A stretch of 64,000 nt of DNA from Verpa conica. Its lineage: Eukaryota; Ascomycota; Pezizomycetes; Pezizales; Morchellaceae. This document shows positions 1 to 64,000 of the stretch, piece by piece. The notes under the pieces were generated by a model that did not search any database, had not been told where the DNA came from, and saw only the letters and a program-made list of their open reading frames with translations. Both the position numbers and the translations under genes were made by a program. Numbering within the stretch: the stretch's first letter is position 1; each line of letters begins with the position of its first letter. Where the stretch lies: the NCBI GenBank assembly GCA_033030425.1, contig JAUFSD010000022.1, positions 1,116,001 through 1,180,000 of the forward strand, written 5' to 3'.

Positions 1-2658
1 ACATCGATGGGGAAGCGAGGGTGGTTGGTGAGAGAGGGGTGGAATGCAGGTCGATGAGTTCGTCCTAGGTTGTTTTTTTAGCTGAACCACATACAAAAAA
101 AAGCACTCATGTTTCTTCCTTGAAGTGGAAACACGTGCCCCTTGCAGGAATCTAAAACGAATCTGTGCGGGTTTGAGACATTACTGTGTTGTTGGAATTA
201 CGCGAGGTTTTATGCCGAGTGATGTACTGTGATTGTGTCACTGTGGATGATACTTGGGCTTCCTCGGAGTATAAATAAGTGGGATCGAGACTGTCTTGGG
301 GGTGGCTTCTGGGGTTCTGAGGGTTTTTCTTGTACCGAGTGTTTGTATGGATGACGTCACTACAAGCGACTGTGTACAGGATTTTACTTTTTCTCATTGT
401 ATATTTGTTTCCTAGTCTGGAGGGTTTGGGAAATGAATTGCTTTCTATAGGTAAAACAAAGTCTCTAGACATCCCGGAGTTACACCCTGGGCTATTATTG
501 TCCTATCTATTGAGTCCCGTCGCTAGAGGTAACTGTTGGTTGGGGTCTGAGACTATCCATTGGATCCCCAACTACGGGTAAAATTATCTCTTTGTACCTA
601 CGCGAGCTACAGGTTCTTCACTCTTGAGTATCGCTCCACCCGCGGTCCCAGTGATTAAGCCGCCAGATCTCGGGTATCTGACATGGATTCTCTATTTGTG
701 GGGGGTAGGCTCGTTCCCATCCCTACCATTGCAAGCACCGGAGGGGAGAAAACCTTTCATATGCCCGCGCTTTACCTACAGCTCTTTCCGATGCCCTCGA
801 CCACCAGACACCACCAAGACAATACCCACGCCTGCATCTCCCCCTCCCCCTAGGACACGCCTATATGTTTACCTTTTAGTATGCCTTGGAGTCCAAATAA
901 ATTCGTCTTAAAGGGGTCAAAGGTAAAGACTAAATATGTAGAAACTAACATAAGTCTGCCCCTCTAGTATACTATTAAAACCCATCAGAAATTCTGCTAT
1001 AGCTTTTCCCTTTCTATTAGCCCCTCCCTGAAGATACCATTTTTTATTGGCGTTGATCCATGACTTAATAATTAATCCCATGAAATTTAGGTTACTTTTC
1101 TGTTGTAAGACGGGTTTTTTGCCCTCTAAGTTGGGGTGTCTTTGGTGGAGGGTATCCGAAAGTGCTGCAGGTAAAGCGCGGGTATGGGAAAGGTTTTCTC
1201 ACCGGAGGGGTCAAACAATCCCTGTCCCACCAAACCGAGTGACACTCCATGCAGAAACAACTCACTCGGAACACCGGAAAACCAAACATTGATACAAAAC
1301 ATTGACAAACCAAACCAATGTTTATGCTTATCTTGTTTCAAGACCATCCAGCCAATCGGCACAGCGGATAAAAAAAACATTTCAGGATCTATAAAAATCC
1401 TAGGGCAAGTCTAGAACTCTAGCATATTCTCGTCGGTGAAAATCCCCAGATAAAGATAAGCATCCCCGGAGTCTCAGTTGTTGTACAATAGAATCGTACG
1501 AGCACCGGAACGACTAAGGCAAGGCACACCCGGCACGTGAATGCGCGTTAACGCGACTTCCTCAGGGGGGGGGTTAGAGAATGTGCATATCTTGAGAGAG
1601 TGCGTAGAGTACTCTAGTCTCTAGGTATGTTAATGTGCATGGAGTATCAGACGCGCGCACTGGTTAGTGTACCGGATAGGACGGAGATTTTTTTTATTTT
1701 TGTAGTGGATGGAGGGCGGTGAGACATTTGGTTTTGGTTGGAATTTTGTGACGGCGCCCAGGAGGGGGATTGGGAATGGGATGGAATGGGATCGGCAATG
1801 GGGCTTAATTGCGGCTGATGGTGGAATATTTCCTCCACACGGTTTGAGTGGATGAATGGTACGGGGGTTTGTTTTAAGCGATGGACTGTTTGGATAGAGT
1901 AGAGTAGAGAGAGAGGGTACTGGTATATTTACATGTCTATTGGACGCTCTATGGTTACATGTAATTGGACAGGGCACATCTCTGCTCAGGCTCAAGAGCA
2001 CATGCTGAACCGTTCACCCGAGACGCGGTTATAGCGACAACGTGACCTATGCACGTGCAGGGGTGCCGGACGCGTAGTATCAAGTGTGCTCTACTCTATA
2101 TAGAGTGCATGTATCTCTCCTCCTGCGACTGTTGGAGAATGGGGCTACTCGGGCCTGTTGCAGAGTCGAGCACTCTTCAAACACGTATTCCTGATTGTCT
2201 TTCTAGAAGGAGCCGTGGAGTTTATAGCAACCGATCCATGCAGTGCATGCATGCCGGTCGATGCTGGTTGTATATCATTTGACAGGCGGAGCAGGGTGTC
2301 TGTGTCTGTGTCTGTCTGCGCTGCTCTGCTCTCTATCCAGCCTGTGTAACAAGCCCTGCTGCAAAACAGGTTATCCTCTTTATGTTCAGCCTTCCCGTCG
2401 TTATCTCATTATTAGAACTCGTTAATTTCCCTGGGAGAAGGAATTATCGACAAACTCTCTCACAGACATCTCTGCCATCCATTCCCCTCTCCCCTTTCAT
2501 CATCCCATCCATCTACATCATCCAACCATCCATTTAGCCACAAAGATACCATCATTTCTTTATCTTGGCCTCCATCCATCCATCCATAAATCTGCCATCT
2601 ATCCATTAAATCAAGTATTCATCCCCCCCAGAACCTGCCCTCTTGCCTTGTTGCTGGA
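1..2658. other. Gene-free upstream region of the histone deacetylase gene
   Basis: I see no convincing gene here; the short open frames lack recognisable domains or supporting splice structure. The stretch holds an imperfect long inverted repeat (about 738-815 and 1138-1207, listed separately), a short TGTCTG simple repeat near 2297-2322, and, from about 2460 to the start codon at 2659, a strongly pyrimidine-rich tract with many CCATC/CATCCATC units. Such CT-rich tracts are common in promoters and 5' leaders of filamentous fungi, so this part probably contains the core promoter and leader of the deacetylase gene; that assignment is inference. Confidence 0.5.
738..1207. repeat. Long imperfect inverted repeat (possible degenerate transposable element)
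   Basis: The segment around 738-815 (starting ACCGGAGGGGAGAAAACC) recurs in reverse complement at about 1138-1207 (plus strand ending GGTTTTCTCACCGGAGGGG). Both arms share the core CCCGCGCTTTACCT and stay alignable over roughly 70 bases with scattered substitutions; about 320 bases separate them. No coding frame spans the element and no clear target duplication is visible. It could be a decayed inverted-repeat transposon or a hairpin left by an inverted duplication. Confidence 0.55.
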
Positions 2659-5600
2659 ATGCCGTCCCGCTCTGCTGCTCCTACTCCGTCAGGACACCGT
2701 AGGCTCAGCGGGAACGTCCCCTATCCTCCTACCCCAGACCCTTCCCAGAAACTTACAGAATCCCTGAGCTCGCTCTCGTTGCAAAACGCTCTTTTATCCT
2801 CCCCATTCACTCCAGTCCCCGGCAGCAACAGCGGCAGCAACAGCAACAGTAGCAGGCATTCCCCCCCACAAATACTTCCCCGTCGGTCCAGCATGGATCA
2901 CCGTCATGGCCGCTCCTCAGCCTCGTCATCGCCAGGCCCCGATGTTCAACCCCGCAGAGGCCTCTCCAGGGCCCCATCAACGCCAAACATCAGAAAACGG
3001 TCTTCCATCAATTCAATGTCAGATGCTGCTCCGCTTGTTCCGGGGAGGGGCCCGCTGTCGAGAAGGTCTAGTATGATGTCGTTGCGGTCGCTGTCGGTGG
3101 CTACGCCGGACCCTGCAATGCTTTCGTTGTACCGCAGAGAGGGAATCCCGATCCAGGACCTCACTGCGCCCACCACCGTTGTGTTTCACGATACCAGCTA
3201 CAAGCACAAGTATTCGAGACACAACACTACCAAGGCGGATCTTGCAACGATTGTGGAGCGGCCGGAGAGGATTTCGGCTGCAACCCTTGGGGTTACCGCT
3301 GCACAGACCCGTATCGGAAGATCGAAGCTCTCGATTCGGAAGTCTGTGCGGATGGGCGGGTTGTTGGATCCGGAGGTGATGTTGGTGCATGCACATGGCG
3401 ACGGGAGGAGCGGGAAAAAAACATGGCCGGAGGAGTTGGCTGCTATGTGTGGGTTGGCAGTCGATAAGCTGAAGAAGGGCGAATGTGAGGTTCCGAAGAA
3501 TCTTCACCAGGGCGATTTGTATCTCTGCGGAGAGAGTAGAGAGGATCTGGAGGGATGCTTGGGTGCGATCTATGATGGTGTGGATATCGTATTTGGGTGT
3601 GGGAATGGCATGGATGGGCATGAGATGGATGAAGAGGATCAGAGTGGGGTGAAGAGGGCATTTGTGTGCATCAGACCGCCAGGTATGTCTTGTCCTCACT
3701 AATCAGCTGGTAAATTCTGACATCTACTCTAGGTCATCATTGTGCCGAGACACAGCCTTCGGGATTCTGCTGGTTGAACAATGTTCATATCGCGATTGCT
3801 CACGCGGCACGACAGCACGGTTTGACTCACGCAGTTATCTTGGATTTTGACCTGCATCATGGTGATGGCTCGCAGTCTATTGCCTGGACGCTGAACGATA
3901 TTGCTAGCTCAGGTTCTACTTCCACAAAGAAAACAGCTGGAATACATGTTCCGCAGATTGGTTATTTTTCGCTACACGATATCAACTCGTACCCCTGCGA
4001 ATCAGGTGATATGGAGAAGATTAAGAATGCTAGTTTGAATCTGGAATCACATGGTCAATTCATCCAGAATATTCACTTGAAGCCTTATCACAGTCTTGAT
4101 GAATTCTGGGAGCTCTATGAAAACAAATATTACTCAATCATCGCGAAGGCGCGGGAATTCTTGTCTGAAGCAGCAGCCTCTAAGCCGAAAAAGAACGGCA
4201 GAGAATTCAAAGCTGGTGTGTTTCTTTCTGCGGGATTCGATGCCAGCGAGCATGAGAGTTCCGGTATGCAACGACATGTCGTCAATGTCCCCACAAGCTT
4301 CTACGCAAGGTTTACTTCAGATGCCCTGGCACTTGCGGAGCAGTACTGTGAAGGGCGGGTTTTGAGTGTCCTTGAGGGCGGGTACTCTGACAGAGCACTT
4401 ATGACAGGTGTTATGGCACATCTGGCGGGTCTGGCATGTCCGTCGCCGACAACTGTTAGCGGATTCGTTCCGCCATCAGTTGGTCTCATGCCAGTCCCAG
4501 AGCCATATGCTACTAGGCCTTCATCGGCGGACCGTGGCTGGGACCCAGAATGGTGGGGTCCAGAAAGGGTTACCGAGTTGGAAAAATACTATGAGAGGAT
4601 GACCGCAAAGAAGATCGTCGTGGAAAAGCCTTCAACCTCATACTTGTCTGCTACTGCCGCTTCCGTTGCTAGGTCTGAGACTCCACGGCGTGCTATCAGC
4701 TCTACTGGTCCCAGCAATAGTCCCCCAGCGCCACCACCAGCTATCCCATGGGAGGTCACAGCGTTTGACCTTAGTAGGAAGATTATTCCCGAGTATCAGG
4801 AATCAGCTGAGATTCCGGCTCTTGGGAAGTCTGCCAAGGGTAAGGGTAAGGGTAAGCGTCACTCGGTTGCCCATGTTGCCGACTCAACTTCTCGCATGAC
4901 TCTCCGTGATCGGAAGCAGAAGGCCGACCCAGAGCCTGCGCCTGCAATTGACGTTCGCCGGAGAAGGACAACAACTGGTGCAATGAGTACTACGTCTAGT
5001 CGAGCGCCCTCTCGAGCTCAGACACCCGCTGTCGCAAATGATTCCAACCCCTTGCCACTAAGCAGAGGTACGACCCCAGCACCAGGAGCTGCTTCGGCTG
5101 GGCGTAGAGTATCATCAGCTAGCGGTGGTGCGCCTGTTACTGGCCCAAGGACTCTTGCAAAGAAGTCTTCTGTTATTGGCAACAATGGGAATGGCCAGAG
5201 ATCGCCACAGCAAGGATTACAGAGAAAGACTTCTGTTGCTACTTTCGATGGTAGTAATAGAACTGCTACCGCTACCTCTCCTTCTTCAACGAGCTCAAGC
5301 GCAGGCAGTACCAATGGAGGTGTCTCTCCAGGTGCTCCTCCACCGAAAAAAGACTTGGATGAAACTTTCATGAATAAATTCCAGAAGATCAAGATTACTT
5401 ATAAGAACCGCGAGAAGGAAGAGGAGATCCTAAGAATGGAGAGGCAGAAGGAGGAACTCGAGAGGAAGTTAGAAGTAGAAAAGAGGCGTCTCGCTAATGG
5501 TGGTGGGAGAGCACCAAAGGCGAATGGAGTTGGTGCTCCAAGGTCGCCTTCAGCTGCAGGCAATGGGAATGGTGCAACACGAGCTCGCTCAGTGTCAGGT

Positions 5601-5840
5601 GCGGGCTCGGTGAAGGCACAGGTTAACAGCCTTGATAAGGTTAGTGGGCAGGTTAATGGAGGTGTGGGTCGTCACGCTGAGAAAGAAACTAAGATGGTGC
5701 CTACACCTCCGCTAATGGGACAGAATGGGCCTGTTGCCCAGGGCGCAGATAAGACCTATCGTGGTGGTGAAATCAAGTTTGCCGCTATGGAACCGAGGCC
5801 TGGACCAGCACCGGCTGGATTGATGGGGAGGATTAGGTAG
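2659..5840 (+). CDS. HOS3: HOS3-type class II histone deacetylase
   Basis: Two exons, 2659-3682 and 3733-5840, with a 50-bp intron (GTATGT...CTCTAG), give 1043 aa. Splicing restores the deacetylase signature at the junction: residues about 338-366 read RPPGHHCAETQPSG followed by FCWLNNVHIAIAHA. Zinc-ligand region DFDLHHGDG is at 379-387 (D381, H383), followed by FLSAGFDASEHES and VLEGGYSDRALMTG. Residues 1-170 are Ser/Pro-rich low complexity. The tail after about 620 is Ser/Thr/Pro-rich and basic, with a charged helix that is probably coiled coil near 885-930 (NREKEEEILRMERQKEELER). Family knowledge: Zn-dependent removal of acetyl groups from histone lysines in the nucleus; fungal HOS3 proteins carry long disordered flanks like these. 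The catalytic residues are all visible, so the family call is firm. The ATG is the first in frame after the pyrimidine-rich leader. Confidence 0.94.
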
Positions 5841-6828
5841 ATGTGTAAGAGGGTGTCACTGGAGGGGGGGCGTTTTGATTAGGGTAGGGGTTGGGTATCT
5901 TTTCTTTATATTTTTCAGTCAGCCGAATTTATTTATTAGCCGGCGACATTAGATAGAATGGTTTCGGAAGTGATAGAGAATGGGGTCTCTTGTTCTGGGA
6001 GGTTGATGGAGAGGTGTTGGGTTCTTTATTAATTACTCGCGTTATTTGTATTAGTTTTAGTTTTCAGGTTTATTGTGGTAGTTTGAGATTACCGGGAAAC
6101 CGGAGGTTTGAGGGTTTGAGGGTTTTTGGTTGGAACGGGGATGGGGTTTTATTGCTTTTACTTTTGCGTGGAGTTTTTGTTTCTACTGTTGGTAGATAAA
6201 GTTGGTTTTTTTTCACTTGCGTTGTTTCTTATGTCATAAAATCAGGAATTGGTTCTTCTGTTTCCTAAAACTGTAATTTTTATTCGTTCAAGTGTTTATT
6301 CCTTTGTGTTCCTATACCTCATTGAGCACGAGATAGATGTATTATCGGGATTAAATTAAATTGGATTAAACATGTGGATAGTACTATTCTGATTGGTCTG
6401 TGGGTCTAGGGTTGTATTTGTTGTCGGGTTGGTCATTGGTCCTGATTTGACTTTAGTACCGGAGAAAGTTTTTAGGAAGTGTCAACAAGGTCCTGTGATA
6501 AAACCTGTATGTCACGGGACGCTTGGGTCACATGACCCTCGTCATATATGTAGCTAGAGGCTCTTGTCTTCTGTTCGTGTTCATCATTACGATTCTTCTG
6601 CTTAGTTAGCACTGACCAATACGATATTGGTTCCTTTGTTGCCATCCGAGTCTTAGGGACCGACGGTGACCATAACACTGTAGTTCTATTTTCAATAAGT
6701 GAGCTACTTGGTAGGAGAAGTCCTTTTCCTCTTTTATCCTTTTCTTATGAGCTAGCTTAGCTCCCCTTCTGCCTACGTCACTTCATGACTAATCAACAAC
6801 CGGTTTGATGGTAGGTTGTGTTGGATAG

Positions 6829-6848
6829 TACTCGGGGTAGGCAAGTAC
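6829..6848 (+). repeat. Dispersed CTCGGGGTAGGCAAG motif, copy 1
   Basis: Reads TACTCGGGGTAGGCAAGTAC. Related copies are at 7511-7526, 24875-24891, about 25703-25719 (degenerate) and 52236-52250 (degenerate). After the core, copies 1 and 4 also share a trailing AATGCAAGT, so the unit is longer than the core. It begins with TA-CTCG, as do several TA-flanked inverted-repeat elements in the window, so it may be the terminus of a related transposon family; I did not find matching opposite ends. Confidence 0.4.
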
Positions 6849-7510
6849 CAGATAATGCAAGTACTGGACAAGGGGTCTTTATTGACCGAGGCGGGTATCA
6901 CAGGTAGTGCTATTGGCTCTTGGGTATTAGTAAGAATCATAGGAGTAACGGAAGGGAACGCTACTAGAGTACAGCCTCCGGTAGAGTTATTCTGGAAACA
7001 GGGATTATCGAGCAGGGGCTTCTAGCAAATGATGTTGTCCAAACGTTCGTCAAAAAACGTAGAAGACCAATTATCTTGCGCGCTACATTTCCACAATAAT
7101 CCTACCGAGAGCTGTATCTGGTTGTCGGGCGGGTTCATGATCGACCGGGAAAAGGCGGATCTAGTCGAGGCGGACCAGTGGGGGGGGGGGGCCTTGTAAG
7201 GCTAGATCACTAGGGGGCTAGGAAGCCTCACCGCTAGGCTAACTACTGGCCCCAGACCTAGAATAGGGTAACTGGGTGGTGCTACCGAAAAAAAGCCTAA
7301 TCCATAGATCTGACCAACGAAATAAGCCCCCCCCCCAAAAAAAAAGCTCAGAATGTGATCTGTTACCATGTCCCGGGAACGCTTGACAACTGACGTTTGT
7401 GCGCCGGGATAAGGCCCGTGCTCCATGGGGGGTTTTTTTTTATAGGATATGCAGCACTAGTACTGTATATAAACGTCAGTCGATTACGAGTACAAGTTGG
7501 TTAAGGTACG

Positions 7511-7526
7511 TACTCGGGGTAGGCAA
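7511..7526 (+). repeat. Dispersed CTCGGGGTAGGCAA motif, copy 2
   Basis: TACTCGGGGTAGGCAA, the same 16 bases as the start of the copy at 6829, in the same orientation 682 bases downstream. The bases just before it (CGAGTACAAGTTGG at about 7490) resemble the right flank of the inverted-repeat element ending at 61342. Confidence 0.4.
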
Positions 7527-8351
7527 TACAGCATACGTACGGCGAAAGAAAAGATCAGGAAATGTGAGACACAAAGTTTCAGAGGTTTCTTTTTTAATTC
7601 GCTCTTTGTGGTTTTTTTTTGGTAAGGATTCTAGTAGTAGGATTGGCTATGAGATCTTGTTGACAGAACCTGGTTTCTCGATCTTTTTTTTTTTTTTTAA
7701 AAAAAACCATATGCTGTATATAAATACCCGAGAATGTAGGTCTTAAGATAGGGGGATCCTTATTAGAGGTGGCGGCTCTGGTAGAAGAGTACGTCTATTG
7801 ACTGGTGGGAATTAACCTACATTTTTTCCGGTACTTATTACCCTAGGTATATTTGCTTCAGTATAACATCTAGAGTACGTATAGGTTTCTATAGTAGGAG
7901 AATTATGCCTACTGATGGTCTGCGGGTCAAAAATGTACTACTAAGGGCCTTTTTAGGGGTTACCTATAATTAATAGTGTTTCTTACCACGATTGCAATTT
8001 ATAATCTAATTGATCCCTATATAGGTAGTGTCGTCTTGCTTAGGTGTTGTTGAAACCTCGGGCATAGTAGAATGGTCTGGGTGTAGGGGTCTGAAATAGG
8101 GCTTAGCTTTATTTCTTATAGATCGATTCCTGCTGTCTTAAGACTAACTCACCAAGTATCGCATATAATCTGGTTCTTATCTGGTGCCTATGAATCCACA
8201 GTTCTGTACTAGATCATGAGGCACTCTATACTAGTAGATATAGTCTAAGAGTTGATTCGTTTAGCAGCCTCGGTGAGAGATCACGAACACCAGTATCAGT
8301 GCCAAGAAGCCAATAGCCAGTATACAAGCTTTGTATCACGATGCACTAGTA

Positions 8352-8474
8352 CTCGTAATGCCCTGACGTTTCCGGAATGGACTGCTATTGCATATCATAC
8401 AAAATCATAGACTTGGCACAGTTTTCTATGGTATGCAATAGCAGTCCATTCCGGAAACGTCAGGGCATTACGAG
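8352..8474. mobile_element. Palindromic MITE-like element, family A copy 1
   Basis: A 123-bp element flanked by TA on both sides (8350-8351 and 8475-8476). It starts CTCGTAATGCCCTGACGT; the last roughly 43 bases are the exact reverse complement of the first, with a spacer of about 38 bases in the middle, so the single strand could fold into one long hairpin. A second copy of identical length lies at 35528-35650. TA flanks and the lack of coding capacity fit a non-autonomous element mobilised by a Tc1/mariner/pogo-type transposase; that assignment is inference from structure. Confidence 0.75.
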
Positions 8475-9195
8475 TACAAAACACCTGTAGTACGACCATG
8501 CAGTAGGCAGCAGTAGGTAAGAATCCAGGCTGGCCTAAATGTTCAGCCTTGGTCGTAGATACTTGATTGCGGGTTGGTCGGGGGATTCTCAAAATAGAAA
8601 TCCAACAAGCATAGGCTAAGTCGTAGGTTTACTAGGCAAGGGTAGATTAAAAGTTTGTAGTAGAAAAAGCAATTTTGAGGTTCTTGCTTAGCCTGGGTAT
8701 GTAACTTTTGTATTTATGGTATTTGTAGAAGTTTCTGGCACTTTTATAATGGTTTATATTCAATTTTCTTGAACCCGCAATACATCTGAGGTATCATAAG
8801 GCTCGTTCCCATATAACTACTCAGAGGACACACTGTCCCTACCAGCGGCAAGCTCCGGCTAGTCTGGGAAGACCTGTTGGAAATGAAAATTCTCGCTTGG
8901 ATTACCCTGTGTATACATGCACTAGCTCGGCCAGGTAACAAAACCTAAAAATGTAAGCACTTTTCTCACCAACCGGTAGATGTATTTCTCCACTGGAGAC
9001 GCCACATCCAACGAAAACCCCTGTATGCTACACTTGCATGTCTAGGTTCTTGTTGCCTGAGTAGCCTCGCATTATAGGGGGCGCAGGTATCAGGCTTTTT
9101 GTTTCAGCCCTCCTGTATGGGATCGTAAGTTCTGAAGGTTATAGATAAGAGAATTGAGCGATTTCATTCGTCCTTGATAGAACTCACCTAAAATA

Positions 9196-9221
9196 CAATG
9201 TATTTATGATTAATTCATTCA
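9196..9221 (-). repeat. GAAT-tail repeat, reverse copy
   Basis: The reverse complement reads GATGAATGAATTAATCATAA followed by ATACA. This matches the dispersed motif (GAAT)n-TAATCATAAGTACA also seen at 11973-12015, 40659-40687, 41590-41630 (reverse) and 49614-49646. Confidence 0.4.
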
Positions 9222-9459
9222 TCTTTTTTACTCACCTAAAATGCACTTTTTAACTCTGAGTAAATTAGCAATGAACATCTCGTATGAATGTATAAGCAGC
9301 CCCCATCTCCAAGAGCTAAACACTGTCATATATAAAGCCTATTGAGCGGGAATTGAGATACACATAAATAAATCGTTTACACATCTTTTCTAGTCAAAAT
9401 CTATACCTATTTCTGACTTAGATATTACTACTATTCCGTCAGGATCTACTCAGCATACA

Positions 9460-11640
9460 ATGGCTTTACGGGGAGATGCTGCCGGGTTTGCAGCACCGGC
9501 TCTACCACAATACCCGCGCACTCCACGCACTCTACGCTCCTGGGATGTCGCATCTTTCAATATCAATAAGATGATAGGCACTGGGATATTTACGACACCA
9601 GGAACTATATTGCTTCTCACTAGGAGTAAGCGGATCTCATTGATCTTGTGGGTCGTAGGCTGGGCCCATGCATATATCAGGCATGTACCAGCAATATTTT
9701 GATTGAGTGTCTAGAATAAATGCTCGCTGCTGACTCCAATGTAAAGTACTTGTATATATATCGAGTACGGTGTTGCCCTACCTTTTACTGGCGGGGATTT
9801 GATATATGTAAGTAATCTAGCTAGCTCATTCATACATAGTTATTGTGGAGAAGTGATTATAACTCTAGTAGCTTCAAGAAGTCTGGCCATCGCTACACTT
9901 TCTCTCCACTTGTGTTTTCTCTTCGTTCTTCATACTCTTCGGAAACACCGTCGGAAATAGCCTAGCTTTTGCGAAGTATGTTATCCTCTCGTTTGAACCG
10001 GAAAAACTTACGGAAGGGGGTTGGTTGGAAAATCATGTGGATAGCCGGTTGCAGAAGTATCTTGCTATTAACATAATGACATTCGTCTGCCTGTTGTCAT
10101 ACTTTTCGACGAATTCCGGGAGGTTGCTCAACAAAGGTCTTGCTGCTTATAAGATAATCCTTTTAGTGGCAGTGTCAATCGCGGGATTCGTGACTATGGC
10201 GTTGGATAGGAATGAGTTTGGGGGCGGACAGCGGAATTCGAAACACAGGTTTTGTAATAGCTGGGGAGTCTAGTGTTGAGAAACCTAGTGTTTGGGAGTC
10301 TAGTAGTACGAAGCCAAGTCTAGGAGATTATGCTGCGGCTTTCCTACTGGTAGAATACAGTTTTAGTGGATGGGAGAACGCGAATCATGTAAGTTATTCC
10401 TGGTTAGACCTGCGTCTATAGGCTTACAGGCTGTATTTACGGCATAACGCTGGTAGCCTATGAAGTACTAATATTATTACAACTTAAGATATCTGGCGAG
10501 ATTGAAGAAGAAGAAAACAGCCTGAAAATAGGTGCGCTAATAGCTGTTACTTTGGTTGGAGCCTGCTACCTTCTGGTTAATGTAGCCTTTGTGAGTTACT
10601 CTGTGGGAAGTTTCAGTGTAGTGTGTGCTGATTTTATATGGTATAGATGGTGGCCTGTACATCTGAGGAGCTAACTGCAGAAGGTTTCTCAGGTATTTTT
10701 TCTAAAAAGGCAAATAACCCTGTTATACTAATATTCGAATGAATGCTAAATCTAATTATCCTGGAACATGAAGGCTTTCGGAGATAATAACTTTAGTAGG
10801 CACGGATATAATATACTTATTTCAGCATCTGCGATAGGGAATCTGGTAGCTGTTATCTATACAACGGCTAGAGGTAACTTGTGATAATGAACTCTCGAGT
10901 GCTAGTGATACTTCTCTCAAAGCTTTATCAATCCTACTTACAAGACACATATGCGTAGTAAAGCGCACGATTGCCCGCCAACAGGTTATGCCCTGGTACA
11001 GATTTTGGGGCTCGTCAGATTCGCGCTTTAGAACACCTACCGGTGGTCTAATTATGCATTGGATTGTGGGTACAATATTCATCGCTGTAACTCCTGTTAA
11101 GAAAATATTAGGCAAGGGAGTAGTAGCAGACAAAGGATACACTTTTATTATCAGTGCATTCATTTATGGGCGTGGAGTAATTTCCGGTAACTCTCAACAT
11201 AGCCAACTTATAGTGCTCTCGCTAAAACATTTTCTAACGAATCTCTTCTGGTAGTTATGGTTGGCTTGGGTCTCCCAAGGCTTCGCGCGCGCCTAGGAGG
11301 TCCCTCGAGTGGCTTTCGGTTTGTCTTTATGAACAAGAGACTAGTCCTCTGGATGGTGATCGCCGCATCCACAGTGCTAAACGGTGCTCTTGTTATACTC
11401 CCACCGATCCCTTCGCCAAAGCTTGACCAAATTAGATATAGCGGTTATTGGCTATTAGTAGCGAATGCCAGTGTATTTATATTTGGGCTTCACTGGTGGC
11501 TTGGGCTCACTTACGGTCTGAAATATTTGAATATTATATGCACCGAGAGGCCACCCCAAGAGGGTGCTTATTACGTGGACGGTACAAAATATATTCTTAA
11601 TTATGAAGTGGGTGAAGTTTTAGGTGGCCCTAGCAAGTAA
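9460..11640 (+). pseudogene. MUP1-like methionine/amino-acid permease, copy 1 (frameshifted)
   Basis: Eight exons by comparison with copies 2 and 3: 9460-9680, 9747-9807, 9872-10388, 10489-10590, 10647-10709, 10774-10873, 10959-11186, 11255-11640. Family signature: INKMIGTGIFTTPGT in TM1, then VYIEYG-type TM2, PWYRFWG, and the GYWLLVANA C-terminal helix; the APC-superfamily MUP1 group imports methionine at the plasma membrane. Exon 3 is 517 bp instead of 429, carries a repeat-like GAGTCTAGT insertion near 10265-10315, and is out of frame: translation meets TAG at 10271-10273 after about 227 aa, while the next segment (ESSVEKPSVWESSS..., then LGDYAAAFLLVEYSFSGWENAN) continues in another frame. 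Introns 1 and 5 would need GC donors (AG|GCATGT, AAG|GCAAAT) where the other copies have GT. Probably a pseudogene, unless unseen splicing bypasses the slip. Confidence 0.8.
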
Positions 11641-12171
11641 TTCTCGTGGTTTTTATTAACAAATTATAGGGAACAACTAAGTTTGCTAGGTGGCTCATTA
11701 GGCTTGCTGGGGGCGGGAGGGATGATAAAACGATGTAGCTTTCCTTGCAGAGTCCTTAGGAGAAGTAGATCAAGATACGGTTTTATAGCGTATAGATGTA
11801 CTGAGCGATGGAACCCCGAGATAACGCTAGATATATATTATACGTTCGCAATACTACACTTCTCCTGAGCCAGAACGAGAGGATGGAAAAGAGAGGCCAG
11901 AGTCAGACGTCCCCAAAAAACTACCAAAGCCCAAAATAAGCAAATTTTACACAAAGCCCTCCAATAACGGCATGAATGAATGAATGAATGAATGAATTTA
12001 TCATTTAAGTATATGCAATCCAATAACGGCATCGAAGTTATAGTGATATTGCATAGTGTTCGTCATGGGGGGGTCGGTCCCCCAAACTAACCGGGAAACC
12101 GCCCCGAACCGCCCCATTCCCCGGTGCCCTTTAAGAATATATAACTCATAACGAGTTATTAATATACATAG
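11641..12171. other. Intergenic space between permease 1 and kinase 1 (convergent ends)
   Basis: No gene seen. The interval receives both 3' ends. It contains a (GAAT)n microsatellite at 11973-11997 set between two direct copies of CCAATAACGGCAT (starting near 11961 and 12020), which could be a target duplication around a short insertion. Confidence 0.45.
11973..12015 (+). repeat. GAAT-tail repeat with flanking direct repeats
   Basis: Six tandem GAAT units followed by TTATCATTTAAGTATATG. The block is bracketed by direct copies of CCAATAACGGCAT. The same (GAAT)n-TWATCATAAGTA arrangement occurs at four other sites in the window, so this is probably the end of a dispersed element and not an isolated microsatellite. 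Confidence 0.45.
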
Positions 12172-15100
12172 CTAATGAACTACAACCATGGAACGCCTCC
12201 TTACAACTTCAACCATAGAGGTTCCCAGGTCACCCAAAACAATGTTAAACTGGCCCATGAAGAATTCGGCGGCTTCTATTAATTGTGGATTAGAAGTTTC
12301 TTGATTCCGCTAATTTCACATATGCATTATCAGAAATTTAGACCGGGAACAGTGTTAACGCACCTGATTGATCCTCATACCCAGGGAAATCGCATATAGT
12401 TATACATGAGAGCTTCTTTATATATTTGTTTTGATCTTCTTGCTCCTTTAGTAGGCTCTCGCAAACGGGTATCCCTGGGAGCTCATCTAAAGAGCCATTG
12501 ACCATATACGCTATGAAAGAATCCCTCCCTTCAACCGGAGTGATTTCCAGAAGATTTTCATTTCTTAAAACACGAATATCGCTCACTAGGAGATAACCGA
12601 GTTAGCTTTGCCAAAGTATCATAAGCGATATAAAGAAACTCGCAATACCCCGGACCGTTATGATCCCCGCATCCAGATAAATAACAATTTTAGCAAATTT
12701 ATCCAGTGGACTTGGAACTTGACGAGGTCGGATAGTACTCGATGTGCCGATAGGCACTGATGTCCCCGCACTACTAGACATTTCTGTGTGAAAAATTGGT
12801 GGCTCCTTAGTTGATAAGTGATACCCACTATATTAGTCGAAGTTCTTTATGGGCACTTTTGAAGTACTAACCGGTGCAATTAATGCCTTTGGGAACCATA
12901 GCTGAATCCTGGGCGTATATTCAGACTCATTGCCTCTAAGAAATATTTCTTTTATTTGTTTCTTCTTTCCTCTAAGTCCTAGCTTTTTGTGTGTTAGGGC
13001 GACCTTTGCCGCTTTGAGACTTTCAAGTGGTGTTAGTAAAGGATTATAACCTCTTTCGGCATAGAAATTTACTTTATTGGGATGTTATGGTTTGTAATGA
13101 TAGACTGGAAGTGTATTAAATCTGTAAGATCACATATTAGCTAAGGTATGTGGTCGGGGTTAGGCTATTCAACCTTTCATTTTATTGAATCTATAACGCA
13201 AAGCGTGCCCCTTAAACCCCAATTGGTACCTATTATTCCCTAGGGCGTATAACGGATCAAGTAATAGGTGCCTTTCATCGACTATATTTGCTTTGCGTGT
13301 TAGTGTGAGTCTTGTATAAACTCGCATGGGTTGTTGGGAGGTCTTGTACAACACACCAACTATCTGTGAGAATAACTCCTGGCTATGTGTATGGATCTTA
13401 ATAACTCTCCTTTCTCTATTTCTCTGCAATGCAACACCGCATTCAAACCATTTCCGGCCATTCGTGATATCAAAAAATGTGTAGGAAAGTCTCCTGTGGG
13501 AGAAAGGTTGGCTGGTTAGAATTTAGAGATTGTAAAAGATCAAAATAAATAGAGGCTTTATCGTACATGTCTTTCAGGTCAGTGTCTCCAAGGTTTTCAT
13601 CGCCGCCCTTGGTTCCCAATTGCCTAACCATATCTATCTCTGGGGAGGTACGTAGGACCCGATTCCTCTCCCTGAGGAGAATATTCTGGAGACGATCTGT
13701 AATATCTCCTACTATTGGGCGGGCTTCTTGGTGCTGGAAAGTGTCTTCCACTAGTTTCATGATATCATCCACAAAACGGTGACCAGCCCCCATTATCTTT
13801 AGCCTTTGGATCCGGTCCAATACAACCTGTTTAACCCGAAAGCTCCTCGTTCCATCAGGGTCTGGACACAGCTCGTAGAAACAAGGAGCCACTCCCCTAG
13901 AGCCAACTATAATAGCCGTGTTCCTGTCGCTCCGAAATCTTTGCAGCTCTTCTTTACCCTGAATAATATAGGTGGCCGCTTCTAGAAGAATGCAACCAAA
14001 CGACCAAACATCGAAGGTCCGGTTAATTTGACCTTGAGAGTCGATTCGCCCGTCTGGGGGGGTATAAATGATTCCGCCTGGATTTTGAGAAATTGACAAG
14101 TGACCTCTACCATTTATATCCTGGTTTATAGACTGGAAGTATGCTTGGCCAAAATCGGTGATTACAAGGGTACGTTCACTGCCGCTGCCTGTTATTAGGA
14201 TATTCGAGGGTTTTAGGTCCATGTGGTAGCCAAACCACTGACCATAAGAATCGCGACGTCTACTTTCCTCCAGGAAAGAGCTCATGCTATAAAGGGCGCT
14301 AGCTATGCCAGCTAATTGATCCCATAACCAGTGCGTCTGATATGGCCACTCGGCAATATCATCCTCAGGGGGCGGACTACCAAGATAGTCATTTAGGCTG
14401 CCATTTGCTAGAGGAAACAAAAAGTTTAGTTTGTCCCCATGGCGGTAGGTTTTGAGAATTTTGATGAGATGTTTATTTTGGAGCTTTTGAATTATTTCGA
14501 GGTTCTCTCTTTCTATATCGAACTCTGTTTGGTCGTTGTGGCAACGCAGCTCTTTTCTCGCAAATTTTGGTCTCTATTACGTTAATCATGTGTCAGAAAG
14601 CCTTGTCGTTCTATTTTACTTAATATCTCAAGGTACGTAGGGAGCTTACCGGTTCACTTATATCATGACTCGTGGGGATAAGCTCTTGGTAGCTGGGATG
14701 TATCTCAAGCTCATATACATCCCCGTATAAACCTCTCCCAATGGGGTTATCTGATTCATGGAAGGGCATGATAATGCTTTTATCAAAATTTTGATGGATC
14801 CCATCAAACCTGAGGGTTGGGGGATTTAGGTTCCACTTTCGACGGGATATTTTCTGAGCAGTTTCAAGCGAAACTTCAGCTCTGGCTCCAACGAGTCGCT
14901 GCACATTTTCTGCCGTTAACTCCCCGTAGTTGGGGTCGTAGATTCCGCCATTAATCAAGTCTACTATCAAAGGGCTCTCTTCTACCAAGATCAAGAGGGC
15001 AAGGATCTTTATGGCTGGAAAGGTTTCCTGACCACCCGAGATGCCTAAGATTCTATCGGCGTAGCTATCGATATTCCTAAGGGCATGGGATCGGAGGGAA

Positions 15101-15303
15101 GCTTGGGCTAAGTGTTTTTCGCATTCACACTCTAATAGATTAATAATTGCGTCTCTAGTTAATGCTGCTCTAATCTCGTCGATAGGGATTATTTGTTTCC
15201 GGTTAGGGTCTTCTCCTCGAGGAGGATACGCTGCGCTCCTGAGTCTTTCTCGGAGGTTTTCTCCTGCACACATCAATGGAACCATCGTGGCTCTAAGAGA
15301 CAA
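12172..15303 (-). CDS. Fungal serine/threonine protein kinase, array copy 1 (premature stop)
   Basis: Eight exons on the minus strand: 15303-14650, 14573-13567, 13493-13357, 13281-13174, 13104-12872, 12805-12649, 12585-12364, 12275-12172. Residues 1-187 form an N-terminal region I do not recognise. The kinase domain follows: Gly loop IGRGLYGDVYELEIHP (from about 188), Lys in KFARKEL (225), catalytic YHMDLKPSN (D337), ITDFGQAYF (D358), YTPPDGR and FDVWSFGCILLEA. The HRD motif is HMD. A C-terminal extension (WFECGVALQRN, later GIPVCESLLKEQEDQNKYIK) is shared by all three copies. A TAA at 13085-13087, in exon 5, ends translation after 641 aa; the remaining exons stay open and in phase (873 aa nominal). 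The kinase domain is intact, so a truncated active kinase is possible. Convergent with permease 1. Substrate unknown. Confidence 0.82.
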
Positions 15304-17659
15304 TTAGTACATACTACTAGAATATGAAGAATGAGAAGATTATTTGGGGTGGATTTCTTAATTACAGATGAATAGATATATATAGTGTGGGGGACGTAGA
15401 AAGTAAAACTTTAGGCGGAAGTTGTCTGGGGCCGGTACTCGAGCGGCATTAAGGTGTTGGGGCGGCTTGGCAGACCATGCGTGGCTTCTCCGCGGACTTA
15501 GTATATCTAGGGATTCTCTAAATAAAAATATCCCTTGTCTTGTCTGATAATGCTGTGCTTGTAATTACCTTAGAAAATAGAACGCCCCAAACAGCAAATT
15601 AGGTGATGCAGCAGAGAACAGATGTCCAATAACCTAGATTATGTACATAATGCTACATAAGGCATATATATACTAGGCATGAGGCACTAGACATCAACCT
15701 CAATAAAATTAAGGTTCGTCATGGGGCAGTTCTTAATAGGACCCACCCAGAGCCCCGCTGAACTTAATAGGTTATTAGCTTGTTATTAAAAAAACATCTA
15801 AATCGGACCAAAACTGGCTGAGATATGGCTCTTTAAAGTTTTAGCAATACTATTTTACCCAATCGGACATAGGAGAATGGTTTACTAGACCGGGCAGATA
15901 TTGCTACATGCTTTTAGGGCACTAGTCTCTTGTGGTGTACATCTCTTATTTTTATCTATTTGGCTAGACATGAATTAATGGCCAATACCAAGGCAACAAG
16001 AATATCGAATAGAGCTAGAAGCTATGGTGTGAAATGAACACGACCTAATAAGTAGTCAATACTTTGATTTACCAATCTTATACAAGTTCTAAAGCAAATT
16101 CCTTCTAACACACACTCTCCTTTTCTATACTCTATAATTCCGGCTATATAGTGCATACCACTTATTCTGCTAGACGTTATATTTAGTCTTCTCATTAATT
16201 GATCCTTTGACCCTATTTCTTATATCCGCTTCGTTTAGAATATATTAGCAGAGAGGGCAACAAGCCTATCTTGTATCAACCTTACTTTATTAGACTGAGA
16301 TTTGGGGCGGGAAGGGAGGAAGATGTGGTTGGAGTTCGACTCCCCCTTCGGGGCCTAGAGCTGATATAGTATGGAGGTGTGTACTGTTTCCCTAGCTTAC
16401 ATTGAGACAGTGGCTCACACGCATCAATCTCATTATAGTGGAATAAGTTTAATACACAGATAATAAATTATATAATTATACCTACGTCTTTAAGCAGAGT
16501 TCTCCTAACGAAACAGGTATCCAGCGGGCTTTACTTTGAGTGAAAAAAGCCTCTCCCTCCCACTTTACCCTAGACCTATGGACATACTTGTCAATTATGT
16601 CTCTCGCTAAATCTATTGGGTACTCTGTACGTTCGATATTTATATATAGAGTACTTTTAGAGATCTTGGAGTAAAGGGCTCCTTGAAAATAGGTGCAATC
16701 TACCCCTTTAAATCCAGTAGGTTCGCTGAGTAGGATATTGGAAGCTGTGGAGCTCGATAATATAATCATTTTAGGTTGAGGGATCTATTCTATAAGTAGT
16801 CTCGGATGAGTAGTCCCGGTTATGGTGCACGTGCTCTCAGATATTCGCTGCTAATAAGCTTAGAGTAAGAAATTAGAGTTAGCTGGGTAGATATCACTAA
16901 TGACTGGTAAAAATGTGACATTGTTATGCTGCGCATGTCTAGCCTATTCTAAACGCTTTCGCGATCTCCAGGTAGTGGGATTTATAAGTCTCAGCCCCAT
17001 GCATGGCCCACACAGCTATTGCAGATTCACTACCCTGAGCTAGGACCGTTTCCGTGCTTTAGTTTCTTTGTCTTTTAAAAAATTCTAGCTTCCCGCTGTG
17101 CATATCAGGAAGGCATTCTATTAGTAAATCACGGTAGAAGTAAAACTAGTACATGAGATCGACGCAACTACGGCGGAAGGAATCGAGAGCCACCAATGAT
17201 TATGTTTAGTTATCTCGCTTGAAGGTATGGTGTTGGGCTGGCATCATGGTTGATGCAATAGGTCCAAATGTACGATACACGGGTCCAGCCCATTTTGCAA
17301 CTAAGTCACAGATTCACCACCGAGGCAAATCAGAAGCCGCGATTAATAAATGCCAGACCCCTAGGTCTCGGATGAGAGGCTGTTGGATGTATCATTTGTT
17401 TTTGGGACTCTAATCTTGTGAGTGTATCCATTTGCTTTTGGGACCCTAAGATGACGGCTGAGAAGCCAGCGACAATCTTTGCAGATTTGAGTCAACGGTC
17501 TCGTGCGATGTTAAGAGGAGGCAGCAGCGTACATATTAAACGGGTACAAAATCCGCAAGACTTGTATCCTGTTGTCCATCTCTTGCGGCCGGCTCTGGAA
17601 ACAATATAGTCGAAAACCTACCCTCGACCCCCACTTCAATATCGAGCAGTACACGAAGA
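15304..17659. other. Divergent intergenic region between kinase 1 and permease 2
   Basis: AT-rich, about 2.36 kb, between two outward-facing start codons, so it must hold both promoters. I see no conserved gene. A 95-codon open frame on the minus strand at 16482-16769 has no recognisable domain and no counterpart in the next module, so I do not call it a gene. Confidence 0.45.
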
Positions 17660-19945
17660 ATGGGAGACGCAAGCCCTAGGACCTCCGTTTCATCCACCGG
17701 CTCCACCAGCTCTATCACGAGCTCTGTTACCTCCGCCGATAGCTTCACTGGCTTAAAGCTTAGGCCACTAAGGTCCCCCACGGATGAAGTGAATCACATC
17801 ATTCATCAAGAGCAACTAATTAATAAGTTCGATATTTTATCGTTCCATGTCAACAAGATAATAGGTACTGGAGTTTTCACTACTACAGGGTCTATACTAC
17901 TCATTACCGGGAGTAAGTGGATTACACTGGTTATATGGATTATTGGATGGATCTATACGTATCTTAGGTATGTATAGGCAATATCGACGTAATTCTATTC
18001 GGATAAAGGCTCATAACTAGTGCGTATATAAAAGCTCTTTAGTATATATCGAGTACAGTAGTACTCCGGCTTGTACCGGTGGAGAGCTGGTATATGTAAG
18101 CACTTTAAACCCCTCCTATAGGCATAACGATAGCCGCTGTCAGGTGTTTACAACATTAATAGCTTAATACGGTCTGGCCTTCACCAAAACTTTTCTCTAT
18201 CTGCATTTTCTCTTGCTTTTTTTTACTCCTTGGAAACACCGCCGGGAATGGCCTGTCTTTTGCAAAGTATATGATCCTAGCCTTCGAACCAGATAAAGCC
18301 GTGGATTCTCGATTGGAAAAAATTGCCGCTATCGTTGTCGTGTCATTTGTCTGCTTCTTGAACTACTTCTCGGCAAAATCCGGAAGATGGGTTAACAAGG
18401 CCCTTTGTATTTACAAAGTCCTTCTTTTAGTGGCTGTGATTATAGCGGGATTTACAACCACTGCGAGAGACAAAGATAGCCCTGGGTTCGACGACTTCCA
18501 ACTGGTTAATGGGCCTAGAAGTTTTGGGGACTATGCTGCGGCGCTACTGCTTGTGGTTTATAGCTTCAACGGATGGCAAAATGCGAGTTATGTGAGTATT
18601 CTCTGGTTAGACTCTACACTATTATCACCTAGATAAGGTCTAGGCTATATAGGCCCTCCCTATACAAATATCCTTCAACTAGGCAACCCCCCCTCCCCCC
18701 GCGGCTGTACAAAAGTACAAATCTTGTCCTAACTACATCTTATCACAATAGTCTATTAGATACTAATGTTATGTCAAACCTAGATATTCGGAGATACACC
18801 TGAGGCGCAAACGTGTTTGACAGCGGGTACGCTCCTAGCTGTTACCTCTGTTGGCCTCCTTTACGCTCTTGTTAGTGTAGCCTTCGTAAGTCACATCCAC
18901 ATAGTAAATCTCGGCAGATTGCGTGTAGAGTACTGATATGAAACCAGATGGTAACCTGTACATATAAAGAACTAATTAGTTCTAATCCAGAAGCTATTTT
19001 TGCTAGAAGGGTAATACTCAGTTCCGTGTTAGTAACCTTCGGCTGAGTGGATAAAAAAACTAATCGTAATTACTGAATACGAAGGCTTTCGGAAACAATC
19101 CTTTTAGCAGGCATGGATATTATGTGCTAGTTGCAGTATCCTCATTTACGAATCTCGTTTCTGTTATTTACACTATGGCTAGAGGTAATCATTAAAAGAA
19201 CACCCTTGGCTAGTACTTTTTGCTTTCGAGTCTTAAATTCGCTAATAAACTTACAAGTTATGCAGTAAAGCAGAGGATTGCCCATCAATATATTATCCCT
19301 TGGTATAGGTTTTGGGGGAGGTATTCGTCATTCAAAACACCTACTGGTGGTTTTATTCTTCATTGGGCCATAACTACAATCTACATTCTTGCAACACCTG
19401 TTAAAGATGGGGTGGTATCGGAAAAAGGTTATACCTTTATCGTCAGTGTGTTCATTTATGGGCACGCGATTATTTCTGGTAACCCCTAACAAAACCTCCC
19501 TAGTACGATCACAAAAGTATTTTCTGACAAGACTCTTTTAACAGTTATGATCGGCTGCGGCCTCCCAAAACTTCCTAAGCGTTTGGGCAAGCCTTTAGAT
19601 CATTTTAATTTCGTCATTATTAATCAGGGGCTGGTGTTCTGGGTAGTCATTGTGGCTTATGCAATTCTTAATGGTGCCCTTATTGTGCTCCCGGTTATCC
19701 CTAGTTCACCAGGGTTTGTTAATGGCAGGTATCCTGGCTATTGGCTCCTCTTAGTGAATATCGCTGTGTTTATGACTGGGTACATGTGGTGGCTTGGGCT
19801 CATCAAAGGATTGAAGCACCTAAGAATCAAGGCTTGTACTGGTCAAGGGATCGAGAGTAATATAATTAACAGATATTCTCCAATCGTAAGTAGAACCTTA
19901 AGTCACATCAAGAGAACCTGTCGATTTTACTTACACCTTAAATAG
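17660..19945 (+). CDS. MUP1-like methionine/amino-acid permease, copy 2 (intact)
   Basis: Eight exons join in frame to 558 aa: 17660-17967, 18035-18095, 18163-18591, 18784-18885, 18948-19010, 19085-19184, 19266-19478, 19545-19945; all introns are GT-AG. A Ser/Thr-rich cytoplasmic N-terminus of about 70 aa precedes TM1 (VNKIIGTGVFTTTGSILL). Further landmarks are LVYIEYSS, SFAKYMILAFEPDKAVDSRL, NGWQNASY, PWYRFWGRYSSFKTPTGG and PGYWLLLVNIAVF. This matches the MUP1 branch of the APC superfamily: 12-helix plasma-membrane symporters, classically for methionine. Substrate is inferred from family resemblance only. TM2 reads YIEYSSTPACTGGE where copies 1 and 3 keep YIEYGVALPFTGG, so the loop after TM2 has diverged. 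Starts 2.36 kb from the divergent kinase 1 start and converges on kinase 2. Confidence 0.87.
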
Positions 19946-20756
19946 GATGGTAAGGGCGAAGATTCTAGAAGCTTTAAGATTATCAAATTTGCAGGCTTAG
20001 AGCGTATAACAGCGCCTGAGACCGTCTAGCTGCACATGTGGGAACCATTCTAAAGGGATTTCTCATAGAAATATTGGAACTGCGCCCCTGGGATGTTTTG
20101 TTTCGAGACGCTATATCTAGTATTAGTCGCTATATTATGTAAATATATCCAGAATTTGTAAGATATACAGCATGCTTGTGGGCCGAGGGTGCTATCCCTT
20201 TTATAGTATATGTACGTATTACCGTCGTCAAAATTAAAGATGAGTCGTCTTTAAGGGCTTGGCGCATGTATTATAGCAATCCCGCTACTTGCTGCGTACG
20301 TGTCGATGTAGCTAGGGTATGATAAAGTGATATAATAACCTTAGTTTCTCAATCATAACAGATAGACAATAGGAGAACGAGCTGTCTTTAGGCCCTCCTC
20401 TTTACCTCTCTCCATGTATTAATAGATCAAAACTCAAGCGCATTAAGTTGTACTGGTCCTAGGTTGTGTAATATGTTGGCTGGGGCTTTGTGTGATATGG
20501 TCACAATGCTACATACCTTTATATAGGTGAACATAGACGATAAATTCCTTAGAAAGTAGAGCTAGAGTCGCCCACGAGTATGGCGACAACGCGCAGTAGT
20601 ATAGTAAACTCCGAGGCTTTGTGGTGGCCACCCTGCGTATTATATAGAATTCCTTCATATATCTAAGATTACACCATATATAATATAACCTTACGAGAAG
20701 CTCTAGAGGTATTTTATAACTTAGAATATAGATTATTTAATTCTATATTCTACTAA
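19946..20756. other. Intergenic space between permease 2 and kinase 2
   Basis: AT-rich convergent intergenic region. No gene, tRNA or clear repeat found. Confidence 0.4.
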
Positions 20757-23700
20757 TTAACGGCTCAAAGAAGCGGAAAGTCTATTCTTAGTTTCGTTCT
20801 CAACTTCCTTCAGGCAATTCCTTGCGATATGGAATTCCTTTATGAAATCTCTAGTGTCTTTTAATCCCACTAAAGTCAGGAATATTCTCAACGCATACCA
20901 TAATCCGAGAAATTATGTTGATATACTAACATACCTGATGAACCCTCGTACTTGGGGAAATGTACCTCAATATATATGAGGTTTTTATATATTTTATGAT
21001 CCTCTTTCTTCTTTAGTAGATCTTCACAAGTAGGGATCCCAGAAAGCTGGTACAAGGAGTCATCAATCTTTGTAATCATATGTGTCTGGAAGGAACCCCC
21101 CTTTTTGCATGGCTTGATTGACAGCATATTATTTCCAGTATCTTCCTTCACATCAATATCATTTACTTGGGATATACCTGGGTTAGCGTTGTCAAGCCAG
21201 GGGTGCCATAAGGTGGTATAAGGAAATTCGTAATACCTGATCGGATGACCAAGATCCCCACATCAAGATAGATAACAACCCTAACAAATCTATTAAGGGA
21301 ACTTTGAGTATTGGTTTTTCCTGTGGTGCTAGTACGTCCTGCGAATGTAGTCGACGTGGATAATCTCTTAAGTCATAGGTAGATACTCATTATATCAGAT
21401 GAATCTCTTTTTGTGAGAATCCTTTCTTAAGGTACTAACCTGTGGAACTAGCGATTTTGAAGACCATAGCTGAATTCTCAGTTGTGCGTGCTTTAATCCA
21501 TCAGTCTCAGAAAACTCGTGTGAGGGCCCCTCTTTTCGGCTTATACGGCTCTCCTTGGGTTCTGCAATGATGACTTTTGCCACTTTAAGGCTTTTTTTTA
21601 TGTTAGTAGATAATTTGAACCTCTGCCCCCTCCCCATAGGGTGTAGTTTGAGCCTTACTTTATCGGAATATTTTGGTTTGTAATGATAGACTGGAAAGTG
21701 ATCATGTCTAAAATTAATTAGCAAAACCAAAATACATGTATCTATGTACCGCTAAAAGTAGAGTGGCTATCTAACCACCTATTTCACGAAACCGATAACG
21801 TAAATCAAACCCTTCGAATCCCAATTGTTTTTCGTATTCTTTTTTGTTCAGTGTATATAATGGGATAAGTAGAAGGTGTCTTTGATCAACTAAATTTACC
21901 CATGGGTTAAAACAGGTTTATAAGATCCCCAGTAGTTGAAAGGTCTGATATAACTTACCAACTATCTGTGACAGTACCTCTTGGCCACGCGTATTAATCT
22001 TGATGGATTTTCGTTTTTTATTCTTTTGTAAATCAACACTACAATCAAACCAATCGTTGTCGCCGTCGGAGAGCGTGTATTTAAGCTCCCTAGTAATAAA
22101 CGTTCAACCGGTTAGAGCCGCTAAAACGAAGTAAAGCTCGAAGAAATAAGGGGGGGAAGGTTATACACCACCGTACATGTCCTGTAGGTTATCTCTCCCA
22201 AGATTTTCATCGCCGTTCCCTGTTTTTATCCTCCTGATCTGATCAACCTCTCTAGATGTGTATTGGACCCCGGTGTTGCTTGTCCTTAGTTTGAGGAGAG
22301 CTTCAAAACGATCCGCGACAACCCTTGCTTGCGGGCGGTCCTCTTTGCGCTTGAAAGTATCCTCCACCAATTCCATGATACCATTGACAAATTTGTTATT
22401 AGCTCTCACTTTCAAATCATTAATCCATTCCAATACAACATTTTTCACACGAAAATCCATTGAATTATCTCCACATTGATAGAAGTAGGGTGTTATTCCT
22501 GAGGCCCCGGGAGTGGCGAGCGCCCTCTTAGCGTTTCTAAAAACCTTTAGTTCTTCGTTGCCTTGGATGATATAAATGGCTACTTCTAGAAGAATGCAAC
22601 CGAAAGACCAAACATCGAAGGACCGGTTGATTTTGTCTTCAGAGTTGCTTTGCTGCTCCGGAGGTGAATAAGTAAATCCACCTGGCCTTGGAGCAGTGGC
22701 TGAGCAACTTATATCGTCTTCTGCAAGCTTAAAATAGGCTTGGCCAAAATCGGTGATAACAAGGGTACGGTCACAGCCCTTGCCCATAATCAGGATGTTT
22801 GAAGGCTTTAGATCTAAGTGATAGCCAAGCCACTTACTTCCACCACTTTCCTGGAAAGAGCTCATACTAGCAAGGGCATCAGCAATACCAGCCAATTGGT
22901 CCCACAGCCAATGCCCCCAATATGGCTCGCAGGCAACATCAGTCAGGAGGTTGACAATCGAGATAATCATGGAGACTACTATCTGCAAGTGGAAATAAGA
23001 AATTTAGTTTGCCACCATGATGGTAGGATTTTAAGACTTTGATGAGATGTTTGTTTTTAAGAGTTTGGATAAGATCAAGGTTCTTTCTTTCGATATCGAG
23101 CATCTTATTATCAGTGAGGCCCTTAAGTTCTTTTCTCGCAAACTTTGGCCTCTAGTTGAGCATTTGTTAGAAAACGTTCTTATTTTACCTTAATTAATGA
23201 CTCATGATAGGGAATTTACCGGTTCATTCCCCTTGGTATCGGTGGCAACAAGCCTTTGGTATCTGGGGTGTATCTCAACCTCATACACATCACCGTATGT
23301 GCCGCTCCCAATGAGTTTCTGGGGCTCGTTGAAGGGCATGATGACACTGCTATCAAACTCCTCGTGGATCCCATTGGACTTTAGGACTGGAGGAAATAGT
23401 TTCCATTTTTTGCGGGATATGTTCTGAGCGCTTGTATTAGAGATCCCCTCAATTTTCTGTAGGATATATTCTTCTGATAGCTTCTCATAGCTGGGGTCGG
23501 AGATATTGAGCTTAACCAAGTCTAGGATCAAGGGACTCTCTTGTGTGATTATCAAGAGTGCGAGAATTCTTATGGCTGGAAAGACGCCCTGGACATCCGA
23601 GATTCCTAGGATCTTATCGGCATACCCGTCGAGTTTATCATTAGAGGAGCGATGGGAATAGGTGGAAGCTTTATTTTTGTGTTTCTCGCATGCACAATTC

Positions 23701-23843
23701 AATAGCTGAATGATGATTTCTCTTGTCAATTCTTTTTCGACTGCATTGATGGGGATGATCCGTTTCTGTAGGTTGCCTTCGCTCCGAGGGTATGCTGCAC
23801 TCTTGAGTTTATTTCGTAGACTATCCCCTACGCATTCCATCAC
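20757..23843 (-). pseudogene. Fungal serine/threonine protein kinase, array copy 2 (frameshift in kinase N-lobe)
   Basis: Eight exons with the same phases as the other copies: 23843-23220, 23151-22177, 22089-21959, 21889-21779, 21690-21440, 21366-21237, 21177-20935, 20869-20757. Exon 1 (208 aa) ends with the Gly loop IGSGTYGDVYEVEIHP. Exon 2 supplies KFARKEL, YHLDLKPSN, ITDFGQAYF and FDVWSFGCILLEV. Between ...HDYLDCQPPD and the downstream ACEPYWGHWLWDQL segment the frame slips: aligned with copy 3, two nucleotides are missing at about 22935-22950, so the upstream frame hits TGA at once. Exon 2 is correspondingly 2 nt short of the phase required at its donor. The C-terminal exons (VYHYKPKYSDKV, LSGIPTCEDLLKKKEDH, ending ASLSR) are intact; the whole would be about 859 aa without the slip. 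As read, a pseudogene, since the break lies before the catalytic loop; a sequencing error is the alternative. Confidence 0.8.
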
Positions 23844-24874
23844 GACTCTACTACTTAGAGCTACATGATCTCTATCAGACCAGGGTCACCCCTGATGGCA
23901 CCGTATAGGGAGATACATACAGCAGTGATACGGTGTGGCTCTCTAGGCCCAGAAAGTAAAGCTTTTTATAAGTATGTAGTCTCTTTGGAGTATTATGGAA
24001 TATGGAAGATCCTGGGTCGGCGGGTAGTGGTACTGTTCTTTTATCCCTCTTATAAGATTGGAGTGAATGGGGTAGGGGTGATTCAAGACGGCCGTAAAAT
24101 AGCCTCCGCCGGTACTCGGCCGTTCGAATTTCAGTAGAGTACGCTTGTATTGGTAATCGGTACTGGGCCTGCTGTTTTAGTCAGAAACCCTGTGCGCTTG
24201 ATCGTTTTGGTAATGGGGATAAAACTTTTCTAAGTACAGTCGTTCACGGGTGCGGGATACCGAGTTACAGTGAACAGGGGGTGCTCACGGTACATCTCAG
24301 CACGGAGCCAGACCCAGTGGAAGACTGTGCCTACATGTCGCTGCCAATGGTTTTGAAACCCGCAAACAGACATCCTACTTAAGCACTTGTACTATTTTCT
24401 CCAAATCAAATGTACCACGCGCAGAGCCATAAACCTAACACTTTATCCAGTTATTCGTTGAAACAAATCAAATGTCTCCTTCTGAGATTGATACATTATA
24501 TATCCATCTAGCTCTTATACAGCTACATCAAATATAACTAAATTAAACAGCCTATATGTATTAACATACGAATCTCCTGGTTCTTTACTCATAAAAGATT
24601 TTTGGGGGGAAAGCACCACATTTTATTTCCCAAGGCATTTACCCTCGTACGTATTAGGACCTTTAGATCACTGCCCAAAAGTTCCAAGCCTAGAAATACG
24701 TAGAAGGTTATGATTGATGGTATTTGCAATGAACATAAGAGGGAGTGCTAGAGCGGTTCCACTTCATTCTTACGTCTTACATATACTAGCAATGCCGGGA
24801 AGTATATCGGTCACGTGGTTTATCTTTGGTGGGAGGAACAGAATCGTCACTAAAGATAAATCATGTGATCAATA

Positions 24875-24891
24875 TACTCGGGGTAGGCAAG
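24875..24891 (+). repeat. Dispersed CTCGGGGTAGGCAAG motif, copy 3
   Basis: TACTCGGGGTAGGCAAG, followed by AAGTACCTGGAAGTGC. A more degenerate version starting near 25703 (ATATCGGGGAAAGCAAG, then AAGAACCCGACAATGCAAG) lies 0.8 kb downstream in the same orientation. The preceding bases (CAATAT) also agree between these two, so the shared unit extends beyond the core. Confidence 0.4.
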
Positions 24892-25702
24892 AAGTACCTG
24901 GAAGTGCGGTAAGGATGCACCTTTAACTGGTGAATACGAACTCTATATTTTCTGGTACTCCATGTCTGTACCCCGCGTTTATACTTTCGGATCTGATTAC
25001 AGGTGTACCGCTTTCTGTAGGGACCAGAGGCTCTAGCCGTAACCACTGTTGAGCGCTCCCCACTATGGACCTGTGATCCAACTTACGCCACCCAATGGTC
25101 ACAATGTGGGTCAATATCCAAAGCCTGCACACCATCACTAAAATAAGGGCCGCAGAAATTGGCGTAAGGAAAATCTCTCTTGAGGAAGTGCTGTCACAGA
25201 GCCAAAGCTGGTCTGGGCCCTGTAAACCGGGCCTCCCCACCATCAAGAATTACATGCCGCTCTCTACTTTTCTTATAGGCCTAAGCTATGGGCGTATTGA
25301 CGAATTCTTTCTTCTTTAACTCCTAAGCCAATACGATATTGTACGTGCACAAATATATATCAGTTATGCTGTAAAGAAATTAGTGAATTGACCGAGATTA
25401 CTAGAAATTCTTGTTAATGAGATGGTATAATAGTATTTTAGGGATTTGGTAGTAGCCTGCAAAAAGAAAGAGGGCTGATGCTGCGGGTATGTCTCTTCCC
25501 CTCTTGGAGACGAAAATCACGGATATCATAAATGCCAACCCCGATCCGTGCATACTATCATTGGCCCTACCTATAGCCAATAATATGTGCTTAGCCCCTT
25601 ATGGAATAGTCTCTAGTTACCCAGCTAGCAAGTGAAAAAGATCGACAGGTCTAACTCACTGAGAAAGGAAGCCTCTGGCATGTTTGATATGTATGTCTCA
25701 AT

Positions 25703-25719
25703 ATATCGGGGAAAGCAAG
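25703..25719 (+). repeat. Dispersed CTCGGGGTAGGCAAG motif, degenerate copy 4
   Basis: ATATCGGGGAAAGCAAG. It differs from the consensus at several bases but keeps the same upstream CAATAT as copy 3 and the same downstream AATGCAAGT as copy 1, which supports common origin. Confidence 0.3.
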
Positions 25720-26449
25720 AAGAACCCGACAATGCAAGTTTTTATTCTCACCAGTCAAACAATCGCTCATCCACCAGATGACGAATACCCGATGGCGAAC
25801 ATCTCAACACCCTGTTCGTCAAAGTGGGATTCACCGTGCTGCTTGACAAGGCGGGGCCTCGTATTTGTCGCCTGGTGCGCGCACCGTGCTTAGCGAATGT
25901 GTTGGGAGCCGGGAGAGACTCTTCGGTTGACCTGCTCCACTGTGGTAAACCCCGTACATACAGTGATCAGGGATTAACCACTAACGCTAATCCCAGTACT
26001 TGTTCGCCTTACCGCTTTAGGCCCTATTCCCCAGGGATTGATCTCGGGTAGCAGCAACACAACATGATCGCCTCAGCATTATTGTCGGAACCTGTGATCA
26101 CGCTAAAATAAATTATAAAAGATAGGATGAACTCCGGGATTAAAATATATCTGCCAATTCTCAAGATACCTCTACTTCTAGGCCGCATTGATACCCCACA
26201 AGCAGTACACGTATTTCAATAACTCTATTCTGGAACTTGAGTGTTTAACTGGTACAGGCAGCTTCTATCTTCCTCGACTGTATAACGAGTGGTGAAAACC
26301 GCTATTTGCCGTCCCCCTTAAGCATTCGCTTTCAAATTTCTAGCAAGAACTTGATCTACATATATACTTTTTAAAGGCTTTTCGTCTTCCCATCGGAAGC
26401 AGAGCCCTTTAAAGCCTTTAGCTATCTTCAACCGAGAAACCTTATCCTA

Positions 26450-26611
26450 CAGGCGACTCTATAAGAATACGGTCAGCACCAAAATTTAGGAAGAATATTC
26501 TTATAAAAGGAGCACTCTAACCGAACTAGGGCAAGCACCTTCCAAAATATACCCTAGTGAGGCTCTTTCATGTATTTCTACTAAGAATATTTTTATAGAT
26601 AGAGTCGCCTG
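26450..26611. mobile_element. TA-flanked inverted-repeat element, family C
   Basis: A 162-bp element with TA on both sides (26448-26449, 26612-26613). The left end is CAGGCGACTCTATAAGAATA. The right end in reverse complement is CAGGCGACTCTAT, then a 4-base insertion, then AAAAATA. The ends are perfect for 13 bases. No coding frame. Size, TA flanks and inverted ends fit a MITE; the transposase source is not in this window. Confidence 0.65.
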
Positions 26612-27460
26612 TATTACCTTTTTCTGACTCTTGGTCTGATATTCCTAGCCGAGGACGCTTCAGGATTGATTACCGAGAGTTGGTTTTTCCATTGATACCC
26701 CTAAAGGTGCCCCCGGTAGCCCTCCCCTGCGTAAGATTCCCCGAGCGTTCAGTCCTCTATAGATAAAGGAGAGGTATGCGCGGTACGTAGGCCGCAATTA
26801 GTGCCGGGTTGTTGCCAGCCGGTAGCGGCGCTCCGAAATAATAAAGATATTAGCTTCCAGGAGTATTGTAGATCTAAAGAAGTCAGATAATCAGCCCAAT
26901 TATGCCCCAGGTGACAATCTAGTCGGCAACAGGGTTTATAGAAGGTTCCCTGATGTCCATCGAGTGAAGCCTAGATCGAGGGGGGGGCCAGGGGCAATTG
27001 AGTTCGGCCAACCCGAATCATCGTATAGTCATGCATGGCTGCGGTACTGATCTGGGTACTGCGCTGGGGCACTCCAGAATTTCAAGAATTTTTTTTTGCC
27101 TGCGTACCATGCCCATTGCTTTTTCTTGCTTGAGCTGTACGAGTGATTTGTTTTGCGAGCTGCACTAGCACACGGGCTGAATGGCCGATCACGACAGGGT
27201 AAAGCCTGGGACGTTTTGTCTGACTAAATCACGGGTCACGCTAGGCTCTACATGCAGTCGACCCAATAACATTGCTTTTTATTCTGTACTGCTAATCGTG
27301 CAGGACTATAAGCCCTATATCAGGGGTGACAGGATTACTTAGCGACCTGGCAATATTTTCGGGTCAAAAGGCCTGATAAGTAGCACAGTGTCCCAAAACC
27401 TTGGACATCAAAAGAGGGGACTGAAGGCCTACTTTTCTTCAAGTCAAAATTCGAAGTACC

Positions 27461-29812
27461 ATGGCGCAAACTACGAATATCCGCGAGCAGGTCATATCTC
27501 CGCGCATTAGTAGTTGGGATACACCCGAGATCCTATCCCCACGCTCTGCTAGCTGGGAGCCTCTACGATTAAGACGAAGGGATCAAGAACATCACAAGCG
27601 TACTGTTCCAGAGGGTCTAAGTACTTGGGATGTTGCATCGTTCATTATGAACAAGGTCATAGGCACCGGAATATTTACGACAACCGGTACAATACTACTT
27701 CTCACAGGGAGCAAGTCAGTTACATTGGGCATGTGGGTTGTTGGGTGGGCATATGCATATCTTAGGTATGTACAAGGGGGTATCTTTGATATTTTGATAT
27801 AAGAGCCCACGGCTGATGCTCACGCCAAGTGCTGTTGTTTATATCGAATATGGTGTTGCGTTACCATTTACTGGTGGCGAGTTAATATATGTAAGTATCT
27901 AGATTCCTTTCGAGGAGCCCTAGCTAGGGGGGGTAGCTTTGGAGCCATAATTATAACTCCAACAGCTTGATGACGTCTGGGGGACACCAAAACTCCTTAT
28001 GAACTGCATTTACTCCTCGTTTTTTCTACTCCTCGGAGGTTCAACCGGAAACAGTCTTGCGTTCGCAAACTTCATCATCTTATCGTTCGAACCAGACAAA
28101 CCCGTCGACCACCGGTTACAAAAGTATATCGCTGTCAGCATAATCACCCTCGTCTGTCTCGTAAACTTTTTTTCGACGAAATTCGGGAGGGGGCTCAACA
28201 GTATCTTTTCTATCTACAAGATAGCTCTTTTAGCGGCTATATCTATAGCGGGGCTCACTACCTTGGCATCAAATAGGGGCGTAGCGATGGGGGTGCCAGA
28301 CTTTGAAAAAGACAAGAAATCTGCCCCCGAAAACTACGCTTTGGCGTTTTTGCTGGTGGTGTATAGTTTCAGCGGATGGGAAAACGCGAATTATGTAAGT
28401 TTTGAATAGCAAGTAATACCTTGTGCTATTTGCTGCTAATGACCTATCAAAGATCGGGCTAACGCTACATCAAACTTAGATAGCTGGCGAGGTTCAGGGG
28501 CGGAAAATCTTGCCGGCTGGTATGCTAGTTGCTACTACATTAATTGGGGCCTTCTATCTTCTTGTTAATACAGCCTTCGTGAGTTACTCTATCAAAGTAG
28601 TTTTAAAACATATTTGTAGAATACTAATTTTAAAATATGGTATTCCGCGATATTAGATGTTGACCTGCACATATGATGAATTAATCGACCCAAAATTTAC
28701 AACCATTTTTGCTAAAAGGGTAATAAGAATTCCTTTATTGATATCCTTTGGGTGATTAAAGCCGGGCATACGCTAAAATAATCACTTATGTATCAAGGCT
28801 TTTGGGAACAATAACTTTAGCACACATGGATATAGTATAATGATCGCATTATCTGCGGTCGGAAATCTGATATCTGTCACGTATACCACGGCTAGAGGTA
28901 GCTTTCCCCAAACTACCCATTACTCTCAAAAACTTGGCCGTCTAATTCACACGAAATACAGTAAAGCGTACAATTGCCCTTCAACAGATTATGCCATGGC
29001 ACAAATTCTGGGGCTCAAGCTCGCCTTTTGGGAAAGCTACCGCTAGTCCGCAGGCAACTGAGAAGTGTAATGGTACACCTACCACTGAAGTACATACCTC
29101 CGGGTCACCCATCATTGGTATAGCTCCTATAGGGTCACCCACACTCAGCGGTAGGACAGTTGCTACAGTAGTACCTACAGTAGGGACTCCTACTGGTGGT
29201 CTGATACTTACTTGGCTTGTAAGCACAATAATGATTGCTGCAACACCTATTGAGAACGGAGTAATATCACCTAAGGGATACGCCTTCATCATCAGTATGT
29301 TCATATACGGGCAAGCGTTCATTTTCGGTAACACAACAAAATCCTCTTTTAACATTATTACTAAAACATTTCCTAACAATTATGGTGGGGTAGTTATGCT
29401 TGGATTGGGTCTTCCAAGGCTCCACAATTTAGAGAGGCACGGTCGTTTTGTATTTACAGACCACAAGGTAATACTCTGGATTGTCTGTGTAGTTTATACA
29501 GTCCTCAGCCTTGCCCTTGTTGTACTTCCGCCAATCCCTCCCAAAAACCCCGAACTATCTAAAAACAGATACCCTGGCTATTGGCTCCTAATAGCGAATG
29601 GTGTTGTATTTTTCATCGGGGTTGTTTGGTGGTTTGGAATCACGAAATGTTTGGGATGGCTAGGAATCAGTTATAATATAGGACCATATAAGGAGAATGG
29701 AACACCTACATATACCGAAGACGGGACGAATATTATTGATTATGAAGTAAAAGTAAGCAACAACCCCAAACGGCTTTCAGAGGTTACTGCGGTTTTATTG
29801 ACAGGGAAATAG
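27461..29812 (+). CDS. MUP1-like methionine/amino-acid permease, copy 3 (intact, with loop insertion)
   Basis: Eight GT-AG exons, all in frame, give 613 aa: 27461-27765, 27830-27890, 27966-28394, 28480-28578, 28657-28719, 28798-28897, 28962-29327, 29394-29812. Exons 2, 3, 5 and 6 have exactly the lengths seen in copy 2 (61, 429, 63, 100). Landmarks: MNKVIGTGIFTTTGTILL (TM1), VVYIEYGVALPFTGGELIY, NSLAFANFIILSFEP, GWENANY, MPWHKFWGSSSPFG, PGYWLLIANGVVFF. It is an APC-superfamily permease of the MUP1 type, a plasma-membrane importer; methionine is the family's typical substrate, inferred here. Exon 7 is 366 bp against 228 and 213 in the other copies because about 50 extra residues rich in Thr, Pro, Gly and Val lie between FWGSSSPFGKA and TPTGGLILTW, in the loop before a late helix. 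The intron at 29328-29393 is 66 bp with no stop, so retention would simply add 22 residues. Confidence 0.87.
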
Positions 29813-31407
29813 GATGAATCGATAATAGGGGAGAAAATGATTAGATTTGCTAGCTGGTTGCGTATGTAGGGGGTTTTATAAATTTATTCAGTTCAATTCC
29901 ATGTAAGTTGCATGTGGTATTATATTCTTATATTAGTAAATAGGGGGAAATGGAGGGGGAAATGGAAGGCCGGGGGAAATAGTAATGCCATAGAAGGTCC
30001 TTGTATATATATGTCTAGAATCTCAAACCTTACATATTCTCAGCAACACATAAAATGCCTCATAGTGGCCCTAAAGAACTACTGTTTAGTGACTGTTTTT
30101 GGGGGGTGGTGAAGTACCATGTTAATTTCTTGGGCTATAGGGTGTTGTATAAAATTTAGTGGAGAAGTAGGGGAAGTGCCTTTTTTAGAGTATTACTACT
30201 AAATAGTCCACCCTTATGAAATCCTTTCCATTATGTTTGATATTAATTATCTTGATACTAGTTAACCTGAAGAATACACAGGTAGAATACAGATTCTATT
30301 TGCTTGTTTGCTATTGAGAGACTCTTATGGGTAGATATACATAGATAAAAGAGGTGCTTTTGATATTTTTTTACTAATCTTTATAATTTAGGTAACTCCT
30401 TTTAATGTAAAACTTTAATATGTAGATTACCAGCCCTTAAATTATACACTAACAGGTTTTTGAGTCTATCAAATATCTATGGAAAGTTTTATGTGTTGTC
30501 AAAAACACTAATTTTTAGTGTGTTTTGCCCAGCGGGCAAGTACATAATTGAAATGCGAGTACGGGGGTATCAAATTAGTTAAAATTCGAATTTACTATCG
30601 ACAGTGAACGCATGAGCCAATAATCTTATCACTAAGGTTTCGTAAGGTGTAAGTGTCTAGTACGTGCCACAGGAGTATTAGGCGAGTTGTACAAATGTGG
30701 TGGGGCATGGGGCGAGCGAACGAGATAGTGCGGTGGAGTACTAGGGTGCTAGTGGGTTATTTCTGCTATTGGTCTTAGTGGTGACTCATGGTGGATTCAC
30801 TCATTGACTCTATAGTCAATAGCGAAGCCTCGCTCCGCGTACCGGGTGCTTCTGGCAGGAGAGGAACCCTACCAAGAGTGACAAGGGTTCCTAGAGCCAC
30901 TGAACCAATTGTTGTGCTCGGAAGGGTCGTAAGGGATACATTTATTCAGAGGGGCTTAGGGAGTTCATTTTCACAAATATTTAAGTGTTGGAAGATCAAA
31001 TGCATTGCAAACTAAGTTTCTGGATACTCAAGGAGATTTTGAATACACCAAAGGAGGGTTACCATCGGAAGGTCCTAGTTCTTCTCTTCTACTTTGCCTC
31101 CAGATACACCGATTAATTCCTAGAGATCTCCTGATAGCCTCTATGAGGGAGAGTTGCATTATTAACATTATATCACCTGGGAGAGATAAATGTCTCTTGT
31201 TGGACACCTAACTATTCGGACTAGGATATTGGCCAATATAAAGATTTACGAGACTTGTAAATATTGAATATCGCGCTCCTAACCAACTGGACAAATTTTA
31301 TATCTACCAGACAGTAGATATCTTTATTTGGCCTCTTCATTTCGATCAATTGGCAATGTATAATATGAATTAGTACAAGGCCATGCTATAGTGATCTTAG
31401 AAGCTCC
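29813..31407. other. Intergenic space between permease 3 and kinase 3
   Basis: About 1.6 kb, AT-rich, the longest of the three convergent spacers. It contains a short GGGGAAATGGA-type tandem repeat near 29941-29981. Small open frames at 30788-31211 have no recognisable content. No gene called. Confidence 0.4.
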
Positions 31408-34400
31408 CTAGCGATACCGAGTCGCTATGGCATACCTCCTTTCAGCCTCATCCATAAATTCTCCGTAAGCAGTGTTATAACCTTCTATGAAACAGTCGGC
31501 CGCAGTAGATTCTACTAAAAGTTAATGTCTCTGGTTTATAATATCATAAGCAATTGTTAATATACCTGTTTTGGGGCCTGGAAAAGCAACACGTATATGT
31601 GCAATCTTTTTTCCATACTTCTCCTGATCCTCTTGCTCATTTATTAGATCTTCGCAAGTAGGGATCCCTGGAAGCTTTCCTTCAGGGTCCTTAATTCTAT
31701 ATGCTAGGAAACTTTTCCCTTGGCGAGGACAGATATACAGCCTATTTGCTTCCTTTAATACATCACTTAAGTCGTCCACTAGAGGTAGATTAAATTAGAT
31801 TGATTTTGTCATGTCAAAGTACAGCTAGGTGATGTGAAGGAATACCTCGAATTATCATAATTTCACACTTCAGATAGATAACGATTCTAGCGAATCTATC
31901 AGGGGGTTTTGGCGCTTTTCGGGGGGGTCGACCAGCTCTTGATGTACCTACAGGGGTACTGGACCTTCTCGTACTACCTGGCGTGTTTGTACCTGAGCCT
32001 GAACCAGCCTCCTGTATACCGGTATATGTTGCAAGAGTAGAAAAACTAGTGCGTGCCGATGAACCTCTAGTACGAGTAGTCTCTGGTAAACTGGAAAAAC
32101 TAGAAATACTGCGGCGACCCCTCAAAACGTGGTGAGTACCCTCTGATGTATCTATTGTAGGGGCACTAAAACTCCTCAGGAAGTCTGGTGACTCTGATTC
32201 CGTCTATAGGAATTCATTAGACGAAGCTCTTCTGGTAAATATATATATTGGGATACTAACTGTTAGAGATAGTGGATGCGGTGACCACAATTGGATTCTC
32301 AGCCCGTACCCACATTTTGCCCCGTCTTTATGGTACTGAGTATCTTCCTTTACCGTTGTTTCCGGTACCCAAATACTACTCCGGTCCTTTGACTCAACAC
32401 TAATCTTTTCCACCTCGAGGCTTTTCCAGCAGTATTAATAAGGAATTCCGGACCTTTTGGAGCCTAGATTTGGGCCTCACTCTACTAATATATCCTGGTT
32501 TGTAAGGATAGACTGAAAAAGCCTAAGATCTACATAGCCATATATTAGCTATATAGAGTGTATCTTTGAGATAAGTAGCAGCTATCAAACCTCTCATATC
32601 GTAGAATTGATAACGCAAATTGAATCCTTTGAACCCCAGCTGGCGCTTGTATTTTTCTTGAACATATAATGGGTCAAGCAGCAGAAGCTTTTGAATTACT
32701 ATATGTATTCTATGTGTTAATATTGTTTCCTTTTATTAATTAATGTAAGGTCTAGCATATATGTAACGCACCAACAAGCTGTGATAGCACCTCCTTTCCA
32801 TGTGTATGAACTTTGATGATTTCCAGTTTCTTATTTCTTTGTAATGCAACGCGACAGTCAAACCAGCGGCAATCACTACCAGGGTCAGAGAATGTGTATC
32901 TAAGTTTCCTAGTGAGTCGAAAGCCGGTCATCAGAACTATAGAAACGAGGTAAGAGTTCGGAAAAAGCCGGGAGGGGCCAAAGTAGAAGTAGACTATCAT
33001 ACATATTTTCCAGCCTATCGTGCCCGAAATTTTCATCACTTTGTGTACTCAGGGTCATAGCATGTTCTACCTCTATGGACGTATGTTGGCTTTGGACATC
33101 GGAATCGGTTGACCTTCCACTAAGGAGGCCCCGGAGATGTTCAGTAACATCTCGCGCTATTGGGCGCTTGTCTTGGTGGTTGAATGTGGCCTCCACCAGT
33201 TTCATAATACCATTCATAAACGGGTGATCAATCTCATCTTTCAAATATTTGATTTGGTCCGATACAGCCTTTTTAATCTTAAAGATCTTCTTTCCGTCAG
33301 ACTCTACAATATTGTAGAACCAGGCCGCTATCCCTACAGAACCGGGAAAGATGGGTTCGCTCTTCTTCTCGCGAAAATTTCGCAGGCTCTTGTGGCCTTC
33401 CGTACCTTGAGTGATATAGATAGCCGCCTCCAGAAGGATGCAACCGAAAGACCAGACATCGAAAGACCGGGAGATCTGGCCATTTGGGTTGATTTCGCCA
33501 TCAGGAGGTGCATAAACAGTTCCGCCATAGTTTGCCGGAATGGCCGAATAGCTATCATTATCCTTGTTTATACGCTTGAAGTAAGCTTGGCCAAAATCAG
33601 TGATCACAAGAGTACGCTTACCGTTCTTGCTTGTGACCAAGATGTTTAAAGGTTTTAGGTCCAAGTGATAGCCAAACCACTTTCTGTAAGAGTTAGGAAC
33701 CCCTTCCTCCCCCTCCTGAAAAGAGCTTATTTTATCAAGGGCACCGGCAACTCCAGCCAATTGGTCCCACAGCCAGTGGGTCCAGAAAGGCGAACTGACG
33801 ACGTCACCTTCAGGAGGTTGTCCCTCCAGATAGTCGTGTAGACTACAATCTGCAAGAGGGAACAGAAAATTTAGGTTTTCGCCATGCTGATAGGTCTTGA
33901 GGATTTTGATAAGATGCTCGTCCCTAAGCTTTTGGACAAAACTAAGATTTTCTTTCTCGGTGTCAAACTCCGCCTTATTGTGGCGAATAAGCTCTTTCCT
34001 CGCAAATTGCTGCGGTACCTAGTCATGTATTGGAAAATGCTGCTACTTATAACCGGAAAAATGGGAGCTTACCGGTTCATTCTCAGAGCCGAGGATAAGC
34101 TTTTGGTACGTGGGGTGTATTTCAATTTCGTACACTTTCCCTGACGAGCCTTCCCCAATGAGTCTATTGGATTTGAAGGGCATGATAATGTTTTTGTCGA
34201 ATTTTTCGTGGAATGGGTGGGATAAAAATGGGGGGTTTAGACTCCACTTCTTGAGAGATATACTCCGAGCACCAGTGGAGGGCATCATATTTTTAGTAAG
34301 CTTGAGCAACTTCTTCTCTGTTAGACCATCCCAATGGGGATCACGTATACCACCCATAAACAGGTCTATTATCCAGTGGCTCTGGTTTACCAATATCAAG

Positions 34401-34684
34401 AGTGCGAGAATTTTTATGGCTGGATAATCTTCTCGGCCGGGGGTTTTTCCTAAGATTGTGTTGGCAAAGGCACGGGCGTCCGTACTGCTTGAAATGCCAT
34501 TTTCGCTAGCCCGTAATCTGTGTTGCTGGCATGGGCAGGTCAGTAGCCTGACGATTTCCTCCTCTCCTAGATGCTTTTCTATCTCGTCGAGGGGGATAAT
34601 TTGTTTAACCTGGGGGTCTTCGCCCCCAGGATATTCTACACTCTCTAGTTTCTCTCGAAGACCTCCCCCAACACACGCAGCCAT
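31408..34684 (-). CDS. Fungal serine/threonine protein kinase, array copy 3 (frame slip after the kinase domain)
   Basis: Eight exons: 34684-34073, 34018-33003, 32908-32772, 32698-32591, 32512-32261, 32203-31846, 31778-31566, 31514-31408. The kinase domain is intact: IGEGSSGKVYEIEIHP loop at the end of exon 1 (204 aa), FARKEL, YHLDLKPLN, ITDFGQAYF, VYAPPDGE, FDVWSFGCILLEA. Exons 3 and 4 (137 and 108 bp) match copy 1 exactly. Exon 5 (252 bp) does not fit its phases: the frame from SVYPYKPGY stops at TAG 32400-32402 (661 aa), while the homologous LEVEKISVESK continues in another frame, so one net nucleotide is gained (or two lost) at about 32420-32450. Exon 6 is 358 bp against 157 and 130 in the other copies because of a Ser/Thr/Arg-rich insertion (SISSFSSLPETTRTRGSS). 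A truncated active kinase is possible. Convergent with permease 3; role unknown. Confidence 0.8.
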
Positions 34685-35527
34685 CGTAACTCTAGCAGTA
34701 AAGTAGGTTAGTTATTATCCCTAGAAAAGGCAGGTAGACATACATGTTGCGTAGGCACTTCTTGTTGAGGCTTTGAACAAGCGTTTACTGTGGGTGAAGG
34801 CGTTGAAGGGCAAGAGCCTATGAGATCTTGGTTTGGAGATGGGGTACCTTCTAGCTTGAATGATCAGGGCTCTACAGGATGTTACGTAACTAGATTAGAT
34901 TAGATTAGATTGTATTTAGTGATAGCCCTAACCCACAAACTTGCAACAGAGCCTCATAACTCTCGACCATCTAGTTCGGATGAATTATTCATAAATACAT
35001 GATGCCCTAACGTTTAGTTCGATAGAGGATATCGGATAGAAAAACTCCCTCTTTCGTTGTTAATAAGTGATATATTCAACATTATACCATGGGCTTATAG
35101 AAAGTAGCTTTGGAGTTAGGGTTATGTTTACTCTAAAAAACACCTGGCCTGAACAAAGCGCCCTGAACGAAGAAGAGTTAAGGGTCAGGAAAATAGCTAA
35201 ATAGACCTCTAGGTGGCTTCTTCATCCAAGGCATGCGGGATCTTTAGAGAGAAGGCATCGCATCCATCACCAGTTCCTAATGTAACAGATATCTGGGAAA
35301 TCTAGCGAGTTTCAGGTACTTTGCTATTAGCATATGACGTACCCGCCAATTACACTATATTCACCTTTCCTTCAAGAGCTATCACTTCTAATAAGCGCCC
35401 GCCCTTTGGGACCTGCATTCTCGGGCCTGCTCCGAGGATTCCATGCCCCTTGCAGCAAGGAGAAATGTGTGTTCACAGGTGGGCGGAGCAGTTGGAACTT
35501 CGAAATTCAAGACACTGCTAGCACGTA

Positions 35528-35650
35528 CTCGTAATGCCCTGACGTCTCCAGAATGGACTGCTATTGCATATCATACAAAATCATAGACTTGGCATAGTTT
35601 TCTATGGTATGCAATAGCAGTCCATTCCGGAAACGTCAGGGAATTATGAG
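35528..35650. mobile_element. Palindromic MITE-like element, family A copy 2
   Basis: 123 bp, same length and orientation as 8352-8474, again flanked by TA (35526-35527, 35651-35652). I count five differences between the two copies: T/C and G/A in the left arm, C/T in the spacer, and C/A and C/T in the right arm. The two copies bracket the whole permease-kinase array (27 kb apart). Confidence 0.75.
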
Positions 35651-35677
35651 TACTTGCACTGCTTAGTGTCAATTATA

Positions 35678-35805
35678 ACGAAATGGCCCGGGCCAGGTTT
35701 TTGCTACTTGAATGAATGTCAATGATTCTCAGCCTCAATCCGCCAACCTGGATCAGTTTCCCCACCTTTGGGTGTTTTATTCTGATTCGGCCCAGGCCAT
35801 TTCGT
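35678..35805. mobile_element. TA-flanked inverted-repeat element, family D
   Basis: 128 bp, TA on both sides (35676-35677, 35806-35807). The left end is ACGAAATGGCCCGGGCC; the right end in reverse complement is the same 17 bases with one mismatch (ACGAAATGGCCTGGGCC). No coding capacity. It sits 27 bases from family A copy 2. Confidence 0.65.
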
Positions 35806-37133
35806 TACAACCAGTAATATATAGTCGTACCTAGGTATGCCGGATACCAACCAAGCTAGAGGATTTCGTGCGGGATAACAAGTTTTTACAAAGAATTCGG
35901 GATAGCAAATTTATTTTACAGTAGAAAAAATATTTTAGCTAGAAAATTTCATACGGGACAACATGGGGCCCGGCATATTGAGATCTGGCATAGCGAGGTG
36001 CGAATATATATTATAGTACTATCTAAGGAAACTCGTTCCAACGCAAGCAGGGATAACACACGCGCAGGAACATGCGCTGGAATAGAATCATGAAGCTGAA
36101 GTTAGAGTTCTAACGTCAAAAATGCATACTGACGTTGAGATACCTAGTACTTCTCTTGTTGAGACAGTAGCCCGCGGAGGTTAATTCCGACTATAGCGGG
36201 ACGAGTCTTTTTAGTATTTTATTTCTTTGTGATGTGCATTAATGGCCACAGCAGCCAAGTCAGCACTCTGCCAGGTATCGAAACCCTAAACTTTATCCCA
36301 CCCGAGCACCGCAAACACCCACTCAGCCGCTGCCACGGATCATACTTTGACCAGCACCCATTAATTCCTTGGGCGTTTCAATAATGGCTGGGTGCCTCGA
36401 TCTAAGACATGCATAAACGCTGATAGGTGTCGTCAAGCGTTTTTGGCAACACTACGGAATGCAATGCTCTCCACACATTGTTTTACCCCACCCTCAGTCA
36501 AGTAGACTGTAGTAGTTCAATCAACCAGGGGCAAAAGAGACCCCGTAGGGGAGAAAAGGCTACCCGCTACCATATTCGGGGGGGCGTTCAATGACCCTAT
36601 GGTACCTAATGAATGGCGGGAAACGTGTGAGGGCCACTATTGATCGTTTAGGCCCTCATCGAGGATTATAATCGAGCGGGGTAGGTCATGAGTACTCCAT
36701 CAGACAACCCAATTGCAAGTTCTACCAACCAAAGATATACTTTAACACTGGAGCCCACAATATCCAGTAGGGCCCTTGACCGCTTGCGTTATCTAGTACC
36801 TATAGCTACCGTTCGTACGTATGCACATCATCCAATCAGCCTTAGTGGATCAATATGATACGCAAAATCTCCACGTCATATTTTACCAACTCCTGGAATC
36901 AGGCTGAGATTCCGAGGATCTGCCGAGTACCTCTTGAGCCATGAGCTGGTGGTGCAGCTCGGATTATTACGCGCAGAACATTGTGTAAATTCTCCATAGC
37001 CTCATGAGCCCAATTTTTTATCATAAAGCCTTGGGCGCGTTAATAGTCGCAGGACGCTCAGAACAACAGAATCACACAGGCCTTTATAACCTCTAGGTGA
37101 GTCTACTTGTTTATAGTTCCTGGCTAGTAGCTA

Positions 37134-37787
37134 ATGATAATAGGCTACCCTACGCTCCACGAAATGACAGACAGCCCTCGCGTCCAGATAATCGCAGGCA
37201 GATACATTTCGCATGGCCAGCTAGACTGGTTTCTAGAACAGAAGTTCCCAGGGGGGAACTACTCGTATGAAGGAGTAAGTTTCGTTTATTCCTTCCGTTG
37301 TGTCTTCCCGAACTCGGATTAGCTGAACCCAAACGTACCCCTCGAAACCTCATCCTCAAACCCCCACCTTCGAATGTTTCTGTGCTGATTTCCAACTCAA
37401 AGACTCTAGATGACAGATGGATAATTTTTGTCCCGGTCGAATTAACGAAGGTAAAGTGGCCAATACAGAACTCCTACCAACGGTGAAGCTAAGACTAACT
37501 TACAAAAGGCCGAGATAGAGTTGATTTACCACACACCCGCCCCGAATACCTTGAACACAGCGGGGAACCATTGTCAAAACCCGGCCGCGACTTGCCTGCC
37601 TTCCAGTCCGCAGAACCCACAAAACACACAAAACACTGGGTCCCTACCAAGTAGTCCAGGCCAGCAGAGTTCGACTCAGGGCGCGAAGTCCTCAAGGCAG
37701 CCGAAAAAGTCGGCCTTAGAGCGGTTGTTAGCTCGATTGAAGGATTTCTTCCTGAAGCGAATACCCCCTACACAGAGGTTTCTATAA
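37134..37787 (+). CDS. Small hypothetical protein, probably three exons
   Basis: Not a family I recognise. Exons 2 and 3 are well supported: 37323-37450 and 37509-37787 join in phase (ELTK then AEIELIYHTP) across a 58-bp GTAAAG...GACTAACTTACAAAAG intron. Exon 1 from the ATG at 37134 reads through GRYISHGQLDWFLEQKFPGG, but its donor is uncertain: the best-looking GTAAGT (37275) is out of phase with exon 2, whereas a weaker GTTTCG at 37279 gives a continuous 183-aa frame. The C-terminal half is Asn/Gln/Ser/Pro-rich, with a basic end (SALERLLARLKDFFLKRIPP) that could form an amphipathic helix. It lies 575 bases upstream of the CorA-like gene on the same strand. Coding is plausible from splice logic; function unknown. 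Confidence 0.42.
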
Positions 37788-38361
37788 CTGAGGGAGAGGG
37801 AGGGTTGTCTCTAGTAATTAGCCAGATGCCTACCATATTAGTCTTATGGAAAAATGGCTTCCGTCTACGGCCAGTAAAACCTGCTGGGCAGAGTTGCCAG
37901 ATAGACGTTGTCTTAGGAAAGGGCTACGTGAAATAGTATAGTGGATTAAGTTTAAGGTTATGGTTATAGATTCTTTTAATTAATTCAGTTTTCACGAATT
38001 TTTTTTGCATCTAGTGTACTTGGACATAGGCGGCTAAGTTCAATGAGAGTGGCTTGTAAAAGGTGTGTTGGCCTTGCATAGTAAATTTTGGTTTTAGTTA
38101 GCTACCTGACCAATAAACTCCCACACCAGCCCTCCCCACTTCAATGGGATTTGACAAACACCAAGATTTTCTGCGAGGCGGCCCTTAAGGTAGAGTTTGA
38201 CTGGGCTTGTTCAAGGCATCTGGCAGGAATAGAAACGATCACTACAAGCTTAGCCCCGAACGGGCGCGCGGTACGGCTCTTTCGATACCTTTATATATTT
38301 ATGTCCAGTCTCGCCTTTACAATAATCAGTTATACCTCCAGCGAACTGACCTGATCAAAAG
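37788..38361. other. Intergenic region upstream of the CorA-like gene
   Basis: Contains the presumed promoter of the CorA-like gene. An open frame at 38088-38354 ends 7 bases before that gene's ATG but has no recognisable domain; I leave it out. Confidence 0.4.
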
Positions 38362-40282
38362 ATGACGACTATTACGGACAGATGGTCAGAGTACCCCTTG
38401 AATATTACCAGATATAATGCTTTACGCACCGACGGCGAGCGAGAAAAAGGGAAGTTGGAGGATCGGTCGAAGGATCTTTTCAGTGACACCTCCGCTTCAA
38501 GCCTCAAAGTGCTTGAATTTGGTGGATCTGGTATGTGCTGTCTCTCTTATGAATTAAGCGACGCGAGGTCTAAATTTTCTTTAGGCGCTAGTCTCCCCCC
38601 AAAAGAGTTCGCCAATGTAGATTCTTTAAAGGAACATCTAGAAGAAAAGGTTTGGCTCAATACATCTTCGATATTTTAAATTATGTTGGAACTTTGCTAA
38701 TACGCGCACTCATTTCAGAGGACCGCTAGGACCCAGTTTTAGTAAGCTCTCAACATACCAGTTGATAACCAGTTCTGCATGGGCTGGGTGCTAATGGTTA
38801 CAGTTCTATTAAACAAGAATTCTCCTGGGGGGAATTGCTTGTGTCAAAAGAGATGTTTTTAAAACTCTTGAGCCATATTCAGGTTTTTCCAGACTTCTTG
38901 GGAGTCTTATACTCGTTCGGAAGAAAAATAGAACCCAGGGACGAGGGGTATAGTGAATTTTCAGACTCTACATCACTGAGTACCAGCGGCACACTAGAGG
39001 AATATGGTGAGCTTTTTTTATATTTAAATCCAGATTAGTCAACTATATTAACTTGGGATTCCTGGGACTAGAATCATGCTACATTCTCAAATATGTTGAA
39101 CGGCATGGGAGGTCACACCTTAAGACTCCTTGGTCAATTCGACAGATGGGTGTATACCACAAGCTTGATGCCACCCCCAAGAATGAGACAAACACCTGGA
39201 TCTTTCTTCAACCCCGCACAAGCTTCGTTGACCGACTAGGAAAACTAAGTAAGACAGATCGTAACTTTTCTACTCACCTCTTGCTCTTGTCCTCCTCGAT
39301 GGAAGGTTGGAGGGAGTATATTGACTGGTTGGAAGACGCTTATACCACAATAGTATGTGTTTGATTACTTCTCCTTCTCCCCCTCTGCTACAAGTAATAT
39401 TTCCGCTGAATATTTATCACCAGAACAATATTGCTATTGGCAGTACTGCTAAAGGCCTAACTGGTCGTCTGAAAAACTTACAAGACCCCTCTGGTATCAC
39501 TGAACTGGAAGATTGGAAAAATCTCTCGGATATCCAACAAGCTCAACAACTCAAAAAGAAACTTCTACACTTGGTCTATATTATTGAGTTGAATGCTGAG
39601 GCTATTGACCGCATGAGAAATGGAGCCGAAAAACTATCCCTTGGGTTTGAGACAGGATCTCCCCTAATAGGCGAACTTTTACAATATAGATGGTCGCTCT
39701 CCACATTCTTACTAACCTTGAAGTCTCATAAAAGGCGAACTCAGAACTTGCTCGACTATATAGATATCACTATCTCAATAGTTTGTTTCCTTAATTTCCC
39801 GATATTCTTATTGCCGGATAGCTATCTAACGCATTCCACAACATAAAAACAGTTGCAGAATATACTCGAAATCAAAAAGCAAGAAACTGCTCTCAAACTA
39901 TCAGAAATAGCCGGGAATCAAAACACCTTGATGCTGGGCCTATCCAGAAAAGCAACACTAGACGCAAGATCCATGAGGACAATAACCATTGTGGCACTAG
40001 TTTATCTTCCGCCAACATTCGTATCAGTAAGTTTCACATAGAAACTCCCACTTTTCTTCCCTCTGGTCATTTACTAACCTCTGGGGCCACTATTAGGGTT
40101 TTTTTGGAATGAATATCTTCCAAGGAGAATCCACTCTGAGCATGGCGCAGTATATCTGGATATACTTCGTAGTATCCATTCCGTTGATGGCGATAACATT
40201 CAGTGTGTGGTACCTACTGGAAAGGAGAAATACGAGGAAATACGAGGAAAGCAAACCTCATAATACACAAGGAAAACCTTGA
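38362..40282 (+). CDS. Fungal CorA-like Mg2+ transporter-domain protein
   Basis: Seven exons in phase give 503 aa: 38362-38649, 38719-38741, 38804-39006, 39072-39352, 39424-39780, 39853-40026, 40097-40282. Exon 2 is only 23 bp; without it the frame breaks, and with it the sequence reads RTARTQFYSIKQEFSW, then GELLVSKEMFLKLLS. The middle carries WSIRQMGVYHKLD and WIFLQPRTSF, typical of the fungal CorA-like family. A helical segment near 330-420 precedes TM1 (about 425-441), the pore signature GFFGMNIFQGE (GMN at 446-448) and TM2 (about 461-483), ending in a short basic tail. CorA proteins are pentameric divalent-cation channels; many fungal members of this branch are uncharacterised, so actual Mg2+ transport is not shown. 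No lesions seen. Introns are 62-72 bp. Confidence 0.9.
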
Positions 40283-40658
40283 GGTCGGGCTATAGGGTCT
40301 TTTTGTTTTGTGTTTTTCTAGGGTAGGGCGTATAGTAGCATGGGATGTTTTTTTTAAAAAATTTTATATTTTGCCTTGGTTTTATCGTAAGACAGGAGTC
40401 TCTTTGTATACATTTCATTAAAATTACTTTAATTTAAACTTAAGTTCCTATAGCTAGCACTTTCTGAATTTGGGATAGAATCATAATTGTCCAATACTCC
40501 GCTTCTGCCCACGCCGGAATGTACAATATATGTACCAAGCTTTATTAAGCGCTACCGGCCTTCTTTGAAAACTTCTCTATAGAATATGAATTCATATTAA
40601 ATTATCAAACTGAGAAGAACTAGAGACCTTTTGACTCAGGGCTTGAATTGATAAAAAG

Positions 40659-40687
40659 GAATGAATGAATTAATCATAAGTACACGG
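40659..40687 (+). repeat. GAAT-tail repeat, forward copy
   Basis: GAATGAATGAATTAATCATA followed by AGTACACGG. It lies between two direct copies of GCTTGAATTGATAAAA. Same family as 9196, 11973, 41590 and 49614. Confidence 0.45.
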
Positions 40688-41348
40688 AGGCTTGAATTGA
40701 TAAAATGATAGTGGATAATCGGAATAATCAACCAACAAAGTGTGGACTAGCTAGTAAGCTAGTAGAATTATTAGAGTTCTCTGAGGGGGAACCATAATTT
40801 GTATAGTAACTAATTAATAGCCGAAAAATATTATACATAAATATTTACGCTAGTAGATAATGGTGTTTCCCGATTGGGTTAGGGACGCACGAGTACAAAC
40901 AATTTTTTTTTCTAGCGCAGGAGGTGGTATATACCCGGAGCTTATATAATACAAACCTCAAGTTTATTAATATAGTGCAAGATGAATGATTGGCAGCAAC
41001 AGGTTAGCTCGTAGGGCTGATCGGTGACTTTTTTTTTCAAGAGCTACGGAATTTATCGCGGTACATACTATTATCACTCTAGTCTACTTACCCTTATTAC
41101 CCGGGAACTTGTAGGATGTATATAATCTTCAGCGGTTCTATAAGAGCCTCACAGCTATACGTAAACAATATTCTCCAAAATACTTAAGATAAATTAATCA
41201 TATTCACTCACTCTATTTACTTCACGGGTTCTTTTCACTGATCTGAGCCATGTCTTTATTACTCTAGGTATAACAGCACATGCATATACGTATATACATA
41301 ACTATCTATGGTATGTGAACCCGCTATAAGGACAGTAAGCATACTGAT

Positions 41349-41450
41349 CTCCCTATAAGAATATCTTTATTTAACAATTACTCTTATACGAAACCCTAAG
41401 TACACATAAAATGTATTTTATTTCCGTTACTCATACCCTTATAAGACGAG
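41349..41450. mobile_element. Inverted-repeat element with CTATAAGAATAT ends, family G copy 1
   Basis: The left end is CTCCCTATAAGAATATC. The right end in reverse complement is CTCGTCTTATAAGGGTATG, followed by TA. A further right-type end (CCCTTATAGGGCGAG then TA) is at about 41469-41482. The ends match those of 47589-47775 and partly those of 26450-26611. The left flank is AT, not TA, so the boundary is less sure. Confidence 0.4.
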
Positions 41451-41589
41451 TATCGTTATGGCCCAAACCCTTATAGGGCGAGTATACTATAGAATCTCTT
41501 TTATTAGTTCCCTAGTTAGTGCATCGACTTATTCTTACACTAGACTTCTATACGTTATAATATACTTAAGTATAATATACCAAGAGACT

Positions 41590-41630
41590 TCATGTACTTA
41601 TAATTAATTTATTCATTTATTCAATATATA
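41590..41630 (-). repeat. GAAT-tail repeat, reverse copy
   Basis: The reverse complement reads TGAATAAATGAATAAATTAA then TTATAAGTACATGAAG. It matches the (GAAT)n-TAATCATAAGTACATG family with A substitutions in the GAAT units. Confidence 0.4.
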
Positions 41631-42591
41631 AAAAGAAGCCTCGATAATACACATAGAGCAATATATAGCACAGCTTACCACTGGGCCTTAAATCCTACGC
41701 CTATATAGCCCTGTGGCCCAGCTCCCTAGTATAGATTACATGGTGTCTAGAGGGAATAGACAAAGTCAACCCATCCTGCGCTAGCATACAAACTCACACC
41801 ACTCATTTCATTATGAAATTGTTTAATTAAAACAACTAGCTAAGTATTATACCATTTAGGCTTCTATTAGGTAGGCATCATAGCACTATATACGCGTATT
41901 ATAATTTTTTAAGGGTGGTATGGGTTAGATATTCGAGTGATATTCTATGATTGAAATTGTCACGGTACGACATTACGTATAAAATCATTCATGAAAACAG
42001 GAAAAAAGACATACAATTTCCAATATTACTTTAATTACCGGTTCTCTTCCAAGTTCCAACACTTCCCTCTCGTGAGACAGCAATATCATCCTCCGTTGAT
42101 GCAGTCGCCCCTAATTACGGCTCACCTTCTCGGGTGACGGCGTTTTCACAAGCTGTGATGTTGATCGCCGGTTTTTGTCTCACTTGGGTTTCATCTCCTC
42201 CGATAATCTATATGATTACGTACTTTATACCGGAACCCCGTGTATTATGATAGGCACTTGGGTTCTTGGCCTGACTCAACACTAGTGCTTGCCGGACGTT
42301 TACTCAGAATAGCAGGTGAGGAACATGTTTAATTCAGGACACTAAATTCCAAATCGATATGTAAAAACAGTAGACTTTGCCTCAAACGTCGAACTTAGAA
42401 ACCCCCGTATGCATTAGAGAACCCGAAAGGGAACTAAAAGAGAAGGAAAGCAAAAGACCATTTTTTCTCCATCGTAACCATGAATTCATAGTCTTGTGAG
42501 ACTTGCACCAATATTGAAGGAAGACCCTAAAGTAGCCAGAAGAAAGGAATGAAACAAGGAAATATCATCGCAACCACGCCATGAAAGCCCA

Positions 42592-42628
42592 CCCAATCCT
42601 CCCCCCAATCCTCCCCCCAATCCTCCCC
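42592..42628. repeat. Short tandem repeat (CCAATCCTCCCC)x3
   Basis: Three 12-base units in the 3' flank of the DUF1774 gene, 32 bases beyond its stop codon. Confidence 0.7.
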
Positions 42629-42659
42629 TACATCAATCACGATACAATCTCGCTGTAAT

Positions 42660-43795
42660 TTAAGCACTCTCGTGGAGGAGTGGTGCCCGCTCGCGGTCGT
42701 CCCTGCTCTCGCTGACGCCAAAGGCCTCCGGAACGGCAACAGTAAGTGTACCGAGGAAAACAATACTCATGACTGCAAAGGCAAATGGCCACTGGAGAGC
42801 AATGGTCTTTGTAAAGAACTGGCCGACGCCCAATCCTGCGCTCAAGAATGCTGTCGAAAACCCAACATGCCAATCCTTGAACACTGCCAAGAAGAATCCA
42901 GCGTAGACTACAATTCCCCAGATGGCCACATTTGCTAGGATACGGCAGACCACATCATGGCAATGTACCATCACGGCACCGTTCCAGATGACAAGGAAAA
43001 AGGTGAAGGTCAAGGGCATGGCAACAACCGGAGTGTGGATCCAGCGGGGGAGGGTAGCGTGGCGGAGATACAAGGCCGTGAGCTGCAAGAACTGAATACA
43101 CTGGACCAATTCGGCGATAATAAAGTGCGAGCGACACCATAGCATGACCCAAGCAAAGTGGAGGATGTTGAAGAGGATGAAGTGCGAGCCTACAGAGGCA
43201 GCAGCCTTGACGTATAGTTCATTGCTGGAGAAGAGGTGCCACATATAACCAATCTGGAGGATCCAGAGGAAAATCCAGTAGATGGACACGAAGACGTGAG
43301 ATTGGGTGAAGGGGGTTATATGGAGGTTTGAGATGCCCTGTAATTTAAATTAGCAAGATGATTCTTGGAGTGGTAATGGGTGAGCTAGTAGGGGTTTTAG
43401 AACTCCCGAGCTTTCCCATCCACTACGAAGATTTATTGGAACAGGAACAGTGGGATACTGATACTGTGGGGCTCTATGCCAGCAACTTTCATCACCGGAA
43501 CTAAGGCCCACAGACACAGACCCCGCATAACCCGCCCCAGGAGATAATGGAGGCTTACAAAGATGGTTCCATTGGTATAGCTTCCATCCAGTGGTGGGCT
43601 ATGATTGTAGATAAGAGTTGTTATGAAAGCTAGCAGGAACGATAACAACGTGCAGACTTTGTATGCAACGATGTTATGTTGTGCATTTGGATCACGGGTG
43701 AATGGATTAGCTGTAGATGCACCGAGTTAGTAACAGCATTGGTGAGGTATGATGAACCAGAGGAGGAGGAGTAGGGGAGAATTACTAGGACCCAT
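42660..43795 (-). CDS. DUF1774 fungal multi-pass membrane protein
   Basis: Three exons on the minus strand: 43795-43786 (only 10 bp: ATG GGT CCT A), 43710-43559 and 43337-42660, in phase, 279 aa. Introns are 75 bp (GTAATT, ACTAAC branch, CTACAG) and 221 bp (GTAAGC...AATTACAG). The spliced protein starts MGPTNPFTRDPNAQ and continues LLSFLLAFITTLIYNHSPP, then GISNLHITPFTQ, SIYWIFLWILQIGYMWHL, VGSHFILFNILHFAWVMLW, WNGAVMVH, ILANVAIWGIVVYAGFFLAV and ALQWPFAFAVMSIVFLGTL, ending in an acidic/basic tail (DDRERAPLL). The NPF start, TPF, GSHFIL, WNGA and ALQW landmarks and several hydrophobic segments match the fungal DUF1774 family (Pfam PF08611, from memory), whose function is unknown. The tiny first exon is inferred from phase and splice sites. 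It shares a 1.3-kb upstream region with the divergent gene at 45114. Confidence 0.85.
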
Positions 43796-45113
43796 TGTTG
43801 CTGCTGTTGCTGATGTTGCTGATGAAGATGATGATGTTGACGATGATTCTGTCCACTTGTCCTTTCTCTTCAATTTCCTCGTCAAACCACACTCGGAGAG
43901 GATGAAAGTGTCCAGAAGAAAAGAAAGGGGATCATGGTGGCTTTAATACTCCAGCACAGCAAGGGCCAATCCGTGACGTAATACCCAACTGAGAAGCACC
44001 CATACCCCGCAACATCTGGTTGGGTGTTGGGGGGAGGCACGGGGCCAGCCACGCGGCATATGGAAAACCTGTTGGGTGTGAATGGGGAATTGGCCAATTG
44101 CGATGTGAGGCAAGGAGACCGGTGCTCGATGCGGGGGGGGATCATCTCGTGTTGGCTATTGGTGTGGCGTTGGGGAGTTAAGGTTACATATAGCATAGGT
44201 GCTCTAACCTCGACTAGACAGCTCGACGGGCATTCTGCTAGTTTCTCACGCATATGTTCAGAGTCTCTCGCCCTCTGATCCCTCTAACTCTGGACTCACC
44301 CCCAGCTCTTGCCCGATTCCACACCGGGCTCCGTTGCGGATCTCGATTGTTCACTAAATGGCCCGAGGATCACGTAGGTACGACGTCACCGTCCACCCCC
44401 GGACTTGGCCAATCCGATGCATGGGTGCTGCATCGCAGGGCATTTGGAGGGCCGCATTTGGATTGGCGCGAGGCGAAACAAGAAAGGGCTACGCCTGGCC
44501 GGATAATTCAGCCGTACCAGGATTCATGCGTTACTAATCCACGTGTGCGGGTCTAACCGTGTTCATTTGTTGCTACTATTCTGTTTACTCGTTTCAACCG
44601 TTACTATTATTCACCCAGAGAGGCTTAGAGCAGACCCCACGGGTATTCACGTGATCTCGGCTGGACTGGCTGTTTTGGGGAGACGCCTCTTGCCTACGTT
44701 GCCTAGCGCAACCAGTTTAGCAGAGGGAAAACTCTTCGGCGAACCTCATCAGCTGTGTTGTCTGTTGCTGTCTGCTGTCTGCTGTCTGCCTGTTGTCTCT
44801 ACGTCTCGGCAGTCTGGAGTCTGGAGTCTGGAGTCTGGAGTCTACAGTCTCTTGTGAGTCTCTCCCGTCTCTCTCCCGTCCCTCCGTCCCCCCTCCGTCC
44901 CTCTCTCTCCGTCCCTCCTCTACCCCTCCCCTTTATCTCCCCTGCCGCTCTGCATTCCCGTTGAGCCTCAAGCGCTTACCGTCCATCCCGAGTCTGGTGG
45001 CTGCCCTGCTTTGTCATCCGTTGCTCCTCGCTAATCCCCCGGACAGCTTACTACCCACTCCGCTGTACACTACATACTACATACCCTCCAGCCAACGCAT
45101 ATCCCCCCCTCAG
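43796..45113. other. Divergent promoter region between the DUF1774 gene and the next gene
   Basis: No gene inside. It includes a GTTGATGATGA-like trinucleotide-rich stretch just above the DUF1774 start (43795-43860), four and a half tandem AGTCTGG units at 44811-44842, and a long C/T-rich leader (about 44850-45113) in front of the plus-strand gene. The open frame that runs through the CT tract upstream of 45114 is low-complexity and not taken as coding. Confidence 0.5.
44811..44842. repeat. Tandem repeat (AGTCTGG)n
   Basis: Four to five perfect 7-base units in the leader of the plus-strand gene at 45114. Confidence 0.7.
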
Positions 45114-46547
45114 ATGATACCGCCAAACCCGTTCCAATCTGAGCCTTCATATCCAGCTACAAACATGCCTGGCTCCTTCCTCCCCGCTATCCCCGCATCC
45201 TTACCCAGCTATCCAAAGCATCACTCCCACTTTCACTATCCTCCCCAACAGTCTCATTCCGCTCAATCTCCTTCCCCGACTCTTGCTCCTACCCGGAAAC
45301 GTCTCCAGCAGAGGAGGCCAGCCGATACCCCCCCGAGTAGCTACAACAGCAACAACAACTACAATTACGACTCTGACGAGGACGTCATGCGTAACTCGCT
45401 CTATTCCGATACAGCCTTCCGTACGTCGCTAGCTGGCAGCCGGAAACGAGGGCTGGCGGATGAAGATGCGGAGGATGGGCCGAGTGGGAAACGTGTGGAG
45501 GTTGCCGGGGATGATGGCCGTCCGGCTGCAAAGAGGAGAATTATCGATGTTGTCGGCAGCGTTGCAAGCAGGGTGTGGGAGTTTTGCATCAGCAAGACAC
45601 CCTTCTACTCAGGAACCGAGGAAACAGTCCAAGGGACGGAGGAGATGGAATTTGAGCGCGAAATCCAGCGACATATGAAAGTCATGCCAGGGGGGTACTC
45701 CAGCCCCCAATTTCAGGGGCAGGGATCAGGGGAGGCTGGGATGGGTATCCAACAAAACTACTTTCCACCCACTCAAACATACTCCCCTCCGGAAGTGGTT
45801 CAACCGCAGTCCAAACAAGACAGCAGTACAGGCGGTCTCTCATCTCGCTGGGTCATGGTCTCTCCTACCCCCATTGCATCCACCGCTTCCGCGCGGCCTT
45901 CAACTGCCCAGTACACATCCAATTCGGCATCGAGGATACCACGTCCTTACACCGCACCGAATATATACACCACTCCCCCTTACTCACCTACCACATATGC
46001 TACCACCGCCACATCAACCACCACCGCAACCGCAACCGTAACCCCGACAAACAACTCCTCGAGGAGTAGGAGAAACAGCACCGCCTCGGGTACTTCGGCT
46101 TCCCGTAGACCGACAGTTCGACCGGTTGTTGCGGCAAGTAGCCGGGCGAAACGGCCCGCAGTAGTGAGGGGAAGACATACTCATTCATCCTCGATGACCT
46201 CGCCTGGAGGCTTCTCGGGAGCTTACCCAGCACCCCCACAGTCTGCATTTACGTTTGGCGGTACCTCTTCTCCTGCACGAGGCGCTGCAGCATCCGCAGC
46301 GAGTACTCGGTCAAGACGAAAATTAACAGGGGGGAGCATTGCAGGTGGGAGGTCTGTGTCCGCGGGAGGTAGCTTTGGTGGGGGCTTCAATGCTGGCATA
46401 GGAAAAGACGATGATGAAGATGAGGCGGATGAGAGCATTAGGAGGTTTAATGAGAAGTTGAAGGACATGATTAGAGAGGGGAGGGAAGCACTTGGAAGTC
46501 GGATTGAGGTTACTTATGACGACGATGAATATCTGGATGGATTTTAG
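45114..46547 (+). CDS. Low-complexity protein of unknown function, probably nuclear
   Basis: Single exon of 477 aa from ATG 45114 (MIPPNPFQSEPSYP). The frame is open further up to 44793, but that part is a CT-rich leader with skewed translation, so the downstream ATG is preferred. Most of the protein is Ser/Pro/Thr/Tyr-rich. The non-repetitive islands are: an acidic SDEDVMRNSLYSDTAFRTSL; basic clusters SRKRGLADEDAEDGPSGKR and AAKRRIID that look like nuclear localisation signals; a short hydrophobic-aromatic block VVGSVASRVWEFCISKTPFY (about 143-163); and a C-terminal acidic helix plus EVTYDDDEYLDGF end. I do not recognise a named family. The WEFC block and the acidic C-terminus look conserved-type among unannotated ascomycete proteins, but I cannot confirm that here. 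Nuclear location is inference. Confidence 0.65.
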   Translation: MIPPNPFQSEPSYPATNMPGSFLPAIPASLPSYPKHHSHFHYPPQQSHSAQSPSPTLAPTRKRLQQRRPADTPPSSYNSNNNYNYDSDEDVMRNSLYSDTAFRTSLAGSRKRGLADEDAEDGPSGKRVEVAGDDGRPAAKRRIIDVVGSVASRVWEFCISKTPFYSGTEETVQGTEEMEFEREIQRHMKVMPGGYSSPQFQGQGSGEAGMGIQQNYFPPTQTYSPPEVVQPQSKQDSSTGGLSSRWVMVSPTPIASTASARPSTAQYTSNSASRIPRPYTAPNIYTTPPYSPTTYATTATSTTTATATVTPTNNSSRSRRNSTASGTSASRRPTVRPVVAASSRAKRPAVVRGRHTHSSSMTSPGGFSGAYPAPPQSAFTFGGTSSPARGAAASAASTRSRRKLTGGSIAGGRSVSAGGSFGGGFNAGIGKDDDEDEADESIRRFNEKLKDMIREGREALGSRIEVTYDDDEYLDGF

Positions 46548-47588
46548 AGGGTTAGGGACCTGAATTGACAAGTTCAGAGAGGTGAATATATGGTGGAGGA
46601 GTTTAATGATATTTTTTACGACGATTTTTTTTCACGATTTCATGGAGTACCTGTTTTTGCTATTTTTGTTACGATTTACAGCCTGGAGGGCGGTGTCTGT
46701 ATCTCTCAACTATCTTCTTTGGGTCGGTCGGTTCGGTCTTTTCGGTCTACGCTATACTTTTTTTCTCCTTTTGGATACGGGTATTATAGCTTTTGGCACC
46801 CGAGATTCTTGTTCTTTACACTGGGTTGGGCTTCACTGCTGAATGGTGGTTTTTGGTCTCGTGGTTTTTGAATGATAAATTGTTATCTTTAAAGTGGTGG
46901 AGCTGGTTATCGAATGTACGTGCAAAAATACAGGATGCGGGTACCCTTAAACCATGCACGGCTGAGAATCTCGCGACAGCAGAATCTGAGAGAACAATAA
47001 GGACAAAGAGGATCTAGATGAAACAGGAATGCGGGAAGAATGCTCTCCATGCTCATAGAATATCACTCGTTCCACTACGCAGCAGCACGGTCGGTCAGAC
47101 AATAAAACCAGGGCCCACGGTGTTTTCTTTACCCTCTCACCCTCTTTCTTGTCTATCCCTACCACCATCAACATTAAGAAGTATACAGACTACTCCCCCC
47201 AGGAAGTAGTACATCTCTCCTAGAGCAGCAGCATTGACCTGGCCTATCTCCAGGAAAACGTGATATTAAAGGGTATTACCTAGATTATAGCCTTCATCCC
47301 CGGCGAATACAATCCGATTTAGAGTTGAAAAATGGGGGCATCGCATTAACGCAGTAATCCACTACGGTAGCCGGACATCCAGGGCTCTAAACTACAGAGA
47401 AAACGTTATCTTTAAACTATTTAGACGTTACAAATGTTGGCCCCCGATGGCTGTAAATTTTAGTGGTATTCTTTATTTTCCGACTGTTTTGGGCTAGCAC
47501 ACCTGGACGATCGGAGACGTATTGATACCCGCAAGGTTGAGCTTGTCTGATGGTATTATATTTCTTCCTTCATTTAGACCACAATAAA

Positions 47589-47775
47589 CTCGCCCTATAA
47601 GGATATGCTTTATCGGACGCATAACCTTACCGGAAAATCGCCCTATAAGAATATATTCCTCGTGCGATATCACACACTTCTAGAGGAGTCAGGAGTCATT
47701 CTTATAAGAAAGTACTTGTGCATAGAGGATACGTTTTGTATGTCCGAGCCGGACTACATATTCTTATAAGGCGAG
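47589..47775. mobile_element. Inverted-repeat element with CTATAAGRATAT ends, family G copy 2
   Basis: The left end is CTCGCCCTATAAGGATATG. The right end in reverse complement is CTCGCCTTATAAGAATATG, followed by TA. A second left-type end (TCGCCCTATAAGAATATA) is nested at about 47638 and a CTTATAAG core at about 47701, suggesting an insertion of one copy into another. 187 bp in all, no coding capacity. Confidence 0.5.
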
Positions 47776-49100
47776 TATTCTTATCATCAGACTTATGATA
47801 CAGCGGTTATGCTATATGAATAATATCAAGGGTGTAAGTGCGAGGATATTAAATCAAACTAAAGTATCTATATTTTATCACCTACTAATCATCAACCATT
47901 CTACCACTTTCTATAAAGATATAGATACTAAGGGGAAATCATGAAACGCTAGGAGTACTCATATATAGGATGATACTGACTTTCTTATACGGAGTACTTC
48001 AGGACTACTATATTGGGAGTATCCTTATGTGTCGAACGCTATATATTCGAGATTACTTTTTAAAAATTACTTTCTCTGTGGGCAGATACTTGGGATTCAC
48101 TCAACTAACATGAAGTAGAGGAATTGGCTCTTATTATCGGTTAGGGTAGCCAGTTAGGGGTACATATCAAGTTACAGGCAGTTTTTAGTACAGTACACTT
48201 CTGCTGTAAGATATTACTAAAGGCCTGGCATTTCCTTACCAGAGTAGTTATTGTTGTAACAAATGAGGTGATATTCCACAGGTTTATTTCCCTCCCCCGA
48301 CAAATCATATTTTGAAGAAACCAAGCCAGTTTACTACTACTCGATTGGGGAAGTACAAATACTCAGGTATTAATTAAGGCGTCGGAAATATTGCAATCAT
48401 ATGCTTCTCAGAAAGGTCACGTCATGTATTATGAAGCCGTGGTAGAGGTGGACATGAAGAAGATTGAAATAGACGCCATAGCAATAGGAATTACAGTCAT
48501 TACCAAGAAGTCTTCGTGATTGGGGTAATATACACCAAAAGTACCCGGTTTTCAGCCCTTTCCACCCAACAACACCACAATTATTCTTAATGATAAAGCC
48601 ATAAGAAAATTATTAAATATCTAGAGATACTAGTTCTAAATTCTTAACCTTATAGAAAATAGTGCTGGGGAGGAATAAAATATTCTGTGTGTTGTATGTG
48701 GTCGCGGAGGCTTCTTGCTAGTGACTGTAGATACGGTTCTAGTAGAAGCTCTAGGGGGATATTTGTTGGCTCTATTTAGAGTGAGATTGAATATGTTTAT
48801 ACTGCGGGGGGAAACAATTAACTCGAGAGTATCATTTTATCTATCACAGAGGTTTAAATAGGCCGACCCATTTAAACCTCTTCTCTATCAGGAGCCTCCC
48901 CCCCCCCTTACCAGTTAGAGAGGAGGAATATACCTAATTAATTCTATACTAGAATATCATGTCAAATAGCTTATAGAAAGAATTACACTCTTATAGTGGA
49001 ATTATATTATACTTTACAGATATTTTCTTGGCTTCACTAGGTAGCCGTACATTGGCTATATTACTCACACCAAGTTACTGAGAACGCATATACTGTAGTA

Positions 49101-49228
49101 CTACGCCTGCGGGGGTAAGTCCCTGGCTGTGACGGCACAGGCTTTTCCTAGGAAATAACCAATAATTTCGCGTGAGGCAGATGGTGCCACCACTACCACT
49201 GCCCAGAGACTTACCCCCACAGGCATAG
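49101..49228. mobile_element. Inverted-repeat element, family E
   Basis: The left end is CTACGCCTGCGGGGGTAAGT. The right end in reverse complement is CTATGCCTGTGGGGGTAAGT, an inverted repeat of about 27 bases with few mismatches. TA precedes it (49099-49100); AA follows and is shared with the next element. Confidence 0.6.
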
Positions 49229-49230
49229 AA

Positions 49231-49329
49231 CTCGGGGTGCAGGAAAGTCTGACGACAGGTGACTGTGGTGGCATCGATTTTACATGGGAAATACAGCCAC
49301 CTGTCGTCAGACTTTCCCGCACATCCGAG
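49231..49329. mobile_element. Inverted-repeat element, family F, abutting family E
   Basis: The left end is CTCGGGGTGCAGGAAAGTC, continuing TGACGACAGGTG. The right end in reverse complement is CTCGGATGTGCGGGAAAGTC, then TGACGACAGGTG, followed by TA (49330-49331). It begins two bases after element E ends. Confidence 0.6.
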
Positions 49330-49613
49330 TACAATCGCCTGGTACAGCTGGTGTGGGGATATCCTTATAGAAAAGTGGTCTAACTTAATCAGGAAAGTAG
49401 AAAACAGAGAAACCTTCAAATACCGCCTAGTCAAGTGCTTCCCCAGCGCCCGTAATACTGCAGCCCTACAGCCCAAGTGACGACCACAGCCACTGGCACT
49501 ACTAGAGCTACCCCTTAAGAGGGTTGGTCGACACCACGTCAAGCTTTGGTATTCGCCCACGGTTGCGGTATTATGGGTATTTAGTTAACGCCTAAGTTGG
49601 TATTCTTACAGAC

Positions 49614-49646
49614 AAATGAATGAATGGGTTAATAATAAGTACATGG
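49614..49646 (+). repeat. GAAT-tail repeat, forward copy
   Basis: AAATGAATGAATGGGTTAAT followed by AATAAGTACATGG. Same family as the copies at 40659 and 41590. Confidence 0.4.
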
Positions 49647-52235
49647 TATCCTTACAGACATCCTTATAGGTTAATTATGCTATACCATAGCTACCACTAT
49701 ATTTAGTAATTTTTTGAGTGAGTTAGCTTGCAAGATAAAATTAACGAGTAGCAATGGTAGGTGATACGTGTACTACATAGGAAAACAAAAGCGGAGAGTT
49801 CATTAAAGTGATCCAAGACGAAGGATATCCCATTACGTCTAGTCCAGGTCGAGAATTGCATTTCTGGATACTCGGCTCACTAGTCTCTCATCCATCCTAT
49901 TAATCACTAAGCTACCTCAACTCAACCTACTGCTATATATAGGTGCCTAGAGAAATAAATTCCTAGTACGAGTTTCATTTCCTAAGAGGGTAAATAATCA
50001 CCATGGAGAGATTACCGTTATAGCTAAGATATCACATAATCCTCGGGTATATTATATTACGTACACTTCTACATAATCAGATAACTGCGGGTTAAGGAGA
50101 GATATCAAGAGCTTAAAGTTTAGGGGTGAACTGTAACTATCCGACTGTCTTACGTCAGAAAGGATAGGTATTCGGCCTAAATTAGCCCGTGTCTTACTTT
50201 CATACAAAGAGGCCATAGAAGTAGCATGAATGGTGGGGTATATATGTAGCTTAGTAATCCTAATATTCAAAGTTCAAACAACGGAACTAGTCCTTCCCGG
50301 CCCGATTTTCTCCTATCCGGCATTGAGGGTCCTTCCCTGCTATTCAAACATCCCACTGCAAGAATCAGGTGAGAATAAGACGGGCATAAGTTAATGTCTC
50401 GGTCTGGTCGCTAAGGCGTTCTCCAGGATCTTACCAGCTCCGAGAGATACCTTATTTTCAACGTTTCATAATAGTGTAGATCAAAAAAAAACTAGCATGT
50501 AGATGAAGAGCGGCTGGCCTGGCTAATCGACCGAATAGATGAAATAATCCTTACATATCCTCGGTACTCAACATGCTCATTGTCTAGTAATCTGTACATT
50601 GATACACACGCCGTTCCGACCCGGTTTATCCGAGTACTTTGGTCGCCGCGGGCCGTTAAGATCCCAAACTCCTCTCAACTATCCATCTACGAAAGCAGAA
50701 ATAAAACCCTAGCGAGAACACAAGCTTTATTTAATCCTAGTAGGTTGTTTTCCCCCAAGGGACTATACTTTTACAGCATGTGCATTGTATTAACCTCAAT
50801 CGCAAGAGAGTATCCTTATTATATATTTCCCCCCTGGCTGGCTGGCCTAGCTAGATTATATCATGAATATATTGTAATCATGACAAGACTTGGGAGCTCG
50901 GTAATAAGGCGTTTTTCTTTTTTCTTTTTCTTTTTCCCTCCATAAACTTCCGGAATTATTAGACGAAAGTATCGGGCCGGATTCCGACAGAGTTGGGACC
51001 GCGTGTACGCGTGCGTCAGAGAATAAGGTATCTCTAGTTACTAGCTGGAGCCGGTAGGTTGAATTAAGGCTTCGCGCGGTAATGTATAACGCATTTACCC
51101 ACATCTATATAAGCGATATACCAATTAATGTAAGGCTAGCTCTAACCCCCCCTAGAACTACTGGGGGTGGCTGAGCCGAGTGCCTTGTATGTCCCAATCG
51201 CTTCACCCAAGTATACTATAGTTCCTAGTCATATATCATACGATCCTAAAACCAGCCAGCCGAAGCCAGCCGATCCACAGCCGTCATTCCTACTCCACTA
51301 TAAGATAGGTAATCATGTGAATTTGCCACATTGCTGGGAAGAACCATAATCGCGCTAAGAGGTTGACATAAGAAGTGGCGGCATATCTAACCTGTAGGAG
51401 CAGTTATTTCCTTAATTACGTAATAAAAACATCTCTTGTTAAACCTTTTTCAGTAGGATCTTCCAGCCACACTTTGTTTCGACTCCTTAGCGTGATTATG
51501 GTCCTTCCCAGTTAATATGGTATACCATAAAGTGCCAAGACTCGAGGTTTGTATGGGTCTTGGCGTTTCTTTGGCCATTTCCTCAACCTACCCAACTTCG
51601 ATCTAAGCTACACCGCTACCCTGATAAATTGGACCCAATGTTACCCATACAGATATATTGCCTCAGTCAATAGATTTATCGACACTGCTAGACCTAAAAA
51701 CTATCAAGTGTCAATTCAAGCTCTGTAAAAAACCCGATTTTAGCGTGTTTTGGCATATATACGATGATATATGACCGAGAACTATAGTATTACAGTGCTT
51801 ACATACTGCGGACCCCACCGCTGATGTTAAATATCTGACCCCACAGCGTTAACTAGCCTTATTTCTACATATTAATGGTAAAGTTTAAATTATAATATAT
51901 AGATAAAAACACACCCGGCAGTTACCAACCAACCGCCATAAGCGGTTTATATAATATACAAGTCCCTGCACTGCGCAACAGAACGTTTCATGGCCGACCC
52001 CCGCCAGCTGTTATTTCACCCATTCGGCCAATCCCCTTGAAGCGGAGGCTTTCGAGCCAATAGGACCTCCCTATGGCATCAGAAGGCCCGATCCTGGGGT
52101 CTGTGGGTTAGATGAGCTAGGTATACGTAACATATGTACCTAGAGGTGTTTCTCGCCGGGCCTCAAGGAATAGCAGACGAGGTTCCGGGACCATGGGTGG
52201 AATTCCCAGTACCTAGTAGAAAGTTACCTAGCCCA

Positions 52236-52250
52236 GTACTCGGGGCAAGG
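52236..52250 (+). repeat. Dispersed CTCGGGG motif, degenerate copy 5
   Basis: GTACTCGGGGCAAGG, related to the CTCGGGGTAGGCAAG copies at 6829, 7511 and 24875. A sequence resembling its reverse complement (TTTGCCTACTCTAAGTA) occurs about 350 bases downstream at about 52590-52606, so this may be one end of a decayed element. Confidence 0.3.
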
Positions 52251-55200
52251 AAGGATTAAAAAAATGCGCATCGCAAGCAGGCCTTGCGCTGTGAGGGTGG
52301 GTCACACATCAAACTACAATCTTAGCGTATGTACTCAGCGAGTAAGTCAGCCTATTATTTATGAGGAGTATAGAAACAAAGATTTGAGGTACTAGCTCTT
52401 TTAGGAGTACTTTTATTCCCCCCCCTCCCGTATTATTCCGTATTTTACTCCCTACATGAATCTAGATTAATATTTCTTTTTTAAAATCTAATGTCTAATT
52501 CTAATAGGACATTTTTTCGTAACTCCAATAGAAGCGCTGGCTGGACCCCTTGTCTAAGACCTACTAGCAGATATACGTTTTTCGCTTCGTTTGCCTACTC
52601 TAAGTAGAGCTTTATCCAGGGCGCGAACGGAGGATAGATAGTGGGTCGCTCGTAATTCCTGTTACTATATATATATATATTAGCCCAAGACCTTGAAACC
52701 TCCCCACCTTTCGAATATACCCCCCGCCAGAGAACCAGGCTGTGAATTCACCGAATACACAGATAAAACATTTGAGGTGGGTCAATGTCGTATTCACTAA
52801 AAACCACTTCATCTTGCTAGCCCTTGGTGGATAGAGTTCCAGGTTCGTGCACCTCCACTCTATCCGTCAAAATAGTGCCGTGCCTCTGTACCGTTGATTC
52901 ACGGGACTTTTTCATCACAAGAATCAAGTTTGGGGGGGTGTGAAACTAAATACCTGATTCTAGAAGACACAGACCTAACCCGAGCCAAATTTCCCACTGA
53001 CCTCAGGTACCCGTTGTTACAGGTGTACGGGAGGGGGGGGACTAGTGGTGCCTGACAAGGGTTACTACACGCCCAAATGCTTATCCAGCTTAACACATCG
53101 GACTAGTACGCTTGTGGACCATACAGTAAGCACTCGCTCCTCGGACAAAAATCTACAACCTCGAGCACACATTTATATCAGTATCCACAAGAGAGAGAGA
53201 GAGAGAATGTATCAGTTTCCACACCCTAACGTATCTAAATTAACCCGAAATCTAGCCTCCAACAAAAGTGGGGCTCTACAGCGCGGTCTCGATCAGAAAT
53301 ACTCCAACTAGATAGATTCCGGAAATGTTCTAGGCCCTAGCTTAACTGTTCTAGGCCCCAGCACTGCAGCCTTCTCAACCCCCTCTGGGACTCGGACCTT
53401 ATATACAGGGTGTGCGAGTGGTGGTTCTAGGAAAGACACACAGTCTGAGGCTTAAGTGAGGGGGATCTGAACGGGTTAAACCGTTCCAACTTGTGACAAA
53501 CAAAGGAAATGTAACTGCACGGGCGCTCACGTGTATTGCAAATTTTACAACTAAGGGATACCTAGTATTATTTTTTTTTGTGAAAGATCGGGCTGCGCGC
53601 TTCGCTTGGATCTGAGGCCATTGGATCGGCGGTCGCGCTCGGAGATAGGGGGGGGGGGAGGCTGTGGTCAAACCAGGTAAAACTACGGGCGTAATACATG
53701 CACAAAGCGTTCCCTTGCCGCAAAAAGTTTCTCAAGTAGTAGAGTTAGAAACTATAGTCTATACATACTCACCTTAAATACATAGTCCTCACGGCCGCAG
53801 TCAGGTCGAGATATCTCCTAACGCTGTGACCGCCACTACTCGGGTTTGGCCGCTAAAGGTTGCGAGTCGCGCGTGTGTGTTCTTTTCTTCTTGGAGTTGT
53901 TGATACGGGAGAGTTGAGCGGTTACGAAACTCGATGTCGAGGCTCCTCCTGAATATCATGCGATTGTCTTACAATGCCTTTGTCACTAGAATGCGCTGTC
54001 TGAAACCCCCCAGTATCCTGCTTAACTCGACAGGAGAAAAGTCCTGATATTGCCTAGAAGGGCTTGCGCATAAAGCTCTGGACCCAGAAGCCTAAATACC
54101 AACAAATACTAAGTTGCGCGGGTAGCAAAATCTGGATTGCCACAACGCCACATAACTGAGGCACAGTCGGGAACTTATCGGTAGCTCTGCGGCCTAGTTA
54201 ATTTACTTCTATCGAGATTGCATTAATAGTCCGAGACCAATCTCCTCTAAAGGCGCCGAAGACAGAGCGCAAGCCAAGTGATACGTATCCCCCCCCCCTC
54301 CATTAAATCTGAACCCGTCAGCTTGGTATTGCCCATTCCTTGTTAATATCGTAGACTCATGGGTCTATGTAAAGAACAAAGAACAAAGGTACTTGTTGTT
54401 CCGCCTGTTTCACAAGAGAGGCATTTAAGACAGTCCATGCGAGGGTCATTGCCAACGTCGATATCTTCTGGAAGAATATCCCGTGATGTGATATCATTAT
54501 TCAGGTTGATTCGATACATCAGAATCATGTTTCATGGACAGGAAGCACCTTGTATGGGCGCGCTGGTCTTGACTAACCCTATCTCTACCCTCAGCATGCA
54601 AAACCAAAACAACAATGGCTTCGTGGTATTGAGCACTGGCTTAACAAGTCACCTGCGTAGAGAAATCTTGCTGGCATCGTGTAAATTTCTTAAAATATGT
54701 TATAACAGCTGAAACGGAGTTGTCCGTGGAGTTGGATAGAAGTGTGAACAAGCCTAAATAACAGTACCAAAGACTACTGGGAAGCACCCGGCACGGCTCC
54801 ACAAACCTCCCCCCATAAGTCAATTGATGCTGAGGGAGCGGTAGATTGCTTAGGTCGAAGTAGTAAGTATACCGGGAAGTTACGCATCTCCCTTCTGCTG
54901 TACCAGGGAGACCGTGTAAGTTTTGAAGCTAAAAAGCGGTTGTTGGTAACTCGTATCCTACTGTATCAAAACAACACAAAGCTTAGTAACCTGTCGCGCA
55001 AACCACACATTCGTCACTCCAATGGGTTTTGTGGCCGTTCAGCCGTGCATCTCATACCAACTCCCACCCACTTCAAAATGCGCCACCAAGCATTTTTAGT
55101 ACTCACATGCATAAAAAAAACGCAGAGCTTCGGCTCTTACTGAGAAAGATTACTTGCCAAGTTATCGCGGAAACTAAGGCCGCTCATGGCCCGGAGCATT

Positions 55201-56191
55201 GGCAGTAAGAGGACAAAAGACAAGTACACAGCAGATGAGCTTAGAAGCCCAGCCTACAAATTTTGTACGCCTAGAAAAAAATTGAATTAGATAAGCTGGA
55301 ATGGGACTCCCGAGAAGAAATCCGCTTTGATACTGTGCTCTATTTGTGGAGTACTCCTAGTAAGTCTTCCTCGGGATGTGGGAAATTGATGATTGAGACA
55401 CAATCTGTGGAAGTAGTCGGGTGGATCGCAATATACACAAACGCATATGCCTACTTGAAGACTAGCGATATCTGGAAGATATTCTTCTCGGATATTGCTG
55501 GAGATTCGGCGGCTTCGTCGCTAAGCACCAAGCTCCCAACAAGAATCGTTTCGTGCACGGCTAGGCTTAACAAAGGAACCTCAGATCTACTAGATTCTCG
55601 GCTTATAGATGGCCAGGCCAACTCAGAGATGGTTGATCTATGTACGCATGCAAGGCGTTAGATGTTTCGAGAGCCAGCGATGGAAAAAGAAAAGAAATGG
55701 GGCAGGCCTCCAGCTCATTAGCTTTCCCGGTATAGTCCGCCCAAAGAGGATAGGAAGTTATCCCCGGTGGTAAAGGCATGTCAATATGGGCTAATAATCC
55801 GCTTCTTGCCGTTGACTTCGAGACAATACAAGGTACTCTGTAGCAAACAGTACTCAGAACTACCCTAAGGCGGCCTCGCCTAGCACGACCCCAAGAGCTG
55901 CAGTCAGAAACCCCTCACATGGACTGATCCAATGGAGAGAGACCCTTTACCGTTCAGTTTTATGATGCTAGTTTAATCTATACAGAAGATCCTTGTCAAT
56001 CTAGCTAGGAGTGACATGCGTCGAAACTCATGGGGAAAATTAAAAAGGATATACTCACTGGTCTAAGTATAAGGAGAAATTCAACATATATAGCCTCAAC
56101 AAGGCCCCATATCCTCAGACCACACGTCTAGAAGACTTCAATAATTATCTTGCCTCCCCCTCAAAGCTACCACCACAATACACCATCCTAA

Positions 56192-56501
56192 ATGCCTTCA
56201 TCACAAAACCCCGCAGAAGGTTGTTCTAAAGATAATACCGAACAAAAAACACCCCAAACTCAATCGAGTCCTCCTGAGCAGGGTATGTATATTTACCCTT
56301 ACCTCTCTTATGATTTTATATCCAACAGAGACTTCGGACTTCCGTTCTTATGGAATCTAACAGAGACTATTAGGTACCACCCAATATAATGCCGATGGGT
56401 CGGGCGAGTTACAAGCTCCTGGCGGTGAAATGGTTGAGAGGTGGTTGAAGCAAGGAATAAAAGAGGAGCCAGTGGTTGTGTTTGCTAAATCACAAACATG
56501 A
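56192..56501 (+). CDS. Small two-exon hypothetical protein, paralog A
   Basis: Exons 56192-56282 and 56374-56501 (intron 91 bp, GTATGT, CTAAC branch, TATTAG) join in phase to 72 aa. It starts MPSSQNPAEG, is Ser/Gln/Pro-rich in exon 1, and ends with PGGEMVERWLKQGIKEEP then VVVFAKSQT. The layout (MP start, polar exon 1 ending at phase 1, then GGxMxxRxLKQxxKEEP) is repeated by the gene at 59446, which is the main evidence that both are real. No signal peptide or membrane segment. Function unknown. Isolated in a gene-poor tract. Confidence 0.45.
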
Positions 56502-59445
56502 AGGTAAGACCATTAGCTCTTGCCATTTTAGACACGCTTGATTGCTAAGAATTGCCTATAGATATTCCGCTTTTGCTCTTCCAGCTATTTTAAAAATTTC
56601 GTTTCTACAAGCCACATGCTCTTTCGTTATTTATAGGGGATTATAAAAAAAGGGGAACAATGATATATGTATGGGATCGGATGGTGCATGGTGTTTATAC
56701 TATGGCGAGGTTAGAGGTGCATAATGGGTTTCATTTTTTTCTTTATTTTCGTTCTCGATATTTTTTATTTTTTTTAAAAGTCAATTCTTTTATAATTAAC
56801 CTGCCTCTATCCGCCGACTCCTACGCGGGTACCGGATCACGCCCCGGGTTTTCGCTTATGGAGTGGCTTAATGTGTTGTGAAGAATACCCCTGCATATGG
56901 AGAGTCGTATGGGTTCCATGTAAAGACTTGATTACCATGTATCTACAGGCCGTCTCGCTTCGTGTACCATTTCCGGAACCGCCTGCAGGGAAGTCATTAC
57001 TGTGTACGCAAATGTCATCTGTGGAATTAGCGCTTTGACTGGAGCCTTTTACCGGCGGTGCAGCTTGACAAAGGCCGCTGCGGGCTGGACTACGTCCGCA
57101 CGCCGCCCCCGCCAGTAATCGTAACTCCACCGCCGCACATGGCGGGCTATTATTGCCCCTATCCCGCCTCAGGTACACAATATAAAAGTGAAATAATACG
57201 ACTTAATACGGATAGCCCTCGCGGGAATCAAGCGTTTTAGGTAGCTCTTTCCAGTCCAGTCCAACCATTTGTTTACTTTTGGTAGTTCGGCTATACATGA
57301 GATTTGTCTTATCTTGACTGATATTCTGCGCCCATCGATTTGTCACAGATAGTCTTGAGCTTTATTTTTTAAGACAATTTCACATGGGCGAATGAATGGG
57401 CTGTAGGTATCTAGCACGCGCGGGTATGAATGCTGGGATGAACTATGGGATTATCAGGCATCCATGTTATCACGTACGCCCGTATTTTAACATAGGTAAA
57501 TATCCAGTTTCTGGGAGGTCTGCTGTTTTCCCGGTAAATTCCGTGGCGAACTGCCTGAACTTCAGGAAGGGAAGCTAGCTGCCTACTCCACAATATATTG
57601 CGCCCGCAAAAGATTAGCAAGATTGACCTGTGGCCTAGAGGCGCCGAGATGACGCCTAGAGTCTATAATCTGTCGCACCATCGCTGTCAGTCGCAATTGC
57701 AATGCATATTCACCAACAAGTGCAAACGCGAATAGGGAGTTTCGAACCTGGTTTATGACAGTCCACCCGGTGGCCTATGCGGTTTGTTCATCCCCGAAGC
57801 CTCAAGTCCTATGAAACCTATTGTGAAGCAAGGCTATCGCTGTGGTCTTTCGACGGCCTATTATATCACGATATATCGGTCCTGTTGATGCTCTATTACA
57901 TATATAGTAAGCGGACAGCATGTTAGTTCTGCAGAGACATGCAACACTTTTGTGAGAATGTGGACAAAACACACGCCCATACGTGAACTGATGCACCCCA
58001 GCTCCCCCGACTTAAAGTGGGGCGCAGTGGCTGAGAAAAGACTGCAAAGTGGTGCGTGCATGATGTAACCTGAGACATGCTTCCACGAACTTCTTTCACA
58101 AAGCACTTTTGCTGCATACTCGCTGCTAATCTCCCCCCTTCTTGTAGGGTGCTAATCAAGCCTTGCTTGCCAACTCGCAACTAGCACTGAGTTAAGATGA
58201 GAGTCGTAGTTCCTCTATCGCTTGTAATTGGTTTCTTTTAGAGTTCCAGTATAGTTCGTCCCTCGTCTCCAGTGATGTATTTTTAGGATGATTTCACAAG
58301 TGTTGGTTTGGTAAGTACGTACCATTGGGTATGGTGAGCTTGCTACGGTACTCTCTTGTTCGTCAACGCTCAAATCCGATTGCAATGTTTCTTCCGGTAA
58401 TCGGATCTAACTGTATGATTGTAGAGACGTATATGCAGGTTTCATCCTCCTTTACCGGATGTACTTCGCATATTTGTCCATTTGCTCGTGTTCTAGAAGA
58501 ATAGAGCGATAATTTATGAAACTTGTTGGAAGCACGGGTACCTCAAACAGCCCTAACGTGACAAGTGATCATTTCAAGTAATGCCGACATGACGTATTTG
58601 CGTTAAGGTGGCCCATGTCCTGCTGCAACAGGACATTAGCTAGGGCACGGCACAAATATCCAGTGTACGGAGAAAAGGAAGTCGGAAAAGAGGAAGAAGA
58701 GCCCGAGAGCCCGAGAGCCGGTAAAAAACATTCCGCCCGTCCTAATTCCCCGCTACAAACCTCAAACTGGTAGCCAGACAATAGAGTGCTGTCTTAGACA
58801 TGCACGTGAGTAAACGCATAGCAGCCAACGTTATGAACGCAATATAGACAGACCGGGATATACTGATTAAATCCCCGTAAAGCCACAATTTCATCACTTG
58901 TGGGAAAGAAAACCTGATAATTAATCAACAACGGCCTCCAGTTGGTCAATGTCACCTGCATATATCTGTCTGCACGGTCAATAAAGTAAAATTATCGATC
59001 CCCAAAGCTAGTGCAATTGGAACAGGAAAGTCCTACCTTGCTCTCGAGTCTACATGTGAATAATTCCAGTTGAATTTCAAACGACTGGATTATAATGATC
59101 TCAGCTACCCGGCACCATATGAATGTCTCTATTCGATATAGACATAGTGAACCTCCATTTTCTAAAACAAACCCCGCAAAAAAAAACCCCGCTGTAAACC
59201 ACCGACTGAAATTCCTTGTTATTGCATTTCTGCAGCCTTTTTTATTTATTTTCCCGGGAACATAGGTCGGGTTTCAGCGATCATTTCCGTAGCTCAGGTG
59301 GCCTATTAAACTATTCCCAAAAGAAAATGGAGGCCTATAAGTATATATAGTTAGGGCCCCTTACTATGAATGACAGGACACTTCGAATTTTTTATTATTC
59401 AAAAGTTCCTAAAGGTCGCCCCAACAGTAACAAAAGTCTCTACCA
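56502..59445. other. Gene-poor interval between the two small paralogous genes
   Basis: About 2.9 kb. Short open frames on both strands show no domain or splice support. No inverted-repeat element or tRNA was recognised; one A-box-like TAGCTCAGGTGG at about 59290 lacks a matching B box. Confidence 0.4.
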
Positions 59446-59764
59446 ATGCCAATTAGTACAAGTTCTAAGAAATCTCCGCAAGGCCCGAACTCCCAGGGAC
59501 CGTCTTCGAAGGGATTTAACTCTAGTCCTCAAGATAGTGGTATATCCCCCATTTCACTATTCATTTGGCAATCCCGGATCCTCAGACTTCCTCAATGCTG
59601 CCTTGTCAAAGTTACTCACAAATCCTTTAGATGGCAAGCCCATCTCCCCCAAAGAACTCGGCGAGTTAGGTGTTCTGGACGGGGGAATGCTTTCAAGGTT
59701 ACTTAAGCAAGAAGTTAAAGAGGAACCGTGGTCTACGGTCTCAAGAGAAAAAGAACAAAAGTAA
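59446..59764 (+). CDS. Small two-exon hypothetical protein, paralog B
   Basis: Exons 59446-59539 and 59586-59764 (46-bp intron, GTATAT...CCTCAG) join in phase to 90 aa. Exon 1 reads MPISTSSKKSPQGPNSQGPS and stays Ser/Pro/Gln-rich; exon 2 carries DFLNAALSKLLTNPLDGKP, ISPKELGELGVLDGG and MLSRLLKQEVKEEPW. The intron position and phase, and the GGxMxxRxLKQxxKEEP stretch, match the gene at 56192; this copy has about 18 extra residues at the start of exon 2. A continuous open frame from 59366 overlaps in the exon 2 frame but its upstream part runs through the intron. Function unknown. Confidence 0.45.
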
Positions 59765-61776
59765 AATTACCCCTACATCAAAGCAAGTACCCTACCCATT
59801 GCTAATGAGCCGTCGAGCTAGATAAATGTCTTACCCGGTTATGATTTCCGGGAAACCTGTCTGCCTCGGTGGTACAAGCTTAGGAGGGGACTATGTGAAA
59901 CAAGGGAGAGGTTAACAGTGTTCAGGATATATAATAATAGTCCCTACGTACCGTTGTAAAAAGGATTGAGTTGCGGGTATCGGGTATTTCTTTTCTACTA
60001 TATATTCACTCAGGAGTTTTAACTTATTAATACTATTTTCTCTTTTAAATTCAGATGAATAAAGTTCTGTACCATAATTTCTGTTTTCAAGAGTGGGGTC
60101 TTTGAGTTTGTACACAGCCTAGGAATATATGCAGGCATGGAGATCGACTAGTCGTTTGTGGCGAATAAGAAAAATATTAGTAGCAACTCATTTTCGATTC
60201 CGCACATTCCGCTTTTGTATTCCGCACCCTACAAGTAGTAGATATAATCTACCTCGGTCAAGCAAAACCCAATGCAGGCCCCTGTGTATAAGCGTGACAC
60301 CTCGTATTTTCTGCTGCGCTTCTACAATTAAGTGACGAGCTAGTACTGAGCCTGTGTAACTTTGGTCCGCTCATGCTCTTGGCCCCGCCCTCTTATTCAT
60401 CTCCTGAGTCAATAAATGTCCAGAAATTCCAAAGCGTGAGCCTAAAGTTGATATGTATCCCTATTGCTCGGGTGAATAATATCGCACGTATCCGTCGCGT
60501 CCCGTCGCTGCAGATACCACGAGATTGCGGAGATATACCTCACTGCACCTGCCTTGGTAATTGGGATTCCTGTGCTCGTCACCCGCATTAGGCGTAAGAT
60601 ATCTTTCATCAAAAGGAATTACCTCATTATTAACAATCAGTTGATATGGCAACTAATGGGATGGGGCGAGAAAATGGCAAAAAAGATCAACCTTGATTTG
60701 GGTTCCAGATGATGCTGGGATGGATGAGTCTGTCTCAGATTCGTTTGCACAGGGGCATCATTCCCATCCTGGTTTTCCCTTAACCATAAATTCCTTGCCG
60801 GTTTTCTGCCGGAGTACCGTGCGGGCTGAAGGGCCCGGGCTCACCACAGGTACTCCTAGTCGGTTTTTTTTAGGTCGCCACACGTTCTGATTACTAAAGA
60901 GTTGTCTTTTCTGCCAGATTTGATATAAGCCCGGACCCTTCACTCTGGTATGCAGTATTCCAGGTGCATAAGTTGAGGTAGTCAAGGATCATAACAAAAG
61001 GAATAGCCAGACAGCCCCTTGCAAGAGTACTGTGGACGATTGGGCTAGGTAGACCTGCGTTAATGCGAAGAGGCAATCACCGAAAATCAACATAGCAAAT
61101 GTCTAACTGGAGAAACCGGGCAGCTTTGTATCTGCTTACCCAATTAGTAGGACTCCATAGTACTCGTGTCAGGGCTAAAGTATTGGGACAGACCAGGCTG
61201 TCACGGATCTGAGCGGTCACTATTTTTCTCTGTTGCTACCACCGTGCTTCACTGTTTTTACTGCGTTTGATTGCGTCACGGGTCTGTGCAATCGTTATAT
61301 TTCCCTTTTCAGCGTGTCCCAATACTTTAGCCCTGACACGAGTACAAGTTGAGGTTAGACCTGTACACAAGCTATATATCTCTCGATCTCGGTATATCTA
61401 CTACGATCCCTGGAACCGTTGGACTAGGTTATTCCCCAGTCGCCAAGCTCGTCCCAAGCAGTAAATTGTTTTCGCCTTGCACGCTCTCCCAGCTTAGCCG
61501 TAGCGGGAAAATCAAAGCTTATTCTCACAGCAGATCTCGGTTTACTTACGCCCGGGGGGTTGTGGTTATTCTTTCAGGCTATATAACTGTTCGGTAGTTT
61601 ATATCCCAGTTTTCCAAGTTTTCGGCGTAAGGTGATGTAAACCCCGCCCGTACAATTAATTACATGTAGATCGACGTTTGTAGTATATAAATTGTAGAAA
61701 ACCCCTCCTCTAGTACAGGTATTTCTTTTTTTTTAAGAATCGGCACCGGTGTTCCCTCCGCAATTAGTCGATAGTT
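59765..61776. other. Intergenic region upstream of the polygalacturonase gene
   Basis: No gene seen. It contains the 180-bp inverted-repeat element B (61163-61342) about 430 bases before the polygalacturonase start codon, and a T-run (about 61726-61733) just above it. The promoter should lie in the last few hundred bases. Confidence 0.45.
61163..61342. mobile_element. TA-flanked inverted-repeat element, family B
   Basis: 180 bp with TA on both sides (61161-61162, 61343-61344). The ends are a perfect 28-base inverted repeat beginning CTCGTGTCAGGGCTAAAGTA. No coding frame. The first bases CTCGT and the TA target match family A, but the inner sequence differs. It lies in the promoter-side region of the polygalacturonase gene. 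Confidence 0.75.
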
Positions 61777-63599
61777 ATGAAGATTAGTATTCTCAATATC
61801 GCGATTGGTGCTTTGCTGTGTCTTGATGGCATTCTCGCCGTACCCGCAGTAAGCTCGAGTCACCGTGCTATCAAGCCGTACCCAAAACATCCCAAGAAAA
61901 CACGCTATGTCTCAACGCCACGGACCAAGACTTGCATTGTCCCTCGTGGGGGTACCGATTCTGCAGCTGCAATCCTGGCAGCGGCCCATAAATGCAATAA
62001 TGGTGGAACTGTGGTTTTCGAAGGGAACACAACATACAGCGTTGGAACAGCGTTGGACTTGACTTTCCTGAACCATGTGGACATTGATATCCGTGGTACT
62101 ATTGAGGTATGTCTTAGACGAAATACCCTACTCGCTGCAGGCAACAAGTACCCGGAAACACGGGCGAGCATGTAATGAAGGGTACACCTTGCATAGAAAA
62201 GCCTCCGTGTCCATTAAATATTCCCTATCAGGGACTTGCACTTTGCATTACTTATTGCATATCGTGACTACGAATACGTACACCTCTCCCGTCTTTTCGG
62301 TTGCTGACGGCCCTGATCGGTAGTTCTCGAATGACACCACCTACTGGGACGCCAATGGGTTCTACTTGACTTTTCAAAATGCGACTACATTCTGGATGAT
62401 TGGAGGCAACGATGTCAACATCTACGGCGGCGGGACCCTCGATGGCAACGGACAAGTGTGGTACGATGCTTTCGCTACGGACATCTATATCCTTCGGCCA
62501 ATTCTCTTGGGGATTATTGGCCTCAATGGCGGGAGTGTTAGCAATTTGAAGATGCGGTATAGTCCGCAATGGTACAATATTATCATTAATTCGACAGATG
62601 TTGTTTATGATAACATTGATATCGACGGAAAGAGCACCAGCAAAAACCCAGCCAAGAATACAGGTATTTCAGATTATTCATGATTCTTTTAGACGGTGCT
62701 AAGAATTTACCATAGATGGGTGGGATACGTATCGTTCTTCCGGAATCACTATCCAGAATTCTCATATCAATAACGGTGATGATTGTGTTTCCTTTAAGCC
62801 GAACAGCACAGACATAATCGTACAGAACCTTATCTGCAATGGCTCACACGGGATTTCTGTCGGTTCCCTCGGTCAATACCCTGGCACGTATGATATTGTT
62901 GAAGACATCTATGTCTACAATATCTCCATGTCTAATGCCTCGGTTTGGAGTCCTTCTCCCTCGACTTCCACTAGATTGTTTCACACTAACACCTTGTAGG
63001 ATGGAGCTCGTATCAAAGTCTGGCCCGGTGTTCAATCGGCAATGTCAGGTGACCTCCAAGGAGGAGGTGGAACTGGCCATGTAAAGAATGTCACGTACGA
63101 TAGGATGTATAACTACAATAACGACTACGCGATCGAGGTGACACAGTGTTATGGGCAGAAAAACCAGACCCTTTGCGATTTGTATCCTGTAAACTGCCTC
63201 CTCCCCCAAGACTAAAACTCTATATATGGCCACTAACGCGAACAGAGTAACTTATCGATCTCGGATATCTGGTTTAAAAACTTCTGGGGGACGACTTCAA
63301 AAAAGTACGATCCAAAGGTTGGGATGGTGGTTTGCTCTTCACCGACGGTAAGTTTAAGGTTATCCCAGATTTAGTAATATCGTTATTATTACATATACTA
63401 AGCATTGATCGTATATATAGGTCTGCAGTAATATCTACGCGCAGAACATAACGGTCACTCCACCGAGCGGCAAAACTCCATACTATGCGTGTTCAAATGT
63501 GAGTTTTACCCAACATTTTTTTTTCTCACCGGGGAGGGTTTTAATCCGATATGTCTGTTTCAGGTTAACGCAACAACACTTGGGCTTCCGTGCCAGTAA
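61777..63599 (+). CDS. Secreted exo-polygalacturonase (glycoside hydrolase family 28)
   Basis: Seven exons in phase, 433 aa: 61777-62106, 62324-62663, 62716-62942, 63000-63188, 63246-63347, 63421-63498, 63564-63599. The introns are 217, 52, 57, 57, 73 and 65 bp, all GT-AG. An N-terminal signal peptide ([20 protein letters not shown], cleavage probably before or near VPAVSS) is followed by the GH28 beta-helix. All catalytic motifs are present: NTD at 222-224 (split by intron 2), NGDDC with D245/D246, GSHGIS with H268, and RIK at 303-305. The [17 protein letters not shown] form and CxSP/PYYACSN C-terminus are those of fungal exo-acting enzymes, which release galacturonic acid from the non-reducing end of pectate chains outside the cell. 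Length is normal for the family and I see no lesion. Many N-glycosylation sequons (NTT, NAT, NST, NGS). Confidence 0.95.
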
Positions 63600-64000
63600 A
63601 TATTCCGACCCTGAGTTGGTCGACGGCATCAACCCTAACCCTGTTTATAAACGAGTGACTTTTGATGAAAGTTGGAGAAGGAAAATTATATATATAGTTA
63701 AATCCAGCTTCTATACCGTTTTATAATGTCAGTTGTGTATTCTACGCATTACCGTAATCACTTGCATATATGCGCTACAGTATGGTATTACATAAGAGAT
63801 ACCAAATCAAAACAACAGGCTGCTACCACCAGTAAGTATTGCTATGTACGGAGTATCCAATCCACCCGCATATATAGTACTGCAATTTGTACCAATCCTA
63901 ATACCCACTTTTATTATTTGCCAAAGTCGAGGAGCCTTGGGAATGTCCTTAGATTTTGCTGGGCAGGTGATTCGTCTAAATTGCTGCGCGACTTTTTGTT
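63600..64000. other. Downstream flank of the polygalacturonase gene
   Basis: AT-rich 3' flank running to the end of the window. No gene or repeat recognised. Confidence 0.4.

What the first reader, a model, noticed from the sequence alone, without database searches (positions are those of the whole stretch)
9460..34684. Three tandem copies of a convergent permease-kinase gene pair
A MUP1-like permease (+) and a fungal Ser/Thr kinase with unrecognised N- and C-terminal extensions (-) alternate three times in 25 kb. All permeases share eight exons with the same phases, and the three kinases likewise share eight exons. Copies are diverged enough that this is not a recent duplication, yet the pairing and orientation persist. 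Retained linkage of a nutrient transporter and a signalling kinase could mean a functional unit (for example transporter control by phosphorylation), or only that the duplication unit contained both. Functional linkage is inference; the arrangement is seen directly.
Basis: partly seen in the sequence, partly recalled or inferred. Interest (0 to 1): 0.75.

Follow-up and report, generated by a model that had tools for sequence, protein, structure and literature searches.

The report
Ancient triplicated permease-kinase gene block
A pair of neighbouring fungal genes, one for an amino-acid transporter and one for a protein kinase, was copied in tandem long ago to give three pairs; nothing found here shows that the two genes work together, and the kinase copies look damaged.

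Summary
The arrangement is real: three permease genes (+) alternate with three kinase genes (-) at 9460-34684, all with eight exons and matching phases. Copies are 47-58% identical in protein with dS about 1.3-1.7; dN/dS of 0.23-0.30 in both gene types shows long purifying selection. The permeases form one clade (100/100), so the simplest history is one founding pair duplicated twice. Trees cannot order the copies. Pairing was not seen elsewhere in this genome: 0 of 5 other related permease loci, and 0 of the 7 examined of 10 other related kinase loci. Permeases 2 and 3 are intact. In pair 2 an intact permease sits beside a kinase broken in its catalytic domain, which argues against obligate partnership. 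The kinase 'extensions' recur in other Pezizomycotina kinases. Best reading: an ordinary ancient tandem duplication of a two-gene block, kinases perhaps recently decaying. Functional linkage is unproven, not excluded. Gene order in other fungi could not be searched.

The parts
9460..11640 (+). P1, MUP1/LAT-like amino-acid permease; exons 9460-9680, 9747-9807, 9872-10388, 10489-10590, 10647-10709, 10774-10873, 10959-11186, 11255-11640; two GC donors; frame changes inside exon 3, between 10194 and 10271
12290..15285 (-). K1, kinase with N- and C-terminal extensions; exons 14650-15285, 13567-14573, 13357-13493, 13174-13281, 12872-13104, 12649-12805, 12364-12585, 12290-12309; in-frame TAA at 13087-13085 in exon 5 unless a later acceptor is used
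17660..19945 (+). P2, permease, reading frame intact to a TAG; exons 17660-17967, 18035-18095, 18163-18591, 18784-18885, 18948-19010, 19085-19184, 19266-19478, 19545-19945
20757..23840 (-). K2, kinase; exons 23220-23840, 22177-23151, 21959-22089, 21776-21889, 21440-21690, 21237-21366, 20935-21177, 20757-20869; frame break in exon 2 between 23003 and 22941, within the catalytic domain
27461..29812 (+). P3, permease, intact, 613 aa; exons 27461-27765, 27830-27890, 27966-28394, 28480-28578, 28657-28719, 28798-28897, 28962-29327, 29394-29812
31408..34684 (-). K3, kinase; exons 34073-34684, 33003-34018, 32772-32908, 32591-32698, 32261-32512, 31846-32203, 31566-31778, 31408-31514; frame break in exon 5 between 32434 and 32402

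Best explanation
An old tandem triplication of a two-gene block in a filamentous ascomycete, probably of the Pezizales (inferred from the nearest relatives of two of its other permeases). One founding pair, a LAT/MUP1-type amino-acid permease facing a kinase of a family seen in other Pezizomycotina, was copied twice. Each permease most likely imports amino acids, the copies perhaps differing in substrate or expression (inferred from family). Each kinase most likely acted on its own targets. The two kinds sit together because the copied segment carried both, not because one controls the other. The kinases now appear to be decaying, the permeases less so. Shown: order, orientation, exon structure, age, past purifying selection, breaks in the simplest splice models. 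Inferred: transport activity, absence of a functional link, that the breaks are real and not assembly errors.
For: Array permeases form one clade, 100/100. The array kinases match K1 at 54-66% by piece, the 10 other places in the genome at 24-38%. dS 1.31-1.57 for permeases and 1.34-1.70 for kinases, dN/dS 0.23-0.30. No such pairing at 5 of 5 other related permease loci and at the 7 examined of 10 other related kinase loci. All three kinases and P1 carry a break in the simplest splice model, P2 and P3 do not. In a simple simulation a kinase left unconstrained for 0.05 changes per site shows one or no stop in 3-6% of runs (P1: 20%), so the breaks look young beside a duplication with dS above 1.3.
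Against: Both gene types were kept through near-saturating synonymous divergence in all three units, which could mean that the pair as such was useful. The breaks may be assembly errors; no reads are held. All four breaks can be avoided by alternative, mostly weak, splice sites. Kinase monophyly against the database protein P0001 is unsettled (6% of bootstrap trees, 97/98); if P0001 falls inside, the kinase copies are older than that organism's split. No gene order from other fungi could be examined.
Confidence: 0.75

Rival explanations
1. Functional unit: the kinase controls stability or trafficking of the neighbouring permease, so selection kept them linked through two duplications.
For: Both types kept in all three units over dS above 1.3 with dN/dS of 0.30 or less. 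[quoted passage not shown] K1-P2 and K2-P3 are also head-to-head neighbours, 2.4 and 3.6 kb apart, so shared upstream control is conceivable there.
Against: No pairing at the related loci examined elsewhere in the genome. P2 is intact beside a kinase broken in its catalytic domain. In one search the longest permease branch is P2 but the longest kinase branch is K3; three pairs only, and the kinase branches are nearly equal. The convergent partners do not share a promoter region. Between nine flank segments blastn found, apart from a dispersed repeat and a trivial overlap, only two matches of 20-21 bases.
Confidence: 0.13
2. The founding pair entered or survived as a block from a lineage related to Dothideomycetes (horizontal transfer or deep differential loss), then was triplicated.
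For: Among the few sequences sampled the array permeases join Verruconis and Diplodia (Dothideomycetes) with 100/99, apart from the genome's own five MUP1-like loci, Tuber and Sphaerosporella (Pezizales). The nearest named kinase relative by E-value is from Bathelium (Dothideomycetes).
Against: Only four database permeases and seven database kinases were in the trees, branches are long, and the kinase tree does not place the Pezizales relative P0006 (Trichophaea) firmly. GC3 of the array genes is 0.43-0.45, against 0.40-0.65 in 12 other open frames, not all of them known genes.
Confidence: 0.1
3. The breaks are assembly errors, or the simplest splice models are wrong, and all six genes are intact. 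(Compatible with each of the readings above.)
For: One break per gene and an otherwise open frame. Alternative splice choices exist.
Against: The breaks are of different kinds (a TAA codon, frame breaks). Long open frames of 305-1338 codons at nine other loci speak weakly for the assembly; they were not checked as genes.
Confidence: 0.25

Closest known systems
MUP1-like / L-type amino-acid transporters (AA_permease_2, PF13520; TIGR00911)
   Same: P3 matches AA_permease_2 in exon 3 and LAT-type structures over residues 52-354; GTG(I/V)F and YSF(S/N)GW(E/Q)NA motifs kept in P1-P3 (read; their meaning is recalled). The relatives P0013, P0014 and P0016 match TIGR00911, below its cut-off.
   Different: Best database relatives only 33-35% identical; a separate clade from the genome's own MUP1-like loci.
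Pezizomycotina kinases with the same layout (P0002, P0003 and others); no Pfam family outside the kinase domain above cut-off in P0002, P0003 and P0006
   Same: N-terminal region (hhalign probability 98%, 177 columns, against P0002, P0003, P0008) and kinase domain; weaker C-terminal similarity (probability 49%, E 0.00017, against P0002-P0005). In a low-confidence model of P0002 the kinase domain matches IRAK, RIPK, JAK and BRI1 structures about equally.
   Different: Tandem with permeases; 30-31% identity to P0002 and P0003; broken simplest splice models.
Npr1 and Hal4/Hal5 kinases of yeast, regulators of permease turnover
   Same: Kinases that bear on nutrient-permease stability.
   Different: No sequence relationship was tested here; the array kinases read HMD, HLD and HLD where most kinases have HRD (the comparison is recalled).

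Membership tests
AA_permease_2 / LAT-type permeases | Match to PF13520 above its cut-off | tested here: met
   P3 exon 3 56.3 bits against 27; P2 and P3 found again over the cut-off in the genome scan, P1 not listed there
AA_permease_2 / LAT-type permeases | Intact reading frame through the transmembrane core | tested here: met
   P2 and P3; P1 not met in the simplest model
MUP1 high-affinity methionine permease (function) | Methionine or cysteine uptake | not testable with these tools
   no assay
Protein kinase (PF00069) | Match above cut-off with catalytic K, D and DFG | tested here: met
   58.9, 42.7 and 50.2 bits against 31.7 (the K2 piece is the part after its break); motifs
Protein kinase (PF00069) | Continuous catalytic domain frame | tested here: inconclusive
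   Met for K1 and K3; K2 broken in the simplest model; assembly error not excluded
Pezizomycotina kinases of the P0002/P0003 layout | Shared N-terminal region, kinase and C-terminal region in one protein | tested here: inconclusive
   N-terminal region and kinase met; C-terminal match weak, and the C-terminal part of K1 and K3 lies beyond a break
Npr1/Hal5 kinases | Sequence membership and permease control | not tested
   no Npr1 or Hal5 sequence was compared
Conserved permease-kinase functional unit | Pairing kept at independent loci or in other species | tested here: inconclusive
   Not seen at 5 of 5 other permease loci and the 7 examined of 10 other kinase loci in this genome; gene order in other fungi not searchable

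The most novel reading that the evidence does not exclude
The block is a selected transporter-kinase module: each kinase governs the permease it faces, three divergent modules give three independently tuned amino-acid uptake routes, and the module is now being dismantled kinase first.
Probability: 0.08. Interest if true: 0.5.

Novelty: new member of a known kind. Interest (0 to 1): 0.25.

Why it matters
If the pair is only a duplication unit, it is a tidy example of how tandem copying creates lasting gene neighbourhoods that look functional. If the linkage proved functional, it would be a genetic handle on kinase control of one particular amino-acid transporter outside yeast.

Tried and rejected
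Chance adjacency copied by independent events: rejected, since the array permeases form one clade (100/100) and the array kinases are each other's nearest relatives in the genome. Kinase monophyly against P0001 is conflicting: array kinases monophyletic in 6% of bootstrap trees with all rows, 97/98 with a kinase-domain set, where AU tests disfavour P0001 with any one of them (p 0.005-0.028).

Congruent trees as proof of co-duplication: tried, not decisive. Permeases favour (P1,P2) at 82/80, kinases (K1,K3) at 72/54, and the AU tests of the alternatives reject none at 0.05 (p 0.084-0.39).

P2 as a broken gene: my first model had a wrong acceptor; with the AAG acceptor exon 2 is 61 bases and the frame is intact.

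The same block in another organism through P0001 (its contig is 11,682 bases long): the four permease exon-3 hits, at E up to 10, have longest contigs of 21,440, 53,916, 43,176 and 5,470 bases, so no link was seen; identity of contigs is judged by length alone.

Background adjacency: of 14 non-array AA_permease_2 loci two have a PF00069 match within about 3.3 kb among the rows listed (that listing is cut). Both stretches were fetched; the kinases look ordinary (Chk2-like and CDK10/11-like, labels recalled) and match the array kinases only weakly (best E 7e-5).

The 129-bp repeat bracketing the array as the cause of duplication: rejected, copies 96% identical are far younger than the array.

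Structure of the extensions: the model has mean pLDDT 56; the fold matches listed cover only the kinase domain. A PH-like C-terminal domain is only an impression from the strand order.

Full report
Observation. The window lies at C22:1116001-1180000 of a 45.8-Mb, 25-contig genome. Six genes alternate: P1(+) K1(-) P2(+) K2(-) P3(+) K3(-), coordinates under parts. Each has eight exons, and the phases match within each gene type once the frame breaks are allowed for.

Reading frames. P3 translates to 613 aa without a stop. P2 is open to a TAG at 19943-19945 once its first acceptor is set correctly. P1 changes frame inside exon 3; many alternative introns would avoid this, mostly with weak sites. 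K1 meets a TAA early in exon 5; later acceptors would avoid it. K2 loses frame inside exon 2, in the catalytic domain, between blocks that match K1 at residues 1-70 and 72-339 of the query, and the nine single-intron alternatives listed have poor donors. K3 loses frame in exon 5, with a GTGAGG-donor alternative among 27. So 4 of 6 genes, and 3 of 3 kinases, are broken in the simplest model. No reads are held, so assembly error remains possible.

Age and selection. Between copies, protein identity is 50-58% (permeases) and 47-53% (kinases), Nei-Gojobori dS 1.31-1.57 and 1.34-1.70, dN/dS 0.23-0.27 and 0.24-0.30 (stretches near the breaks left out). dS at this level is close to saturation. In a simple simulation a kinase unconstrained for 0.05 changes per site carries one or no stop in 3-6% of runs, P1 in 20%; half of the observed dS, taken as the depth of one lineage, is about 0.65. 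The genes were thus constrained for most of their history and any loss is late. The simulation counts stops, not indels, and uses uniform substitution.

Families. P3 is an AA_permease_2 protein whose solved relatives are LAT-type transporters. The nearest database proteins are 33-35% identical, from Tuber aestivum and Verruconis gallopava. In the tree the array permeases are one clade and join Verruconis and Diplodia; own-genome locus L038 pairs with Sphaerosporella (100/100), and L037 falls in the same group as Tuber and that pair (100/99), with short branches to Tuber; hence the inference of a Pezizales host. The kinases match Pkinase. The best database relative, P0001, is 51% identical over what looks like exon 2 alone. 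Of the longer relatives, P0002, P0003 and P0008 share the N-terminal region and P0002-P0005, more weakly, the last C-terminal region; P0006 (Trichophaea) matches over 63% of the K1 query. The dispersed own-genome kinase L042 matches from residue 9 of the query on. Some weaker relatives carry DUF7580 or HeLo. The extensions are therefore family features, at least the N-terminal one. A low-confidence model of P0002 places the kinase domain near IRAK, RIPK, JAK and BRI1. In place of HRD the three kinases read HMD, HLD and HLD.

Linkage. In the own genome, the related permease search found 5 places outside the array and the related kinase search 10. Ten-kb stretches were read for all 5 and for 7 of the 10 (the C25, C20 and C15 kinase places were left out). 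None holds the partner at E 0.001. The pairing is thus known only from this array.

Function. Yeast precedents exist: passages of PMC8050425 describe TORC1-Npr1-Ldb19/Art1 control of Mup1, and the abstract of PMC7176151 describes Hal4 and Hal5. No paper on such a gene pair was seen in the listings (1, 0 and 1 papers). Since P2 is intact next to a broken K2, and since partners are absent at the other loci examined, the simplest reading is that the two genes are neighbours by descent.

Verdict. A real and old tandem duplication of a two-gene block; functional linkage unproven. Interest modest.

Noticed in passing
window 8349-8477 and 35525-35653: A 129-bp nearly palindromic (foldback, MITE-like) element, 96% identical between the two places, one on either side of the array; dozens of further copies in the genome, six of them at 97-99%.
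   Followed up: partly
window about 24784-24878, 26448-26602 and 12054-12124: Three other short dispersed repeat families; the first is also partly self-complementary.
   Followed up: partly
roughly L036:3030-5070 (C22, left of the window): A MUP1-like gene about 14 kb left of P1, by eye with another exon layout, and no related kinase in its 10-kb stretch.
   Followed up: partly
window 19870-20029: P2 may have a ninth exon: a GTAAGT...TAG stretch just before its TAG stop is followed by an open frame to 20029.
   Followed up: no
window 3714-5837: A histone deacetylase domain (PF00850) flanks the array on the left.
   Followed up: no
window 42663-43349: A DUF1774 gene piece (PF08611) to the right of the array.
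   Followed up: no
P0007, P0010, P0012: Weaker relatives of the kinases carry DUF7580 or a HeLo domain, a possible link to fungal self-recognition or cell-death proteins (function recalled).
   Followed up: no
own genome: Many kinase loci show the same split into two matching pieces around profile position 127, often with a TAG inside, suggesting a shared intron in a large kinase family.
   Followed up: no
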